Assembly: GCF_009806575.1 (NCBI RefSeq)
Contig: NZ_CP047095.1
Coordinates: 228,001-292,000 of the forward strand
DNA length: 64,000 bases
Reading direction: 5' to 3'
From: Rossellomorea marisflavi
GTDB taxonomy: Bacteria; Bacillota; Bacilli; Bacillales; Bacillaceae_B
Shown here: positions 1 through 64,000 of the stretch, piece by piece
Position numbering within the stretch: position 1 is the stretch's first letter
How the letters are laid out: every line of letters starts with the position of its first letter
Translations under genes and position numbers: made by a program
The notes under the pieces: model-generated
The model's input: the letters and a program-made list of their open reading frames with translations, nothing else
Told to the model about the DNA's origin: nothing
Databases searched by the model: none

Positions 1-1
1 G

Positions 2-322
2 TCGTTCCAGGGTGGCCTGCGCGTCCCTGCATACACGGCAAGTAAGCATGCGGTAGCAGGATTGACGAAGTCATTTGCCAACGAGTGGGGCAAGAAGGGC
101 GTCAATGTGAATGCCATTGCCCCTGGTTACTTCGAGACGGATAACACAGCGCAGCTCCGCGGGAACGCCGAGCGGAGTGCATCGATCACGTCACGCATCC
201 CTCAGGGGCGCTGGGGTCGTCCAGAGGATCTCAAGGGAGCCGTTGTCTTCCTCTCTTCGGATGCTTCCAACTACGTGAACGGACATATCCTCTGCGTCGA
301 TGGCGGATGGATGAGCTCATAA
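2..322 (+). CDS. kduD: 2-dehydro-3-deoxy-D-gluconate 5-dehydrogenase, 3' part
   Basis: C-terminal 106 residues of a short-chain dehydrogenase/reductase; the 5' part lies outside the window. The reading frame is open from the first bases and contains the catalytic YTASK (the YxxxK motif). It is followed by the family block [13 protein letters not shown] and the ending [27 protein letters not shown] resembles KduD closely, so NAD-dependent conversion of 3-deoxy-D-glycero-2,5-hexodiulosonate to 2-keto-3-deoxygluconate is the likely reaction. This step follows release of unsaturated uronate by enzymes such as the GH105 protein at 7067. A convergent terminator follows the stop codon. Another sugar SDR is possible because the NAD-binding half is not visible. 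Confidence 0.8.
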
Positions 323-329
323 TAAACGG

Positions 330-363
330 AAAAGCCCAAGAATGATTTCATTCTTGGGCTTTT
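330..363. terminator. Bidirectional intrinsic terminator
   Basis: A 16-bp perfect inverted repeat (arms 330-345 and 348-363) is flanked by A and T tracts. It lies between the convergent kduD and IclR genes and can serve both. Confidence 0.9.
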
Positions 364-372
364 CTATGCTCT

Positions 373-1134
373 TTATTCAAGGTCATTCAGGATATTGTTC
401 CGGCACGTCTCGACTTCTTTGATCAGGTTCTGCAATACTTCGTCCGTGAGGCGATAGGTAGGTACACTGACGCTGATCGCCCCGACGTTCTTGCCGCCCG
501 ATGTCGTGATGGACGCTCCCACGCAAAATACTTCATTCTCGTGCTCGCTATTGTCAAACGCATACCCCTGAGCACGCACCTTCTCGATTTCGTCAAAGAA
601 TCCTTCATGGGTGGTGATGGTATTGTCCGTCATCCTCACCAGGTCGATGGAATTCAGGTAGCGCCTGATTTCCTCATCGCTCTGGTCGGCGAGGATCGCC
701 TTTCCCATGGCAGAGCAGTAGAGCGGGATGTTTTTCCCCACCTTGGAATACAGACAGACCGGATTTTGACTTTCGATCTTTGCCACATAGACAACATGGA
801 TGTGGTCGAGTATCCCAAGGTGGACCGTTTCATTCGTCCGCGCCTGGAACGCTTCGAGATGGGGCTGGGCAATCTGTTTGATATCGAGCTGACTCAACGC
901 CTTCAGGGCATATTTGATGATCGATGGCCCAAGGCTGAATCGCTTCAGCTCAGGATCCTTTTGTACATAGCCGATGAGAACCAGCGTATCAAGGATCTTG
1001 AGGGCAGTCGAGCTGGACAGACCTGTTTCTTTTGCAATGGATTGAAGGGACTGGGGGCCATTGCTCGAAGATAGGTGATCCAGAATGAGGGACGCCTTGA
1101 TCAGCACGGTCCCGTAAGGTTTTTGAGTGGTCAT
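373..1134 (-). CDS. IclR-family transcriptional regulator, KdgR-like
   Basis: Full-length IclR regulator of 253 residues. The winged helix-turn-helix lies at about residues 27-60 (SLQSIAKETGLSSSTALKIL). The C-terminal IclR ligand domain (about 75-250) has the typical AMGKAILA and the late cysteine in EVFCVGAS. It stands next to kduD and convergent to it. IclR proteins of the KdgR type respond to 2-keto-3-deoxygluconate, so control of the uronate genes is the simplest inference. It also diverges from the transport operon starting at 1393, with 258 bases between, so it could act there too. The effector is not shown by the sequence. Confidence 0.85.
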   Translation of the reverse strand: MTTQKPYGTVLIKASLILDHLSSSNGPQSLQSIAKETGLSSSTALKILDTLVLIGYVQKDPELKRFSLGPSIIKYALKALSQLDIKQIAQPHLEAFQARTNETVHLGILDHIHVVYVAKIESQNPVCLYSKVGKNIPLYCSAMGKAILADQSDEEIRRYLNSIDLVRMTDNTITTHEGFFDEIEKVRAQGYAFDNSEHENEVFCVGASITTSGGKNVGAISVSVPTYRLTDEVLQNLIKEVETCRNNILNDLE

Positions 1135-1249
1135 GTTTTTCTCTCCTGTACCGCTTTTTATTTAGTATATCGAACAGATTATTGCTATACAAGACAATCG
1201 GTTTCCTATTTAGAAATAAAAAATAAATATTTAATTGTTCAAAAAATTG

Positions 1250-1300
1250 TTGTAATTCAAACGAACACAGAATATAATCAGTTTAAGTAAGCGCTTTCCC
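1250..1300 (+). promoter_or_regulatory. Promoter with operator at the start site
   Basis: A -35-like TTGTAA (1250-1255) and a perfect -10 TATAAT (1273-1278) are 17 bases apart, placing the start near 1285. The palindromic core AAGCGCTT (1289-1296), inside GTAAGCGCTTTCCC, sits directly at the predicted start, where a LacI-family repressor would block transcription. The same sequence in reverse orientation occurs at 9276-9290 before iolG. It could be the site of the LacI protein encoded at 8231 or a CcpA cre site. Confidence 0.7.
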
Positions 1301-1353
1301 AAATATACTTACTAGATTTACACACGGAATCAAGCGGCTTTTTGCCATCTTAA

Positions 1354-1368
1354 GGTAAAACGCTTACC
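1354..1368. promoter_or_regulatory. Second LacI-type operator candidate
   Basis: GGTAAAACGCTTACC is a near palindrome with GGTAA/TTACC arms in the leader of the binding-protein gene, 25 bases before its start codon. It differs in core from the site at 1289 but has LacI-family half-site character. It may be a second operator about 70 bases downstream of the first. Confidence 0.45.
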
Positions 1369-1392
1369 TAATCTAAACAATGGGGTGTTAGT

Positions 1393-2649
1393 GTGAGAAA
1401 ATGGAAGGTCAGTTTGCTTGTAGTCGTATCATTTGTACTTTTGTTCATGACGGCATGTTCAAACTCTGAAAAATCATCTTCGGATAAGAAGAAGCTTCAG
1501 TTCTTCGTCTCCGGTGATAATGTCGAAGGGGCTGCGCTTGCGACCATGTCGAAGAAGTATACGGAAGAAACAGGGGTGGAGATCGAGGTCGTGGATGTGC
1601 CGTTCAGTGATATGGCGACACGGATCACGAACATGGTACAGGCAGGGAATCCTCCTGCACTGGCACGTACGGCAGAATTCAATCCGATCTGGAGTGATTC
1701 ACTGGCAGATCTCAGCTCTACATTGAAGGATAAAAACGTAAGGGAAGACCTTGCGATTAAAGATGACGGCAAGATCAAAGCCATTCCAATCGATTTCACG
1801 GCAGTCGGTCTTTTCATCAATAAAGATTTGTTTGACAAAGCCGGAGTGAAGTACCCGACATCAGGTGATGATGTGTGGACATGGGATGAGTTTGTAAGCG
1901 CTTTAAAAACGGTGACTGAAAAAACGGATGCCAAATACGGAATGGTCATGGATCAATCCGAGCACCGCCTGAGCACCTTGCTCTATCAGTTCGGAAGCAA
2001 AGGATTCTATGAAGAAAACGGAAAGTACACCACAAATCCCGAAACGAAAAAAGGCCTCGAATATTTCGTGAAACTGAACGACGACAAAATCATGCCTAAA
2101 GCCGTTTGGGCTGCGGGTGAGGATCCATCTTCCATGTTCAAGAGCGGACAGGTGGCAGCGTACTACTCAGGTGTATGGCAAGTAAAAGATTTCGAGAAGA
2201 ACATCAAGAACTTCGAATGGGCAAGCGTCCAGATGCCTTATGAAACGGTCCGCTCCACGAACTTCGGTGGAAACTACATGGTGAAATTCGAAGGATCCGG
2301 AGTGGAGAAAGAAACGCAGAAATTCATCGACTGGCTTTACACGAAAGAAAACTATGAAGAGCTTGCAGGTCTCGGCGGATATCTTCCGGTTGTCCAGGAT
2401 GCAGAAGTGGACTACGGTGTGGGTGATGCAGGAACACATGCGTACGAAGTATACAACGAAGAGATCAACTCTACGGCCAAGGTAGCTGCCAAGTCAAAAT
2501 CAGAACGTGATACGATGCAATTGACGTCTGAAAAAATAGCCAATAACGTGCTCCGCGACAACATGATCAAGACGTTGAACGGCGAGCAATCCATCGATGA
2601 CACCATCAAGACGGTGGAGCAAAAGTACACGGATGCGTATGTAAAGTAA
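1393..2649 (+). CDS. Sugar ABC transporter substrate-binding lipoprotein (CUT1)
   Basis: A 418-residue extracellular solute-binding protein of family 1. The N-terminus has two basic residues, a hydrophobic stretch and a lipobox ending at the cysteine of MTAC (C22), so it should be a membrane-anchored lipoprotein. The mature part keeps the SBP_bac_1 pattern, including AIPIDFTAVGLFINKDLF and WTWDEFVSALKT. The start is GTG preceded by GGGG. It is the first gene of an operon with two permeases and no ATPase gene, so a shared ATPase such as MsmX must energise it. The neighbours suggest an oligosaccharide containing uronic acid. The ligand is inferred. Confidence 0.88.
   Translation: MRKWKVSLLVVVSFVLLFMTACSNSEKSSSDKKKLQFFVSGDNVEGAALATMSKKYTEETGVEIEVVDVPFSDMATRITNMVQAGNPPALARTAEFNPIWSDSLADLSSTLKDKNVREDLAIKDDGKIKAIPIDFTAVGLFINKDLFDKAGVKYPTSGDDVWTWDEFVSALKTVTEKTDAKYGMVMDQSEHRLSTLLYQFGSKGFYEENGKYTTNPETKKGLEYFVKLNDDKIMPKAVWAAGEDPSSMFKSGQVAAYYSGVWQVKDFEKNIKNFEWASVQMPYETVRSTNFGGNYMVKFEGSGVEKETQKFIDWLYTKENYEELAGLGGYLPVVQDAEVDYGVGDAGTHAYEVYNEEINSTAKVAAKSKSERDTMQLTSEKIANNVLRDNMIKTLNGEQSIDDTIKTVEQKYTDAYVK
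1892..1907. promoter_or_regulatory. Intragenic cre-like site
   Basis: TGTAAGCGCTTTAA (1893-1906) inside the binding-protein gene fits the CcpA cre consensus with one mismatch and shares the AAGCGCTT core with the sites at 1289 and 9279. It could be a roadblock site within the coding region. Codon constraint could also produce it. Confidence 0.4.
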
Positions 2650-2663
2650 CATTAAAAACCGGT

Positions 2664-2689
2664 GCGGGAGTATGGTCCATACTCCCCGC
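2664..2689 (+). other. Intercistronic hairpin after the binding-protein gene
   Basis: GCGGGAGTATGG and its near-complement form a stem of about ten pairs with one bulged C. No U tract follows, so this is more likely a 3' stabiliser that raises binding-protein mRNA above the downstream genes than a full terminator. Confidence 0.55.
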
Positions 2690-2711
2690 TTCATGAAAAG
2701 AGGCTATGAAA

Positions 2712-5204
2712 ATGAATGACTATCAATTCACCGTCCAGCCGGGCGAACCGCTAAACCGCTGGGTCCACACCGATTTAACCATCGCTCCATACCAATCCGA
2801 TAAGGCCGTATTCGATCACCCTGTGAACATCACTGAAGAATATGTACAGATCGTTTATCCCGGGAGACAGCAATTCCTGGATCAGCGTCTGAAAGAAGAG
2901 ATCCTTCTTCCTGAAACGGATTTTCACCACATCTACTTCCCTTTTGAAAATCCCCGATTAGAGTTTTCGGCTTTCATCCCGACACCACATCTCCTGAGCG
3001 TCTATGGCAGGACGTTCATCAAGCCCGACCAAGGCGGTACATTTCCGTTCACGGTCAGCACGTGCGGAAGCGTCGAGATCTGGGTGAATGGTACGAAGCA
3101 ACTGAGCTGGACCCCCTATACAAGGAATCTTGCTTCCCATAAAGACATCACCTTGTCCCTTGAAGAAGGCTTTAATGAAGTCATTCTCTACATGGACGAC
3201 CTTGCCGAGAGGGATGTGAACTATTTCACCGAGCTCCGATATACGGGGAAGACGGCCCTTGAAGGCTACATACAGGTTCCGGCCAAAGCGGAACAAATCG
3301 AACAGGCAGAGCGCCTACTGACTTCCCTGCACTTTTCGAAAGACATCTATCGATCAGGACGATTGGAAGTCTATATGAACCGGGAAGAGGCTTCCGGCAT
3401 CGAAGAGCTGTTCGTCAATGTGAACCGCAATCATCTGTTGAATCCCGTGTTCGACAGTAAAGCCGACGACGAACTGGATGCCTTTGATTTCTCTTTTAGT
3501 GTGAATCTTGATGAAAATGGATTCCAGAAGCTCATGAGCGTAGATGAGCTGTCCTCGAACGGTCTGCTGCAGTTCGATATCGGCGTGGTGCTCCCTGGTG
3601 GAGTGCAAGTGGCGAGGAGGATGGTGGCTTCGATCCTGACGAACGACGATCCGGGTCGGTCATTCTCCGATTCTCTTCCGGAACGAAAGCGCGAAATCCT
3701 CGAATTCTTCTCTCAAAGCGAGAAGCTCGATCTCAATGCCGGTTTCAGCCTCATCCATCTGAACGGAAAAGTGGACGAACAAGCGAAGCGTCATATCAGG
3801 AGCTGCTTCGATGAAATACAGAAAAAAGGCGACTGCGCCGATTTCCGCCTGGCACCGCTGCTTGGATTCACCATCAAGTATCAGGACACGATCCCGGCCG
3901 ACTTTCATGAGGAGCTGAAGGAGCTCGCCGTGAACTTCCGATACTGGATCGACGAGCCGGGGAACGACGTGATGTGGTACTTCAGCGAAAATCATGCCCT
4001 GCTGTTCCATGTGTCCCAGTACTTCGCCGGACATCTCTATCCCGACGCAGCGTTCAGCGTGAGCGGAAGGACAGGGCGCCAGCAGTATGAAAAAGGGAAG
4101 GAACGACTGGAAGAGTGGTTTGAGGTGTTCCTGAAGTATGGCTATTCAGAGTGGAACTCGACGACCTACCTTCCGATCGACCTGATCGGATTCTTCAGTC
4201 TCTATGAATCGGCCCCGGATGAGCATATCCGGAAGCTTGCAAAGAAGGCATTGGATTTCACCTTCAAGATCATTGCCGTGAACCTGCACGGAAAGACGAT
4301 GAGTACGACCTATGGACGGGTGTATGAACACGATCTGAAGGCGATGGAGATGGGGGAGACGGCCAATCTGGCGTTCATCACGTGGAAAAAGGGCAAGCTC
4401 AACACGGCGATGAGGTGCACGACGCTCTTCTGTCTATCATCCTATGAACCGCCTACACTTGAAGACTATTTCATCGAGGATACCTCAAAGGCCCTCGTGA
4501 CCCAGTACAAACAAGGGATCAAAGAGGTCTATACGTACAATTACAAAACATCGAGCTACTGTATGAGCGCGGCAATACGCTTCAATTCCTATCAAAAAGG
4601 GCATCAGCAGCATGCCATGAATATCGCCCTCGACCAGGATAATACCCAGATATGGCTCAACCATCCCGGGGAAGCGGTCTACAGCGGTGAGAACAGGCCG
4701 AGCTTCTGGGCAGGGAACGGAATCAGCCCGAACATCACCCAATATAAGCAGTATATGTTCCTCGAGTATCGCCTGAAAGAGCCGTTCCTTCCATATATAC
4801 ATGCGTATCTTCCGTTCTGGAAGCTTGACGAAGTGAGGGAGGAAGGCAACTGGTTGTTTGCGAAGAAGGATGATGCCTACATCGGCTTGTATTTCAGCAA
4901 TGGTTACGAGCTGCAGGAGAAGGGCGCGATTGCACACCGGGAAGCCCGTTCATACGGGGCACATCACCGGGTGGTCGCGACATGTGCTTCAGGAGCAGAA
5001 GTGGGTTCATTCGAGGCATTCGTGGAAGAACAGATGAATGCAGCCATTTCGATCGACAGCCATCAATGGTCGTATGCGACGGAAAGAGCCGGAGCGCTCC
5101 AGGTGATCGATGATCAGCTCCATGTGGACGGGAAGCCGGTAGAATACGACGCAGGCTATGAAGTCGAGGAAGAGCATATAAGCATTCCACAGTTTCAAAA
5201 GTAA
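2712..5204 (+). CDS. Large cytosolic protein, putative polysaccharide lyase/glycan hydrolase
   Basis: An 830-residue protein without signal peptide or membrane segment, so it should act in the cytosol on imported substrate. I do not recognise a named family. The N-terminal ~180 residues look like a beta-sandwich (GSVEIWVNGTKQLSW resembles a sugar-module strand). The middle (about 320-560) is helix-rich, like an alpha/alpha toroid. It contains SENHALLFH (N427, H428) and TTYGRVYEHD (Y534, R536). The C-terminal part is beta-rich and carries WLNHPGE (N650, H651) and SFWAGNG (664-670). An Asn-His pair plus a Tyr in a toroid resembles polysaccharide lyases, but this is a motif-level resemblance only. 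I chose ATG 2712 over 2706 because it is better spaced from AGAGG. It lies between binding protein and permease, so co-expression is expected. Confidence 0.6.
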   Translation: MNDYQFTVQPGEPLNRWVHTDLTIAPYQSDKAVFDHPVNITEEYVQIVYPGRQQFLDQRLKEEILLPETDFHHIYFPFENPRLEFSAFIPTPHLLSVYGRTFIKPDQGGTFPFTVSTCGSVEIWVNGTKQLSWTPYTRNLASHKDITLSLEEGFNEVILYMDDLAERDVNYFTELRYTGKTALEGYIQVPAKAEQIEQAERLLTSLHFSKDIYRSGRLEVYMNREEASGIEELFVNVNRNHLLNPVFDSKADDELDAFDFSFSVNLDENGFQKLMSVDELSSNGLLQFDIGVVLPGGVQVARRMVASILTNDDPGRSFSDSLPERKREILEFFSQSEKLDLNAGFSLIHLNGKVDEQAKRHIRSCFDEIQKKGDCADFRLAPLLGFTIKYQDTIPADFHEELKELAVNFRYWIDEPGNDVMWYFSENHALLFHVSQYFAGHLYPDAAFSVSGRTGRQQYEKGKERLEEWFEVFLKYGYSEWNSTTYLPIDLIGFFSLYESAPDEHIRKLAKKALDFTFKIIAVNLHGKTMSTTYGRVYEHDLKAMEMGETANLAFITWKKGKLNTAMRCTTLFCLSSYEPPTLEDYFIEDTSKALVTQYKQGIKEVYTYNYKTSSYCMSAAIRFNSYQKGHQQHAMNIALDQDNTQIWLNHPGEAVYSGENRPSFWAGNGISPNITQYKQYMFLEYRLKEPFLPYIHAYLPFWKLDEVREEGNWLFAKKDDAYIGLYFSNGYELQEKGAIAHREARSYGAHHRVVATCASGAEVGSFEAFVEEQMNAAISIDSHQWSYATERAGALQVIDDQLHVDGKPVEYDAGYEVEEEHISIPQFQK

Positions 5205-5282
5205 TCACTAACACATCATACCCTGGGACCCGCCTGCATGGCGGCCCCTGGGTGGGATGTGAAGGATTGAGGGGGAAGAACG

Positions 5283-6152
5283 GTGAGGAGAAAAGATAAA
5301 AACCAGAAATGGGCTCTGGCCTTCGTCATTGTCAACATGGTTTTATTCACGATATTTTTTGCCTGGCCCGGCATACTCGGCGTGTACTATTCGTTCACGG
5401 ACTACACCGGGATCAGCGCTTCGTTTATCGGACTGGATAACTATATTCAACTGTTCCAGGACAAAAGCTTCTATAAATCCCTTGGAAGGACGATCCTCTA
5501 TACAGCGGTCGGAGTACCACTTCTATATGCATTCTCCCTGCTGATATCGGTCCTCCTGGTGAGCAAGTTCACAAAGGGGAAATCCGTGGCCAAGGTCATT
5601 TTCTTCTTCCCATGGCTGATTTCCTCCATCGTGACCGGGGTCATCTTCCGCTGGTTGTTCGGGGAAAGCTTCGGGTTCGTCAACTTTGTCCTTTCACTGA
5701 TCGGAATGGAGCCCGTGGGCTGGTCCTCTGACGGGAATATGGCGTTCATACTCGTTCTATTCGCCACCGTGTGGATGGGGACGGCATTCAATATGCTCCT
5801 GATGATCTCGGCGCTCGTGAATATCCCGCAATCGTACTATGAAGCAGCCGATATCGACGGCGCCAGCGGCTGGCAGAAATTCATCCATGTGACGCTTCCC
5901 AGCCTAAAGCCGACGTCCTTCATGGTCATCCTGCTGTCGGTCATCCATCTGATGAAAGAGTTCCCGATGGTGCAGGCCCTCAATAACGGGGGACCCGGTA
6001 CGGATAACACCTTCCTCGTCCAATATATTTACCAGACAGGATTCGACCAGCGGAATATCGGCTATGCAAGCGCGGTTTCCATGGTACTGTTCGTCATTCT
6101 CCTTCTCTTTGCAATCATTAATCTGAAGGTGGAAGAAAGGAGCAAATTATGA
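5283..6152 (+). CDS. Sugar ABC transporter permease (MalF/LacF type)
   Basis: 289 residues with six predicted membrane helices and the EAA loop EAADIDGASGWQKFIHVTLPSL, which contacts the ATPase. The GTG start follows AGGGGGAAG. Four bases overlap the next permease, so the two are translationally coupled and form the heteromeric channel. The operon has no ATPase gene, as for CUT1 importers that share MsmX in Bacillus. Confidence 0.9.
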   Translation: MRRKDKNQKWALAFVIVNMVLFTIFFAWPGILGVYYSFTDYTGISASFIGLDNYIQLFQDKSFYKSLGRTILYTAVGVPLLYAFSLLISVLLVSKFTKGKSVAKVIFFFPWLISSIVTGVIFRWLFGESFGFVNFVLSLIGMEPVGWSSDGNMAFILVLFATVWMGTAFNMLLMISALVNIPQSYYEAADIDGASGWQKFIHVTLPSLKPTSFMVILLSVIHLMKEFPMVQALNNGGPGTDNTFLVQYIYQTGFDQRNIGYASAVSMVLFVILLLFAIINLKVEERSKL

Positions 6153-6976
6153 TGAAGCGATATCGCGGCAGTACGATCCTGATGACGGCGATCATGGCCA
6201 TACTGGCCATCGCCTATCTGTTCCCGGTCCTGTGGCTTCTGCTCAGTTCGTTCAAGCCGGGCAGCGAGCTCTTCAGCTTCCCGCTGAAGCTATTTCCTGA
6301 AGAATTCACACTGGATAACTACAAATACGCATGGTCGACCATGGAGTTTACGAAATACGTGCTGAACACCTCCTTCGTCACCATCGTGGCGACCCTTTTG
6401 ACCATCATGGCGAGTGCTTCCTGCGGGTACGCACTGGCGAAATACAAATATAAGTGGCTCAGCGTCTTCTTCATCTGTATCCTGGCCACGACAATGCTTC
6501 CGACGGAGGTCATCATGAATCCGACGTTCACGGTCATCCAGAAGGTCGGGCTGTACGATAACCTGTGGGGACTGATCATCCCGTCCATCAATACGGCAAC
6601 CGGGATCTTCATGTTCAGGCAGTTCTTCATGACGGTACCCGATGATCTCCTCGAAGCAGCACGGATCGACGGAGCGAATGAAGGAAGGATCTTCTTCCGC
6701 CTCATGCTCCCGATCGCAAAACCGATCATCATCACGCTCGCCATCTTCTCCTTCCAGTGGAGATGGAATGATTACATCTGGCCGCTCATCGTCATCAGCG
6801 ACCCGAACAAATACACCATCCAGGTCGCCATCCGGAGCATCGTCGGGGCGGATAATATCGACTGGGTCCTTCTATTATCGGCATCCGTCATCTCCCTACT
6901 GCCGATGGTGTTGCTCTACGCGATCTTCCAGCGCTACATCATGGACACGGGAGCCAGTTCCGGTTTGAAAGATTAA
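6149..6976 (+). CDS. Sugar ABC transporter permease (MalG type)
   Basis: 275 residues with about six membrane helices and the EAA loop EAARIDGANEGRIFFRLMLP. It begins in an ATGA overlap with the preceding permease and is the second half of the CUT1 channel. GH105 follows 90 bases later. This fits import and intracellular hydrolysis of an oligosaccharide, as in the B. subtilis yes/yte pectin loci. Confidence 0.9.
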   Translation: MMKRYRGSTILMTAIMAILAIAYLFPVLWLLLSSFKPGSELFSFPLKLFPEEFTLDNYKYAWSTMEFTKYVLNTSFVTIVATLLTIMASASCGYALAKYKYKWLSVFFICILATTMLPTEVIMNPTFTVIQKVGLYDNLWGLIIPSINTATGIFMFRQFFMTVPDDLLEAARIDGANEGRIFFRLMLPIAKPIIITLAIFSFQWRWNDYIWPLIVISDPNKYTIQVAIRSIVGADNIDWVLLLSASVISLLPMVLLYAIFQRYIMDTGASSGLKD

Positions 6977-7066
6977 TGGAAAAGGATAGGAGATTTACAG
7001 TCTGTTAGCGAATGTATTTATTAAGGAATACGGCATGACGAAAAGATGCTATGCGAGGTGGAAGCA

Positions 7067-8182
7067 ATGACACTACTGATAAAGAATGTCCAGGAAACGG
7101 TCAAAAAGGTGACCGGACAGCTGTTGGACCTGAAAAGACCAGAGAATGAATCGGAGCTTGAGGGGATTGGCGATGGAGCCAAGATCGGCTATTTCCCAAG
7201 GGATTTCGGAATGGAAGAATGGGATTGGCCACAGGGAGTCGGATTGTATGGACTGAAGAGCCTGTCGGGTCAAGACGGCTTCCCGGACTATCACACGTTC
7301 TTGAAATTGTGGGCTGAGGATCAGAAGGAAAGGGGCCTTCCGCTCAAGAACATCAACACCACAGCCCCGCTCCTCACTCTCATGGATGTGGAGGGGACGG
7401 AGCAGCTTGCCCTGGAGTGGGCGGACTGGATCATGGAGAAGGCACCGCGTACCGAACGTGGAGGCCTTCAACACGTCACCAGCGGCGCCACCAAGAATGA
7501 TCTGACGATGAATGACGGTCAGGTCTGGATCGATACGCTCTTCATGGTCGTCCTTTTCCTCGGGAAGATGGGGGTCAGGTACGACCGTAAGGAATGGAAG
7601 GAAGAAGCGGCGCGCCAATTCCTCCTTCATGTAGAGCTCCTTTTCAGTGAAGAGGACGGCCTTTTCTATCACGGCTTCGATTTCAATGGTCACCACCGGT
7701 TCAGTGAAGCCTACTGGTGCCGGGGGAACAGTTGGTTCACTTTGGCAGCACCCGAGTTTCTTGCTATGATGGAAGGACAGCTGGATGACGGAACGTACAA
7801 GACCATTGCCCAAACCTACAAAGCCCAGGTCGACAAACTAGTGAAGCTTCAAGCACAGAATGGCCTTTGGCATACGCTGCTTGATGATCAGGAATCCTAC
7901 ACGGAAGTATCGGGATCCTCTTCCATCGCGGCGGGCATCCTGAAGGGCATCCGCTATGGATTGCTGGATGAATCCTACCTGGATGTGTGCAGGCGAGCAG
8001 TTGATTCCATCCTACAGGAAGTCGACGATGACGGCACCGTCCTTAAGGTATCGGCGGGAACGGCAATCGGGGCCTCCAAAGAGGACTATAAGAAGATCAT
8101 CATTGCTCCCACTGCTTACGGGCAGGCCCTGGCGATTGTACTATTTTCTGAAGTTCTTCAGCATGAAAAATTAGTAGCCTGA
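7067..8182 (+). CDS. GH105 unsaturated uronyl hydrolase (YteR/YesR-like)
   Basis: A 371-residue glycoside hydrolase family 105 protein with an alpha/alpha barrel. It has no signal peptide and is therefore cytosolic. NDGQVWIDTLFM (D150, D156) contains the aspartate that begins vinyl-ether hydration in this family, and WCRGNSW (217-223) is the conserved active-site loop. The enzyme removes a 4,5-unsaturated uronic acid from the non-reducing end of an oligosaccharide left by a lyase. The chosen ATG lies six bases after GAGGTG; an upstream ATG at 7046 has no comparable site. Its product would enter the KduI-KduD route, and kduD is at the left edge. Whether it takes unsaturated galacturonyl, glucuronyl or an inositol-linked uronide cannot be read here. 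Confidence 0.88.
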   Translation: MTLLIKNVQETVKKVTGQLLDLKRPENESELEGIGDGAKIGYFPRDFGMEEWDWPQGVGLYGLKSLSGQDGFPDYHTFLKLWAEDQKERGLPLKNINTTAPLLTLMDVEGTEQLALEWADWIMEKAPRTERGGLQHVTSGATKNDLTMNDGQVWIDTLFMVVLFLGKMGVRYDRKEWKEEAARQFLLHVELLFSEEDGLFYHGFDFNGHHRFSEAYWCRGNSWFTLAAPEFLAMMEGQLDDGTYKTIAQTYKAQVDKLVKLQAQNGLWHTLLDDQESYTEVSGSSSIAAGILKGIRYGLLDESYLDVCRRAVDSILQEVDDDGTVLKVSAGTAIGASKEDYKKIIIAPTAYGQALAIVLFSEVLQHEKLVA

Positions 8183-8230
8183 TACAGTAGGAAATAGACA
8201 TCGGAGTGGGCCCTGAAAGAGGAGTTAACT

Positions 8231-9247
8231 ATGAAAACAACAATCTATGATGTGGCAAAGGAAGCGGGCGTATCCATTGCGACCGTATCAAAAGTCATCA
8301 ATAATACAGGGCGGATCAGTGAGAAGACCCGCAAGAAGGTAACGAAGATCATGGGGGACCTCGAGTATCAGCCGAGCAGCGTGGCAGCAGCCCTCACGGG
8401 GAAACGGACGTTCACCATCGGCGTGCTCGTACCCGATATCGCCAACCCCTTCTTCGCAGAGATTGCCCGTGCCCTTGAGAATAACGCCAGGAAAAGCGGC
8501 TATACGATCATCCTATGCAGCACGGATTACCAGAAGGAGCGGGAACAGGATTATTTCGACCTGCTCATGAAGAAGCAGGTGGACGGAATGATCATCGCCA
8601 CCGAACCGAAGGAGCTTCAGAAGTTCAAGAATCTGGAGAGCCGCGGCATCCCCTACATCATGTTCTCCTTCGATCACCTGGAGCTCGACTCCCATGTGGT
8701 GACGACGGATGACGTGAAGGGGGGCTACCTTGCCGGGAGATACCTTCTGGACCACGGTCATCGTCATGCAGCCGTCATCACGGAGCTGCAGCGTGCGAGT
8801 GGAAAGCTCAGGCTTGAAGGCTTTAAGAGGGCATTCGGAGCGGCGGGGATCGAGCTCGATCTCGATTCCGTAGTCAACTCCAAGTCCACTTTTGAGGATG
8901 CGAAGAAAGCAGCAAGGAAGATCCTGAAGAAAGAAAACCGTCCTTCAGCCGTCTTCGCCTCAACAGATCTGATTGCGGCCATTTTCATCAATGAAGCGCG
9001 GAAAGCAGGCGTATCGATACCCGGCGACATGTCGATCATCGGATTCGATAACACGATCTATGCCGAAATCGCGGATCCGGGATTGACGACGATCGCCCAG
9101 CCGATTCCAGAGCTTGCTTCCTATGCGATCGAGCAATTGATGAAATCCATCAAGGACCCCGACAGTCCTGCCCATCGCATCACGCTGGCTCCCTATCTTG
9201 TCGAGAGGGATTCAGTGAAGACAGTAGAGAACCATGAAGCTGACTGA
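8231..9247 (+). CDS. LacI-family transcriptional regulator
   Basis: 338 residues. The DNA-binding helix-turn-helix lies at 4-23 (YDVAKEAGVSIATVSKVI), with the hinge helix near 50-58. A periplasmic-binding-protein-like effector domain follows (GVLVPDIANPFFAEIARALE; late GDMSIIGFDNT). The ATG follows GAGGAG. It lies between the transport/GH105 genes and the iol operon. The LacI-type palindrome AAGCGCTT at 1289 and 9279 brackets it, so it probably represses both units. The inducer is unknown; inositol, an inositol uronide or a uronate are the candidates. Confidence 0.9.
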   Translation: MKTTIYDVAKEAGVSIATVSKVINNTGRISEKTRKKVTKIMGDLEYQPSSVAAALTGKRTFTIGVLVPDIANPFFAEIARALENNARKSGYTIILCSTDYQKEREQDYFDLLMKKQVDGMIIATEPKELQKFKNLESRGIPYIMFSFDHLELDSHVVTTDDVKGGYLAGRYLLDHGHRHAAVITELQRASGKLRLEGFKRAFGAAGIELDLDSVVNSKSTFEDAKKAARKILKKENRPSAVFASTDLIAAIFINEARKAGVSIPGDMSIIGFDNTIYAEIADPGLTTIAQPIPELASYAIEQLMKSIKDPDSPAHRITLAPYLVERDSVKTVENHEAD

Positions 9248-9275
9248 ATAAGTCGGCTTCCATTTAACTGAAAAG

Positions 9276-9290
9276 GGAAAGCGCTTAACT
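9276..9290. promoter_or_regulatory. Operator/cre-like site upstream of iolG
   Basis: GGAAAGCGCTTAACT lies 39 bases before iolG. Its reverse complement matches the site at 1286-1300 almost base for base, beyond the palindromic core. I found no convincing -35/-10 pair here, so it may act as a roadblock on transcription from the lacI side or with an unrecognised promoter. Confidence 0.6.
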
Positions 9291-9328
9291 TAAAAGGCAT
9301 ATAGATAGGGAAAAGGGAGGAAGACAGA

Positions 9329-10357
9329 ATGGAAATGACAGTGGGTATTATAGGTGCAGGCAGGATCGGAAAGATCCACGTGGAAAACTTGAGGAAGTTG
9401 AGGAATGTGAAAGTGAAGAGCGTGTCAGATGTTCAGGTATCACACCTGCAGGACTGGGCAAAGGAGACGGGGATCGAACATCTGACAACGGATTACCGGG
9501 AGCTCCTTGCCGATTCGTCCATCTCTGTGATTTTCATCTGTTCCCCGACAAACACCCATGCCGATCTCATACGCGAGGCAGCAGAAGCAGGCAAACATAT
9601 CTTCTGCGAAAAGCCGGTCAGTTTCACCGTCGAAGAAACCGAAGCGGCACTGGCAGCGGTGAAAAGGGCGGGTGTGAAGCTCCAGGTAGGATTCAACCGG
9701 CGCTTTGACGCCAACTTCCAGAAGGTGCGCGAGCTGGTGAGCGAAGGGAAAGTCGGGACTCCGAATATCCTCCGTATCACATCAAGGGATCCGGAGCCGC
9801 CGAATGCTGCCTACATCCGTACATCAGGCGGTCTGTTCATGGATATGACCATCCATGATTTCGATATGGCCCGGTACATCATGGGGAGCGAAGTGGTCGA
9901 AGTCCATGCCCACGGTGCCGTCCTTGTGGATCCTGCCATCGGGGAAGCAGGAGACATCGATACGGCCATCGTCTCCCTGAAGTTTGCCAATGGTGCCCTC
10001 GGGGTCATCGAGAACAGCCGCCGAGCTGCTTACGGATACGATCAGCGCCTTGAAATCTTCGGAGATAAAGGAGCCGCCCAGGCTGAAAATGTAAGGGCTA
10101 ACACGGTGAAACTTGCAACGGAAGATTATGTGACGACGGAAAAACCGCTCTACTTCTTCCTTGAGCGTTACACCCAAGCGTATGTGGAAGAAGTGATCCA
10201 ATTCATCCAGGCCATCGAGAATGATGCGCCGGTGTCATGCTCTGGATTTGACGGGCTGCAGGCCGAACGGATTGCCAAAGCGGCCAGGACCTCCCTTGAA
10301 ACGGGCGTACCGGTCAAACTGACCCACGAAACGGTCAAAAGGAGTGAGATCGTATGA
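9329..10357 (+). CDS. iolG: Inositol 2-dehydrogenase
   Basis: 342 residues of the GFO/IDH/MocA family. GAGRIG at 9-14 binds NAD. The catalytic triad K95 (CEKP), D172 and H176 (MDMTIHDFDMAR) matches the known inositol dehydrogenase arrangement. It oxidises myo-inositol to 2-keto-myo-inositol in the cytosol, the first step of the iol pathway. It heads the iolG-C-A-D-E-B operon and overlaps iolC by four bases. The related scyllo-inositol or D-chiro-inositol activity cannot be excluded. Confidence 0.92.
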   Translation: MEMTVGIIGAGRIGKIHVENLRKLRNVKVKSVSDVQVSHLQDWAKETGIEHLTTDYRELLADSSISVIFICSPTNTHADLIREAAEAGKHIFCEKPVSFTVEETEAALAAVKRAGVKLQVGFNRRFDANFQKVRELVSEGKVGTPNILRITSRDPEPPNAAYIRTSGGLFMDMTIHDFDMARYIMGSEVVEVHAHGAVLVDPAIGEAGDIDTAIVSLKFANGALGVIENSRRAAYGYDQRLEIFGDKGAAQAENVRANTVKLATEDYVTTEKPLYFFLERYTQAYVEEVIQFIQAIENDAPVSCSGFDGLQAERIAKAARTSLETGVPVKLTHETVKRSEIV

Positions 10358-11355
10358 ACCCACTATCGTTTCATGAAGACCGTCCCTTCGACCTGATCGC
10401 AGTCGGCCGACTGTGCATCGATCTGAATGCGAATGAAACGAACCGTCCGATGGAAGAAACGAGCACCTTCACGAAATACGTCGGAGGATCACCTGCCAAT
10501 ATCGCCATCGGCTCTGCACGACTGGGCATGAAGACCGGCTTCATCGGAAAGGTATCCGACGACCAGATGGGCAGGTTCATCACCGGATACCTTGAGCGGA
10601 ATGGGATCGATACAGAAGGGGTGAAGATCGACAACACCGGAGCCGTGACGGGCCTTGCCTTCACGGAGATCAAAAGTCCGGAAGACTGCAGCATCCTGAT
10701 GTACAGGGACAATGTGGCCGACCTGCTCCTTCATCCGTCCGAGGTGAATGAAGCTTATATCAGAAGGTCCAAGGCCCTGCTCATCTCGGGAACGGCCCTT
10801 GCCCAAAGCCCGTCCCGTGAAGCGGTATTCCTCGCCCTGGAGTATGCGGTGAAGCATGATGTCACCGTGTTCTTCGATCTCGACTATCGGCCTTACACGT
10901 GGAAGGATGAAGCAGAAACGGCGGTCTATTATAACCTGGCTGCCGAGAAATGCGATTGCATCATCGGCACGCGTGAAGAGTTCGACATGATGGAACGGCT
11001 CCTGAACCGCACCGAATCGGATGATCACTACACGGCAACACGCTGGTTCTCCCATCGTGCGGACATCGTCGTCATCAAGCACGGAGGGGCGGGATCGATC
11101 GCCTATACGAAAGACGGGGGTTCACACCGAAGTGGGATCTTCCGGACGAATGTACTGAAGACGTTCGGAGCGGGAGATTCCTACGCCTCCGCCTTCATCC
11201 ACGGCCTGATGAAAGGAACGGATGTATCCGAAGCCATGAAGCGTGGAAGCGCATCGGCCTCGATCGTCATCTCCAGGCACAGCTGCTCCGACGCCATGCC
11301 GACAGAAGAAGAGCTTTTGGAACATATGGATTCAGCCTTATACGAAACAATCTAA
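10354..11355 (+). CDS. iolC: 5-dehydro-2-deoxygluconokinase
   Basis: 333-residue PfkB-family sugar kinase. The N-terminal block [17 protein letters not shown] and the C-terminal [11 protein letters not shown] (GAGD with catalytic Asp) are the two family signatures. It phosphorylates 2-deoxy-5-keto-gluconate (DKG) to DKG-6-phosphate. Translation is coupled to iolG through ATGA. The aldolase that should follow (IolJ) is absent from this cluster. Confidence 0.92.
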
Positions 11356-11380
11356 TACAAGATGGAAAGGGAGAGGTAGC

Positions 11381-12844
11381 ATGACAGTGACAACCGTACG
11401 TACAGTGAAGAACTATATCGGGGGAAAGTGGATCGAATCAGCATCGGAGAATACGGAGACCGTCTACAACCCTGCCACCGGTGAAGAAATCGCCATCGTA
11501 AAGCTCAGTACGAGGGAAGAAGTGAATGAAGCGGTCGAAGTGGCGCATGAAGCGTTCAAGTCCTGGTCCCAAGTACCGGTGCCGAAACGCGGGCGCATCC
11601 TGTTCAAGTATCAGCAGCTCCTGGTCGAGCATTGGGATGAACTGGCGAAGCTTGTCACGATCGAGAACGGTAAGAGCTTCGCCGAAGCACACGGGGAAGT
11701 CCTCCGCGGCATCGAATGCGTCGAGTTTGCCGCAGGGATCCCGAACCTCATGATGGGCAAGCAGCTGCCTGACATCGCAGCCGGTTTGGAATCAGGCATG
11801 TACCGGTACCCGATCGGGGTCGTGGGCGGCATCACGCCGTTCAACTTCCCGATGATGGTCCCTTGCTGGATGTTCCCTCTCGCCATCGCCTGCGGGAATA
11901 CATTTGTCCTCAAGCCTTCCGAACGGACCCCGCTTCTTGCGGCAAGGCTTGCCGAGCTCTTCGAGGAAGCCGGTCTACCGAGCGGCGTATTGAATATTGT
12001 CAACGGGGCCCATGATGTCGTGAACGGCTTGATCGAAGAGAAGAAGGTAAAGGCGATCTCCTTTGTCGGCTCCCAGCCGGTCGCAGAACTCGTCTACAAG
12101 AAAGGAACAGAGAATCTGAAGCGTGTGCAGGCACTGTCAGGTGCGAAGAACCATTCCATCGTCCTGAAGGATGCGAACCTGGAAGTCGCCGTATCCCAGA
12201 TCACGGGAGCCGCCTTCGGTTCTGCCGGTGAACGCTGCATGGCCGCCGCAGTCGTCGCCGTAGAGGAGAGCATCGCCGACGCATTCATCGAGAAGCTGAA
12301 GCAGGCCGCAGACGACATCACGATCGGGAACGGTTTGGAAGAAGGCGTCTTCCTCGGGCCGGTCATCCGCCAGAATCATAAGGAACGCACATTGAGCTAT
12401 ATTGATTCCGGGATCTCACAAGGCGCGACCCTCCTCCGTGATGGCAGGAAAGACAAGGAGACGGAAGGGGAAGGATACTTCCTCGGACCGACGATCTTTG
12501 ATCATGTGACGCAGGAAATGAAGATCTGGCAGGATGAAATCTTCGCCCCTGTCCTTTCCGTCGTCAGGGTGAAGGACCTTACAGATGCCATCGACCTGGC
12601 CAATGCCTCTGCGTTCGCAAACGGTGCGTGCATCTATACGGATAGTGCCTCAGCCATCCGCCAGTTCAGGGAAACGATGGATTCAGGGATGCTGGGCGTC
12701 AATATCGGAGTGCCGGCACCAATGGCGTTCTTCCCGTTCTCCGGCTACAAGGATTCTTTCTACGGTGACCTTCATGCGAATGGAACCGACGGCTTGGAAT
12801 TCTATACAAGGAAGAAGATGGTCACGGCCCGTTACGTCAAATAA
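11381..12844 (+). CDS. iolA: Methylmalonate/malonate-semialdehyde dehydrogenase
   Basis: 487-residue aldehyde dehydrogenase of the MMSDH type, CoA-dependent. The catalytic cysteine is C286 in [12 protein letters not shown]. The family replaces the usual general-base Glu region, seen here as LSGAKNHS. It converts malonate semialdehyde, the end of the inositol route, to acetyl-CoA and CO2. The ATG at 11381 follows GGGAGAGGT. An open frame upstream to 11243 lies inside iolC and is ignored. An intrinsic terminator follows the stop and may lower expression of iolD-E-B. Confidence 0.93.
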
Positions 12845-12849
12845 TGGAC

Positions 12850-12877
12850 GGGAGCGGCATTCGCCGCTTCCTTTTTT
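12850..12877 (+). terminator. Internal terminator in the iol operon
   Basis: GGGAGCGGC and GCCGCTTCC pair around an ATTC loop and are followed by six T. It lies between iolA and iolD in the same transcription direction and would give partial termination, or else mark a separate iolDEB transcript. Confidence 0.75.
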
Positions 12878-12913
12878 ATCATATGGAGTGAATAACAGAA
12901 GGAGGGAATCAGT

Positions 12914-14833
12914 ATGGAAACAATCCGACTGACCACTGCACAGGCCCTAGTAAAGTTCCTGAATGCGCAGTATGTCGAGTTTGATGGCAGGAAAGAGCGA
13001 TTCGTCAAAGGGGTCTTCACCATTTTCGGACATGGAAATGTCCTTGGCCTCGGGCAGGCACTCGAAGAGGATCCGGGTGAACTTGAGGTGTACCAGGGCA
13101 GGAACGAGCAAGGGATGGGCCATGCAGCCATGGCCTTCGCCAAGCAATCGAAACGGAAGCAGATCATGGCCTGCACCGCCTCGGTCGGTCCCGGTTCTGC
13201 CAATATGGTCACGGCTGCCGCCACGGCAACAGCCAACCAGATCCCGGTCCTGTACCTGCCGGGAGACGTCTTCGCCTCGCGCCAGCCCGATCCCGTCCTC
13301 CAGCAGATCGAGCAGACCCATGATCTTTCCATATCCACCAATGACGCGTTCCGTCCTGTCAGCAAATATTGGGACCGGGTGAACAGACCCGAGCAGCTCA
13401 TGCAGGCGATGCTGAACGCCATGCGCGTCCTCACCAACCCTGCAGACACAGGAGCCGTTACGATTTCACTGCCCCAGGATGTACAGGGGGAAGCATGGGA
13501 TTATCCACAATCATTCTTCCAAAAACGTGTCCATCGCATCGAGCGTCGCATGCCTTCCGTTGAAAGTGTAGAGGATGCCGTGGAATTGATCCGCTCTAAA
13601 AAGAGGCCCTTCATGATCCTAGGAGGAGGCGTCCGTTATTCGGAAGCAGGCGGGGCGTTCCTCCGATTCGCAGAAGCGTTCCGGATCCCCTTCGGTGAAA
13701 CCCAGGCAGGGAAGAGCGGGGTGCCGGGAAGTCACAGCCTGAATCTTGGAGGGGTGGGTGTGACCGGCAATGCAGCCGCCAACCTCCTCGCATCAAAGGC
13801 CGACCTGATCATCGGTGTGGGCACACGATTCACGGATTTCACCACCGGTTCCAAGGGATTGTTCCAGGAAGCAGACGTCCTCACGATCAACATCTCTGAT
13901 TTCCATGCCGGTAAGCTTGATGCGGTGAAGGTGGTCGCAGACGCAAAAGCTGGTCTTGAAGCCATTGCGTCGGGTCTTGGAAACTACCTGTCTTCCTATC
14001 AGGACGAAATTGAAGGAGCACGCGGGGAGTGGGAAGCAGAACTTCACCGCCTCCACCAGATCGATCCAGGTGATTCATTTACACCTGAAATCGCCGGACA
14101 GCTTGACGGGGAGCTTCCTCATTACAAAGAATCATTGAAGACGAATCTGGCTCAAACCGCGGTCATCGGGGCCGTCAACCGTCTCGTTGATGAGGATGCG
14201 GTGATCGTCGGTGCGGCGGGCAGCCTTCCGGGTGATCTTCAGCGTATGTGGGTTGCCAAGGAGGAGGACACCTACCATATGGAATACGGCTATTCCTGCA
14301 TGGGGTATGAAATCGCCGGGGCCCTGGGCGTGAAGCTTGCCGAGCCGGGCCGGGAAGTATATGCATTGGCCGGTGACGGGAGCTATCTCATGCTCCACAC
14401 GGAATTGATCACAAGCCTGCAGGAAAGGAAGAAGATCAATATCCTCCTCTTTGATAATGCCGGATTCGGCTGCATCAATAATCTTCAGATGGACAACGGG
14501 ATGGGAAGCTTCGCCACGGAGTTCCGCCATCGCAATCAGGCAAGCGGCCGCATGGATGGTCCTGTCATGACGATCGATTATGCAAAGGTCGCTGAAGGGT
14601 ACGGTGCCAAAACCTATTCCGTCCGCACCCTTGAAGAACTGGAAACGGCCATCAGGGATGCCAAGGATCAGCCGGTGAGCACCCTCATCGACATCAAAGT
14701 CCTGCCGAAGACCATGACCCATGGCTATGATTCCTGGTGGAACACAGGGGTTGCCGAAGTATCGGAAAAACAAAGCATCCGTGAAGCGTATGATCGGAAT
14801 CTGGCCAAACGTCAAACGGCGCGTCAGTATTGA
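12914..14833 (+). CDS. iolD: 3D-(3,5/4)-trihydroxycyclohexane-1,2-dione hydrolase
   Basis: 639-residue thiamine-diphosphate enzyme of the acetolactate synthase fold. It has the N-terminal pyrimidine-binding domain with the essential glutamate (YQGRNEQG), a middle domain and a C-terminal diphosphate domain with [12 protein letters not shown] to NAGFGCINN (GDG...N). It opens the cyclohexane ring to 5-deoxy-glucuronate. AGAAGGAGGGAATC precedes the ATG. It overlaps the region used for the iolE ribosome binding site. Confidence 0.93.
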
Positions 14834-14847
14834 TGGGAGGAAAAGAG

Positions 14848-15744
14848 ATGTTTAACGGGAGAGAGATCAAGCTGGCCATCGCCCCGATCGGATGGACCAA
14901 CGATGACATGCCGGAGCTCGGCGGAGAGGTCACCTTCGAGCAGTGCATCAGTGAAATGGCCCTGGCCGGATTCCAGGGAAGCGAAGTGGGGAATAAATAC
15001 CCCCGTGATCCGGATCAGCTGAGGAAGGCCCTTGACCTCAGGGGGCTGTCCATTGCGAGTGCATGGTTCAGCGCGCACCTGACTACGGATGGGTATGAGC
15101 GCACCGCTACTGAATTCAGTGCCCACCGTGATTTCCTTCATGAAATGGGGGCAAAGGTCATCGTCGTCAGCGAGCAGGGGAAGAGCATCCAGGGACAGAT
15201 GGATGTACCGCTATTCGACCATAAGCCGGTCTTTAACGAGGAAGAATGGGAACTCCTCACTGACGGGCTCAATCGGCTTGGAAGCCTTGCAGCAGAAAAA
15301 GGGATGAAGCTCGTTTATCACCACCATATGGGAACGGGCGTCCAGACAACCGATGAGATCAGAAAGCTCATGGAACGGACCGATCCCGCCAACGTGTCCC
15401 TTTTGTATGATACAGGTCACCTCGCGTTTTCAGGAGAAGATCCCCTTGTGATCCTTGAAGACTATATGGACCGGATCCATCATGTCCATCTGAAGGATGT
15501 CAGAGCGGAAGTCGTCGAGAGGGTGAAGCGGGAGAAATGGAGCTTCCTCCAGGCCGTGAAGGCAGGGGCATTCACCGTCCCCGGCGATGGAAGCATCGAC
15601 TTCCGCCCTGTCTTCGGATTGATCGCGGAAGGTGCGTATGAAGGGTGGTTCGTCGTCGAAGCAGAACAGGACCCGGCCATCGCCAACCCCCTGGAGTATG
15701 CCATCAAAGCAAGGGGCTATATCAGGGAAACGGCAGGCATCTAG
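14848..15744 (+). CDS. iolE: 2-keto-myo-inositol dehydratase
   Basis: 298-residue TIM-barrel protein of the xylose-isomerase/AP-endonuclease-2 superfamily. It dehydrates 2-keto-myo-inositol to trihydroxycyclohexane-dione. Metal ligands are visible in [18 protein letters not shown] and HVHLKDV. The start is ATG 14848, seven bases after GGGAGG. Upstream in-frame TTG/ATG codons overlap the end of iolD and lack a ribosome site. Confidence 0.92.
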
Positions 15745-15765
15745 AACAGAAGGAGGAGAATCACC

Positions 15766-16554
15766 ATGTATGAAAAGCTCGGAGAATTACAGCAAGGATA
15801 CAATACCGTCACGGATATGGACTCCAAGCATCCGGATATGCTGCAGGATATCGGGGTGTACCGGCTGAGTGCCGGAGACAGGGAAACCCTGCATGACGAA
15901 GGGAAGGAAACCGCGGTACTCCTCATGGAAGGATCCATCACCCTGGAGTGGAACGGACACGTTCAGGACATCAGCCGGGGAAGTGTGTTCGATGAAGATC
16001 CGTGGTGCCTCCACGTCCCGAAAGGCGTCCAGGTCATCGTGACGGCCAAAGGGGAGAGCGAAGTGCTGGTGCAGAAGACCGATAACGCCGCAGACTTTGC
16101 ACCGAAGCTTTATACGCCCGAGGATTGCTCGAGCACGGTGGCGGGAGAAGGCGTATGGAACGGGACCGCTGAGCGCGTGATCCGTACCATCTTTGATCAC
16201 GGTAACGCTCCCTATTCGAATCTCGTCATCGGCGAAGTGATCTCCTATCCAGGAAGGTGGTCGAGCTATCCCCCCCATCATCATGATCAGCCAGAGGTGT
16301 ACTACTATAAGTTCGACCGCCCCCAAGGATTCGGCTGCGCCATGGTCGGACCCGACGCCCACCGCGTCGAGCACAACAGCTATATCACCATTCCCGGCAG
16401 CCTGGATCATCCCCAGGCGACGGCACCGGGTTACGCCATGTACTTCTGCTGGATGATCCGTCACCTCGACGACAATCCGTGGACGGAACGGATCATGGAA
16501 GAGGAGCATGCATGGCTCTTGGAAGAAAACGCAAAGATCTGGCCGGACCGATAA
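15766..16554 (+). CDS. iolB: 5-deoxy-glucuronate isomerase
   Basis: 262-residue bicupin. The metal site is in SYPPHHHDQPEVYYY of the C-terminal cupin, with a later histidine in GSLDHPQATAPGY. It converts 5-deoxy-glucuronate to 2-deoxy-5-keto-gluconate. AGAAGGAGG precedes the ATG. It is the last gene of the iol operon and is followed by a terminator. No iolT/iolF transporter, iolH, iolI, iolJ or iolR lies in the cluster. Confidence 0.92.
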   Translation: MYEKLGELQQGYNTVTDMDSKHPDMLQDIGVYRLSAGDRETLHDEGKETAVLLMEGSITLEWNGHVQDISRGSVFDEDPWCLHVPKGVQVIVTAKGESEVLVQKTDNAADFAPKLYTPEDCSSTVAGEGVWNGTAERVIRTIFDHGNAPYSNLVIGEVISYPGRWSSYPPHHHDQPEVYYYKFDRPQGFGCAMVGPDAHRVEHNSYITIPGSLDHPQATAPGYAMYFCWMIRHLDDNPWTERIMEEEHAWLLEENAKIWPDR

Positions 16555-16585
16555 GTTGCTCTATATAAAAACTGTATAATCTTGT

Positions 16586-16629
16586 AAAATAGGACTATAT
16601 CCGATTCATGGGTGCAGTCCTATTTTTCT
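16586..16629 (+). terminator. Terminator of the iol operon
   Basis: An 11-bp perfect stem (16586-16596 with 16616-16626), 19-base loop and T-rich 3' arm lie just after iolB. Confidence 0.75.
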
Positions 16630-16672
16630 GATTGTCGGGGTGGGAAAATGATGGATAGGAGATGGGGAGAAG

Positions 16673-17404
16673 ATGAATAGATTGATTCTGCTTGCTTGCA
16701 CACTGCTTCTATTCTTTATTTTGACCGCTTTCGAGTCTGAAAGAGAAGGAGAGTCCATCAAGCAATATGCCGAGGATCATGCCGTCCAAGATGTGCTGGA
16801 TACCGTAAGATCGGGGGATCATGCCGATTATCACTTTTCCACCAGCGAAGACATCCGGGTAGGCCTGTTCCAGCCATCATGGAGTTACGGGGAGGCGTTC
16901 ATTGATCAAGAGAGTAGTGATGCCCTTGAACAAACAGATGAATGGTATGCTGTCGTGTATCAGGACGGCAAGCCTGTGAACGTCATGGCTGCTTCGAAGA
17001 ATGAGAACGGGAAATACGCATTCATGGGTATCGGATTCGGTCAAGATCTGGCCGTCGCCCTGGACACGGCAGGGACCGAGGCAGGAAAACTGGTCTACGA
17101 GTTTCCTGCCGATGCTTGGTTCATGATTGACGAAGATAGCGTGCATGGCCTCAATAAGCAGGCGGAGTCCGTGATGGGAAAAGGGGATTGGAGTCTTTCC
17201 CGTTACATGGAGTATGTTCATGGGCGATACAGTGATCCGGAAGTGAGTATGGAGCACGGACAGAATACCGCCACGGGCGGAGCCGGATTGCTTCCGGACC
17301 AAGATGAAGTGGAACGTTCCGGTCTCCTGTATGTCGGCCTGGGCATTCTGTTCATAGTGGGAGTCTTGATGACGTCTAGAATGAAGAGAAAAAGATCTTC
17401 TTAA
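16673..17404 (+). CDS. Membrane-anchored extracytoplasmic protein, unknown
   Basis: 243 residues that I do not recognise. An N-terminal hydrophobic segment (3-19) acts as signal or anchor. An acidic extracytoplasmic domain follows (about 25-215, with DEWYAVVYQDGKPVNVMAA). A C-terminal membrane helix (about 216-233) ends in a basic RMKRKRSS tail. The layout N-signal, outside domain, C-anchor suggests a type I surface protein. GGGGAGAAG precedes the ATG. It stands alone between the iol terminator and the GNAT gene. Confidence 0.7.
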   Translation: MNRLILLACTLLLFFILTAFESEREGESIKQYAEDHAVQDVLDTVRSGDHADYHFSTSEDIRVGLFQPSWSYGEAFIDQESSDALEQTDEWYAVVYQDGKPVNVMAASKNENGKYAFMGIGFGQDLAVALDTAGTEAGKLVYEFPADAWFMIDEDSVHGLNKQAESVMGKGDWSLSRYMEYVHGRYSDPEVSMEHGQNTATGGAGLLPDQDEVERSGLLYVGLGILFIVGVLMTSRMKRKRSS

Positions 17405-17441
17405 TCTCATAAAATGGAACATTGAAATCTGGAGGTAGCAT

Positions 17442-17894
17442 ATGACAACCCAATGGCAAGAAATCACCATCATCAAAGGAGAAGAAATCGATCTCCATCT
17501 CGTTAAAACCGTACCGGGCAACCCGGCAAAGAATTGGGTCCCGGCCTATCACTTCAACATGGCCCTGAAGGGTTCGGACACGCCGATCGGGGTCATCGAT
17601 CTCCGCATCGGTCATAACGAGAACCTCTACTATGGAGGGCATATCGGCTATGCCGTCCATTCCGAGCATCGGGGCCATCACTATGCAGGGAAGGCGGTGC
17701 TCCTGTTGAAGGAACTTGCACTCGCACACGGGATGGAAAAGGTGACGATCACCTGCAACCCCGACAACCTCCCGTCCAGGAAGACGTGTGAATATGTGGG
17801 AGCGGAGCTGAAGGGAATCGTAGCCGTCCCTCCCCATAATGATCTGTACCAGCGCGGGGAAAAGGAAAAATGCATCTATGAGTTGGTTTGGTAG
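17442..17894 (+). CDS. GNAT-family N-acetyltransferase
   Basis: 150 residues. The acetyl-CoA-binding block is HRGHHYAGKAVLLLKELA, followed by the late strand KVTITCNPDNLPSRKTCEYVGAEL typical of RimI-like and small-molecule GNATs. GGAGGT lies at a good distance from ATG. The substrate cannot be predicted. Confidence 0.85.
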   Translation: MTTQWQEITIIKGEEIDLHLVKTVPGNPAKNWVPAYHFNMALKGSDTPIGVIDLRIGHNENLYYGGHIGYAVHSEHRGHHYAGKAVLLLKELALAHGMEKVTITCNPDNLPSRKTCEYVGAELKGIVAVPPHNDLYQRGEKEKCIYELVW

Positions 17895-17957
17895 AATAAT
17901 AGGCAATCAATTCGTTCAAACGTTTGTTTAATTTCAATTGTAGGGAGAGCATGTATT

Positions 17958-18626
17958 ATGAAGAAAACCGTCATCTTTGATATGGACGGAACATTATTCC
18001 AGACAAATAAAATCCTCGAGGCGTCCCTCGTGGATACGTTCGATCATCTTACCCGTGCCGGCAAATGGCAAGGGACCGCTCCTTTGAAGGAGTATCAGGA
18101 CATCATGGGAGTCCCTCTTCCGAAAGTATGGGAGACGTTGATGCCCAATCATTCAGAAGTGGACCGCAACGAAACGGATCGGTACTTCCTCGAGAGCCTG
18201 ATCGCCAACATCCACGGGGGAAAAGGTGAGCTGTATCCGAACGTGGCCGAGCTTTTTGAACGATTGGATGCGGGTGGCTGTGCCATCTACATAGCCAGTA
18301 ACGGGTTGAAAAGGTATCTGGCTGCCATCGTGGACCACTATAAGCTCGACCGCTGGGTTGCAGGAGTCTACAGCATCGAGGAAATCGACTCCCTGAATAA
18401 ATCCGACCTGGTCGGAGCCATCCTGGCAGAGGCGGGGAACGGACCTGCCGTGATGGTCGGGGACCGCCTGTCCGATTTCAACGCAGGGCGTGATAACAAC
18501 ATCCCGTCCATCGGCTGCAGGTTCGACTTTGCCCGGGAGGAAGAGTTGGCATGTGCCGACTATGTCATCGATAATCTGTTGGATGTAGTGGAGATCATGA
18601 ACAAGACTGAATATGTAACGGAGTGA
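17958..18626 (+). CDS. HAD-superfamily hydrolase, phosphoglycolate phosphatase-like
   Basis: 222 residues with motif I DMDGTLFQT (nucleophile and acid Asp at 8 and 10), motif II in IYIASNG, motif III lysine and motif IV VMVGDRLSDFNAG. It has the alpha-helical cap of subclass I and removes phosphate from a small metabolite in the cytosol. The short gap before it contains the palindrome CAAACGTTTG (17917-17926). A strong terminator follows directly. Confidence 0.87.
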   Translation: MKKTVIFDMDGTLFQTNKILEASLVDTFDHLTRAGKWQGTAPLKEYQDIMGVPLPKVWETLMPNHSEVDRNETDRYFLESLIANIHGGKGELYPNVAELFERLDAGGCAIYIASNGLKRYLAAIVDHYKLDRWVAGVYSIEEIDSLNKSDLVGAILAEAGNGPAVMVGDRLSDFNAGRDNNIPSIGCRFDFAREEELACADYVIDNLLDVVEIMNKTEYVTE

Positions 18627-18632
18627 TAGGTG

Positions 18633-18667
18633 GATCCTGATTCTGAATGAATCGGGATCTTTTTTTG
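18633..18667 (+). terminator. Terminator after the HAD gene
   Basis: Arms 18633-18643 and 18649-18659 pair over ten of eleven positions around a five-base loop and are followed by seven or more T. Confidence 0.88.
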
Positions 18668-18739
18668 TTTATCCGACATCCCCCTGACACATTCGCTCCC
18701 TACAATACAACTATAGACCAAGCGAAAGGAGGAACGAAT

Positions 18740-19423
18740 ATGAGTCAAATCGGAAGAAAAGAACTGAAATTCGCCATTTCCATCCCGGAATATCACATCC
18801 TGATCCATAAGCTCAAGTGGCTGATGACGAGGGATGAGCATGCCGGACGGGACGGGAAGTACCATATACGAAGCGCTTATTTCGATAATATGGACGACCG
18901 GATCCTGACGGAGAAGAAGGAAGGCTACCTGAACCGTGATAAGTACCGGGTGAGGATCTACAACCTCTCCACGTCCGTGATCCACCTTGAGCGGAAGAGC
19001 AAGCGGAACAATCAGACGTTCAAAACGAAATGCCCGTTGACCCGGAAGGAATATGAAGCCATCCGCCGGGGAGAAACGGAGTGGATGGAGGATGACATGC
19101 GGCCCCTCATCCGCGATCTTCACGGGGAGATGACGAGACGGTTGATCAAGCCGGTGGCGGTCGTCGATTATGAGCGGGAAGCCTACACCTATCCGTATGG
19201 AAATGTCAGGATCACCTTTGATCAGAATATCCGCACGAGCCTGAGGAATACGGCGATGTTCGACCGGAACCTGCCCATGGTACCGGTCATGGAAGAGCCC
19301 CTCATCATCCTTGAGGTGAAGTTCGATGAATATATCCCGGATATGATCAAATATGCCCTGCAGGCAGTGGATACAAGAACGGAAGCCTACTCGAAGTATC
19401 AGCTCAGCAGGATGTTTGGCTAA
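18740..19423 (+). CDS. VTC-domain polyphosphate polymerase-like protein
   Basis: 227 residues that form one VTC catalytic domain, the tunnel fold of yeast Vtc4 that makes polyphosphate from ATP. Basic tunnel-lining segments are visible: KYRVRIYN, HLERKSKRNNQTFKTK, VDYEREAY, FDQNIR and the acidic ILEVKFDEY. It has no membrane segment; the adjacent DUF4956 protein probably supplies the membrane part. ATG 18740 follows AAAGGAGG; the longer open frame overlaps the preceding terminator. It is the first gene of a three-gene cassette with DUF4956 and CotH. Activity is inferred from the fold. Confidence 0.85.
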   Translation: MSQIGRKELKFAISIPEYHILIHKLKWLMTRDEHAGRDGKYHIRSAYFDNMDDRILTEKKEGYLNRDKYRVRIYNLSTSVIHLERKSKRNNQTFKTKCPLTRKEYEAIRRGETEWMEDDMRPLIRDLHGEMTRRLIKPVAVVDYEREAYTYPYGNVRITFDQNIRTSLRNTAMFDRNLPMVPVMEEPLIILEVKFDEYIPDMIKYALQAVDTRTEAYSKYQLSRMFG

Positions 19424-19460
19424 ATCAAAAAATTGAATATGAAAGATGAGGTACACCAAC

Positions 19461-20147
19461 GTGAATGAACAAATCAATTTCAGTGATATTTTTAAATCCA
19501 GTTTCATCGAGAAGACGACGTCGTTCAGCCTGACCGACTCCATCATCGGGCTCGTCGTTGCCTTCTTGATCGGCCTTTTCATCTATGTTGTCTATAAGAA
19601 GACATTCAACGGAGTCATCTATTCCCATTCCTTCAATATTTCCCTGCTCATCATGACGATGGCGACGGCCCTTGTCATCATGGGAATTTCGAATAACGTC
19701 CTCTTGTCACTTGGTATGGTCGGTGCATTGTCTATCGTACGGTTCAGGACGCCGATCAAGGATCCCATGGATCTGGTCTACATCTTCTGGTCCATCGTGT
19801 CAGGTATCCTTTGCGGAGCAGGGTTCATCCCCCTTGTCGTCATCGGTTCTGTCCTGATCGGGCTCGTCCTGCTAATATTTGTGAATAAGATCACCGTGGA
19901 GAATCCGTTCCTGCTGATCGTGAAGGCAGACAGTGGAAGCAGCAGTGATACGATTGAAGCAGAACTCAAAAAGCTGACTTCCCGCTATCAGCTGAAATCT
20001 CAATCCTTCATGGGTAGTAACGAAATGGAAACGACCTATGAAGTCCGCATGAAAACAGGCGAATCGGCCATGCTTGCCGAACTGAAGGCACTGCCGGGTA
20101 TCAAATCCGCCGTCATGGTGAGCTATGATGGAAACTTCACTGCATAG
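19461..20147 (+). CDS. DUF4956 membrane protein
   Basis: 228 residues. Four hydrophobic helices lie in the first 140 residues (IIGLVVAFLIGLFIYVVY; SLLIMTMATALVIMGI; a re-entrant LSLGMVGALSIVRFRTPIKDP; GFIPLVVIGSVLIGLVLLIF). A soluble C-terminal domain of about 80 residues follows. The loop with IVRFRTPIKDPMD is the conserved signature. Start GTG 19461 is eight bases from GAGGT. These proteins recur beside VTC and CotH genes, which suggests a membrane channel or scaffold for the VTC product. Function is unproven. Confidence 0.82.
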   Translation: MNEQINFSDIFKSSFIEKTTSFSLTDSIIGLVVAFLIGLFIYVVYKKTFNGVIYSHSFNISLLIMTMATALVIMGISNNVLLSLGMVGALSIVRFRTPIKDPMDLVYIFWSIVSGILCGAGFIPLVVIGSVLIGLVLLIFVNKITVENPFLLIVKADSGSSSDTIEAELKKLTSRYQLKSQSFMGSNEMETTYEVRMKTGESAMLAELKALPGIKSAVMVSYDGNFTA

Positions 20148-20159
20148 GAGGTGGAGGGA

Positions 20160-21893
20160 ATGATCGGAAAAAAGATGGTGGCTGTGGTCTTTGTCCTCCT
20201 CATGCTTACCTTTGTGGCAAGCGTATATGTCCTTCCGGCCGCCGGACTCGAAGAGAAGGATACGTCCACCTCCTATAAACAAACGGTCTTCAACGAGAGC
20301 AAGGTGGGGCGCGTCGATATCGAAATCGACGAAGACGACTGGGATGACCTTGTGGAAAACGCAACCAAGGAGGAATATAAGCGGGCGACCGTGACCGTCA
20401 ACGGCAAAAAGGTGAGCGATGTGGCCATCAGGGCGAAGGGGAATTCTTCCCTGACGTCCGTTGCCAATAGTGACTCGGACCGGTACAGCCTGAAGATCGA
20501 TTTTGATCATTATGACAGCTCTCAAAGTCTGTATGGCCTGAAGAAATTGAATTTGAACAATAACTATAGTGACTCGACGCAGATGAGGGAATTTGTTTCC
20601 TATGAAATGATGGAAGAGATGGGGATCGCGACGCCTGCCCACTCTTACATGTATGTGACCATCAACGGTGAGGACTATGGTCTGCTCCTTGGAGTCGAAC
20701 AGGTGGATGAAACGTTCCTCGCAAGCGAGTTCGGATCCAATGACGGATTCCTGTTCAAGCCTGACGGGGTCGGTTCCGACCTTCAATGGATCAGTGATGA
20801 TCTCGACGACTACACGGGTGTCGAGCTGAAAACGAACGAGTCCAACAAAGATCAGTCGACCTTCACCGATATGCTCGATGCCATCAACAACGGCGGCGAC
20901 ATCGGGAAGGTTCTGGATGTCGATGAAATGCTCCGCTATTTCGCCGTCAATACAGCGCTCGTCAACCTCGACAGCTATCAGGGGCAGATGAAGCACAACT
21001 ATTATCTCTATGAAGAGGATGGGAGCTTCTCCATCATCCCTTGGGATTATAATATGTCCTTCGGAGGCTTCGGCGTTGGAATGGGCGGAAGGGGCAATGC
21101 GGGAGAAGAAGGTCTAGAGGACGGGGAACAGGCTGAAGAGCCCGGTGCCCAAGATGGCAATGCGAACGATGCTCCTCAAGGGAACGATGGGATCGACAAG
21201 CGCGGCATGGGGGACGGAATGATGACGAGCCAGCTCATCACCGACTCTGCCATCGACTTCAGCGTGAGCGAGCCCGTTGTCAATACGACCCTTGAAGACC
21301 GGCCCCTGCTCAATGCCCTCCTATCCAACTCGGAGTATAAGGAGAAATACGAAGAGTACTTGAAGACCTTTGCTGAAGAGATCTTCACAGAGGAGCGCGT
21401 TTCCGAGATCACGAACAATCTGGCGTCGATCCTGACCACTTATGTCGAGAGCGACCCGACCAAGTTCTTCACAACGGATGAATTCCTGAAAGGCGTTTCC
21501 GGCGACGAAAGCCTTGCGGAATTCACGAAGCTGAGATCCGAGTCGATCCTGGAACAGCTGTCCGGCGAGCGGACGGTTGAAAGCCAGGCCGGATCCGGCG
21601 GTCAGGGGCAGGGCCCTCCGAATGGCGGACAGGCAAATGAAGGTCAGGATGATAAGGCAGGGCAAGGCAATCCAGCAGCAGATAATGCTCAAGGGAATGC
21701 TCCTCCGGCCGAGGGAGGACAAAATGGTGCTCCTCCCGATGGAGGGAACGGCGGACAGGGAGAACCACCAGAGGGGTTCGATCCCGCTGATAGACCCGAT
21801 GGATTCAACCCCGAGGCTGGTCCCGGGGAGGAGGACCACAAGGGAACGAAACAAAAGAAGCAGCCGTCGATCCGATGGCAGCCCTCACGGTGA
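20160..21893 (+). CDS. CotH-family protein kinase-like secreted protein
   Basis: An N-terminal hydrophobic segment (about 5-25) acts as signal or anchor. The CotH kinase-like core spans about 40-390, with LDSYQGQMKHNYYLYEE and IIPWDYNMSFGG giving the two catalytic-type aspartates. A low-complexity G/N/Q/P/D-rich tail begins near residue 475. AGGAGG is eight bases from ATG 20160. CotH proteins phosphorylate other proteins, and here the partner may involve the VTC product. The frame stops at 21893, but after one extra G in the run at 21825-21828 the frame continues to 21970. That adds a membrane helix (VSGVSISVLMLGLIAAW) and a basic RFRRRKGFR end, so the real protein is probably anchored at both ends. 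Confidence 0.82.
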   Translation: MIGKKMVAVVFVLLMLTFVASVYVLPAAGLEEKDTSTSYKQTVFNESKVGRVDIEIDEDDWDDLVENATKEEYKRATVTVNGKKVSDVAIRAKGNSSLTSVANSDSDRYSLKIDFDHYDSSQSLYGLKKLNLNNNYSDSTQMREFVSYEMMEEMGIATPAHSYMYVTINGEDYGLLLGVEQVDETFLASEFGSNDGFLFKPDGVGSDLQWISDDLDDYTGVELKTNESNKDQSTFTDMLDAINNGGDIGKVLDVDEMLRYFAVNTALVNLDSYQGQMKHNYYLYEEDGSFSIIPWDYNMSFGGFGVGMGGRGNAGEEGLEDGEQAEEPGAQDGNANDAPQGNDGIDKRGMGDGMMTSQLITDSAIDFSVSEPVVNTTLEDRPLLNALLSNSEYKEKYEEYLKTFAEEIFTEERVSEITNNLASILTTYVESDPTKFFTTDEFLKGVSGDESLAEFTKLRSESILEQLSGERTVESQAGSGGQGQGPPNGGQANEGQDDKAGQGNPAADNAQGNAPPAEGGQNGAPPDGGNGGQGEPPEGFDPADRPDGFNPEAGPGEEDHKGTKQKKQPSIRWQPSR

Positions 21894-22052
21894 GTGGAGT
21901 CTCCATATCCGTGCTCATGCTTGGTCTCATTGCAGCATGGCGGTTCAGGAGAAGAAAGGGCTTCCGCTGAGACTCGGACAGGCAAGATCCTTTACCGTCC
22001 CGCCGGAAAACCGTATACTTATACTAATCTATTTCGCGATGACACCCATATT

Positions 22053-22092
22053 AAGTAACCGGACAGCCCTCTGCGGCTCTGGTTACTTTTTT
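22053..22092 (+). terminator. Terminator after the VTC-DUF4956-CotH cassette
   Basis: AAGTAACC (22053-22060) pairs with GGTTACTT (22081-22088), with an inner AGCC/GGCT stem, followed by T's. Confidence 0.88.
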
Positions 22093-22147
22093 GTTGGGGT
22101 GGGTACGATAAAAGAGACATTCAATCGCAGGACGAGTAAAGGGTTTG

Positions 22148-24339
22148 ATGACAATGAGACAACTACATCGACAACATATATGGCTTGGACGCTTCCTCGC
22201 TTCCGATCCCGGAAGAAAAAGGTTGCAGCAGGCCGGCAAGACAACGCTGAGCCTCATGACTTCGGTATTTATCACATTATTCCTATTGAAAATGAATGAG
22301 TATCCGTCCATCACACCTGCCATCGTTTCAGGGATGGTGGGGATGTTCGGTGTCCTGATCGTCTTGGATGATACGGACCGGAAGAAGAAAGTGACGCTGC
22401 TGTGCATCGCTGTTTCAGTGGCCGGGGGATCACGGTCGGGTCCCTGTTCAGCCAACATCCTTATGCCGTCAACATCCTTCTCGTGGCGGCCATGTTCAGC
22501 GCCTTTTATTTCTCACGCTTCGCCGTCCGCTATTTCTCCATCGGGATGGCCTCTTTCATGTCGATCTACTTTTCATCCGTTCTTAAACTCGACGCATCGC
22601 ATCTGCTCTGGTTCTATATCGGAATCGTGATCGGGGCGCTCAGTGCCTACATGTATCAGTTCCTTCTGTTCAAGAGTTCTTCTTACGTATTGAAAAGAAG
22701 CCTGATTTCGTTCCATATCCAGTCGAATCTGACATTCACCATCTTGTTGAAGGCGATGGAAGATCCAAAAAGCAGTGAGAAGAGGAAGAAAAGTCTCGAT
22801 CGAAACGTACGCAAACTGAATGAGTATGCACGGACGCTGTCGGGTGACATCAATGAAAGTGATCTGAAGGAACTGTATCCAGGAATAGACGTATCGGAAC
22901 TCAGGCTCTATGTCTTCGATGCGGAGATGCTGATCCAGACGCTATCTGATTCCTTGAAGAAGCTGAAGGAACTGAAGGCGTTCGAACAGGATGAAATCCG
23001 CCAGCTATTGATGCGGGTCATCCGTTCCTTGCGGGATGCCGACGTCCTGGCACAGGATTATGAACCGAAGACACTGGAAGAAACCGAACGTGCCCTTCAG
23101 GAACTGCGCCTGATGCTGGCGGATGTCCTGAAGGATGAGGAGGATCTCCCGCGATGGATTTATCTTCTGCGCAGGATCGAGTCCATCTCGAATCACGTCC
23201 TGCAGGCAGCCCTTACGATCCAGGAAGCCTTGAAGGGCGAACGGGAAGTCCATTCTGAAAAGGAAGAGGAGGAACCGGAGGAAGAAGAGAAGGAAGACGA
23301 AGAAGAGTCAAAAGGATTGAAGCCGTCGACGAGAAAAGCGATACAGGCTTTGATTGCAGGGATCCTCGCCATCGTGGCAGGAGAACTGATCGCCCCCGCC
23401 CAGCCGTACTGGGTGCTGTTGACCACGTTCATCATCATGATCGGTACTGAGACGGTGGGAAGAACCTATCTGAAGGCGTTCCAGCGTTCATTCGGTACCG
23501 TCATCGGGGCAATCGTCGGATTCGGGGCCGCGACCCTTGTGTCGGGGGTGAAGCCCCTTGAGGTGGGACTGCTTTTCCTGGCCCTCTTCCTATCATTCTA
23601 CCTATTCCCCGTATCCTATACGCTCATGAGCTTGTTCATCACCATGCTCATCGCCTTTATGTACGATATCCTCCTTGGCGGGATTTCCGTTGGCCTCATG
23701 GGGGCGAGGGTGCTTGATACGATCATCGGTGCCTTCATCGCACTGATCGTGTCGGCAATCGTATTTCCGAAGAAGACGAAGGCCAAGGTCACGGATACAT
23801 TCGATGAGTTTTTTGATGAGCTCGGAGAATATGTGGAAACCTATCTTTCTTCCTTCCTGAAGGAGAAGAAAAAGCCCCTGACGGACCGGGCCTTCGATCT
23901 TGACCACAAGGTGCAGGCAATCAAGGATGAAGCCCAGTCGATCCTTCAGCGTCCAGGGGCCATGACCCGGACCGGACTCGGACGGTGGATCACCGTCGTC
24001 ATCGCCGTCAATTATTATGCGAAGCATCTGCTTGCTTCTTCCCATAGACGGAACGAGCCCTTCCCGGAAGAATTGCAGAAGGTGATCGGGGTGACGAGCG
24101 AGAAACTGACGCAGAACATCGAAGCGGTCCGACTCATGATGAAAGATCCTTCCGCGCACTCCAGTCTCTGGGATCTCGCGGAAGAACGAAGGGAAATCGA
24201 AACCCAGGCCCCCGGGAGGCTGAAATCCCATATTGATGTCATTCATCATGTGTATTATATATGGAAAATCAATCAGTCCATCGTTTCTCTCGGCGAAGAG
24301 CTCGGGGGAAAAGTGAAATCGGAAGAGGAAAAAGGGTGA
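22148..24339 (+). pseudogene. FUSC/aromatic acid exporter-family membrane protein (frameshifted)
   Basis: The gene is split. The first about 90 residues (to CIAVSVAGG) are read from 22148 and the rest (ITVGSLFSQHPY to the stop at 24339) in another frame. One more G in the five-G run at 22424-22428 joins them into a protein of about 730 residues. It would have an N-terminal membrane block of six helices, a cytosolic helical middle with an acidic stretch (EEEEPEEEEKEDEEE), a second membrane block and a helical C-terminus. This two-block layout is that of FUSC/YccS-like exporters. Start 22148 or 22154 is uncertain; AAAGGG precedes both. The break is probably a base-calling error. Confidence 0.8.
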
Positions 24340-24363
24340 GAGCATATGCTCCCGCCCTTTTTT
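24334..24363. terminator. Terminator between FUSC and DUF4097 genes
   Basis: GGGTGAGAGCAT/ATGCTCCCGCCC hairpin followed by six T. It serves the FUSC gene and lies at the convergent boundary. Confidence 0.82.
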
Positions 24364-24366
24364 CAT

Positions 24367-25227
24367 TTACCGAATGATCATATCCCCGCTGGAGAGGTCT
24401 ACATTGATGGAATGTTTTCCAGAACCTTTCGTCCCTTTGACGGATCGTTCGCTGCTTGTTTGATCCTTCAGGTCGATGGTGTTGAGGATATCTCCGCTGC
24501 CAGCCTTACCGTTCAATTTGAAGCTTGCGTCTTCAGGCAAATTGAGATCGACATCCCCGGATCCAATGGTGAAATCAACATCCCCAGAAAGTTTTTTCAT
24601 GGATACCGATAGATCCCCTGAGGAAACCGAGCCCTTCAATGGCCCTTCGTATCCCGTCAGAAGCACATCCCCTGAGCCCATATCAACCGATCCTTCCCGG
24701 GTTTTGATATCCTTGCCGACAAAATCTCCGGATGACCCCTTATATGTGAAGGATCCGGTATTGAAATTCCCGATTTTCATATCGCCTGAGCCGATCTCGG
24801 TCTTCAGGTCGTCCAGGGACATCATTTCGTCCGGTATGAAGATCAGTTCTCCTGAGCCGACCTCGATTTCCAGATTGTTTTCGTAGTTTTGAGGAAGAAA
24901 TACAATCGTATCAAATTTTTTGTTGTTGAAGCCGATATAAAAGATAGGCTTCATTTTGACATCGAGATTGATTTCATCTCCCCGATCTTCAAGGTTCATA
25001 GTCCCTTTTCCATTGAATTCGACCCTGACTTCATCATCATCCGTCGTGACGATTTTCGTATCTCCGCTTCCGAGTGACAAGTGGATGAGCTTGGTTCCGT
25101 CTTTCACTTTTACACTGTCTGTGGATGTTCCACCTTTGGCAAACAGGGTGGTCCGATCATTCAAAATGAGGAAGATCGCACCCAGTGCCAACAAGGCGAC
25201 CACGATGGCGAATACATTCTTTTTCAT
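24367..25227 (-). CDS. DUF4097 beta-repeat membrane-anchored protein
   Basis: 286 residues with an N-terminal membrane helix (about 5-24) and an extracytoplasmic beta-helix-like domain. SGD or GSGD recurs about every 20-25 residues (LGSGDTKI, VGSGELIF, IGSGDMKI, SSGDFV, GSGDVLL, SSGDLSV, GSGDVDL, AGSGDIL). This is the DUF4097/adhesin-like repeat also seen in LiaG of the B. subtilis lia operon, which has similar size. No liaFSR genes lie nearby, so no specific role is assigned. Confidence 0.8.
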   Translation of the reverse strand: MKKNVFAIVVALLALGAIFLILNDRTTLFAKGGTSTDSVKVKDGTKLIHLSLGSGDTKIVTTDDDEVRVEFNGKGTMNLEDRGDEINLDVKMKPIFYIGFNNKKFDTIVFLPQNYENNLEIEVGSGELIFIPDEMMSLDDLKTEIGSGDMKIGNFNTGSFTYKGSSGDFVGKDIKTREGSVDMGSGDVLLTGYEGPLKGSVSSGDLSVSMKKLSGDVDFTIGSGDVDLNLPEDASFKLNGKAGSGDILNTIDLKDQTSSERSVKGTKGSGKHSINVDLSSGDMIIR

Positions 25228-25401
25228 CTCTCTCTCTCCTTGGTTCGTTTTTCCAATCTTTCTATAGTGTAAGTGGAGAACCGTTATTCCGCAATGCGCC
25301 CCCGGATCAATTTTTTATCCGCCTCTGGTCTTAGTGGAGAGTTTGAACGTTGATAAATTGGGGGAGTATGCAGGATGAGAGGAAATGAAAGGTGGGAAAC
25401 C

Positions 25402-26010
25402 ATGACGCATCGTGTGTTGGAACAGACATTTTATGAACAGCCGACGCTTGAGCTTGCCAAGTCCCTCCTCGGCTGTCTGATGGTCAAAGAAACGGAGGAA
25501 GGGACCGTTTCGGGCTATATCGTCGAAACGGAGGCGTATATGGGACCTGAGGATCGTGCAGCCCACAGCTACGGCAACAGGAGAACGAAACGGACGGAAG
25601 AGATGTTCGCGGAATCGGGCAGGATCTATACCTATGTGATGCATACCCACTGTCTCGTCAATGTGGTAAGTGGAGGCATAGGCGTACCGGAAGCGATTCT
25701 GATACGGGCTATTGAGCCAGCTGAGGGTCTTGGACTCATGGGCAGCCGGCGTGAAGGCCACTCCATGAAAAATTGGACGAGCGGTCCCGGCAAGCTGACC
25801 AAAGCCATGGGCATCACCATGGAAGATTACGGTGGAAGCTTCCTTGAGCCTCCGTTGACTATTTGCGAAGGGTACCTGCCGGAAAGAATCGCCGAGGGTA
25901 AGCGGATCGGCATTGATAATAGCGGGGAAGCAAAGGATTATCCCTGGAGGTTTTGGATCGAAGGGAATCCCTACGTATCAAAGGGTCGCGGGCGAAATTC
26001 AGAAAAATAG
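25402..26010 (+). CDS. 3-methyladenine DNA glycosylase (AAG/MPG family)
   Basis: 202 residues of the Mpg fold. The catalytic glutamate and tyrosine lie in YIVETEAYMGPEDRAAHSYGNRRTKR, and ARSKGRGRN-like KGRGRN occurs near the end. It excises alkylated purines from DNA. The chosen ATG follows AAAGGTGGG; an in-frame ATG at 25375 lacks a good site and would add nine residues. A perfect 8-bp inverted repeat (26023-26030/26037-26044) follows the gene. Confidence 0.9.
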   Translation: MTHRVLEQTFYEQPTLELAKSLLGCLMVKETEEGTVSGYIVETEAYMGPEDRAAHSYGNRRTKRTEEMFAESGRIYTYVMHTHCLVNVVSGGIGVPEAILIRAIEPAEGLGLMGSRREGHSMKNWTSGPGKLTKAMGITMEDYGGSFLEPPLTICEGYLPERIAEGKRIGIDNSGEAKDYPWRFWIEGNPYVSKGRGRNSEK

Positions 26011-26058
26011 GAATAAATACCCCCATAAACTATTTCGTTTATGGTATATTTTACTTAT

Positions 26059-26179
26059 ATAACCAACCTCACCGTCTATTGGGAAGGCGTTGAACCTGAA
26101 TGTCCGATGGGCGCTTGCATTCAGGGGAGCCAGTAGCGCAACCGACCACATATGAAGTCTATTTCTATGTGGTTTTTTT
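26059..26179 (+). promoter_or_regulatory. Structured leader with terminator before the EAL gene
   Basis: Between the glycosylase and EAL genes lie an 8-bp hairpin (26095-26102/26118-26125) enclosed by GGC/GCC (26086-26088/26129-26131), a conserved-looking stretch GGGGAGCCAGTAGCGCAACC, and an intrinsic terminator (stem 26145-26152/26166-26173, seven T). The terminator is 42 bases before the EAL start. A compact fold followed by a terminator is the layout of a transcriptional riboswitch or attenuator. I could not match it to a known class. Confidence 0.5.
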
Positions 26180-26221
26180 GTACCTGTTTGTTCAAAAAAT
26201 ACAGAGAGATAAGGGGTCCTA

Positions 26222-26929
26222 ATGAATATTTTCAGCATCTTTCAAGACGACTTGATCTATCACGAATTCCAGCCCTTGTACAGGCTGGGGCATCATCAGT
26301 CTCTCTATGCGTATGAGGGGCTCCTCCGCAATACGTTCAACCAGAATCCGGAGCACGTGTTTCAAACCGCCATCAAAGCCAATATCCTGTATAAGCTCGA
26401 CACTCTTTCCATCACAAAGGCGATGGAGAGCTTCGTGAATACCGGCCTCGACTGCAAGCTGTTCTTGAATATTTACATCACGACCATCCTGCATCCGAGT
26501 TTCCGTCATTACTTCGACCATCTGATGAAGGCCCATCCTTCGATGGAAGGAAGGCTCGTCCTTGAGATCAACGAATCAAGTGCCGAGGAACTTTGGCAGA
26601 ACCCCCTGTTAAAACAGGCGTTGAAAGGGTTGAGGGAGTACGGGGTGTGGTATGCCATCGATGACTTCGGGCAGGGGACGTCTTCCATCAAGAAGTCCAT
26701 GGAATATGAGCCGGAAGTGATCAAGCTGGATCGCTATTTTGCCATGGATCTTGCTCAGGATCCCAAGAAGCAGCGATTCCTGTCGTTCTTCAGCCAGTTC
26801 TATTCCGAAGATACCCTCATCGTCCTCGAGGGGATTGAAAAGCAGGAAGACATGGAAGTCGCCCTTGAGATGGGGATTGCCATCGGACAGGGCTATCACT
26901 TGGGCAGGCCGGGAAGATTGTTGGCCTGA
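26222..26929 (+). CDS. EAL-domain protein (cyclic-di-GMP phosphodiesterase-like)
   Basis: 235 residues made of a single EAL domain with no GGDEF, PAS or membrane part. Motifs seen: YEGLLR in place of YEALLR, LEINES, IDDFGQGTSS (the DDFG(T/S)G metal loop), KLDR, LEGIEK and QGYHLGRP. Most metal and catalytic residues remain, but the signature alanine is glycine, so activity is likely but not certain. AAGGGG precedes ATG. The upstream leader with a terminator suggests control before the coding region. Confidence 0.85.
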   Translation: MNIFSIFQDDLIYHEFQPLYRLGHHQSLYAYEGLLRNTFNQNPEHVFQTAIKANILYKLDTLSITKAMESFVNTGLDCKLFLNIYITTILHPSFRHYFDHLMKAHPSMEGRLVLEINESSAEELWQNPLLKQALKGLREYGVWYAIDDFGQGTSSIKKSMEYEPEVIKLDRYFAMDLAQDPKKQRFLSFFSQFYSEDTLIVLEGIEKQEDMEVALEMGIAIGQGYHLGRPGRLLA

Positions 26930-27052
26930 TCAAGGCGCTGGGTTTGGCAGGGCTTGTGCCTCTCCCTATTTTTTATTGACAGAAAATAAATTAAATTGAA
27001 AAATATTGAAGAGGAGAGTAGGATAAAGGAAAAAGAGAAAAAGGGGATCCAT

Positions 27053-29047
27053 ATGAACAAGTACCTATCTGTACCATTGCGTTTTATTCTTTATTACATA
27101 CTGGGGATTCTCGGAATCCTGGGCGTGAGCGTCGCCCCGCAGGTTCTGAGTGAAAAAGGACTGTACAACTTCGTCGCTTTCATTGAAGAATTCCTCAAAT
27201 TCACCATCTATTTTGCTGATCCGGCAAACTGGGAATACAACTATAAGGGACAAGTCGACTCTCTTTTCAATGTCCTGTGGGAGCCTTATCTGTATTCCAT
27301 GACCATCATTCTTGGGGCCATCGCCCTGGGCCTTGTACTGGCGGTGATATTTGCCGTGATTACCTTTTTCCTCCCGACTCCGATTTCTTCCATGCTGAAG
27401 AAAATCCTGAACTTCATGGAGTCGGTGCCGGATCTGCTATTTGCTTTTCTTCTGCAATTATTTATCGTTTTCTTCTTCAAAAAGTACGGCATTATGCTCA
27501 TGGAGTTTACGGAGTTTGACGGGGTGCAGATTTACGGGGCACCAATCTTCACCCTTGCCATCGTGCCGATGGTTTCCTTCTTCCGGATCCTCCTCCTCGT
27601 CATGGAAGAGGAAATGGTGAAAGATCACATTGAATTTGCCAGGAGCAAAGGGTTATCAAAAAGCCGCATCCTCTTCTCACATGTGATGAAGAATATCACA
27701 CCAAGCTCCTTTTATCATGGAAAACTCATCATCTGGGGGACCCTGTCGAGTTTATTCATCATTGAAACCCTGTTTGATATGAAGGGGATCACCTTCTATA
27801 TCACACAGGATTTCAGACCTGTCGTGATTGCGTATGCCCTGATCCTTCTTTTCACTCCGTTCTTTTTTATCTATCAAGGAGTTTACCTGTGGATGAATCG
27901 GGCCGCCGTGATCGATGATTCCCACTACCGCATCAAAAAGGACAAGGTCAAGTTCTCAGAATGGAAGATCTGGGGGTTCATCGCCACTTCGTGGAGGGCT
28001 TGGAAGGTGCACATGAAGAATCCGAAGTTTGCTGGAGGATTCATCATCATCTTCGGAATGATTGTGTATAGTTTCTGCCATTCCCTCTTCAAGGATGAAC
28101 CTGTCAGCAAGCTTTACTATGTAAAGGATGATGACGGCACTCTGATCAGTGTCCCGCCTCATGCGCCATCTGAATTCATGGCGCTCGGATCCGACTACAA
28201 CGGCTTCAGCATTTTGGACCAGCTTATCGTCGGAGCGAAATACACGCTCATCTTCGCCCTTGTTGTGGCACTGTTGCGGGTGATAGGCGGCTTCTATCTC
28301 GGGGTAGGCTATCACTTCTTCTTGAACGAACGCAGGAAGAACTGGGTGAACAGAATCGTGGATTCGATCCACTTCCTGCCGTTGAGCCTCATTGCGTATC
28401 TTCTATTAAGACCGGTGCTGTGGGGATTGACATTCGAAGGCTTCCAGCACTCCCTGTTTGAACGGCTCGTCTTCGAGGCCATCGTCCTGACGATCCTGGT
28501 GCTGCCGCTGACGATGGTATTGATCGGCAATGAGTTGAAGCTGATTGGACAGCAGGACTTCGTCGTCTCGGCCAAGCTTCTTGGAGGGAGTAACCGCCAC
28601 CTGCTCTGGACTCATCTGTTCCCGCATCTCGCGCCGAGGATGTTCATCCTGTTCGGGCAGCAGTTCATTCAAACGATGCTCATCCTGGTCCATATGGGAC
28701 TGTTCTATTTATTCCTCGGTGGAACCATCGTATCAAGGGGACTCCTTCCCGATCCGCCGAAATCCGCTACATTTGAATGGTCCGGGCTCATCAGTTCCTC
28801 CAAAGAAGCATTGATGACCGAGAAATATTGGATCGTATTATTCCCGCTCTTCGCCTTCATGATTGCCATCTTCGCCATGCAACTCGTGGTCCAGGGCGTC
28901 AAGGAGATCCAGCAGGCCAAGGTCGGTGTAAGGGTGAATAAGAAACCGATCAAAGGATGGAAAAAGTGGAGTAAGAGTGAAAAGGCAAAGGTGAACCCGC
29001 CTCTTGAAGGAGACTTCACCTTGACGCATCAGAACATCAAGGGATGA
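27053..29047 (+). CDS. Fused two-domain ABC permease, peptide type (DppB-DppC-like)
   Basis: 664 residues with two binding-protein-dependent transport inner-membrane domains in one chain. The first half has an EAA-like loop (EFARSKGLSKSRILFSHVMK) and the second another (VVSAKLLGGSNRHLLWTHLFPHLAP). Each half has about six helices, as in DppB and DppC. An extracytoplasmic loop lies between (about 330-400). AAGGGG is six bases from ATG 27053; an upstream TTG frame is ignored. No binding protein or ATPase gene is nearby, so it must borrow them. The fusion is uncommon for peptide or nickel permeases. Confidence 0.8.
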   Translation: MNKYLSVPLRFILYYILGILGILGVSVAPQVLSEKGLYNFVAFIEEFLKFTIYFADPANWEYNYKGQVDSLFNVLWEPYLYSMTIILGAIALGLVLAVIFAVITFFLPTPISSMLKKILNFMESVPDLLFAFLLQLFIVFFFKKYGIMLMEFTEFDGVQIYGAPIFTLAIVPMVSFFRILLLVMEEEMVKDHIEFARSKGLSKSRILFSHVMKNITPSSFYHGKLIIWGTLSSLFIIETLFDMKGITFYITQDFRPVVIAYALILLFTPFFFIYQGVYLWMNRAAVIDDSHYRIKKDKVKFSEWKIWGFIATSWRAWKVHMKNPKFAGGFIIIFGMIVYSFCHSLFKDEPVSKLYYVKDDDGTLISVPPHAPSEFMALGSDYNGFSILDQLIVGAKYTLIFALVVALLRVIGGFYLGVGYHFFLNERRKNWVNRIVDSIHFLPLSLIAYLLLRPVLWGLTFEGFQHSLFERLVFEAIVLTILVLPLTMVLIGNELKLIGQQDFVVSAKLLGGSNRHLLWTHLFPHLAPRMFILFGQQFIQTMLILVHMGLFYLFLGGTIVSRGLLPDPPKSATFEWSGLISSSKEALMTEKYWIVLFPLFAFMIAIFAMQLVVQGVKEIQQAKVGVRVNKKPIKGWKKWSKSEKAKVNPPLEGDFTLTHQNIKG

Positions 29048-29108
29048 TGTCCACCCGGCATGAAATCTGAAACGGAAGGACATGTTAAAGGAAAAGGAGT
29101 GATGAACG

Positions 29109-29894
29109 ATGAGGATACTGCTCATCAGCTTGACGCTGACTTTTTCTTTGACAACGACGGGGGTTGCAAGGGATATCCTGCCCCTGCCCGCCCATAAAAA
29201 AGAACTTGCCATCGTGATTGATGACCTTGGGAACGATATGGAGGGAACGGAAGATATCCTTGATACAGAGGCGACGCTGACGATTGCTGTCATGCCGTTC
29301 CTGCCGTCTACAAAGAAGGATGCCGAACGGGCTCATGCGAAAGGCCACGAAGTGATTCTCCATATGCCGATGGAGCCGGTGACGGGAAAGGCAAGCTGGC
29401 TTGGGCCCGGGGCGTTGACAACAGACCTGTCGGATGATGAAATCCGAAGCCGTGTGGAGAAAGCAATCCAAGATGTCCCGCATGCCGTGGGGATGAATCA
29501 TCATATGGGTTCGAAGGTGACAGCCGATGAACGCATCATGAGGATCGTCCTCGAAGTATGCAAAAAGCACGGGATGTTTTATCTCGACAGCAAAACAACG
29601 GGGAAAAGCGTCATCCCGAAGCTTGCTGACGAACTGAAGGTGCCGTATCTCGAGAACGGTCTTTTCTTCGATGATGTCTACACGAAGGAGCATATCGGAC
29701 AGCAGGCGACGAAACTTGCCGCTAAACTTGAAAAAGACGACAGCATGGTAGCCATCGGTCATGTCGGTGTAACGGGTACGATGATTGCATCGATGCTGAA
29801 GGACTTCATTCCTGTCTACGAAAAAGAAGCCAATATTGTCCCATTATCCGACCTTATTCCTGAGTATCACTTGATTGATGAAAGCATGCCATGA
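29109..29894 (+). CDS. YibQ-like divergent polysaccharide deacetylase
   Basis: 261 residues with a signal peptide (about 1-20, cleavage near GVARD). The DUF610/YibQ barrel begins ELAIVIDDLGND, followed by LTIAVMPFLP, HEVILHMPMEP, VGMNHHMGSKVT and MVAIGHVG. Asp, His-His and the last His are in the places of the metal site of NodB-type deacetylases. It is probably exported and acts on cell-wall or extracellular glycan; the substrate is unknown. AAAGGAG precedes ATG. Confidence 0.85.
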   Translation: MRILLISLTLTFSLTTTGVARDILPLPAHKKELAIVIDDLGNDMEGTEDILDTEATLTIAVMPFLPSTKKDAERAHAKGHEVILHMPMEPVTGKASWLGPGALTTDLSDDEIRSRVEKAIQDVPHAVGMNHHMGSKVTADERIMRIVLEVCKKHGMFYLDSKTTGKSVIPKLADELKVPYLENGLFFDDVYTKEHIGQQATKLAAKLEKDDSMVAIGHVGVTGTMIASMLKDFIPVYEKEANIVPLSDLIPEYHLIDESMP

Positions 29895-29940
29895 GTTGTA
29901 TGCTGATAGGTGATGAACAATCGGAAGGGGTGTCGATTAC

Positions 29941-30696
29941 ATGAAAATGGCTATTGTGACCGGAGCAACAAGGGGACTGGGCGAAGCAATCGCTTCGGGC
30001 CTGGTGAAAAAAGGGGTCGGGCTCATCAACATATCCCGGCGAGATAATGATAACCTGAAGGCCATGGCCACGGATGCAGGGGTGGCATATTCTTTCCATC
30101 CGTGCGATCTGACGTCTACTGCAGACACGGAGAAGGTATTCAGGGAAGTGGGGGCAAGCGTGTTTTCAAGCGGAGCCGACACGATTTATGTGATTCAGAA
30201 TGCCGGCTTGGTCACTCCGATTAATCCGTCCGGAAAAGTGGATGCCGAGAGCCTGGAAGCGAGTGTGCACGTCAATCTCCTCGCTCCCATGATCGCCTTG
30301 AACGAATTGATCTCTGCGTCTGAAGGAACGGCTGGACAGATGCTGATCGTCAATATCAGTTCCGGTGCCGGCAGCCGGCCCGTCTATGGTTGGAGTACAT
30401 ACTGCTCCACCAAGGCAGGGCTCAATATGCTGACGGAAACCGTGAGCCTGGAGCTATCCGGTTCAGGACGTGATCATAAGGTCATTTCCTTCAGCCCTGG
30501 TGTCATGGATACGGATATGCAGGGAGAAATCCGTTCCTCAGCGAAGGAAGCTTTCGCTGAAGTGGAAAAGTTCAAACGCTATAAGGAAGAAGGGACGCTT
30601 CGCAGTGCAGAAACGGTGGCAGATGCACTCGTCGGGCTGATCACGGGAACAGAAGTGGAAAGCGGCAAACTTTATCACATCAATGACCTTGTATGA
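29941..30696 (+). CDS. SDR-family oxidoreductase, YueD/benzil reductase-like
   Basis: 251-residue short-chain dehydrogenase. It has TGATRGLG at 8-15 for NADP, NAG (as QNAG) in the fold core, catalytic Ser in NISSGAG and YCSTK as the YxxxK motif, and SPGVMDTDMQ after it. It resembles the sepiapterin reductase/benzil reductase branch (B. subtilis YueD). The physiological substrate is unknown. A strong bidirectional terminator follows. Confidence 0.83.
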   Translation: MKMAIVTGATRGLGEAIASGLVKKGVGLINISRRDNDNLKAMATDAGVAYSFHPCDLTSTADTEKVFREVGASVFSSGADTIYVIQNAGLVTPINPSGKVDAESLEASVHVNLLAPMIALNELISASEGTAGQMLIVNISSGAGSRPVYGWSTYCSTKAGLNMLTETVSLELSGSGRDHKVISFSPGVMDTDMQGEIRSSAKEAFAEVEKFKRYKEEGTLRSAETVADALVGLITGTEVESGKLYHINDLV

Positions 30697-30706
30697 TCTG
30701 ACAAAA

Positions 30707-30749
30707 AAAAGCCCCGGGCTCTGGTTGATACCAGCATCCCGGGGCTTTT
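30707..30749. terminator. Bidirectional terminator
   Basis: Twelve-base arms (30707-30718 and 30738-30749) with an inner CTGGT/ACCAG stem sit between the convergent SDR and transporter genes. Confidence 0.92.
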
Positions 30750-30758
30750 CCTGTTGAA

Positions 30759-32075
30759 TTATGATCGTACCGGCTCTGTAGAATGAGCTTTCCTGCGGGT
30801 GAAACGAGGCAGGGCGAATTTGATCGCCACCAGGCCACAAATGGCCGTCAAGATCGGGTAGAATGCATACGGAAGGATGCTCAGTGGCGAAATGCCGGCT
30901 GTTTCTGCTACGAGAAGCATCTGGGCACCGTATGGGATCAGACCCTGGACGGCACATGAGAAGATATCAAGGATACTAGCTGTCTTCCGGTTGTCCACTC
31001 CGTATTCATCACTGATCGATTTGGCAAGGGGCCCGGCAATGATGATGGAGATTGTATTGTTGGCCGTGCAAAGATTCGTGGAAGCCACGAGTCCAGCTGT
31101 AGAGTATTGCGCGCCTTTGGATGAACCGATCTTCCTGGTTACAAGATAGAGAAGCGCCTGGATTCCACCGTTATGACGGATCAGTTCCACCACCCCACCG
31201 ATCAGGATGGATAGGAAGGCGATCTCGCCCATGCCGAGCATGCCATCGGCAATGCTGCCGAAATAGCTGGTCGGTGTGAAGCTTCCGTCGATGAATCCGA
31301 TGATTCCTGATAGAAGGATGCCGCCGAATAAGACGGCAAATACATTCAATCCCGACAGGGCGCCGATGATGACGGCAAGATACGGAAGGATTTTCACGAT
31401 GGAATAGCTTCCGGCGTCGACGGACGACTGGTTGCCGAGCGTCACGAAGAATAGCGCAATGATCGTGATGATGGCTGCAGGCAGGACAATGAAGAAATTG
31501 ACTTTGAACTTATCCTTCATCTCTGTTTTCTGCGTGCGGACCGCCGCGATGGTCGTATCCGAAATGAAGGACAGATTGTCACCGAACATGGAGCCCCCGA
31601 CAACGGTCGCCATGGCAAGAGGAAGGGAGATATCCGTTCCTGAGCTGATTCCTACACCGATAGGGGCAAGGGCCGCAATCGTTCCCATGGAAGTTCCCAT
31701 GGCGAGTGAGATGAAGGCGGCGATCACAAACAGTCCGACAATCAAAAGATTTTCCGGGATGACGGAAAGAGCAAAGTTGACCGTTGAATCAACGGCTCCC
31801 ATTTTTTCAGCCACACCCGAGAAAGCGCCAGCCGATAAGAAGATCAAGACCATGATCATGATATCGAGGTTACCCGCTCCTTTGGCGAAGCGTTCAACCT
31901 TCACATTGAGGCTGTCCTTCCGGTTCATGGCCAGCGCCACGACAGCAGCGATGATGATCGCCACGAGTACGGGGAAGGAATAGAAGTCCCCTGAAATGAT
32001 ACCTGCCCCAAGGAACAGGGCAACGAATATGAGTAATGGTAATAATGCCAGTAGATTGCCTTTTTCCTGATTCAT
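30759..32075 (-). CDS. NhaC-superfamily transporter, probable methionine transporter MetT
   Basis: 438 residues with about eleven membrane helices. Family blocks MGTSMGTIAALAPIG, GGSMFGDNLSFISDTTIAA and NLCTANNTISIIIAGPLA place it in the NhaC superfamily, usually annotated as Na+/H+ antiporter. A SAM-I riboswitch and terminator lie in its leader. NhaC relatives controlled by S-boxes have been proposed as methionine transporters (MetT), so methionine uptake is the better inference than pH homeostasis. Start ATG 32075 follows AAAGGAG; the longer frame runs into the leader terminator. Confidence 0.85.
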   Translation of the reverse strand: MNQEKGNLLALLPLLIFVALFLGAGIISGDFYSFPVLVAIIIAAVVALAMNRKDSLNVKVERFAKGAGNLDIMIMVLIFLSAGAFSGVAEKMGAVDSTVNFALSVIPENLLIVGLFVIAAFISLAMGTSMGTIAALAPIGVGISSGTDISLPLAMATVVGGSMFGDNLSFISDTTIAAVRTQKTEMKDKFKVNFFIVLPAAIITIIALFFVTLGNQSSVDAGSYSIVKILPYLAVIIGALSGLNVFAVLFGGILLSGIIGFIDGSFTPTSYFGSIADGMLGMGEIAFLSILIGGVVELIRHNGGIQALLYLVTRKIGSSKGAQYSTAGLVASTNLCTANNTISIIIAGPLAKSISDEYGVDNRKTASILDIFSCAVQGLIPYGAQMLLVAETAGISPLSILPYAFYPILTAICGLVAIKFALPRFTRRKAHSTEPVRS

Positions 32076-32112
32076 GTTGTGCACTCCTTTTAGATGGTTT
32101 GTTGCGCATAAA

Positions 32113-32271
32113 ATAAAAAACCTCTTCAAATAAGAAGAGGTTTCCATGAAAACGAAACACCCTTCTTATCTTTCAAGCCGGTGGCTTGCTGGATGTGGCA
32201 CAGCACTCTTTTGGTTGAGTCCGCTGCCGAGACATCATAGGGCCAGTCCCTCCGTCTCTCTGGATAAGAAG
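32113..32271 (-). promoter_or_regulatory. SAM-I (S-box) riboswitch with terminator
   Basis: Read on the minus strand, the outer P1 helix is CTTCTTATC (32271 side) with GATAAGAAG (32163 side). The core AGAGAGACGGAGGGACTGG with CTCGGCAGC is the SAM-I signature. A 9-bp terminator (32118-32126/32133-32141) with T tract follows. SAM binding should stop transcription of the transporter gene when methionine is ample. Confidence 0.93.
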
Positions 32272-32489
32272 ATTTTACGTTATGCAGTTATGTTTAAGAT
32301 ACTTACATACTTTAATGGGTTTCATCCTAAATGTCAAACGGGAAAATTTTCATCCGCCTTAAGCAAACGCATTCAAATTTTCATGATGAATTCCGTCGTT
32401 ATTTGAACTGGAATAAATCAGATGCTATAATCAGTTGATGGAAAAATAAGGGGGTGGAAATCCCTCAGCACAACGGGAGAGGTGACCTT

Positions 32490-33092
32490 ATGAAGAAGCG
32501 ATATTGGCTGCTGGCAGTGGGTATGTGTCTGTTACTGGTGGGGTGTTCTCAAGGGAAGGGGAACGGTTCATCAACGTTGACGTTGGAACCGTATGACCTG
32601 AGTGATAAGGAAGAAAAGGTGGTTGCCGCTACAGGGAGAGGTTCCATGTTCTTCTTTACCCTGGATGGAACCCTGGCAAAGGATATGGATCTTGAAAGGA
32701 CCATAGAAGTGTATGAAAAAGGGAAGCTCGTAAGTGATGAGCCGTTCCAATACGACGAAGAAGCGAAAAAGTATAAACACTCCCTGAACTCCTTCGGCAT
32801 GGAAAGCTCGGAAAAGGATCTGAAGATCTTTAATGGGAGCGAAAGCACCTTCATCACTATGGACGAAGACCCCATACCTGAAGAAAGTGGAAGCAGTGCA
32901 TCCTCCTTGTTAACAGAAAAAGTGGAGCTCAAGAAAGATAAGCCTGTGTATATTTACGGAATGGCTATTTCTAAAAACAACGGGGATTCCGTAAGTATTG
33001 GATTGGAAGATGGGAAACCTGTCGGTGGCTTCAAAAAATCTGACAAGGCCTATATCTATAAAATCACCCTGGTGGACCGCAAATCTGAATAA
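32490..33092 (+). CDS. Hypothetical lipoprotein
   Basis: 200 residues with a clear lipobox (LLVGC, cysteine near residue 19) after a basic, hydrophobic signal. The mature part is polar, predicted beta-rich, with no recognised domain. GGGAGAGGTG precedes ATG 32490; an upstream ATG in frame is ignored. Between 32272 and 32489 I see only the riboswitch promoter region of the opposite strand and this gene's leader. Confidence 0.75.
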   Translation: MKKRYWLLAVGMCLLLVGCSQGKGNGSSTLTLEPYDLSDKEEKVVAATGRGSMFFFTLDGTLAKDMDLERTIEVYEKGKLVSDEPFQYDEEAKKYKHSLNSFGMESSEKDLKIFNGSESTFITMDEDPIPEESGSSASSLLTEKVELKKDKPVYIYGMAISKNNGDSVSIGLEDGKPVGGFKKSDKAYIYKITLVDRKSE

Positions 33093-33219
33093 TTTTCAGA
33101 ATAAAGATTATTTTATTAGAATAATAGGTTTTAAATCTTTTGACTGGTGGTACAAGAAAGATATATATCACATACAGGATTCGAGCGTTATCAACTTTCA
33201 TGTAAAAGGGGAGTCTATT

Positions 33220-33492
33220 ATGGATAATACTTTCGTCTACTCAAAAGAATATGCCAATCTTGGCGACATTATAGAATTTAAAAGGAAAAAGCACGTCCTG
33301 CAAGGCGTCGTGACGACCCTCAGGGAGAACACGGTGATCGTGCGCATGGATAAGGAGTCAGCGATGAAGCTTGACCTTCCCGATGATCAAACCGTGGTTG
33401 CCCATAAGAACTATGCCGTCATCGAGCGTGCTGAAAACGGCACGAATCCCGTCTTTGTCTACGATGGCTGGAACAGTGCGTTGAAGGCTTAA
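33220..33492 (+). CDS. DUF2187 (YkvS-like) small protein
   Basis: 90 residues with the KOW-like small beta-barrel pattern of DUF2187: GDIIEFKRKKHVLQGVVTTLRENTVIV. Members are short cytosolic Bacillus proteins of unknown role. AAAGGGGAG precedes ATG 33220. The frame upstream to 32998 overlaps the lipoprotein gene and is not used. Confidence 0.75.
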   Translation: MDNTFVYSKEYANLGDIIEFKRKKHVLQGVVTTLRENTVIVRMDKESAMKLDLPDDQTVVAHKNYAVIERAENGTNPVFVYDGWNSALKA

Positions 33493-33504
33493 ATAGTATA
33501 TAAG

Positions 33505-33545
33505 AAAAATCCCCCGGCGCTAAAATGGGCGTCCGGGGGATTTTT
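33505..33545. terminator. Strong bidirectional terminator
   Basis: Thirteen-base perfect arms (33505-33517 and 33533-33545) with A and T ends follow the DUF2187 gene. Confidence 0.92.
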
Positions 33546-33614
33546 GAGTTGTTCAGGTCATAAGGTGAAGCTTCCAGAAAGATGGTTGTGCAGGTGGTTC
33601 ACCTTCGCCTCGGC

Positions 33615-33869
33615 TCACCGCCGTTTGGCGTAATCCCTGACCATTTCTTCCGTCACGGTCTTTCGCTGGGGGACGACGCCTTGTCTTGCAAGGGCGTTGA
33701 TCTCCTGGGTGAAGTGGTTGATGCGGTCAGTGGTGAATGGCTTTCCGGCTTCGCATAATGTGAGGGCTTCTTCGATGGCCTGTTCCCTCGATTCATCAAG
33801 CTTCATGAACTCCTTCACGAGGCTGTGCTGTTTGCTTGAATGCTTTGTGATGTCCTTGTGTACGCTCAT
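33615..33869 (-). CDS. DUF2533 (YpbS-like) protein
   Basis: 84-residue soluble, helical, charged protein beginning MSVHKDITKHSSKQ, like B. subtilis YpbS. Function unknown. ATG 33869 is eight bases from AGAGGG; a further 19 residues upstream are possible but have no ribosome site. It follows the cls gene in the other direction of reading, 65 bases from the cls stop. Confidence 0.75.
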   Translation of the reverse strand: MSVHKDITKHSSKQHSLVKEFMKLDESREQAIEEALTLCEAGKPFTTDRINHFTQEINALARQGVVPQRKTVTEEMVRDYAKRR

Positions 33870-33934
33870 GCCCTCATCCCTCTTTCGATTGGTATATGTC
33901 TCATTATGCTTGTTTTTTTCTGCCATGGCAATGG

Positions 33935-35383
33935 CTACAGGATCGGGGAAAGGAGGCGGGATATGGACTCCTTGAATTTGATCATGAGCGGACGGCGATG
34001 GTAGTCCTCAAGGGTCAATTCCCTGCTCAGCTTCCGATCTTCCATGAAGGAGCGGCTGAGCTCCCGTGACAGTTTCCGGTCATACAGGAAGGCGTTCACT
34101 TCGAAATTCAGGCGGAAGCTCCTCACGTCGATATTGGCTGTGCCGACCGATGAAAGTTCATCATCCACGACGATCGTCTTCGCGTGGATGAAGCCGTTAT
34201 CGTAAATGAAGATCCTGGCCCCGGCTTTCAATAATTCCCCCACATATGAGTAGGTCGCCCAGTAGACGAACATGTGGTCAGGCTTGTTCGGGATCATGAT
34301 CCGGACGTCCTTCCCGGTCAGTGCAGCGATCCGAAGCGAATCGAGGAGGCTTTCATCCGGGATGAAATAGGGCGTCTGGATGTAGATCGAGTGCTTGGCC
34401 GATGAGATCATCTTCAAGTATCCGTTCTTGATCTGCTCCCATTCTGAATCAGGGCCGGAGGTGACGATCTGGATTCCCGTCGAGCCGCTGAAGGAAGCGG
34501 TCGGGAAGTATTTTCCTTCATATGAGATCTTCCTTGACTTTGTGGCCTGGTTCCAGTCCAGGATGAAGCGTGTCTGCATGGCGAGGGAGGCGCTGCCGAT
34601 CACCCGGAGATGCGTGTCCCTCCAGTAGCCGAACTTCGGATCGAGACCGAGGTATTCATCGCCGACGTTGAAGCCTCCCACGTACCCCACTTTTCCGTCG
34701 ATGATGACGAGTTTACGATGATTCCGGTAGTTGAGGCGCAGGTTTACAAATGGGATCTTCGACGGGAAGAAGACTGCGACTTCTCCACCCACTGCCGTCA
34801 GATGCCTGAAAAAACGGGGTCTCGTCCGTCTCGAACCCATCTCATCGTACAGGATCCGGACTTCAAGACCCTGTTTTGCCTTTTCGATGAGCTTCTCCAC
34901 GATTTTTTTGCCGAGCTGATCTTTTTTGAAGATATAATATTGAATATGAATATGGCTCCTTGCCTGTTCGATGTCACGCAGGAGAGCTTCGAACTTCTCC
35001 TGACCGTCTGTATAGACCGTGACATCATTGTCCTGGGTCAGCAGGGCGTCGTTGTTGATGAGGTGCATATAGATGAGGTCCTGATGGGGAGAAATTTCTC
35101 TGTGCCTGAAAGGGAGGGAACGTTCCCTCAACGACCGGGTCTGTTCAATCAGGAGGTCCTCGATTCCGATCTTTTTGATTCCTTCCCAGTCGAAGAGGCG
35201 TTTCCTGGTCATGTTTTGTCCGAAAATCAAATAAAGGATGAAGCCGAGATAAGGAATATAAAAGAGAACCATGAGCCAAGCCCACGTCGCCCCGGCATTT
35301 CTCCGTTCAAGGAAGACGATGATGGAAGCGAGCACCAGGTTAAAGAAGAATAAAACCCCTAAGAGGATGGAAAGAATGTGCAT
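33935..35383 (-). CDS. cls: Cardiolipin synthase
   Basis: 482 residues, the usual length of Bacillus ClsA. Two N-terminal membrane helices are followed by two phospholipase D domains with HKD motifs: HRKLVIIDGKVGYVGG and HAKTIVVDDELSSVGTANID. It joins two phosphatidylglycerols to cardiolipin at the membrane. Start ATG 35383 follows AAGGAG; the longer frame starts six codons earlier. Confidence 0.93.
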   Translation of the reverse strand: MHILSILLGVLFFFNLVLASIIVFLERRNAGATWAWLMVLFYIPYLGFILYLIFGQNMTRKRLFDWEGIKKIGIEDLLIEQTRSLRERSLPFRHREISPHQDLIYMHLINNDALLTQDNDVTVYTDGQEKFEALLRDIEQARSHIHIQYYIFKKDQLGKKIVEKLIEKAKQGLEVRILYDEMGSRRTRPRFFRHLTAVGGEVAVFFPSKIPFVNLRLNYRNHRKLVIIDGKVGYVGGFNVGDEYLGLDPKFGYWRDTHLRVIGSASLAMQTRFILDWNQATKSRKISYEGKYFPTASFSGSTGIQIVTSGPDSEWEQIKNGYLKMISSAKHSIYIQTPYFIPDESLLDSLRIAALTGKDVRIMIPNKPDHMFVYWATYSYVGELLKAGARIFIYDNGFIHAKTIVVDDELSSVGTANIDVRSFRLNFEVNAFLYDRKLSRELSRSFMEDRKLSRELTLEDYHRRPLMIKFKESISRLLSPIL

Positions 35384-35469
35384 GCTTTTTCTCCTTTTCA
35401 AACCAACTAATGGTAATATATTGTAGTGTACGAGTTATAGTATGTCCGGATCAGAAAGAAGGTGAACAG

Positions 35470-36567
35470 ATGAAGTATGCTTTCATACGGACGATGCTGA
35501 TGGCGGGTCTCTGGGCGTTTTGGATAACAGAAGCCTATACGGGTCTTGAATCCCTTATCACCCTCATCGTTCTGTCTGCCTTATCCATCGCACTGTTCTT
35601 CTTGGTGCCGTTGATGAAAATCCCCCAGATCAGCTATATGCTTCAGCTGCTTTTGGTGATGGTCGGAACCATCATCACCCATTATACACCACTCATCATG
35701 TGGGCCGTCGTGTTCCTGATCCACATGGAAGCTGCAGTCACACTAAGGAGGGATCAATTTCGGCAGAGTCTGTTTGCAACGGCCGCCTTCTTGATCGTGG
35801 TGGCGATTTATTCTTATCCTATCACCGATTATGAAATATGGATCATCGTGTTCTTTTTCCTCTTTTCTACTTATAAGGTAAATGAGGACCGACTGGAAAG
35901 CAAGGAGCAACGGAAGCTCTATGAACAGTTATTGGGAGAATACAGAAACTTGAAGCGCCTGCAATACGTGACGGAGCAACATTCCAAGGCCGAGGAGCGT
36001 ACCAGGATCGCACGTGATATCCATGATTCTGTCGGTCACAAACTGACGGCCCTCCTCATGCAGATCGAGATGTTGTCGATCCAGAATGGGAAGGAAGGAT
36101 ATCGAGATCTTAAGCGTCTTGCCGTAGATAGCCTGGAAGAGACGAGGGAAGCAGTAAGAACACTGAAGGATGGGGAACTGTCGGGTATCCAATCCGTCCT
36201 CCAGCTTGTCAGGAAGCTAGAATCAGAGAGTCATATCCAGATCCAGCTCACTACCCGACAGGGGATCCTCTCCTCAAGGTTTACGAATGAACAGAATGTC
36301 GCCCTTTACAGAAGCATTCAGGAGGGCGTGACGAATGCCATGAGACATGCTCATGTAAGAGAAATACGCGTGACCCTCGGAAAGACGGCACAGGGGCACG
36401 CAAGCTTGGTCATCGTGAACAATGTGAAAGATCCGGTCCCGTTCAAACCGGGATTCGGCCTGACGAATATGAGGGAACGACTTGAGAAGATCGGGGGTCG
36501 GCTTGACGTCCAACAGACCGATCGTGAGTTCTCTTTGACTATATCATTTCCTATAGAGGAGGCGTAG
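35470..36567 (+). CDS. Sensor histidine kinase, LnrJ-like
   Basis: 365 residues. About five membrane helices (5-135) form the sensor, followed by a HisKA_3 phosphoacceptor helix (IARDIHDSVGHKL, phospho-His) and a HATPase with VTNAMRHAHV and GFGLTNMRERL. GAAGGTGA precedes ATG 35470. Partner is the response regulator five bases downstream. Gene order kinase-regulator-ATPase-permease-permease equals lnrJK-lnrLMN of B. subtilis, which senses and exports linear polyenes. Confidence 0.85.
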   Translation: MKYAFIRTMLMAGLWAFWITEAYTGLESLITLIVLSALSIALFFLVPLMKIPQISYMLQLLLVMVGTIITHYTPLIMWAVVFLIHMEAAVTLRRDQFRQSLFATAAFLIVVAIYSYPITDYEIWIIVFFFLFSTYKVNEDRLESKEQRKLYEQLLGEYRNLKRLQYVTEQHSKAEERTRIARDIHDSVGHKLTALLMQIEMLSIQNGKEGYRDLKRLAVDSLEETREAVRTLKDGELSGIQSVLQLVRKLESESHIQIQLTTRQGILSSRFTNEQNVALYRSIQEGVTNAMRHAHVREIRVTLGKTAQGHASLVIVNNVKDPVPFKPGFGLTNMRERLEKIGGRLDVQQTDREFSLTISFPIEEA

Positions 36568-36571
36568 CCAG

Positions 36572-37204
36572 ATGAAAAGGATCATGATTGTAGAAGATCA
36601 GGGCATCGTCCGCCAGGGTCTGAAGATGATGATCGAGCAGGATCCCGCCTTTAAGGTGGTCGCTGAAGCCTCTAACGGAAGAGAGGCTTTGGAGAAGATG
36701 GACCTTCATGCTCTGGATCTGATCCTGATGGATATCAGGATGCCTGAGATGAACGGAATCGAAGCGACAAGGGCCATCAAAGCAGGTTGGCCCCAGGTGA
36801 AGGTCCTGATGCTCACAACCTTCAACGATGACGAATATGCCATGCAGGCGTTGAAGGAAGGGGCCAATGGATTCCTCCTGAAGACCTCGGACGGGGAGCA
36901 GCTCCTGCACTCTGTCCACAGCTGCCTGAATGGAGGGATGACGATTCACGATGAAGTGGCGGCGAAAGTGGTCCCCCGCCTTCTTTCCACCCGGAAGGAA
37001 ACGCCACCGACCCATTCCCTCACGCCCAGGGAACTGTCCATTACGAAGCTTGTGGGTGAAGGGAAGACGAATAAGGAGATTGCCGATCAGCTTTTCTTAT
37101 CGGTGGGTACAGTGAAAAATCACATCTCCCAGATCCTGCAGAAGCTGGAGCTGAGGGATCGAACCCAGCTCGCTATCTATGCAGTGCGGCATGATATTGC
37201 CTGA
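36572..37204 (+). CDS. NarL/LuxR response regulator, LnrK-like
   Basis: 210 residues. The receiver domain has its phospho-acceptor Asp in LILMDIRMPEMNG and the conserved Lys in FLLKTSD. The LuxR helix-turn-helix is at the C-terminus (LTPRELSITKLVGEGKTNKEIADQLF, VGTVKNHISQIL). It probably activates the ABC operon that starts 136 bases downstream. Confidence 0.9.
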   Translation: MKRIMIVEDQGIVRQGLKMMIEQDPAFKVVAEASNGREALEKMDLHALDLILMDIRMPEMNGIEATRAIKAGWPQVKVLMLTTFNDDEYAMQALKEGANGFLLKTSDGEQLLHSVHSCLNGGMTIHDEVAAKVVPRLLSTRKETPPTHSLTPRELSITKLVGEGKTNKEIADQLFLSVGTVKNHISQILQKLELRDRTQLAIYAVRHDIA

Positions 37205-37206
37205 GG

Positions 37207-37228
37207 CCGGTTATCCGGTCTTTTTTTA
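37207..37228 (+). terminator. Short terminator after the response regulator gene
   Basis: GGCCGG and CCGGTC flank a TTAT loop, followed by a T tract. It would separate constitutive kinase-regulator transcription from the induced exporter genes. Confidence 0.65.
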
Positions 37229-37294
37229 TGGAAAATATGACGGAGGTCATGGGTGGAGGGGGATGGTTGTGACAAAGGTAAGTGTAAGGTGCAC

Positions 37295-37330
37295 CCTCCT
37301 TCCAATAAAATGAATGTATAAAGAAGGAGG
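37295..37330 (+). promoter_or_regulatory. Inverted repeat that can mask the lnrL-like ribosome site
   Basis: CCTCCTTC (37295-37302) is the exact complement of GAAGGAGG (37323-37330), which is the ribosome binding site of the ATPase gene. The 20-base loop would hold the site closed if both arms are on the transcript. Confidence 0.45.
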
Positions 37331-37339
37331 CGGTTCACT

Positions 37340-38272
37340 ATGTTGGAAGCCGTGGAGCTGACAAAACATTTCAAGAAGAATAAGGTCGTGGACGGATTGA
37401 ACCTGTTCATCGAGAAGGGAGAAACGGTCGGATTGCTTGGTCCGAACGGAGCCGGGAAGTCCACGACGATCTCGATGATCTCGACCCTCATCTCACCGAC
37501 CGATGGAGATGTGAGGTTGAAGAATGAGAGCGTCCTGAGAAATCCTCAGCCCCTCAGGGAAGTACTCGGTGTCGTCCCTCAGGAAATCGCCCTATACACG
37601 GACCTCACGGCAAAGGAGAACCTGGAATTCTTCGGGAGGATCAACCATCTGAAAGGGAGCCTCCTGAAGGAACGGGTGAACCAGGTGTTGGACCAGATCG
37701 GGCTGACCGAGCGGAAGAATGATATCGTCAAAACCTTCTCAGGAGGTATGAAAAGGCGGCTGAACATAGGTGTCGCCCTTCTCCATGAGCCGGAAATCCT
37801 CATCATGGATGAACCGACCGTCGGGATCGATCCCCAGTCAAGGAGCTATATCCTGGAGCAGGTCAAGAGACTCAATCAGGAGAAGGGCATGACCATCATC
37901 TATACGAGTCATTACATGGAGGAAGTGGAGTTCCTATGCGACCGGATCTATATCATGGATAAAGGCCATATCATCGCCTCGGGTACAAAAGAGGAGATCA
38001 AAAGCATCCTTTCTTCTGAATCCACGATTGTGATCAAACTGGAGAAGATGGTGCCTTCCTTCGCTGAAGGCCTCTCTGCCATCCCATCCGTCATGAACGT
38101 GACGTCTTCGGAGAAGGAAATCGTGATGGTGATCCCAAAAGAACAGAATCTGTTCAATCAGGTATTCCAGCTTGCTGAGGATACCGGTGCCGTGATCCTG
38201 TCCATTGATCGAAAAATACCGACGCTTGAGGATGTTTTCCTCCATTTGACCGGTCGGGCATTACGGGATTGA
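37340..38272 (+). CDS. ABC exporter ATP-binding protein, LnrL-like
   Basis: 310 residues with Walker A GPNGAGKST, Q-loop VPQEIAL, signature FSGGMKRRLN, Walker B ILIMDEPTVGIDP and H-loop TSHYMEEVE. It is a DrrA-type exporter ATPase with a C-terminal extension. It works with the two following permeases. Confidence 0.9.
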   Translation: MLEAVELTKHFKKNKVVDGLNLFIEKGETVGLLGPNGAGKSTTISMISTLISPTDGDVRLKNESVLRNPQPLREVLGVVPQEIALYTDLTAKENLEFFGRINHLKGSLLKERVNQVLDQIGLTERKNDIVKTFSGGMKRRLNIGVALLHEPEILIMDEPTVGIDPQSRSYILEQVKRLNQEKGMTIIYTSHYMEEVEFLCDRIYIMDKGHIIASGTKEEIKSILSSESTIVIKLEKMVPSFAEGLSAIPSVMNVTSSEKEIVMVIPKEQNLFNQVFQLAEDTGAVILSIDRKIPTLEDVFLHLTGRALRD

Positions 38273-38285
38273 GGAGGAGTAGAAG

Positions 38286-39551
38286 ATGACGATTCCATTT
38301 ATCAAAAAACAATTGCTGCTGATGATCCGGAACCCCCAAGTCCTCCTCATCCTGTTGGGGATGCCCCTTCTGCTCATCACCATCCTGGGGTTTGCCCTGG
38401 GAGATCTGATGAACGGGGAGGAAGAGCCCATTGAAGCCAAGGTTGGTTTTGTTGTGGAAGGGAATCCCTCAGATGAACTCAAGCAATTCCAAAAAGAAGT
38501 AGATGAGAGCGAGATGCCGGCACAACAAAAAGAGGGCTTGAAAGCGGCAGCCGCCAAGGCCCTTCCCATCGACGCCCTGAAAAAGGATCTATTCGGTAGT
38601 AAAGAAGTGAAGAAGTTCATCCACCTGAAAGAGAAAAAAGCAGAAGATCTTGACCGGCTCAGGGATAACGATGATTATTCAGCCATCATCCATTTTTCAG
38701 AAGGTTATACCCTGACCATGCTGCGTCAGGCTTTCCTTGACGGAAGTGAAAGTCCGGATATCACAGTGATCAAAAATGAAGGGAGGCCGCTAACGGCTAA
38801 CCTGGTAACCGATCTGCTCACGTCGTATCAAGAGCAATATACGCTTGCCCTGCAGGCAGGGAAAGCAGGGATCGATCCTGCTGCCATCATCCCTGATGAT
38901 GCATCCTTCGGTTCCGTGGAGAAGCTCGAGGACCGTCAATCCCTTTCGTCCATGGCGTATTATGCAGTGGGGATGAGTGTCATGTTCGTCCTTTATATCG
39001 CGACGAATATGGGAAGCTTCGCCTTCATGGAGAAGGAAGATCGCGTGTTTGACCGTCTGATCTTCGCCGGAGTATCACCATTGAAGTATCTGTTGAGCGT
39101 ATTGATCACCACGATCATCCTCGCGTTCCTCCAGATCAGTATCCTGTTCGGTGCGAGCGCGCTCATCTATGGAGTGAAATTCCCGGACATAGGCGTATTT
39201 CTTCTTGTGACTGTATGCATCTGCTTTGCCGTCGGCGGACTAGGGGCATTGATTACGGCCATATGCTATAAAGGCAACTCAGAGACGGTCGCGAGCTTTT
39301 TCTCCTCCATCGGAGTGGCAGTCCTCGCCTTCCTCGGTGGAAGCTTCGGTCCGCTTACGAGCGGCAAGCTCATGGGGATCCTCGCCGATCTGGTTCCGAA
39401 TGGGGCCGCCATGACAGCGTATTTCAAAGTCTTTCAAGGATATGGGATCGGAGATGTCCTCCCGAATATATGGGCCATGCTCGGTTTCGGTCTCCTTGCC
39501 ATCATTGTTGCCACGATTGTATTTCCTAAGGAAGGGGGGCACGCAGCATGA
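38286..39551 (+). CDS. ABC-2 type exporter permease, LnrM-like
   Basis: 421 residues. The first helix (about 10-40) is followed by a large extracytoplasmic domain (about 45-215). Five C-terminal helices carry the ABC-2 block MEKEDRVFDRLIFAGVSPLKYLLS. It overlaps the next permease by four bases. Together they probably expel a membrane-active compound. Confidence 0.88.
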   Translation: MTIPFIKKQLLLMIRNPQVLLILLGMPLLLITILGFALGDLMNGEEEPIEAKVGFVVEGNPSDELKQFQKEVDESEMPAQQKEGLKAAAAKALPIDALKKDLFGSKEVKKFIHLKEKKAEDLDRLRDNDDYSAIIHFSEGYTLTMLRQAFLDGSESPDITVIKNEGRPLTANLVTDLLTSYQEQYTLALQAGKAGIDPAAIIPDDASFGSVEKLEDRQSLSSMAYYAVGMSVMFVLYIATNMGSFAFMEKEDRVFDRLIFAGVSPLKYLLSVLITTIILAFLQISILFGASALIYGVKFPDIGVFLLVTVCICFAVGGLGALITAICYKGNSETVASFFSSIGVAVLAFLGGSFGPLTSGKLMGILADLVPNGAAMTAYFKVFQGYGIGDVLPNIWAMLGFGLLAIIVATIVFPKEGGHAA

Positions 39552-40656
39552 AGGGTCTGTTGTACGGGAAATTGAAAATGTTGATCAGGAAGCCTTGGCC
39601 GTTCCTGCTCACCACCATTGTCTGCCTGATGTTTGCTTTCTTTACCAGTCAGTCCGGCGCCAATGAAGTGACCGTGCCGTACTCGACTGAAGGGGGGAAG
39701 ATGCTCCCAAAGCGATCATGGAGGAATTGAAGGCATCCGATTCAATCATCTTCCAGGAAATGTCGAAGGGTGACCTTAATGACCAAGTCAGTGAAGGGAA
39801 GAGCCCACTGGGCCTTGTACTTGGTGATGACGATTATACCATCATTGCTTCGGCCGATACCCCGAACGTTCCACAGGTCGATCAGATCGTGAGGAAGGCG
39901 TACATGAAGGTGGCACAACAGAAGGGATTGGAGGCTGTTGCTGCGGAGAAGGGAATCGGCTCGGATGAGGTACAGGGATGGTTCCGTGATGTCAAAGATG
40001 ACCCGTCTTTCTCTCTAAATGAAACGACGTTCCGGAGCGACGGGGACTGGGTATACGATGTGAAGCTTCAGTCGCTATTCGGATTCTCCCTGTTTTTCGT
40101 GATTTATACGATCGCTTATAATGTAGCGACCATCATGCATGAGAAGCGTATGGGGATCTGGGACCGGATGATCCTGTCTCCCGTGAAGAAGTGGGAAATG
40201 TATACGGCGAATCTGTTATACAGCTTCATCCTGGGGTACGTACAGATCCTCCTTGTATTCATGGTGTTCCGGTACATCACCGATGTTAATTTCTACGGCC
40301 ATTTCGCATGGGTGCTCGTATTGCTCATCCCATATGTCTTTGCAATCGTGGCATTATCCATCTTCATCACGGGGCTTGTGAAGAAATCCCAGCACTTCAA
40401 TGCCGTGATTCCCATTGTTGCCGTGAGCATGGCCATGCTTGGTGGGGCTTACTGGCCGCTTGAGATCGTGAACTCCCCCGTGATGATCGCGATTTCCAAA
40501 GTCATCCCCATCACATATGGAATGGAGATCCTGAAGGGCATTACCGTCAATCAGCTCGGTCTGGGAGACATTCTTTACCCGGTATCGATCCTTCTCCTTA
40601 TGGGAGTGTTATTCCTCGGTCTGGGGCTCAATTTCATGGAGAAAAGGCACGTATAG
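39548..40656 (+). pseudogene. ABC-2 type exporter permease, LnrN-like (frameshifted)
   Basis: The start reads MKGLLYGKLKMLIRKPW with a first membrane helix to PYSTEGG. The remaining about 312 residues continue in another frame from EDAPKAIMEELKAS. One extra G in the six-G run at 39692-39697 joins both into about 370 residues, equal in layout to the preceding permease (N-helix, outer domain, five helices, HEKRMGIWDRMILSPVKKWEM). Probably intact in the cell; the break fits the missing-G pattern in this window. Confidence 0.82.
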
Positions 40657-40659
40657 AGC

Positions 40660-40833
40660 CTAGAAGATTTTCCAGAATCCGAGTACGACCAGCAAGACGC
40701 TGGTGATGACTGTGATTCCGATCAGCATAAAGAAGAAATCAAGAACGCTGTCTACGAATACTTTCTTGCGGTTGGAACGTCTGAAATGGCGAACTTCCTT
40801 ACGTGGTGTATGCGTATGGACGACTCGACTCAT
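40660..40833 (-). CDS. Small membrane protein of 57 residues
   Basis: A basic soluble N-terminus (HTHTPRKEVRHFRRSNRKK) is followed by a single long hydrophobic helix (VLDFFFMLIGITVITSVLLV) and the end FWKIF. AAAGGAGGA lies nine bases before ATG. It is convergent with the exporter, three bases from its stop. I do not recognise it. The good ribosome site and clear membrane layout support a real gene. Confidence 0.7.
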   Translation of the reverse strand: MSRVVHTHTPRKEVRHFRRSNRKKVFVDSVLDFFFMLIGITVITSVLLVVLGFWKIF

Positions 40834-40909
40834 AGTGAGATTCCTCCTTTATGGTAGTAATGAGTTAATTCGAGGAATGAAGTGAAAATCCTTCCTTGTC
40901 TGAAGAATT

Positions 40910-40969
40910 ATGCCGAAACCTGTTGAAGGAGGGGCAGGCAAAAAGGGTCATTACGATGCTGTTCCATGA
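40910..40969 (+). CDS. Possible 19-residue peptide
   Basis: The frame MPKPVEGGAGKKGHYDAVP ends nine bases before a strong terminator, so some short transcript ends here. The ribosome site (TGAAGAA) is weak. This may be untranslated RNA. Confidence 0.2.
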   Translation: MPKPVEGGAGKKGHYDAVP

Positions 40970-40977
40970 GTGAGGAT

Positions 40978-41008
40978 AAACCGGGCGCCGATTCGACGCC
41001 CGGTTTTT
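40978..41008 (+). terminator. Terminator downstream of the small ORF region
   Basis: AAACCGGGCG (40978-40987) pairs with CGCCCGGTTT (40997-41006), followed by T's. The gene it serves is not obvious. From here to 41272 I see no protein gene, only an AGGCCGGAAGGAG stretch and the pair CGTACAA/TTGTACG (41171 and 41226 regions). Confidence 0.8.
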
Positions 41009-41272
41009 CATATGTCAGTGTTTCCATAGCGGGGAATGGTTCTTCGGGTGAACCCGTCACCGATCGATAGGCCGGAAGGAGAAAAAAGTTCAGCTCTATA
41101 GGATTATTGTTTCATTTTTGGGGAAAAAGAAAAGCAATTGAATAAAGGTGAAACTTTTTATAGCGTCGAACGTACAAATAGGTGAGTGATACATACAAGA
41201 GCTGTCGCTGTTGATTATGATCCTGCTTGTACGAAACCAACCTGGCCTAAGGCCAAAAAAGAGGTGAATAAC

Positions 41273-41422
41273 GTGGTAAAGGAGAACGATCGCTTAAAAC
41301 GAGTGATAACCAAATTGTCGAATGTCGGTGTCAATATCACCAAAACGAAATCAAGACGGGAAATCCTACAGTCACTGAAGCAGTATCAACCATTACCGAA
41401 GACGTTAACACAAGACTCTTAA
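41273..41422 (+). CDS. Small basic protein of 49 residues, unknown
   Basis: GTG start 41273 is preceded by AAAGAGGTG. The product (VKENDRLKRVITKLSNVG, TKSRREILQSLKQYQ) is basic and helical. The frame is open upstream to 41186 but without a ribosome site. Not recognised; it could be a small regulator. Confidence 0.45.
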   Translation: MVKENDRLKRVITKLSNVGVNITKTKSRREILQSLKQYQPLPKTLTQDS

Positions 41423-41496
41423 TGTCCATGGGTTGTACAGACATAATTCCCGGCCCTTCACGATATACTATGGAATAATGAAGAGGAGGGGATCCC

Positions 41497-41775
41497 ATGG
41501 AGAGACTGATGTTCGATATGGCTACGCTGAAGGACATCAAGAAGAAAGCGGATGAACTGTCCTATTTTTGTCTGAGCAGGACCGATGAACCGGACACGGT
41601 GAAGTTGACCCAGGCGCTGGATCAAGTGAGCCGCGCGCTGTCGATGTTTGCAGAAGTTGAGCTCGATCTGATGAATGGCCGTTCGATTCCATTTGATCCC
41701 GAGAGCTACATCAGGGGCAGGCTCGGGCTGGCACACCGTTCATTGCTGTCTGTATCCGAATCACATACAGCCTAG
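41497..41775 (+). CDS. Hypothetical 92-residue helical protein
   Basis: GAGGAGGGG precedes ATG. The product is soluble and alpha-helical (LKDIKKKADELSYFCLSR, VKLTQALDQVSRALSMF) with no known motif. It stands alone. Unknown function. Confidence 0.65.
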   Translation: MERLMFDMATLKDIKKKADELSYFCLSRTDEPDTVKLTQALDQVSRALSMFAEVELDLMNGRSIPFDPESYIRGRLGLAHRSLLSVSESHTA

Positions 41776-41965
41776 GAAAGAGGTTGACCCAAGACGGGTA
41801 AACGCACTGACACATGAGTGAGGCTTTTGACTGTTAAATGAATACGCAGAACTCATTTGGCCTGTCCTTTAAGGATGACTATTCCTCATCGTTTTGGGTC
41901 AGCCTCTTTTTGGTTTCCGGAAACTTCGGCTGCATACCCTTATGAGAAGAAAGCAGGTGAGCGCC

Positions 41966-42858
41966 ATGTACTCAGATATTCTATTGATATGCAACGGAAA
42001 GGCGGGCAGGGAAAACTGGAAGCACTGCTGAAGGACACCATTCCCCCGCTTTTGGATGTGTGCACGAATATAACGATCCACCCGACCAAAGATAAAGGCG
42101 ACGCCGAGCGCTTCTGCCGGGAAAAAGGCCATTCATTCGACCTCGTCATCGTCCTTGGAGGGGACGGGACGGTCCATGAGGTCATCAACGGGCTCGCTGA
42201 CCTTGAGGTGCGTCCTTTGACAGCCATCCTTCCTGGCGGGACATGCAATGATTTTGCCCGATCCCTTCATATCCCCATGAATATCAAGCAGGCTGTCCAG
42301 CTTATCGTCGAGCACCCTCTCCGGAAGAGTGTAGATCTCGTCAAAACGGACAGCCGATACTTCAGTAATTTCTGGGGAACCGGATTGATTTCACAGACGA
42401 GCGATAACATCGACGTCGGATCAAAAGGTGTCCTCGGGAAGCTGAGTTATTATATCAGTGCCTTTCAATCCATCCAGGATGCCCCGGTTCTGAAGGTGAA
42501 AGTGAGGACCGACGAAGAGGAATTCGAAGAAGATGTGGTGATGGTCCTGGCCGCCAATGGGAAATCCATCGGTGCGAATGCCCTGCCACAGTCCATCAGT
42601 CTGGACGACGGACTCCTCGACCTTTATCTTGTGAAAAGGAGCGGCTTCCCGCTTCTGAAGGAATTCTTCTTGATGAAGGGGACCGGCGATGTGAGCCACA
42701 CGTTCGAAGATATCCGGCATATCCGTACATCGAGTTTGGAGGTCGAGCTCTCCGATGAAGAGAAGTTCGATATGGACGGGGAATTGTATGACGGTAAGCG
42801 TCAGACGATGAAGGTGCTTCAAGGTCATATGGATTTTATCGTAGGCGTTGAAAGATAA
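41966..42858 (+). pseudogene. Diacylglycerol/lipid kinase family protein (frameshifted)
   Basis: AGGTGA precedes ATG 41966, which reads MYSDILLICNGKAG. The continuation GQGKLEALLKDTI lies in another frame, and one extra G in the GGG at 42004-42006 joins them. The N-terminal N(G/P)KAGQGK and LVIVLGGDGTVHEVINGL are the nucleotide-binding blocks of DAGK-catalytic (YegS/DgkB) proteins. LPGGTCNDFARSL follows, and a beta-sandwich C-domain ends with FDMDGELYDG. About 298 residues when repaired. It phosphorylates diacylglycerol or a related lipid; the exact substrate is uncertain. Confidence 0.85.
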
Positions 42859-42862
42859 AAGG

Positions 42863-42903
42863 AAAGAGGCCGTACCCTGGGGTGCCCAGGATACGGCCTC
42901 TTT
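42863..42903. terminator. Bidirectional terminator
   Basis: Long arms 42863-42874 and 42892-42903 with an inner CCTGG/CCAGG stem lie between the convergent lipid kinase and DedA genes. Confidence 0.92.
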
Positions 42904-42907
42904 ATTT

Positions 42908-43492
42908 TCATTGTACGGACGTTCTTCTTTTTTTGATCAAGACGTATCCGACATACAGGATGACGAGAACGGCCCCTACAACGAAACTGAGCATGGCGAA
43001 GTTTTGTTCAATAAATGGCTTTGCCTTCTCACCGAGTGTTATGATGATGATCGCTTCGAGGAAGAAACGGAATCCGCGACCGATGATGGACCAGATGACC
43101 AACACGCGGATCCGGATGCCGGAAACTCCTGCGAAGATGGTGAAAATCTTATAAGGAACGGGAGTGAGTCCTGCAATAAGGATGGCCATCGGGCCGAATT
43201 TATTGAAGTAGTCCTCCACTTTTTGTATGCGTTCTTCTTTGAATAAATAGACCAGTACCGGTCGACCGAGCTTCTTTCCGATCCACCATCCGAAAAGGGC
43301 TCCGATAACGGAAGCGACTGTCGTATAAAGGGCATATAACAATGCGCTATCCGGGTTGGCAATCGACATGGGGATAAGAAGGACATCAGGGGGAATCGGG
43401 AAGAAGGATGAGTCTGCGAAAGACACCAGGATCAATCCCCATACACCATAATCCATTAACCACGTTTCAAACATATGTATCCATTCAGACAT
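42908..43492 (-). CDS. DedA/VTT-family membrane protein (YqaA-like)
   Basis: 194 residues with four to five membrane helices. The VTT pattern is seen in FADSSFFPIPPDVLLIPMSI, ASVIGALFGWWIGKKLG and GLTPVPYKIFTIFAGVSGI. DedA proteins move lipids such as undecaprenyl phosphate or phosphatidylethanolamine between leaflets. Start ATG 43492 follows AAGGAG at eleven bases. 228 bases to argS hold only an inverted repeat and the promoter. Confidence 0.82.
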   Translation of the reverse strand: MSEWIHMFETWLMDYGVWGLILVSFADSSFFPIPPDVLLIPMSIANPDSALLYALYTTVASVIGALFGWWIGKKLGRPVLVYLFKEERIQKVEDYFNKFGPMAILIAGLTPVPYKIFTIFAGVSGIRIRVLVIWSIIGRGFRFFLEAIIIITLGEKAKPFIEQNFAMLSFVVGAVLVILYVGYVLIKKRRTSVQ

Positions 43493-43672
43493 ATTCAATG
43501 AGTCTCCTTGTTCAATAAGTGTCGGCTCACGCACTGGCAAGCAGCAATGCAGGTCGACCGAATATTCTTTCAATCGACACAGTGTACATGCCCTGCAGGA
43601 TAGGACTTCTGAAAGTATACCATGATTACAGGGAAGAGTCATCGGACCCTTCGTTACAGTTTCGTGAAATCA

Positions 43673-43719
43673 ATCGATTCCTGTCGCTATTTCCCGAGAA
43701 ATATCCGACAGGAATCGAT
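43673..43719. repeat. Inverted repeat after argS
   Basis: Fourteen-base perfect arms (43673-43686/43706-43719) with an inner ATTTC/GAAAT stem lie one base from the argS stop. The T tract is poor, so it may terminate weakly or protect the 3' end. Confidence 0.6.
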
Positions 43720-43720
43720 A

Positions 43721-45409
43721 TTACATTTCTGATGGTGCTGATATGCCCAAGATGCGCAGTCCTTCCGTCAGGACGATGGATACCGCAGCTACGAGGCTCA
43801 CGCGTGATGCCTGATCTCCATCGCCGGAAAGAATCTTTGATTTCCCATAGTAGCGGTTGAAGTGCTGAGCCGTTTCAATCAAGTATTTCGCCAGGATCGA
43901 CGGGGAATAGTGAGTCCAGGCACGGGCGATCACGTCTGGGAACAACCGCAGCTGCTTGATGACTTCCCAGCTTTCTTCATCAGCAAGGCCTGTGAACTCT
44001 CCAGCCTTCACATCGGATTTTCTCAGGATTGAGTGGGCCCTTGCGTTGGTATATTGGATATACGGTCCGGTCTCGCCTTCGAATGTGAGCATATGCTGGA
44101 GCGAAAATTCTATGTCATTCATTCGGTCATTCTTCAGGTCATGGAAGATGACGGCCCCGACACCGACTGCATTGGCCACCCGTTTTGCATCCGGCAGATG
44201 GGGGTTCTTGCTTTCAATGTTTTGTTGGGACAGGGCGATTGCCTCTTTCAGTACTTCCTCGAGGAGGATGACCCGGCCTTTCCTCGTGGACATTTTCTTC
44301 CCATCCTTCAGGTAGAGGCCGAAGGGGATATGTTTCATATGGTCGGCCCATTCGTAGCCCATCTGTGCCAGTACGTTTTTCACCTGCTTAAAGTGGACGG
44401 TCTGTTCCTGCCCCACGATATAGAGGGCCTCATCGAATCCATACTCCCGCTGGCGGTATAGGGCGGCAGCGAGATCACGGGTGGCATATAAGGTAGCGCC
44501 ATCCGACTTTTTAATCAGGCAGGGTGGAAGGCTTGTGTCATCGGTCATCCAGACCACCTGGGCACCATCGGATTCAGTCAGTAATCCTTTTTCGGACAGG
44601 AGTTCGACCACTTCATCCATCTTGTCGTTGAAGAAGGCTTCCCCGTTATACGAATCGAACTCCACTCCAAGAAGGGTATAGATCTCCTTGAACGCATCCA
44701 GTGATTCATCCTTGAACCATCTCCAAAGAGAAACCATTTCCGTATCGCCGTCTTCAAGGAGTTTGAAAGCTTTCCTGCCTTCCTCGTCCAAGGAAGGATC
44801 GTTTTCTGCTTCTTCATGGAATCGCTTATAGAGGGTGAAGAGCTCCGCAATAGGGTTCTGTTTCACTTTTTCCTCGCTTCCCCATTTTTTGTACGCAACC
44901 ATCAGCTTACCGAACTGGGTGCCCCAATCCCCGACATAGTTAATTTTGACCGTATCAAATCCGCATTTTTCACCGATGCCGGCAATGGCGTTTCCGATAA
45001 CTGTGGAACGGAGATGCCCCATGGAGAAAGGCTTGGCGATATTGGGGGAAGAAAGATCCAGGACGACGGTGCGATCATTCCCGAACGACTGGGTTCCGTA
45101 TTCCTGCTGTTGATCAAGGATGGTGGAGACAATCTGCTTGCCGGCTTTGACCGGGTCGAATTTGACATTCACATAAGGACCTGCTGCTTCGACCGAAGCG
45201 AAATAAGGGGATCCGATCTTTCCAGCAAACTCAGCAGCTATTGCCTGCGGCGCCTTCTTCAGTTCCTTGGCAAGGCCAAAGCAGGGGAAGGCTGCGTCGC
45301 CCATATGAGAGAACTTTGGCGTCTCGATCAAGGTATAAAGCTCTTCTTTGTTCCAATGCGGTACAACCTGTTCATGCAGTGCGTCTGCGAAAATCATCTT
45401 TAAATCCAT
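43721..45409 (-). CDS. argS: Arginyl-tRNA synthetase
   Basis: 562 residues, close to the B. subtilis length. The class I motif lies in SSPNIAKPFSMGHLRST (HIGH equivalent MGHL) and KKMSTRKG is the KMSKS equivalent. The DALR anticodon-binding domain forms the last ~120 residues. ATG 45409 is nine bases from GGAGG; the longer frame runs through the T-box leader and is not coding. Confidence 0.96.
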   Translation of the reverse strand: MDLKMIFADALHEQVVPHWNKEELYTLIETPKFSHMGDAAFPCFGLAKELKKAPQAIAAEFAGKIGSPYFASVEAAGPYVNVKFDPVKAGKQIVSTILDQQQEYGTQSFGNDRTVVLDLSSPNIAKPFSMGHLRSTVIGNAIAGIGEKCGFDTVKINYVGDWGTQFGKLMVAYKKWGSEEKVKQNPIAELFTLYKRFHEEAENDPSLDEEGRKAFKLLEDGDTEMVSLWRWFKDESLDAFKEIYTLLGVEFDSYNGEAFFNDKMDEVVELLSEKGLLTESDGAQVVWMTDDTSLPPCLIKKSDGATLYATRDLAAALYRQREYGFDEALYIVGQEQTVHFKQVKNVLAQMGYEWADHMKHIPFGLYLKDGKKMSTRKGRVILLEEVLKEAIALSQQNIESKNPHLPDAKRVANAVGVGAVIFHDLKNDRMNDIEFSLQHMLTFEGETGPYIQYTNARAHSILRKSDVKAGEFTGLADEESWEVIKQLRLFPDVIARAWTHYSPSILAKYLIETAQHFNRYYGKSKILSGDGDQASRVSLVAAVSIVLTEGLRILGISAPSEM

Positions 45410-45426
45410 CTTCATCCACCTCCAGA

Positions 45427-45660
45427 TAAAATAAAAAAACCCGCCTCTATAGAACATAGAGACGAGTTTGAACTCGCGGTACCACTCTGATTCCCTCCAA
45501 CAAGGGCTCTCATTGCATAACGGGGGGATTCCCCGGCCGTAAAACGGCATCTCAAAAGTGCGGTTCATCCCGTGCTTCCCACCAGGCTCCCACCATCCCC
45601 GGCTCGCTTTGTTCCACAATGGGATTACTCTCTTCATCATCGACGGTTTGTCATATAATT
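45427..45660 (-). promoter_or_regulatory. T-box leader of argS
   Basis: On the minus strand, Stem I begins near GATGATGAAGAGAGTAA and includes the GNUG-type loop region. It carries GAACCGCAC, whose CGC is the likely arginine specifier. The T-box sequence GTGGTACCGCGAGTTC follows, then a terminator (CTCGTCTCTAT/ATAGAGGCGGG and T tract). Promoter: TTGCAT (45689-45694) and TAAAAT (45667-45672) with 16-base spacing. Uncharged tRNA-Arg should allow readthrough. Confidence 0.93.
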
Positions 45661-45701
45661 AACTATATTTTACACATTTTGATGGAGAATGCAACTCCTG
45701 A

Positions 45702-46874
45702 TCAGGAATTATCCGATGAAAACATATACGATCGGTGATGGAACTTCATGCTGAATATGAGGCCGAGTGCAAGCATATTCCCCATGAGCGAGCTTCCTCC
45801 ATACGAGATCAACGGAAGCGGGATCCCGGTGATCGGAAGGAGCTGGATCGTCATTCCGATATTCTGGAATACGTGGAAGGTGATCATGCTGATGACACCT
45901 GCACACACATACGCATTATATGGCTCTTTCGTATCAAGGGCGGTCTTGGTCAAGTGGTAGATCAGGATGAAGAAGAGACTGATCACGACGCTTGCCCCGA
46001 CAAAGCCGAAACGCTCGGCGATCCCGCTGAAGATGAAGTCGGTGTGGGCTTCCGGGATATAGACTTCACTGCCGTTGAATCCCTTCCCGTAAATCTGACC
46101 CGATCCGACCGCGTTCAGGGATTTGATCAAGTGGAATCCTTCTTCCCTTGTGTAGTTATACGGATCGAGCCACGAATAGATCCGTCCGAATTGGTACTTG
46201 TCCACACCGAGATATTTTTCAAGGAAATCCGGTGCATAGAGAACAAGGGAGAAGATGGTCCCGCCGATGACGGCAATGCTGCCGTAGATCGGCACGATGA
46301 TCTTCCACGTTATTCCCGAAACGAGGATGATCCCGGTGACGATGGCAATGAACACGAGAGCGGTCCCGAGGTCATCGGTGATGATGAGGGCCAGTGGCCC
46401 AAGGGCCGTCAATCCAATTTTCGCAAGAAGCATGAAGTCGGACTGTACGGTCTTTACCTGGTTTTGCTCATGGTGGTTCGTGATCACCCGTGCAAGGGCG
46501 AGGATCAGGAAGGTTTTGACGAACTCTGAAGGCTGGATCAGGATCGATTCCGAGATTTTATACCAGCTGTGTGCACCGTTCCGGTAAGGGACGATGCTTT
46601 CAGGCATGACCCTGAGACCGAGAAGGAGCACGATCCCGATTCCATATGCGTACCAGGCGAGTCGCTTGTACTGGTCCGAGTCGAAGAAAAGGGCTCCTGT
46701 AATGATCACGCCCCCCACCACATACCAGAAAGCCTGGCGGATGACGAAGTTCTGGGTATACTGTCCTGAAGTTTGGGCGCTGCTTATACTGATGGCACTG
46801 ACAATAAAAAATAACATGAGGATGAAAAGCAATCCCCAATCGATTCGATCAGCGAGACGCTGGCGGTTTTCCAT
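45702..46874 (-). CDS. FtsW/RodA/SpoVE-family peptidoglycan polymerase, RodA-like
   Basis: 390 residues with ten membrane helices. SEDS signatures NGAHSWYKI, LIQPSEFVKTFLILALAR, ITDDLGTALVF (with the functional Asp) and PITGIPLPLISYGGSS. It polymerises lipid II glycan chains with a class B PBP. Length and single-gene context favour RodA (elongation), but SpoVE-like roles are possible. ATG 46874 is eight bases from AGGTGA. Confidence 0.88.
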   Translation of the reverse strand: MENRQRLADRIDWGLLFILMLFFIVSAISISSAQTSGQYTQNFVIRQAFWYVVGGVIITGALFFDSDQYKRLAWYAYGIGIVLLLGLRVMPESIVPYRNGAHSWYKISESILIQPSEFVKTFLILALARVITNHHEQNQVKTVQSDFMLLAKIGLTALGPLALIITDDLGTALVFIAIVTGIILVSGITWKIIVPIYGSIAVIGGTIFSLVLYAPDFLEKYLGVDKYQFGRIYSWLDPYNYTREEGFHLIKSLNAVGSGQIYGKGFNGSEVYIPEAHTDFIFSGIAERFGFVGASVVISLFFILIYHLTKTALDTKEPYNAYVCAGVISMITFHVFQNIGMTIQLLPITGIPLPLISYGGSSLMGNMLALGLIFSMKFHHRSYMFSSDNS

Positions 46875-47010
46875 AATCATTTCACCTGTACTTCTAAAGA
46901 TTTCACATATCTTAGTCTAATAGAAAGAGAGGAAAATTTCTACTCTCTATCTACGGCTTTCCGTTTGCGATGGATGGGAGAAGGGGGAGGCTGTAAGCGA
47001 TTGGTAAAGA

Positions 47011-47048
47011 AAAAGCCGTCAGTGGAAGGGTTCCACGGATCGGCTTTT
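47011..47048 (-). terminator. Terminator of the CNNM/CorC gene
   Basis: AAAAGCCG (47011-47018) pairs with CGGCTTTT (47041-47048) with an inner TGGAA/TTCCA stem; T-rich on the minus strand. Confidence 0.75.
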
Positions 47049-47071
47049 ACGTTTCTATACCATTTATTACA

Positions 47072-48427
47072 TTATTGTGAAAGAGCTTTGTCTGTCTGCA
47101 CGAGTGGTGCAGGCTCCCCGGTCGTTTCCGTGATCGAGTGGAGCTTCGTCACTTCGACGGATTTGATCTGGTGGTCTTCCATCGTCTGGATGTAGAACTC
47201 AAAGTCGGCGTACGAGATGCTGTCTCCTTGTTGTGCGTCGTAATTATGCGTCAGGATCCAGCCGCCGAGGGTATCGACATCATCTTCGGTCACGTCGATG
47301 CCGAGGATATCCTTCAGTTCGCTGACAAGGACCTTTCCATCGAGGATGAAATGGTTGTCCTTGATTTTCCGAATCTGTGGTGTCTCATCCATATCGAATT
47401 CATCCCGGATCTCCCCGACGATCTCTTCGACGATGTCCTCGATGGTGACAAGTCCGGATGTCCCGCCGTATTCATCGAGAAGGATGGCAACGTAGGTCTG
47501 TTCCTTCTGCATCCTGAGGAGCAGGACGTGGATCGGAATCGTCTCGAGGACTTGTATGATCGGTCTTACGTACGATCCGAGCGGTCTGAGCTCCGTATCC
47601 TTGTGGAGGAGGTCGGTGAAGACTTCCTTCACATTGATGAATCCGGTGATATGGTCCTTATCGCCGTCAGTGATGGGATAACGGGTGAACTTCTCCTCCT
47701 GCACAAGCTCGAGGAGTGTATCGATGGGATCATCAGCGGATAAGGTCACGATTTCGGTGCGCGGGACCATGATTTCTTTCGCTGAGCGTTCGTTGAATTC
47801 GAAGATGTTGTTCACATATTTGAATTCGGACTGATTGATTTCTCCGCTTTTATAGCTTTCCGATACAATCAGGCGAAGTTCTTCTTCCGAGTGGGCCCCG
47901 TCATGCTCGGATGCGGCCTTCAGGCCGAACATCCTCGTCACGACCCGGGCAGAGCCGTTCAATACCCAGATGAAAGGGTACAAAATCCTGTAGAAGGTGA
48001 TAAGTGGACGGGCGAATAACAAGGCCAGTGATTCCGCTTTTTGAATGGCAACGGTCTTCGGGGCCAGCTCTCCGACGACGACGTGCAGGAACGTCATGAG
48101 AGTGAAGGCGATCCCGACGGATATTCCGTGGGAAAGGGCCTCGGACGCAGCTATTTTCGATAGTAAAGGTTCCAAAATACCAGCGATGGCAGGTTCTCCG
48201 ATCCAACCGAGCCCCAGAGCGGTCACGGTTATACCGAGCTGGCATGCGGAGAGGTACTCATCCAGATTTGTAATGATTTTCTTAGCAGCTATGGCATTTC
48301 GATTACCTTCCTCGACCAGTTGCTCGATTTGTGATTTTCTTACCTTCACGATCGCAAACTCCGAAGCTACGAAAAAAGCTGTTAAACCGATCAAAATCGC
48401 GACAAGCACCAAACTGTATATGTCCAA
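47072..48427 (-). CDS. CNNM/CorC-family membrane protein (hemolysin III-like annotation)
   Basis: 451 residues. The N-terminal CNNM (DUF21) domain has three to four helices (2-190; AIVKVRKSQIEQLVEEGN, LGITVTALGLGWIGEPA). A CBS pair follows (about 205-335; VPRTEIVTLSADDP, LDEYGGTSGLVTIEDIVEEIVGEI), then the CorC_HlyC transporter-associated domain (350-435). Relatives such as MpfA export Mg2+. The start is TTG 48427 with weak AAGG. Its leader can form a cloverleaf that includes this ribosome site. Confidence 0.87.
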   Translation of the reverse strand: MDIYSLVLVAILIGLTAFFVASEFAIVKVRKSQIEQLVEEGNRNAIAAKKIITNLDEYLSACQLGITVTALGLGWIGEPAIAGILEPLLSKIAASEALSHGISVGIAFTLMTFLHVVVGELAPKTVAIQKAESLALLFARPLITFYRILYPFIWVLNGSARVVTRMFGLKAASEHDGAHSEEELRLIVSESYKSGEINQSEFKYVNNIFEFNERSAKEIMVPRTEIVTLSADDPIDTLLELVQEEKFTRYPITDGDKDHITGFINVKEVFTDLLHKDTELRPLGSYVRPIIQVLETIPIHVLLLRMQKEQTYVAILLDEYGGTSGLVTIEDIVEEIVGEIRDEFDMDETPQIRKIKDNHFILDGKVLVSELKDILGIDVTEDDVDTLGGWILTHNYDAQQGDSISYADFEFYIQTMEDHQIKSVEVTKLHSITETTGEPAPLVQTDKALSQ

Positions 48428-48436
48428 ATAATTTTC

Positions 48437-48497
48437 CTTATCCCGTCAGACGGGTAAGGAGTCACCTCCTGTTGGTTATCAGTGATAACCGGATAAG
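48437..48497 (-). promoter_or_regulatory. Cloverleaf-like leader of the CNNM gene
   Basis: Read on the minus strand, an outer stem CTTAT(C)/(G)ATAAG encloses three hairpins: GGTTATC/GATAACC (48484-48490 with 48474-48480), AGGAG/CTCCT (48466-48470 with 48457-48461) and CCCGT/ACGGG (48450-48454 with 48442-48446). The 3' outer strand is part of ATAAGG, the only ribosome site before TTG 48427. I know no family that matches. 48498-48787 otherwise holds the two divergent promoters and nothing else I can name. Confidence 0.5.
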
Positions 48498-48787
48498 TTT
48501 AAGTTAAAATCATTATAAGAATAACTACTTTCAGCGTCAAATTCTAAATAGGAAGAGATTTAATAATAAACTATGTCAAAAGCTAACCAATATGATGGTT
48601 ATTTTCCGATTTTCGCACGTTCGCTTTCCTTCCGATGTAGCCTTTCCTATTATATTACTATATTCGACAATTCTATACTGCTTTTGTCATCATTTTGAAA
48701 TGAAATAGAAAAGAGCAAGAGGGGAAAAAATTTGATAAAATAGGAAGTATTAATCATGCATCGTGTCACCACTTGGAGGGAACGTTT

Positions 48788-49561
48788 TTGAAGGCTAATA
48801 ATGTAGTGAAAGATATCATCTATGTCCATCAAAATGCGGATCAGCAATTCGTTGTGTCTTATGGGATCCATTTCAATGAATTTGTCATGAACGCTCATCA
48901 TCCGTTACAGAACCTGCTCCTGATCAAGCATCAGTATGAGCATGGAGGGTTCAACATACATACCCATATGGAATATGTGGAGCAGGGTGATATGAAGAAG
49001 CTCATGAATGATCATGTACAGACGTACGGTGATTTCTGCTGGATCGATTTCGAGGAGGAAGTCGGGGTCGATGAGCTGAACGGCCAGGAGATCGCGGAGC
49101 TGCTCTATATGGGACATATCAAGCAACCTCTCAATCTTCCTTTCTACTCCAAGCTGAACAACCGCTTTGCGTACCTTACTCACGATGACGGCTGGTTCAA
49201 TAAAGTATTTTACAGGGATTTCGAAGACTTTTACCATCTTCTTGGGGAAACGATCACGTCGAAGTTGAAAACCTCCAAAGCCGGGAAGGGTCTCTTCGGC
49301 ATGAAGAAGGAAAAAGACTTTCCCGCCATCGGGAAGGATGTCATCCGTTCACTCCGTGACAAGCTCAAAGAAGGAGTCGTCATCTCCCTTGAAAAGGCCA
49401 TCCTCGCCAGGGGCAAGATCGAGATCCCGTTCTGGGTGATGGGGGACTATTTCGATATGGATGAGATGGGGGAAGACTACAAGCAGATCAGAAAGGCGCC
49501 GGCCAACGGCCTTCTTTCCTTCGACCGGAAAACGAAGAGCTGGAGCGCGCTCCTGAAATGA
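48788..49561 (+). CDS. Hypothetical cytosolic protein of 257 residues
   Basis: TTG start seven bases from GGAGGG. Soluble protein with no membrane segment and no motif I can name (VHQNADQQFVVSYGIHFNEFVMNA near the start; IPFWVMGDYFDMDEMG near the end). It lies next to sfsA with 14 bases between, so they are co-transcribed. Function unknown. Confidence 0.7.
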   Translation: MKANNVVKDIIYVHQNADQQFVVSYGIHFNEFVMNAHHPLQNLLLIKHQYEHGGFNIHTHMEYVEQGDMKKLMNDHVQTYGDFCWIDFEEEVGVDELNGQEIAELLYMGHIKQPLNLPFYSKLNNRFAYLTHDDGWFNKVFYRDFEDFYHLLGETITSKLKTSKAGKGLFGMKKEKDFPAIGKDVIRSLRDKLKEGVVISLEKAILARGKIEIPFWVMGDYFDMDEMGEDYKQIRKAPANGLLSFDRKTKSWSALLK

Positions 49562-49575
49562 GGGAGGAGCCGGGC

Positions 49576-50292
49576 ATGACGTCACTGAAGATCGGGGAAG
49601 GGCTCGTTGAAGCCACTTTCCGTTCCCGACCGAACCGGTTCATCCTCCACTGCGAGCTGCCAGGGGGCTCGGTGGAAAAGGTTCATCTGCCTGACCCGGG
49701 AAGACTGACGGGGATCCTTGTCCCAGGGCGCAGCATTTGGCTCCTGCCGGCAAAGGATCCTGCGCGGAAGACGAAATGGTCGGCCGTCATGGTCCGCGAT
49801 CCCGACAGCGGTGCCTATATCTCCCTGAATACACAGCTTCCCAACACATTGATCCGGGAGGCCTTCATGAACGGTGCCCTGGATGAATTCTCTGATTGGG
49901 CATTCGAACGGGCTGAATACCGCATCGGTCATTCCCGCTATGACTTCCTTCTTCGACACAAGAAGGAGGACGCTTCCCTTTTGGTCGAGGTGAAAAGCGT
50001 CACCATGGCAGATGGACGTGCAGGTAGATTCCCCGATGCGGTGACGGCCAGGGGGGCGAGACACGTAGAAGGGCTCGCGGCTCTGCAGGGAGAGTACGAG
50101 ACCGCCGTTTTGTTCGTCGCCCAGCGGGGGGACATCGATTCGATCACCTCGGCGCCTGAGATCGATCCGTATTTCGCCAAGGTCATGGAGGAAGCGGCAC
50201 AGAAAGGCGTCCGTTTTTATGGACGCGTATGTGAAGTGACTCCGACCCATTTGACACTGGGAAGGAAGATTCCAGTGGATACCACGATATAA
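49576..50292 (+). CDS. sfsA: SfsA-family protein (putative nuclease)
   Basis: 238 residues. Family blocks are HLPDPGRLTGIL, NTQLPNTLIREAF, SRYDFLL, VEVKSVTMADGRAGRFPDAVTARGARH and the late FVAQRGDIDSI. The E-V-K segment with the upstream Asp gives a PD-(D/E)XK nuclease core. SfsA was first described as a sugar fermentation stimulator and binds DNA. ATG 49576 follows GGAGG; an ATG at 49558 overlapping the previous stop is possible. Confidence 0.9.
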   Translation: MTSLKIGEGLVEATFRSRPNRFILHCELPGGSVEKVHLPDPGRLTGILVPGRSIWLLPAKDPARKTKWSAVMVRDPDSGAYISLNTQLPNTLIREAFMNGALDEFSDWAFERAEYRIGHSRYDFLLRHKKEDASLLVEVKSVTMADGRAGRFPDAVTARGARHVEGLAALQGEYETAVLFVAQRGDIDSITSAPEIDPYFAKVMEEAAQKGVRFYGRVCEVTPTHLTLGRKIPVDTTI

Positions 50293-50328
50293 AAAGGATT
50301 CCCCGCCACCGGCGGAGAATCCTTTTTT
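50291..50328. terminator. Bidirectional terminator
   Basis: AAAAAGGATTC and GAATCCTTTTTT with inner CCGCC/GGCGG lie between sfsA and the convergent lipoprotein gene. Confidence 0.92.
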
Positions 50329-50781
50329 CTATGGAAGCTCGATTTCTTCCGTTACTTTATACTCGTCCGCCCCTTTGGCTGTCAGCCAGGCGCTCAGTGT
50401 GTACGTGCCTGCTGGAAGATCCGGAAGCTTGATTTCCTGTGCGAGTGCATCACCGGGAGCGATGGTTTTTTCCCGGATGGCCTGGGTGTACATCTTGTTC
50501 TCGGAATCCTTGTAAACGACCTTGCCGTCGGCGTCCTTCAGTTCGAAATCAATCGTCTGCCCCGAGGTGAAGGTGAAGGTCATTTCTTTGTCGGTCTCGT
50601 TTTTGACACTGTATTCATACGTCGAATCTTTCTTCGTTATGGCGGCTTTCATTGCCCCGTCCTCCATTCCATTGTGTTCAACATGATTTCCGTTCTCTTG
50701 ATCTCCATCTTTCACTTCGTCCGTACCGCAGCCTGCCAGGACCACCCCTGTCAGTATGAATGGGATGAGTTTCTTCATCAT
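50329..50781 (-). CDS. BsuPI-related proteinase-inhibitor lipoprotein
   Basis: 150 residues. The lipobox ends at LAGC (cysteine near 18), followed by an acidic linker and a BsuPI immunoglobulin-like domain (EYSVKNETDKEMTFTFTSGQTIDFELKDADG, PAGTYTLSAWLTAKG). BsuPI is an intracellular serine-protease inhibitor in B. subtilis; this copy is exported and lipid-anchored, so its partner must be outside. AGAGGTG precedes two adjacent ATG codons (50781 and 50778). Confidence 0.82.
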   Translation of the reverse strand: MMKKLIPFILTGVVLAGCGTDEVKDGDQENGNHVEHNGMEDGAMKAAITKKDSTYEYSVKNETDKEMTFTFTSGQTIDFELKDADGKVVYKDSENKMYTQAIREKTIAPGDALAQEIKLPDLPAGTYTLSAWLTAKGADEYKVTEEIELP

Positions 50782-50930
50782 TTGACACCTCTCTCAGGTA
50801 GAAGTGGCGTTTACGCCCGCATGGTCACCTCCCCGCCCTGAAATACGCAGGGAAAGGTTTCCGAAACCAGATTATAGGGGATTGATTTACATACATAATA
50901 ACACGCAATTCCGGTAAAGGGAGGAACAAG

Positions 50931-52133
50931 ATGAAAAGATATGCATTTGTGATTATGGTCTCATTGATCCTGGCGTCGTGCGGGACCAAAACAGGTGAAA
51001 CAAAGCTCCCCGACGATTGGAATGAAATCGTCAGTCAGGCGGAAGGCTCCAAGGTCAACCTCTTTATGTGGGGAGGGGATGAGGCCGTCAATCACTACAT
51101 CGATGACGTGGTGGCTCCCGGATTGAAGAAGGAATACGGCATCTCATTGAAACGTGTCCCGATGGACACCCCGGAAATCCTGCAGAAGCTTCAAACGGAA
51201 AAACGGGCGGGAAAAAAGGACGGGTCCATGGACATCGTGTGGATGAACGGGGAGAACTTCAAGAATGCGAAGGAAAATGATCTTCTGTCCGGACCGATCA
51301 CGGACCGTCTTCCGAATTTGACTTCATACTATAACGAAAAGGATTTCGAAAATGACTTCGGAACGCCTACGGAAGGATATGAGGCACCGTGGGGGAAGGT
51401 TCAGTTCGTCTTCTTCTACAATTCTGACAAGATAGACAGCCCGCCGCGGACGGTGGACGAGCTGAAATCGTTCGTGAAGGAGCACCCAGGGAAATTCACC
51501 TACCCTGATCCGACGGACTTCACGGGGAATGCCTTCATCCGTCATCTCCTCAACGCGAACTCGGACCAACCCATCGAAAAGGCCGGGGAAGATATAGAAG
51601 AAGCAGGAGGGAAGGTCTGGGATGACCTGAATGAAATGAAAGGTGATCTGTGGAGGGATGGGAAGACATACCCGAAGGAGCTGACGGATCTCGATCGTCT
51701 ATTCGGCCAGGAGGAGGTATGGATATCCATGGGATACAACGAAGCAAGGGCGGAATCACTTGTGAAGAAGGGAATCTATCCTGAAGGGACCAAACCGTTC
51801 CTCCTTGAAGATGCGGGCTCGATCGGGAATACACATTTCCTTTCAGTGCCGTTCAATTCCCCGAATCAGGCGGGAGCCCTCGTCGCCATCGACTATATGC
51901 TTTCCCCCGAAATGCAGCTGGAAAAGATGCAGCCGGACGGGTGGGGTGACAGCACCCCGATCTCCATGGATAAGCTTGAAGACGGGATGAGGAAGAAGTT
52001 CGAAGAGCTCGACAGGGGCGATACGGTTCCCGATCCTGCTCTATTGGAGGAGGCCTATATAGGGGAGATGGACGCCTCCTATGTGGAATGGGTAAAGGAG
52101 CACTGGGTTCGTGAAGTGGCGGAAACGGACTGA
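50931..52133 (+). CDS. ABC transporter substrate-binding lipoprotein, YnjB-like
   Basis: 400 residues with signal and lipobox (LASC, cysteine near 17). The early VNLFMWGGDEAVNHYIDDVVAP and later DIVWMNGENFKNAKEND, APWGKVQFVFFYNSDKI are typical of YnjB binding proteins. GGGAGG precedes ATG. It is first in an operon with two permeases, ATPase, TVP38 and CDP-alcohol transferase, mirroring E. coli ynjBCD with ydjXZ and ynjF. The ligand is unknown. Confidence 0.85.
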   Translation: MKRYAFVIMVSLILASCGTKTGETKLPDDWNEIVSQAEGSKVNLFMWGGDEAVNHYIDDVVAPGLKKEYGISLKRVPMDTPEILQKLQTEKRAGKKDGSMDIVWMNGENFKNAKENDLLSGPITDRLPNLTSYYNEKDFENDFGTPTEGYEAPWGKVQFVFFYNSDKIDSPPRTVDELKSFVKEHPGKFTYPDPTDFTGNAFIRHLLNANSDQPIEKAGEDIEEAGGKVWDDLNEMKGDLWRDGKTYPKELTDLDRLFGQEEVWISMGYNEARAESLVKKGIYPEGTKPFLLEDAGSIGNTHFLSVPFNSPNQAGALVAIDYMLSPEMQLEKMQPDGWGDSTPISMDKLEDGMRKKFEELDRGDTVPDPALLEEAYIGEMDASYVEWVKEHWVREVAETD

Positions 52134-52973
52134 GGGGCTGTTCCTTGTGCCAAGCATCCTTTTCCTGATGATCTTCGGACTGGGCATGCTCATGGCATTC
52201 ATGGAGAGCCTCATGGATGACGGGACGGCGACGATGGGCTATTATATGGAATTATTCAGGAAGGAACGCTTCATGCGTTCCGTCCTATACAGCGTCTGGA
52301 TCACGGCCGTGTCCACGGTCCTTTCCCTCGTCATCGGCCTCCTCTTCGTCCGGGTGTTCAAGGAAAAGCTGAAGGGCGGAACAGGGCGCCTCCTTGTATG
52401 GATCCCCATGCTGTTCCCCCATTTCGTATGGGCCTATCTTGTGTTCCTGCTTTTGAATCAAAGCGGATTCCTGTCCAACCTCTTGGGTGTCAGTGGTCTG
52501 ATGGCCGAACGGACGGATTTTCCCGTCCTCGTGCAGGATCCGGGCGGGATCGGGATCATTGTCACATATGTTTGGAAAGAGGTGCCGTTCGTCATCTTGA
52601 TGCTTCTGCCGGTCTATGCCTCTCTTTCTAAAGGGTACAGGGAAGCGGCTACCCTTCTTGGTGCCAACCCCGTTCGCATGTTCACCACGGCAGAGTGGCC
52701 CTTCATCAAGCCGGCCCTTATCGAGACGGGTGCCATCCTGTTTGCGTTTATCTTCACAGCGTTCGAGGTCCCTCAGCTCCTTGGGGTCACGTCGCCACAA
52801 ATGATCGCTGTCCTTACATACGAATGGTTCTACAGCGGAGCGTGGACGGATCGTCCCTTTGCATTCGCCGCCCTGCTCCTGGCGGGGGCGCTGTCGGGAT
52901 GAGCATGTGGCTCCTGACCCACTCCATGAATAAAGAGAGGCTCAGGATCGCCAGTGGAGGGAGGGGCGGATGA
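52111..52973 (+). pseudogene. ABC transporter permease, YnjC N-half-like (frameshifted)
   Basis: GTG start overlaps the binding-protein gene by 23 bases. Six helices are expected; the EAA loop is SKGYREAATLLGANPVRMFTTAEWP. The frame ends early after LLLAGALSG. With one more G in the five-G run at 52884-52888 it continues AGGAVGMSMWLLTHSMNKERL to TGA 52971-52973. That overlaps the next ATG by four bases, the arrangement expected in a coupled operon. Probably intact in the cell. Confidence 0.85.
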
Positions 52974-53782
52974 AACAAATCGGATTCTATTCGGCCACCC
53001 TCCTGTTCTTCTTGTTTCCCGTCTGCTTTTTCATCTATAAAAGTTTCTTCGGGATCTGGAGATGGGGAGAGGCATTCCCTGTAGATCCCGACGCGAGGGC
53101 GTGGAAGGTAATCGCTGGGGAAGGAGAGCTCCTTTCGGCCGTGGTGGTGTCCGTCGGGATCGCCGTAATGGTACTCATACTGAACCTCTTGATCGGGTTG
53201 ACCGCAGGGAAAGCGTTCGCCCTCCATCGGTTCAGGGGGAAGGTCATCCTGGAAAGCATGCTGATGATGCCTCTGTTCCTTCCGGCATTAGTCGTCGCCG
53301 CCGGTCTCCAGCTCGTCTTCATCCGTCTTGGACTTGCCGATACGTGGCTTGGTGTCGCCGTTGTGCATTTGATCCCCACGGTCCCTTATAGCATCAAACT
53401 CTTCAAATCCGCCTATGAGGGGATCGGGACGGAATTGATCGAGCAGTCCATGCTCCTCGGGGGAGGCGCTATGGACAGGTTCCGACATATCGAACTGCCC
53501 CAGCTCATCCCTGCCATGAACAGTGTCCTGTTCCTGACCGTCGTGATCAGCCTTGGCCAATACGTGCTTACGGCCATCATCGGCGGGGGCAGCGTCGTCA
53601 CGCTGGCCATGATCTATTACCCGTTCACCCGCACGGCGGATGAGTCGGTCATGTCGGCCTTCTCCCTTATGTTCATGATGATCCCCTTGATCACATACCT
53701 CATCTCGGTGATGGTGTTGAAGCTCTTCATCCCTTACCGTCCGTCAAAGAAAAGGAGGGGGAATGAAACCCCATGGAACTGA
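52970..53782 (+). CDS. ABC transporter permease, YnjC C-half-like
   Basis: 270 residues with six helices. EAA-like loop QSMLLGGGAMDRFRHIELPQLIPAM. It forms the channel with the preceding permease; in E. coli YnjC both halves are one chain. It overlaps the ATPase gene by ten bases. Confidence 0.87.
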   Translation: MKQIGFYSATLLFFLFPVCFFIYKSFFGIWRWGEAFPVDPDARAWKVIAGEGELLSAVVVSVGIAVMVLILNLLIGLTAGKAFALHRFRGKVILESMLMMPLFLPALVVAAGLQLVFIRLGLADTWLGVAVVHLIPTVPYSIKLFKSAYEGIGTELIEQSMLLGGGAMDRFRHIELPQLIPAMNSVLFLTVVISLGQYVLTAIIGGGSVVTLAMIYYPFTRTADESVMSAFSLMFMMIPLITYLISVMVLKLFIPYRPSKKRRGNETPWN

Positions 53783-54714
53783 AGGAATTGCACAAGAAGT
53801 ATAAAAAGCGATCGATCCTTTCGGGGGTCTCACTCCGTATGGAAGAGGGAGAAATCGTCTCCCTTGTCGGTTTATCAGGGTCGGGGAAATCCACTCTCCT
53901 CCGCATCATATCCGGGCTGGAGTCACCCGATGCCGGTTCGATCCATCTGGCGGGAAAAGACGTCACATCCATGAAACCGAAAGACCGGCCAGTCGGTATG
54001 GTCTTCCAAAAACCACTCCTATTCCCGCATATGACGGTTCTTGAAAATGTCCTGTATGGGCTCAAAATGAAAGGATACAGGAAGAGCGAGGCGAAGAAGG
54101 AAGCGGATGGATTCATCGAAATGGCGGGCCTTTCAGAGGTGCTGGATCATTATCCGTCCGAGCTGTCGGGAGGTCAGATGCAGCGCGTATCACTTATCCG
54201 ATCCCTGATCCTCCGCCCGAAGCTCCTCCTGCTGGACGAACCGTTCGCCAGTCTGGATCATACCCGGAGGATGGAAATCCGTGCGTGGGTCAAAGACGTG
54301 ATCAAGGAAGTGGGCACCACGGCGCTATTCGTGACACATGACCGGGATGAAGCGAGCGAAATGGGCGACCGGATCGCCGTCCTTGAATCGGGGCGCATCT
54401 CCCAGATCGGAACGCCGGAGCATGTTTATCACCATCCTGCCACTCCGTTCATCGCCGGTCTCATGAGTGACGGTATCCACCTCGGGAATGAGCGGTTCGT
54501 CCACCGGGAACACTTATCGACAGAGAGACACCATCCGGATGATTTACAATGGGTGGGATTGATACGGGAGAAAAAGTATAGGATGGGACATCATATGTAT
54601 TCCATCCATATTGAAGAGCTTCAGCAGTCGGTCGTCCTGGAGGTGGCTGACGGTGATCAGGGTGGGCCGGTCACGATCACGGCTTCAGAAAAAAACATTC
54701 AAACGTTTGATTGA
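53773..54714 (+). CDS. ABC transporter ATP-binding protein, YnjD-like
   Basis: 313 residues. Walker A GLSGSGKST, Q-loop FQKPLLFPHMT, signature LSGGQMQRVS, Walker B LLLLDEPFASLD and H-loop FVTHDRDEASEMGDR. A C-terminal TOBE-like extension (about 235-313) is present, longer than E. coli YnjD. GGAGGGGGAATG precedes ATG. Confidence 0.9.
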   Translation: MELKELHKKYKKRSILSGVSLRMEEGEIVSLVGLSGSGKSTLLRIISGLESPDAGSIHLAGKDVTSMKPKDRPVGMVFQKPLLFPHMTVLENVLYGLKMKGYRKSEAKKEADGFIEMAGLSEVLDHYPSELSGGQMQRVSLIRSLILRPKLLLLDEPFASLDHTRRMEIRAWVKDVIKEVGTTALFVTHDRDEASEMGDRIAVLESGRISQIGTPEHVYHHPATPFIAGLMSDGIHLGNERFVHREHLSTERHHPDDLQWVGLIREKKYRMGHHMYSIHIEELQQSVVLEVADGDQGGPVTITASEKNIQTFD

Positions 54715-54734
54715 GAGGGAAGGGAGGGAAAAGG

Positions 54735-55388
54735 ATGAAGAAGAAGGAATGGTTGAAGATCGCCCTTGTGCTCGCAGTCATCCTGTTTTTGATCTGGTTC
54801 AGCCGTCATGTGTTCAGTGTGAACCCGATCGCCATCAGGGATTGGATCACCTCCTTCGGGATCTGGGCACCCCTGGTGTTCATTGTGGCCTATACCATAA
54901 GGCCTCTCATCCTCTTCCCGGCATCGATCCTGTCGTTCGGGGCCGGTCTTGCATTCGGTCCCCTGGAAGGTTTCGTGTACATCGTGGCCGGTGCAATCGG
55001 AGGGGCGACCGTAGCGTTCTTTGCCGCCACCCTGCTCGGGGACCGGATCCTGAAGAATCCCTCTGAACGCATGAGGAGGATTCGCGGGCGGATGGAGGAG
55101 AACGGATTCATCTACATCCTTGTGATGCGCCTCGTCCCGTTCCTGAACTTCGATTTGGTCAGTTATCTGGCCGGCATGGCGAAGGTGAGGTATGGTCCGT
55201 TCATCCTGGCGACGGCCATCGGGATCCTGCCGGGCACATTCGGATATGTCTATCTGGGTTCGAGTCTTGTCCAGGACGATAAAAGTCATATTTACATAGC
55301 CATCTTCGTGTTTGTCCTTGTGGCGGCGGTACCTTTCCTTTTCAGGAAGAAGCTCAAGAACTGGCTCGGGTTATCTAAAAGGCGGTAG
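54735..55388 (+). CDS. TVP38/TMEM64-family membrane protein (YdjX/YdjZ-like)
   Basis: 217 residues with about five helices and the VTT signature SFGAGLAFGPLEGFVYIVAGAIGG, then LVPFLNFDLVSYLAGMAKVRYGPF. GGAGGG is six bases from ATG 54735. Proteins of this group are likely lipid scramblases or transporters, and in E. coli ydjXZ stand with the ynj genes. It probably works with the CDP-alcohol transferase 11 bases downstream. Confidence 0.85.
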   Translation: MKKKEWLKIALVLAVILFLIWFSRHVFSVNPIAIRDWITSFGIWAPLVFIVAYTIRPLILFPASILSFGAGLAFGPLEGFVYIVAGAIGGATVAFFAATLLGDRILKNPSERMRRIRGRMEENGFIYILVMRLVPFLNFDLVSYLAGMAKVRYGPFILATAIGILPGTFGYVYLGSSLVQDDKSHIYIAIFVFVLVAAVPFLFRKKLKNWLGLSKRR

Positions 55389-55399
55389 GAGGAAGGAAC

Positions 55400-55981
55400 A
55401 TGCTGGATACACATGCGAGAAAATGGGTGCAGCCGGGCATCGAGACGACCGCCCGTTCATTTTTGAAGGCCGGGTTCACTCCAAATGGGGTGACGGTAGC
55501 GGCGTTCATCATCGGAGGAGGGACGGGAATCGTTTATTATACCGGATTCCCCATCCTGGCTGTCCTGCTTCTGTGGGTATCGGGATTTTTGGATGCAGTC
55601 GACGGCTCCATGGCAAGGCTCACAAAGCCTTCACCGTTCGGGACCGTCATGGATGTCACATTCGATCGCATCGTCGAGATTTCCGTGATCCTTGGCGTTG
55701 CCGCGGTACATCCCGAAGCCGTCTGGCCACTCCTCCTTCTCAGTGTTTCGATCATCATTTCGATGACGATCTTCCTGACCGTCGGTGCCGTCTCTGAGAA
55801 AGAAGGAGGGAAATCGTTTTATTACCAGGCGGGTCTGGCTGAAAGGACAGAAGGTTTCATCCTCTTCAGCCTGATGATGCTGTTCCCGTCGATTGTCGTT
55901 TGGACGACCCTTCTATTTGTTGCAGTGGAATTGTACACGGGCTTTCAGCGGTTTGCAGAAGCAAAGCGACTACTTTCATAA
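55400..55981 (+). CDS. CDP-alcohol phosphatidyltransferase, YnjF-like
   Basis: 193 residues with four to six helices. The complete motif DAVDGSMAR...FGTVMDVTFD (D-x2-D-G-x2-A-R-x7-G-x3-D-x3-D) is present. The enzyme transfers a phosphoalcohol from a CDP-activated donor. The alcohol acceptor is not known for YnjF-like proteins. AGGAGG precedes ATG. Confidence 0.88.
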   Translation: MLDTHARKWVQPGIETTARSFLKAGFTPNGVTVAAFIIGGGTGIVYYTGFPILAVLLLWVSGFLDAVDGSMARLTKPSPFGTVMDVTFDRIVEISVILGVAAVHPEAVWPLLLLSVSIIISMTIFLTVGAVSEKEGGKSFYYQAGLAERTEGFILFSLMMLFPSIVVWTTLLFVAVELYTGFQRFAEAKRLLS

Positions 55982-55994
55982 TGGAGTGATAGAG

Positions 55995-57419
55995 ATGGAG
56001 AAGTATGATGTGATGGTGATCGGTGGAGGATCAGCGGGATTGACGGTCGCGTCGGGCGCGGCGTCACTTGGTGCGCGTGTCGCCCTCATCGAACAGAGCG
56101 GGCGCCTCGGAGGTGACTGCCTCCACTTCGGATGCGTCCCGTCCAAGGCGTTCATCCAGGCGGCTAAGGAAGTCTCCATAGCACGGAAGGCCGCTTCGTT
56201 CGGATTTGACGTGAGCGGAGCAGTCGATATGTCGGCGGTGAAGAAACGTGTCGAAGAAGCAGTGGCGAGCATCCAACAGCATGATGATCCTGAGCGGTTC
56301 ACAGAGCTGGGGGTGGACATCTATTTCGGGCGTGCAGAATTCGTCACCCCGAACGCCCTCCTGATAGAAGGGGAGGATTACGTCTACGGAAAAAGCATTG
56401 TCATCGCTACGGGATCGAGTCCTCTCATCCCGGACATCCCCGGCTTGGAAGATGTGAGCTATCACACGAATGAATCGGTGTTGGATCTTGAGCAACTTCC
56501 GGAAAAAGCCATCTTCATAGGGGGAGGACCGATCAGCCTCGAGATCGCCCAGGCTTTCAGCCGTCTCGGTTCTGACGTGACGGTGGTCGAAAAGGCCTCA
56601 TCCATCCTTTCCAAAGAAGATCGGGATATTCAGGAAGTTGCCATTGAAGTCCTACAGGAAGATGTGAGGATCGTGACGGACGCCGACATCCAGAAGGTGA
56701 CCAAAGACGGGAACGGACTTTCACTCCACTGTACGGTTGACGGGAAGGATCTCCACATCAACGGCGACATGCTCTTCGTCGGGACGGGGAGGAAGCCCAA
56801 TTCTGAAGCCCTCAATGTGGACAAAGCAGGTGTGGAGACGGATCAGAAGGGCTTCATTCCTGCCGGTGACGATCTGAGGACGAATGTGTCCCACATCTTC
56901 TCCATCGGTGATGCGAACGGTCGCTATTTCTTCACGCATGCGGCAGGGATGGAAGGGAAGCAGGTGGTGCAGAATGCCGTCTTCGGCCTGAAGGGGAAGG
57001 TAAACTACGATCAGCTACCTTGGGTGACGTACACTTCACCCGAGATCTTCCATGCGGGAATGACGGAGGAAGAAGCAAAGGAATCGGGTATCAAATACAA
57101 GGTGTACCAAACGACCCTTGATGAAGTCGACCGTTTCGTGGCAGATCATCAAACCCGCGGCCTCGTGAAGATTCTTACGGATTGGAAAGGGAAGATCCTC
57201 GGGGCGCATGCCGTCGGGGAAGGAGCGGGGGATTGGATGCAGCCAGTCCTATACGCCATGGCGAAGAACAATGGTATCGGCTCCCTTTCGAATATGACCT
57301 ATCCATATCCGAATCATGCAGCAGCCGTACAGCAGACAGCGGATCTATTCTGGCGGGAGAAACTTTTTGACGGACCGGTTCCGGCCGTGACGAAGAAGCT
57401 GATCGAGTATAAAAGATAA
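55995..57419 (+). CDS. FAD-dependent NAD(P)-disulfide oxidoreductase, MerA-like
   Basis: 474 residues. GGGSAGL (9-15) binds FAD, the redox pair is GGDCLHFGCVPSK, the second GGGPISLE binds NAD(P) and IGDAN closes the FAD site. The C-terminal dimerization domain has YPYPNHAA; the usual HxxxxE histidine is here in PNHAA. It lacks the N-terminal HMA domain and the C-terminal cysteine pair of true mercuric reductase. Such enzymes are common beside TVP38 genes. The substrate is unknown. Confidence 0.88.
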   Translation: MEKYDVMVIGGGSAGLTVASGAASLGARVALIEQSGRLGGDCLHFGCVPSKAFIQAAKEVSIARKAASFGFDVSGAVDMSAVKKRVEEAVASIQQHDDPERFTELGVDIYFGRAEFVTPNALLIEGEDYVYGKSIVIATGSSPLIPDIPGLEDVSYHTNESVLDLEQLPEKAIFIGGGPISLEIAQAFSRLGSDVTVVEKASSILSKEDRDIQEVAIEVLQEDVRIVTDADIQKVTKDGNGLSLHCTVDGKDLHINGDMLFVGTGRKPNSEALNVDKAGVETDQKGFIPAGDDLRTNVSHIFSIGDANGRYFFTHAAGMEGKQVVQNAVFGLKGKVNYDQLPWVTYTSPEIFHAGMTEEEAKESGIKYKVYQTTLDEVDRFVADHQTRGLVKILTDWKGKILGAHAVGEGAGDWMQPVLYAMAKNNGIGSLSNMTYPYPNHAAAVQQTADLFWREKLFDGPVPAVTKKLIEYKR

Positions 57420-57430
57420 AGCCATTAAAA

Positions 57431-57482
57431 AAACAGGACGACCAGGCATGGAAAGTAGACCCTTTCCCTGGGCGTCCTGTTT
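57431..57482. terminator. Bidirectional terminator
   Basis: AAACAGGACG (57431-57440) pairs with CGTCCTGTTT (57473-57482), with an inner CCAGG/CCTGG stem. It overlaps the repaired stop codon of the minus-strand flavoprotein. Confidence 0.88.
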
Positions 57483-58575
57483 TATTTTTCATGGAAGGTG
57501 TATTTCTCCATGAATGACCGGTCCAATCTCTCCTTGAGTTTCCTTGTCCATCTGCCCTGGACCGCGAATGATCCGTAAAGGAGGAACCCGTGTCCATTAC
57601 CCGTCGACAGGATCGACAGATATCGGCTTCGCGGTTGAAAGGCATGGAGTTTCCTGCCTGTTAGAAACCGGTTCAGATTATCCCACAGGACGGGTCCCTG
57701 GCGGACAGCCGTGACCCGTTTTTGGGGAGTTCGGGGAAATTTTCCAGTGTTCCGCAGTCGCCGACAGCGAAGAGATCCGGAAATGAGATGGACTGAAGAT
57801 GGGCGTTCGTCAGCATGAATCCCTTCTCATCCGTAGGGATCAGACTGCTGACAAACAGGCCTTGTGCCGCCGCTCCGCCGAGGAACATCACTTCGTCAAA
57901 GGGGATGTGACGGCCCCGGTCGGTCACGATGGTCCCTTCCTGAAGCTGTTCGGCTTTTCCTCTCACGGTGGAAATACCCCGGCGAGCGAGAAGCGATGCC
58001 ATACTCCTGGATGCAAGGACTCCGGTCCCGTGGAGCAATGGGGATGAATGAACGACTGTGATGGAATCACCGGGATCCCCGTTTTTTTCTTTCCAGGCGC
58101 GTAAGGAGAGCGCGAGTTCGCATGCCGCCGCTCCGCCTCCGATGAAGACCGTGTTCCTGCTGCGGTACAGTCTTTCGACCTGGGAAGGGAAGTGGTGATT
58201 CGGTTTGATTTTAAGATTGACTCCCGATAGACCGGGAATGTCCGGATCCTCATTCCGGGAGCCGATATCAAAGGAAGCTGCGTCATAGGAATACAGATCC
58301 CCCGTATCTGTCAGCAGCTGCTTTTGGATGGGATCGACGGAGAGTACGGAAGCTTCGACGAAATCGCATTGTGCTTTCCGGCACAGGACCTCAAGGTCGA
58401 CCCGGATTTCCTCCTCGCTATATATGCCTTCTACGAATCCCGAAAACATCCCGCTGTAATACTGGTGGCGCGAAGGAGAGATGAGGATCCATCGGTCGGC
58501 CGTTTTTTCCTTGGACCGTTCCAGGAGGCAATGGAGGTGACTGTGACCGCCTCCTGCTAGAATGACGGTCTTCAT
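57482..58575 (-). pseudogene. FAD/NAD(P) oxidoreductase, SelD/NDH-like (frameshifted)
   Basis: ATG 58575 follows GGGAGGATC. GGGHSHLHCL binds FAD, and FIGGGAAACELALSL and FPDLFAVGDCGTL are the NAD and second FAD motifs of the family found fused to selenide-water dikinase. The frame ends at 57673 after LPKNGSRLS. With one more G in GGG (plus-strand CCC 57715-57717) it continues VTAVRQGPVLWDNLNRFLTG and ends at 57482, a normal C-terminus with a membrane-facing tail. About 364 residues when repaired. It probably passes electrons to quinone or a membrane acceptor. Confidence 0.85.
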
Positions 58576-59102
58576 TTCCGATCCTCCCATTCTTCCCTGG
58601 TGATGCCCATTCGGATCGAGTCGTAATACACGCCTTCATGATAGCGGCATTTCCTCATCCTGCCCTCGAGGATCATGCCGATTTTCTCGGCGGTACGCAT
58701 CATGCGTTCATTACCCGACCAGGTGGTGATGCCCACCCTGCCGATGTCTTTGGTGGCAAAAAGGTGCTCCACCCACTGGGCGAGTGCGTCCGTACCATAC
58801 CCGCCGTTCCAGTAGCGCGGATCGTAAATGCCGATTCCGGCCTCCAGCCACCTTGTCGGTTCATATTCCCAGTAAAAGCTCACTGTCCCGATGATGACCC
58901 CGTCACATTCAATGATGCGCTGATGCTCGAGGAATCGGTCCGGATCTGCAACATAGGAAGCTTCGTACTCGTCCAATGACATGTTGACATGAGGGAAATA
59001 GGGAGCGTCCCATTTTTTCCACTCGGGGGAGGGGTCGCGGTATAACAGGTTCCATAAGGCGGGTAGATCTTCTTTTTCAATCGGGCGAAGCTGTGTTTTC
59101 AC
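58572..59102 (-). CDS. GNAT acetyltransferase, RimJ/RimL type
   Basis: 176 residues. IGIYDPRYWNGGYGTDALAQWVEHLF is the acetyl-CoA block, and GNERMMRTAEKIGMILEGRMR is the conserved end. GTG start seven bases from GGAGG. It overlaps the flavoprotein gene (ATGA) so the two form an operon. Likely acetylates a protein N-terminus or spermidine-like amine; unknown. Confidence 0.85.
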   Translation of the reverse strand: MKTQLRPIEKEDLPALWNLLYRDPSPEWKKWDAPYFPHVNMSLDEYEASYVADPDRFLEHQRIIECDGVIIGTVSFYWEYEPTRWLEAGIGIYDPRYWNGGYGTDALAQWVEHLFATKDIGRVGITTWSGNERMMRTAEKIGMILEGRMRKCRYHEGVYYDSIRMGITREEWEDRK

Positions 59103-59170
59103 ATCGTTTCCTCCAGTCTCTTTCTTGATGACTTCCATTATACCGAAGTTCCGGAAGATGGGGTGAAGAT

Positions 59171-59203
59171 AAAAAACAGGATGGCCCGGCTTGGCCATCC
59201 TGT
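59171..59203 (-). terminator. Terminator of the DAACS gene
   Basis: ACAGGATGGCC/GGCCATCCTGT stem with T tract on the minus strand (A's at 59171-59176). Confidence 0.88.
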
Positions 59204-59213
59204 GTCTTCCAAT

Positions 59214-60383
59214 CTATGAAACGGGTTGTTTTTTACCTGTAAGACGATCTGCGATGGACGCAATCGCCCCGTCGCCTGTAACGTTACAAGCTGTACCGAA
59301 GCTGTCCTGTGCCAGGTAGAGGGCGATCATCAGGGATGTCATGGTCGGGCTGAAGCCGAGCATGGTCTCGAGCAGTCCGAGGGAAGCCATGACGGCTCCG
59401 CCGGGCACTCCGGGTGCAGCGATCATCGTAATCCCGAGCATGAGGATGAACGGGAAGATCTGTGTGAACTCCAGTGCTTGTCCCTGGATGAACATCACGG
59501 CCATGGAACAACTCACAAGGGTGATGGTGCTCCCTGAGAGATGGATCGTGGCAAGGAGAGGGATCGAGAAGTCCGCGATTCCTCCCCGCGTACCGTTCAG
59601 CTTCGTCCTCTCAAGCGTCACAGGGATGGTGGAGGCAGAAGACTGGGTGCCGAGGGCCGTGAAATAGGCGGGCATCATCGTCTTGATCATGGAAAACGGA
59701 TTCTTTTTCCGGAGGGTTCCGGCTGCTGTGTACTGTACCAGAAGAAAGAATAAATGCAGGATGATGATCATGATGAAGACTTTGGCAAAAACAGAGATAA
59801 TCGATGTCACCTGACCGCCCTGGGTCATATTGGCAAAGATCCCGAGGATATGGATCGGGAGGAGCGGGATGATGATTTTTTCGATGAGCTTCTCGATAAT
59901 GTTCTTGAACTCTTCCAAGCCTTTTTGAAGCACATCCCCTTTGATGGCCGCCATTCCGACTCCAAGTGTGAAGGCGATAAGGAGAGCGGTCATCACGCCC
60001 ATGACAGGCGGCATTTCCACGGTGAAGAATCCTTTGAGCAGCGCTTCTTCGGGGTTTTCAAACGATTTGGAGCTTTGATTGACAAGCAGGGATGGGTACA
60101 GGGATTTCGCCGCAATGAACGCCACCAGGCCAGCCAGGATGGTAGAACCGTATGCGAGGGCCGTTGTCAGGCCAAGGAGTTTGCCCGCCCCTTTCCCCAT
60201 GGAACCGATTCCCGGTGCGATGAATCCGATGATGATGAGCGGGATGGCAAATCCAAGAAAGTTCCCGAATAGTTCATTGAATGTAACGAAAATCTTGATG
60301 AACCAATGAGGGGCGAACATCCCGACAATGATTCCTAGTACGATCCCCAGAATGATACGTGGTAACAATCCAAGTCTTTTCAT
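59214..60383 (-). CDS. Dicarboxylate/amino acid:cation symporter (DAACS)
   Basis: 389 residues with eight helices plus re-entrant loops. TQSSASTIPVTLE is the first serine-rich hairpin and GTACNVTGDGAIASI the substrate/Na site. It resembles the GltT/GltP/DctP branch, taking up glutamate, aspartate, serine or dicarboxylates with Na+ or H+. ATG 60383 follows AAGGAGG. The upstream frame to 60575 is not used. Confidence 0.88.
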   Translation of the reverse strand: MKRLGLLPRIILGIVLGIIVGMFAPHWFIKIFVTFNELFGNFLGFAIPLIIIGFIAPGIGSMGKGAGKLLGLTTALAYGSTILAGLVAFIAAKSLYPSLLVNQSSKSFENPEEALLKGFFTVEMPPVMGVMTALLIAFTLGVGMAAIKGDVLQKGLEEFKNIIEKLIEKIIIPLLPIHILGIFANMTQGGQVTSIISVFAKVFIMIIILHLFFLLVQYTAAGTLRKKNPFSMIKTMMPAYFTALGTQSSASTIPVTLERTKLNGTRGGIADFSIPLLATIHLSGSTITLVSCSMAVMFIQGQALEFTQIFPFILMLGITMIAAPGVPGGAVMASLGLLETMLGFSPTMTSLMIALYLAQDSFGTACNVTGDGAIASIADRLTGKKQPVS

Positions 60384-60658
60384 CTTCCTGTCCTCCTTGA
60401 GTGTACAAATGTTTATGTTAGATGGATTATACAATGACGGGATCGATTGTTTAATAGGTTTTATAATAGGCGGAATGTTAAGTGTATTCTGATAACGTCG
60501 CGAATGTTTAGTCGCAGGACTAGTTTGACATGGCATACATATAACAAAGGAGCGCAGGCGGAAGATAAATTGCATTTTCCATATGAATCATTCTTTCTCT
60601 TTCCTTTGAACATGATAAAATAGAAATATCTATTGTTATATTGGAGGTCACTCAAAAA
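60384..60658. promoter_or_regulatory. Divergent intergenic region, DAACS and ddl
   Basis: 275 bases with AT-rich parts. A -10-like TAAAAT (60616-60621) lies before ddl, whose ribosome site GGAGGT is at 60644-60649. No strong -35 is visible. No further gene seen. Confidence 0.4.
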
Positions 60659-61723
60659 ATGAAAACCAAGCTTTGTTTATTATACGGCGGAAAATCCGCG
60701 GAACATCAGGTCTCACTGCAAACGGCCAAGGCAGTCATCGGTGCCCTGGATTTAAATAAATTCGATATTCACCCGATCTTCATCTCGACAGACGGCGCGT
60801 GGATCAAAGGATCACAGCTTGAAGGACCGGTCGATGATGTGAAAGAACTTCAATTCTCCGAAGGGGAAGCCATTGCCCCGAACGCCCTCACGACGTCGGT
60901 CGAAGGATCGGACGGATACGATATGATCTTCCCTCTCCTTCACGGACCGAACGGTGAAGACGGGACCGTACAAGGGATGCTTGAATTATTGAATCTTCCG
61001 TATGTAGGGAACGGCGTGCTTGCGTCTTCCGCAGGTATGGATAAAGTCATCATGAAGAATCTGTTTGCCCAGGCCGGTATCCCGCAGGTAGGCTACACCT
61101 GGTTCATCAGAAGCTCATGGGAAAGCGACCGCGAGGCAGCCTACAAACAAGTGGAGGAAGAAATCGGCTATCCATGCTTCGTAAAACCGGCCAACCTCGG
61201 TTCTTCCGTAGGGATCAGCAAATGTACGTCACGTGATGAACTTGAAGCGGCTTTCGAAGAAGCCTTCCAATTTGATCGTAAAATCATCATTGAAGAAGGA
61301 GTCGTTGCCAGAGAGATTGAACTAGGCGTACTGGGGAACGATCATCCTGAGTGCTCGGTAGCGGGAGAGATCGTCCCTAAGAAGGATTTCTACGACTACA
61401 AAGCGAAATATGAGGATGGCGATACCGCACTCATCATCCCTGCAGAGGTCGACGAGGAGCTTTATGCACGACTCAAGGACATTGCGATCCGGTCATTCAA
61501 GGCGCTTGATTGTTCAGGGCTTGTCCGTGCCGACTTCTTCGTGACGAAGGACGGAAGGATCTTCATGAACGAAGTGAACACCATGCCTGGATTCACCCCG
61601 TTCAGTATGTTCCCGCTTCTTTGGAAACATACGGGCATCGACTACCCGTCACTCATCGCGAAGCTGGTTGAACTCGGGGCGGAGCGACACAAAGAAAAGC
61701 AATCAATCAAGTATACGATGTAG
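60659..61723 (+). CDS. ddl: D-alanine--D-alanine ligase
   Basis: 354 residues, the normal length. ATP-grasp fold: [12 protein letters not shown] at the start, [24 protein letters not shown], and [16 protein letters not shown] holding Mg ligands. It makes D-Ala-D-Ala for peptidoglycan precursor. It is followed by murF, its pathway partner, as in Bacillus. Confidence 0.96.
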
Positions 61724-61812
61724 TCACCATGGGACCGGCAGCGGACGAAATGAAAGTTCGGGCGGTCCCATCTCTGTTGCACATGGATGAACGAGTAAAG
61801 GAGTATAGGATC

Positions 61813-63186
61813 ATGTTCGAAAAAACGATTAACGATATACGCACGATGCTCGATGTGAAGAATGATCTATCTTCATTCAGCGACATCGTGGTAAAAGGTG
61901 TATCCATCAACACACGTACGATGGAAAAAGGGAATCTATTCATCCCGTTCAAAGGGGAGAACGTGGACGGTCACCGATTCGTCCGTTCTGCCATAGAAGA
62001 AGGTGCGTCGGCTGCACTATGGGATGTAAGCGTCCCGAATCCGCCGGAAGATCTTCCGGTTCTAGTGGTGGACGATCCTCTTGAGGCGCTTCAGTCCCTT
62101 GCCAATCAATACCGTCACGAACTGGATCTTAAAGTCGTGGGGATCACAGGAAGCAACGGGAAGACAACCACGAAGGATATCGTCGCGAATATCCTGGCGC
62201 AGAAGTACAAGGTCCATAAAACCCAGGGGAACTATAATAATCACATCGGTTTGCCGCTTACCCTCCTGGCTCTGCCTCAGGATGCGGAAGTTGCCGTGCT
62301 GGAAATGGGGATGAGCGGATTCGGAGAAATTGAACTCCTATCCGATATCGCACAGCCGGATGCAGCGGTCATCACCAACATCGGTGAGTCCCACCTGCAG
62401 GATCTCGGTTCCCGGGAAGGCATCGCCAAAGCGAAGCTTGAGATCATCCACGGTCTGAAGGAAGACGGCCTGTTCATTTATTACGGGAATGAGCCCCTCC
62501 TGAACGAACAAGTGAAAGAACTCGGATTGAAAAGAGTGGAAACGTTCGGGAAGACGGCTGATAACACCATTTCCCCGACGAAAACGGAGATGAACAATAC
62601 GGGCAGTTATTTCGAAACTTCCATGGCGGAAGGGGAAACCTTCCACTTGCCGGTGCTCGGGCAGCATAACATCCATAATGCGCTCGCAGGCATCCTGATC
62701 GGGAAGGAATTCGGTCTAACAATAGAGGAGATGAAACAAGGCTTAAAGTCCCTTGAGCTGACGAAGATGAGAATGGAAATGATTGAAGGTAAAAAAGGAG
62801 AGCGCATCATCAATGATGCGTACAATGCCAGTCCCACTTCTGTAAAAGCGGCAATCCAGCTGATTTCCGAGCTGGAAGGTTTTGATACTAAGATCCTGGT
62901 ACTCGGGGACATGCTCGAGCTTGGGGAGCATGAAAAGGAATACCATGAGGAAATCGGTCAGTTGATCGACCCTGAACGCATCCGTCACGTGTTTACTTTT
63001 GGTCAATTGGGTGAATATATGGCTAAAGGGGCAAAAGTGAATTTCCCCGAAGAGCGCGTACACGCATTCCTTGATAAAGAGGCCCTGCTGGAAGAATTGA
63101 ATGCACTCATCACCGGCAAGGAACTGATTCTCTTCAAAGCATCGAGGGGAATGAAGCTTGAAGAGATCATTGACGGGCTGAAGTAA
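61813..63186 (+). CDS. murF: UDP-MurNAc-tripeptide--D-Ala-D-Ala ligase
   Basis: 457 residues, equal to B. subtilis MurF. GITGSNGKTTTK is the ATP loop, NYNNHIGLPLTLL the Mur signature and LGDMLELG lies in the C-domain. It adds the D-Ala-D-Ala made by Ddl. ATG 61813 is nine bases from AAAGGAG; the earlier frame from 61729 is ignored. Confidence 0.96.
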   Translation: MFEKTINDIRTMLDVKNDLSSFSDIVVKGVSINTRTMEKGNLFIPFKGENVDGHRFVRSAIEEGASAALWDVSVPNPPEDLPVLVVDDPLEALQSLANQYRHELDLKVVGITGSNGKTTTKDIVANILAQKYKVHKTQGNYNNHIGLPLTLLALPQDAEVAVLEMGMSGFGEIELLSDIAQPDAAVITNIGESHLQDLGSREGIAKAKLEIIHGLKEDGLFIYYGNEPLLNEQVKELGLKRVETFGKTADNTISPTKTEMNNTGSYFETSMAEGETFHLPVLGQHNIHNALAGILIGKEFGLTIEEMKQGLKSLELTKMRMEMIEGKKGERIINDAYNASPTSVKAAIQLISELEGFDTKILVLGDMLELGEHEKEYHEEIGQLIDPERIRHVFTFGQLGEYMAKGAKVNFPEERVHAFLDKEALLEELNALITGKELILFKASRGMKLEEIIDGLK

Positions 63187-63232
63187 GCAAGGAGCTTGTC
63201 CGTGCGCCACACTAATGGGAAAAGGTGAGAGC

Positions 63233-63922
63233 ATGATCGGATGTTTAGTGCTCCACGGGTTCACAGGGGGACCATACGAAGTGGAACCCCTTGCTGAATA
63301 CCTGAGGAAGCAGACGGATTGGAAGATTGTCGTCCCGACCCTGCCTGGTCACGGAGAAACACTATCCCTAAGGGGAATCAAGCATGTGCAATGGATCGAA
63401 CATGCGGAAGATTGTCTCAAATCACTGCTTGAGACATGCGACAAAGTCTATGTCGCTGGCTTTTCCATGGGTGGTCTCATTGCATCCTATCTTGCAGTCC
63501 ATTATAATGTTAGTAAGCTTGTGCTGTTGAGCGCTGCCGCCAGATATATCCATATCAAGCAGCTCTTCAGAGACATCGGGGGTTTGATCAGAGAGGGATG
63601 GCAAGGAAATCTCCTCGAGAACGAACTGTATAATCGATATAAGGTAAAAATGACCAATACCCCGCTTCTATCCACCTATGAATTCAGGAAGGTCGTCACC
63701 ATTGCCCGACCGCTGCTGAAAAAAGTCACCATCCCCACATTCATTGCCCAGGGGGAAGTGGATGGAATCGTCCCTCCCGCCAGTGCAGCTTACATCTATG
63801 AAACCATTTCGTCCCGACAAAAAAATATTTATTATGCCTCAAGATCCAAACATCTCATCTGTCATAGCGAAGATAAGGCTGAACTTTTTGATCATATTTA
63901 CCATTTTCTCGAAGATGAATAG
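63233..63922 (+). CDS. Alpha/beta hydrolase, carboxylesterase type (YvaK/EstA-like)
   Basis: 229 residues. LHGFTGGPYE is the oxyanion loop, GFSMGG holds nucleophile Ser, GEVDGIVP the Asp and SKHLICHSEDK the His. This is the monoacylglycerol lipase/carboxylesterase Est30 type. ATG 63233 follows AAAGGTGA. It follows murF by 46 bases. Confidence 0.87.
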   Translation: MIGCLVLHGFTGGPYEVEPLAEYLRKQTDWKIVVPTLPGHGETLSLRGIKHVQWIEHAEDCLKSLLETCDKVYVAGFSMGGLIASYLAVHYNVSKLVLLSAAARYIHIKQLFRDIGGLIREGWQGNLLENELYNRYKVKMTNTPLLSTYEFRKVVTIARPLLKKVTIPTFIAQGEVDGIVPPASAAYIYETISSRQKNIYYASRSKHLICHSEDKAELFDHIYHFLEDE

Positions 63923-64000
63923 AGTGACTATTTGACATGTCATTGAAATTCATTTCTAGAAGTGGTAACATTACTACAACATAGTTCTATTTGTTGGACG

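Follow-up and report, generated by a model that had tools for sequence, protein, structure and literature searches.

The window, by which we mean the whole stretch of 64,000 nucleotides of Rossellomorea marisflavi DNA analysed here, begins with the 3' end of kduD (1..322, plus strand), the product of which matches the 2-dehydro-3-deoxy-gluconate 5-dehydrogenase model TIGR01832 with 399 bits (cut-off 338.85). This gene closes an operon that lies directly upstream of the window in the order kdgA-kdgK-kduI-TIM barrel (AP_endonuc_2)-kduD. Between the kdu operon and the next set of genes are a terminator-like stem-loop (328..365), which is a consensus match only and can be read on both strands with 17 pairs on the plus and 16 on the minus strand, and a minus-strand gene for an IclR-family, KdgR-like regulator (373..1134; PF01614 183.4 bits; KdgR model 163.6 bits, where the cut-off is 275). 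The genes that follow, as assigned from open reading frames, Pfam and NCBIfam, all lie in the same direction on the plus strand and encode a CUT1 importer, an 832-residue protein, a GH105 hydrolase, a LacI-family regulator and iolGCADEB. The importer consists of a solute-binding lipoprotein (1393..2649; SBP_bac_8, 130.4 bits) and two permeases (5283..6152 and 6149..6976; both PF00528), and the cluster does not encode its ATPase. The 832-residue protein, a predicted uronate lyase, is encoded at 2706..5204, the GH105 (GH88/GH105) unsaturated uronyl hydrolase at 7046..8182 (PF07470, 240.9 bits) and the LacI-family regulator at 8231..9247; Pfam and the distribution of operators lead us to propose that the latter controls both halves of the locus. 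The preliminary description had placed kduD, importer, lyase-like protein, GH105 and iol genes in a single run, which the gene content bears out with the reservation that the window contains no more of kduD than its final 322 bases.

The iol genes encode inositol 2-dehydrogenase (iolG, 9329..10357; TIGR04380 468.9 bits, cut-off 355), 5-dehydro-2-deoxygluconokinase (iolC, 10354..11355; TIGR04382 407.7 bits, cut-off 300), CoA-acylating methylmalonate-semialdehyde dehydrogenase (iolA, 11378..12844; TIGR01722 582.5 bits, cut-off 448.5), IolD (12914..14833; 949.4 bits, cut-off 715, the only match in the genome over the cut-off), inosose dehydratase (iolE, 14845..15744; TIGR04379 429.7 bits, cut-off 290) and a divergent 5-deoxyglucuronate isomerase (iolB, 15766..16554). 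Five of this complete set of six therefore exceed their curated cut-offs, and IolB, with 109.2 bits, is below its own of 205 while being 76% identical to the protein from the N. niacini cluster. The full route of inositol ring degradation that had been claimed is represented by these six, but the cluster lacks an aldolase gene (iolJ). The class II aldolase family has one match in the genome, outside the cluster, which is 59% identical to an IolJ-like protein of Neobacillus. The absence of IolT noted earlier extends to the whole genome, since no IolT-like carrier was found among its 22 Sugar_tr matches (best 104 bits); of the four best, a single one has any likeness to an IolT-like protein from Neobacillus (27% over 130 residues). 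The inositol used by this organism must therefore arrive by other means.

The 832-residue protein has no family in Pfam or NCBIfam. Searched against the PDB, its sequence alone gave two chance-level matches (best E 0.16), and a profile of 36 sequences (the window protein and 35 of its 52 relatives) gave nothing at E <= 10. The full-length model had a pLDDT of 89.8. Since the fold search with this model was dominated by GH2-type enzymes, perhaps, we think, on account of its N-terminal beta domains, the core (residues 318-832) was modelled separately. The 15 best PDB chains for the core (E <= 2.6e-4, about ten different proteins) comprised 14 of uronate lyases and one of a dermatan sulfate epimerase, with modest TM-scores of 0.34-0.47 by query length, and the fold matches the alpha/alpha toroid and beta-sandwich of heparinase, alginate and hyaluronate lyases. 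N429, H430, Y488, Y540 and H699 are kept in all 36 aligned sequences, window included, and are candidates for an Asn/His, Tyr and His catalytic set; the spacing of 59 between Asn and Tyr resembles the PL12 and PL17 values. A weak PA14 match was present in 14 of the 36. The fold thus agrees with the lyase-like character proposed earlier, and the start of the protein, which is not signal-like, with a cytosolic location. Judged from the model, we regard the protein as a candidate intracellular uronate lyase, of a family that Pfam and NCBIfam do not contain. That it is instead an epimerase or a hydrolase with a lyase fold would fit the modest TM-scores and the second-best core match, dermatan sulfate epimerase 1, but is most improbable given the preponderance of lyases among the best chains and the neighbouring genes: the products of lyases are the substrates of GH105 enzymes, and kduI or kduD is found near the gene in several genomes.

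Membership of the hydrolase in GH105 is indicated by the family profile, by the catalytic Asp and by conserved pocket residues. H143, D163, M167 and H209 are invariant in 13/13 sequences, and D163 falls, by match start positions, at Asp143 of YteR, the Asp of vinyl hydration. The nearest PDB entries are 3qwt/3pmm. The GH105 also has invariant Trp and Asn residues, and RhiN and YesR are reported to carry Trp and Asn where YteR has Tyr40 and Asp88 (PMC4528949), so that the window enzyme appears to resemble the RhiN/YesR type in the kind of residue present. The NCBIfam name "beta-galactosidase BglB" was rejected for this protein, 350.5 bits being under the cut-off of 420, and the open-access literature gave nothing on it. 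Since RhiN and YesR are described as active on unsaturated rhamnogalacturonan (PMC4528949), importer, lyase, GH105 and kdu genes might serve a uronide from pectin (RG-I) or arabinogalactan-protein, with the iol operon an unrelated neighbour; the match of the full-length lyase model to the Rha-GlcA lyase BACCELL_00875 would also suit this. Against it, the genome has two further GH105 loci, the neighbours of which were read by eye as pectin-type genes, and no rhamnose genes were seen in the iol-linked clusters (open reading frames read by eye, and the 25 families listed of 80 in a Pfam tally of 55 neighbour proteins).

The distribution of putative operators bears on whether the iol operon is unrelated. 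The gap between iclR and the importer contains the motif TTTCCTATTTAGAAA (1202..1216, plus strand), which occurs in two exact copies per genome in 3/3 genomes searched, one before kdgA and one in this gap and nowhere else; as a putative operator it would connect control of the importer region with that of the kdu operon. A promoter-like pair, TTGTAA-17-TATAAT (1250..1278, plus strand), precedes the importer/lyase operon and is a consensus match only (8 such pairs were found in 17 kb, with 12.8 expected). Just downstream of it is a putative LacI operator, AGTAAGCGCTTTCC (1286..1299), followed by a second, GTAAAACGCTTACC (1355..1368), each on the plus strand with 2 mismatches, and a third, GGAAAGCGCTTAAC (9276..9289, plus strand), lies before iolG and is the only site in the genome at <=1 mismatch. 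These three are all the matches in 64 kb, where 0.22 would be expected and 0/100 shuffles reached 3, and they sit exclusively at the two predicted control regions, those of the importer/lyase operon and of iolG. The importer region therefore bears motifs of both uronate-side and inositol-side control. Across six genomes this motif, which was derived partly from regions later counted as matches, has 25 sites, 18 of them upstream of importer, iol or GH38 genes, and the reversed-pattern control gave 1-5 sites per genome; the genome-wide scan added 8 new sites, of which only 2 are at iol genes, one is at an MFS gene and the other 5 are elsewhere. In Marinococcus, where the genes are scattered, the sites are spread over four contigs and accompany the lyase operon, iolG, iolC/iolG and an iolJ-like gene. 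A strict palindrome scan picked up the motif in Neobacillus and elsewhere and missed the imperfect sites of the window. The stretch VSIATVSKV, which we take to be the recognition helix of LacI, is identical in 8/8 LacI proteins examined. A CcpA (cre) site was considered as the identity of the operator and is judged less likely, since the TG...CA ends of the cre consensus are missing; the core is similar to that of catabolite sites, which leaves this identity some probability.

The lyase gene was followed across its relatives, with neighbours counted by tblastn, since the table based on open reading frames undercounts them (for example GH105 in L053, L054 and L057). Of 13 genomes searched for iolG (our own and 12 others, a set that does not include the Neobacillus MAG L029), 10 have a copy that exceeds the cut-off no more than 16 kb from the lyase gene, and the linkage occurs in at least five gene orders and several genera. 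In two of these ten, G002 and G004, the linked iolG is the only one in the genome over the cut-off. In Vagococcus and Marinococcus iolG and the lyase gene are on different contigs, and G033, with a distant lyase, has no iolG over the cut-off. Nine of the linked genomes belong to one clade of the lyase tree, the tenth being L015; some are close kin (our own and L006; L007-L009). Two loci are absent from the tree, L027, in which no open frame was found, and L045, which is partial; L014 is labelled on it as iol-linked from its operators, not from adjacency. Within the examined flanks, L011, L012 and L014 showed no GH105 (that of L014 stops where its contig ends), and L010/L093 showed no kdu genes. 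Weak IolG and IolA query matches (25-34%) in L043, L049 and L053 were not taken for iol genes.

An iolD over the cut-off is present in 21 lyase-bearing genomes (our own and 20 others), of which only 10 show linkage, and is lacking in 15 of the 35 examined, which cover 35 of the 52 loci. The idea that the lyase family as a whole is inositol-specific was therefore abandoned. L017 (a MAG) and L019 have no iolD over the cut-off and yet have importer permeases 61-68% identical to those of the window, so neither the importer nor the lyase need be tied to the use of inositol. Several relatives also add genes for glycosidases of GH38, GH2 and GH51 (mannosidase, galactosidase or arabinofuranosidase), none of which is found in the window. 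A neighbour in L026 was read by eye as GH28-like. Sodium:solute symporter genes adjoin the iol genes of the Pseudalkalibacillus and Halobacillus clusters, and in Neobacillus a carrier read by eye as IolT-like lies near its separate iol operon.

On this broader evidence a pectin or arabinogalactan-protein uronide gains from the GH2 and GH51 enzymes of relatives, which would suit RG-I or AGP side chains, and from the GH28-like neighbour in L026, but it leaves unexplained the operators common to both operons, the repeated iol linkage in different gene orders and the two genomes with their sole iolG over the cut-off in the lyase operon, and we consider it decidedly unlikely. The proposal that the uronide and inositol genes act as one unit is supported by the same linkage and by the LacI-type operator before both. 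They could do so if a uronide oligosaccharide and free inositol were met together in plant material and placed under one regulator without being chemically joined; the symporters of Pseudalkalibacillus and Halobacillus could import free inositol, and Neobacillus has the carrier just mentioned. We think this unlikely, since no IolT-like carrier was found in the window genome, the importer region has motifs of both kinds of control, and two Rossellomorea genomes in which no lyase was found (G043 and G056) also join iol genes to those of a CUT1 importer and of a glycosidase-like protein. GH38 genes lie less than 10 kb from the lyase gene in L008, L013, L015 and L018, of which the last three fall in the group that is sister to the main clade with iol linkage. 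This raises the further thought of a glycan of mannose and glucuronate, similar to xanthan or glucuronomannan, that lyase, GH105 and GH38 would take apart. Such a substrate may apply to relatives without iol genes; for the locus described here it is very unlikely, since it accounts for neither the iol co-regulation nor GH51 and GH2, and L015 has both GH38 and a complete iol set with an operator copy at each.

Gene families, the lyase fold, the conserved linkage and the operator distribution were all obtained by computation. We judge it probable that the kdu, importer/lyase/GH105 and iol operons form one catabolic unit for a uronosyl-inositol, most likely the head of the plant sphingolipids known as GIPCs or the free extracellular oligosaccharide that derives from it. 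A review counts GIPCs among the major sphingolipids on Earth (PMC11907402). Free, extracellular Man-alpha-1,4-GlcA-alpha-1,2-inositol is reported to be released by plant cells (PMC4230332), and the glucuronosyl-inositol substrate is said to occur free (PMC4230332, PMC11496612); the trisaccharide fits a route of lyase followed by GH105. The GIPC sugars as described (PMC9113257, PMC12201980) agree with the GH38, GH51 and GH2 enzymes of relatives. The fit of the gene set, which we infer to be good, is thus improved by these glycosidases together with the published free Man-GlcA-inositol, and the most likely substrate would be Man-alpha-1,4-GlcA-alpha-1,2-myo-inositol and its decorated forms. No bacterial pathway for the inositol-glucuronate head was described among the titles and abstract beginnings listed from the open-access literature.

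The identity of the glycan, every reaction on uronosyl-inositol and the sign and ligands of both regulators are what we infer, in the following form. The CUT1 system would import the intact oligosaccharide, and the cytoplasmic lyase would act by beta-elimination, taking off the sugar that sits on O4 of GlcA. GH105 would then hydrate the unsaturated uronyl-alpha-1,2-inositol, freeing inositol. The uronate half would pass to KduI, KduD, KdgK and KdgA, and inositol to IolG, IolE, IolD, IolB, IolC, the aldolase encoded elsewhere and IolA. LacI would repress importer/lyase and iol genes, and the IclR protein would couple the kdu operon with the importer region. More tentatively, with the chances nearly balanced, this soil-type bacterium may have a regulon dedicated to the GIPC head (free Man-GlcA-inositol and Ara/Gal-decorated forms), with a new intracellular lyase-like family, a GH105 able to split unsaturated uronyl-alpha-1,2-inositol, and LacI and IclR reading the inositol and uronate halves separately. 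If true, this would show by what route bacteria can feed on the glycans of plant membranes, together with its marker genes and a regulator; it would also offer a candidate new lyase family and a way in which the Man-GlcA-inositol released by plant cells is catabolised. The vague question of who degrades GIPC heads would then become a problem of two enzymes and one trisaccharide.

The 832-residue protein shares its core fold with heparinase III, GAGase II/VII, Atu3025, exoHep, Dp0100 and the hyaluronate and alginate lyases (PL12, PL35, PL15, PL39 and PL8), but differs from them in its extra N-terminal beta domains, the lack of a signal-like start and the lack of any sequence match. The PL27 Rha-alpha-1,4-GlcA lyase BACCELL_00875 (5nok), for which gum arabic is the reported substrate (PMC8377490), is matched by the full-length model (E 3.2e-6) and weakly by the core alone (E 0.06), and would likewise release a terminal sugar carried on O4 of GlcA. 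The systems in which a YesR/RhiN-type GH105 accompanies kduI/kduD have in common with the window both the GH105 residues and the adjoining DHU pathway genes; the other half of the substrate is rhamnose there and, as proposed, inositol here. The Bacillus subtilis-type iol operon shares IolG, C, A, D, E and B with the window, whereas the window cluster has no iolT or iolJ, has a divergent IolB and is joined to a CUT1 importer and a lyase. It also has a LacI-type regulator, where the related iol operons of L078 and L087 adjoin DeoR-type regulators (read by eye). The CUT1-DUF5054-iol operons of G043 and G056 combine, as does the window, iol genes with an oligosaccharide importer and a glycosidase-like gene, with a DUF5054/GH38-like protein in place of the lyase.

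With moderate confidence, we read this run of genes as one catabolic unit for a uronosyl-inositol, most likely one derived from plant GIPC sphingolipids. The gene list of the preliminary description was borne out by the ORFs and profiles of the window. The plus strand encodes, in order, a CUT1 lipoprotein substrate-binding protein (SBP), an 832-aa protein (2706-5204, the predicted lyase), two permeases, a GH105 protein, LacI, and then iolG, iolC, iolA, iolD, iolE and iolB; no import ATPase was found in the cluster. The N-terminus of the SBP is of lipoprotein type, with hydrophobic residues and a Cys. Neither the 832-aa protein nor the GH105 protein starts with a signal-like segment, and both should therefore be cytoplasmic. 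On the low-coordinate side of the minus-strand IclR gene are kdgA, kdgK, kduI, a xylose-isomerase-like TIM barrel gene and kduD. KduI (460.5 bits) and KduD (399 bits) exceed their curated cut-offs of 250 and 338.85, and the kinase called kdgK here is under the cut-offs of the models it matched. As claimed, kduD belongs to the run, though merely its end is inside the window (first 322 bases). The claim of a full inositol ring route holds for iolG, C, A, D, E and B, but the cluster is without iolJ and IolB scored under its cut-off. Judged by its sequence, a terminator-like hairpin with a T run (12850-12871), which separates iolA from iolD, would possibly lower iolD-E-B expression. Genes for a VTC-domain protein, a DUF4956 protein and a CotH kinase stand in a row at 18647-21893 and have no relation to this cluster.

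In the whole genome, too, the Sugar_tr profile and an IolT-like comparison revealed no alternative inositol entry. Sugar_tr gave 22 matches, the best with 104 bits; when the four top-scoring loci were compared with an IolT-like protein encoded in a Neobacillus iol region, just this best match showed a likeness (27% across 130 aa). The single TIGR04377 match over cut-off is the window's iolD. The alternative raised at the outset was a set of pectin genes beside an unrelated iol operon. By eye, pectin-type clusters surround the two further GH105 genes of this genome, one with uxaA/uxaB-like genes and an esterase nearby, the other with GH28-like and pectinesterase-like genes.

The linkage was counted in 13 genomes, this one included, in which iolG was sought. 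In ten of them (this genome and those of loci L006-L012, L015 and L016) a copy over cut-off lies on the same contig as the lyase gene and at most 16 kb away; since this genome and L006 are close kin, and L007-L009 likewise, the independent cases are fewer than ten. Marinococcus (L014) and Vagococcus (L013) carry iolG on a different contig, and G033, whose lyase is distant, has none over cut-off. At least five different gene orders occur among the linked clusters. The sole iolG over cut-off in genomes G002 and G004 is the copy in the lyase operon; both have a second iolE copy elsewhere, and G004 has iolA, B, C and D with an IolJ-like aldolase gene in a separate operon. On the lyase tree, with L014 scored as iol-linked on its operators, ten linked lyases form a single clade (99/97) and L015 is the only other one; linkage takes 2 changes against 10.1 in shuffles (0/500 this low). 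Within Rossellomorea, the three of 36 genomes with the lyase are all among the five with iolD over cut-off. We consider it very probable that the uronide and inositol genes form one joint pathway.

One genome scan gave 52 lyase loci, and tblastn of the flanking stretches examined found GH105 at 26, KduI at 11 and iol genes at nine (L006-L012, L015, L016), with no GH105 found near the lyase of L011 or L012. In N. niacini PL-B1 a single run comprises importer, lyase, GH105, LacI, iolG-C-A-D-E, aldolase, iolB, GH2 and GH51. In L007-L009 iolG, iolE and a GH51 gene precede kduI; L008 and L009 also have genes upstream for GH38, GH95 and a kinase of the fructokinase type. The order is GH38, lyase, importer, GH105, LacI, iolG-A-B-C-D-E in Salipaludibacillus and, in Pseudalkalibacillus, divergent araA/araB-type genes, then symporter, iolG-B-C-A-D-E, LacI, kduD, kduI, kdgA, importer, lyase and GH105. 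The iol operon is convergent in Halobacillus, and in Salibacterium GH2 is followed by iolA-B-C-D-E-G. An additional protein, some 550-576 aa long, is encoded along with the lyase at six of the 52 loci (L015:18925-20655, L021:3899-5560, L022, L023, L026, L031); its L015 and L021 members matched no Pfam family.

Two lyase-less Rossellomorea genomes, G056 and G043, have iol operons linked to genes for a CUT1 importer and a DUF5054/GH38-like protein of 700 aa (L097:4962-19001, L098:1040-16764; Pfam assignment from the L097 member), which may represent another type of inositol-glycoside operon. In G033, which is N. niacini NBRC 15566 (L085:532-12864, L094:2070-9254), GH38 genes, an Exo_endo_phos gene, sugar-kinase-like genes, and by eye one for a mannose-6-phosphate isomerase, adjoin an iolC-A-D-B set with 76-83% identity to the window's; the lyase is absent from these stretches, and iolG and iolE over cut-off from the genome.

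The control motifs also connect the two sides. The palindrome GKTAAGCGCTTAMC was derived from the gaps 5' of the importer and from those separating lacI from iolG. At up to two mismatches it has three matches in the window (1286, 1355, 9276), against a mean of 0.22 in shuffled controls (0/100 reach three), and the site at 1286 begins 8 bases past a TTGTAA-17-TATAAT promoter-like pair. With up to one mismatch, 18 of 25 sites in six genomes precede importer, iol or GH38 genes, a count made partly on regions from which the motif was derived; the reversed pattern gave 1, 5, 3, 1, 1 and 1 sites. This genome contributes one site, at iolG, and G004 four of four, all in the cluster. G005 has four of eight before cluster genes and one more within the adjacent kinase ORF, G011 four of five counted as before importer, iol or GH38 genes, and G010 one of two, before GH38. 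Four of five in Marinococcus precede lyase-operon or iol-type genes, the fifth an MFS gene with 37% identity to that of a Neobacillus iol operon. Eight sites were new to the scan, three each from Marinococcus and G005 plus single sites from G010 and G011. Two of these eight stand at iol-type genes and another at the MFS gene; the remaining five are at neither. All eight LacI proteins examined share an identical VSIATVSKV. Three Rossellomorea genomes have exactly two perfect copies of TTTCCTATTTRGAAA apiece, one preceding kdgA and the other in the gap between iclR and the SBP gene (positions deduced, in two of the genomes, from equal distances to the lyase gene), and 2, 2 and 1 extra sites elsewhere at one mismatch. 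The gap copy may serve the IclR gene itself. With the two motifs combined, both sides are represented in the importer region, which would be expected if one substrate yields uronate and inositol.

The substrate quite probably holds a uronosyl-inositol bond, and we put its derivation from GIPCs at somewhat better than even. Rose cells release GIPC-derived alpha-D-Man-(1,4)-alpha-D-GlcA-(1,2)-myo-inositol (PMC4230332), and Arabidopsis wall extracts contain inositol-phosphate glycans, unphosphorylated Hex-UA-inositol and pentose-bearing forms (PMC11496612). If such a free oligosaccharide is the substrate, a phospholipase would be unnecessary, a point absent from the preliminary description. GIPC head sugars include arabinose, galactose, mannose, glucose and fucose (PMC9113257, PMC12201980), which the GH38, GH2 and GH51 genes of the clusters and the ManA gene of L007 would suit. 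One review names glucuronic acid in its GIPC section alone, twice (PMC11907402).

The lyase is not confined to this setting. Twenty-one lyase genomes (this one and 20 of 35 others) have iolD over cut-off, including all ten linked ones; around the lyase of the other 11, the flanks examined showed none of the iol genes. From 15 of the 35, iolD over cut-off is absent. In the Lactobacillaceae, Lachnospiraceae and most spirochaetes examined the lyase must have a different use, either with the inositol wasted or on other glucuronosyl glycans. In L024, L025, L030 and L048 (Lactobacillus, Companilactobacillus; one of these species lives in the bee gut) lyase relatives stand beside GH2, three of them beside GH51 as well, with CUT1, GH105 and kdu unmatched in the flanks examined.

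The 832-aa protein matched no Pfam or NCBIfam family; of 36 aligned sequences, 14 gave a weak PA14 match. Its AlphaFold2 model (36 sequences) has a pLDDT of 89.8 and a pTM of 0.90, and Foldseek with the whole model returned many GH2 enzymes among Alg17c, HepC, GAGase II, chondroitin ABC lyase and the PL27 enzyme BACCELL_00875 (PMC8377490). With the core modelled alone (residues 318-832, pLDDT 89.3), the top 15 chains (E between 1.7e-8 and 2.6e-4, TM-scores 0.34-0.47, some proteins repeated) were heparinase III, dermatan sulfate epimerase 1, GAGase II, GAGase VII, Atu3025, exoHep, hyaluronate lyase, Dp0100, HepC and PL8 alginate lyase. N429, H430, Y488, Y540 and H699 are kept in 36/36 sequences. 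PL12 and PL17 enzymes have an Asn, or Asn-His, and then a Tyr some 54-57 residues on; the spacing here is 59, a likeness that we regard as a lead. We consider lyase activity of the protein very likely.

For the GH105 protein (7046-8182), the closest solved structures are 3qwt (253.9 bits) and 3pmm (247.6 bits). It also matches the NCBIfam model 'beta-galactosidase BglB' at 350.5 bits, under the cut-off of 420; a literature search found no source for that model name. By match positions D163 corresponds to Asp143 of YteR, and D163, H143, M167 and H209 are invariant in the 13 GH105 proteins of these loci. RhiN and YesR, enzymes that act on unsaturated rhamnogalacturonan, carry Trp and Asn in place of YteR Tyr40 and Asp88 (PMC4528949). 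W59, W61, N102 and N104 of the window protein are invariant and putatively correspond to these columns. The linkage in unsaturated rhamnogalacturonan is alpha-1,2. Since a double bond at C4 makes GlcA and GalA yield one identical unsaturated residue, an alpha-1,2 uronyl-inositol with its double bond there would closely mimic the RhiN/YesR substrate.
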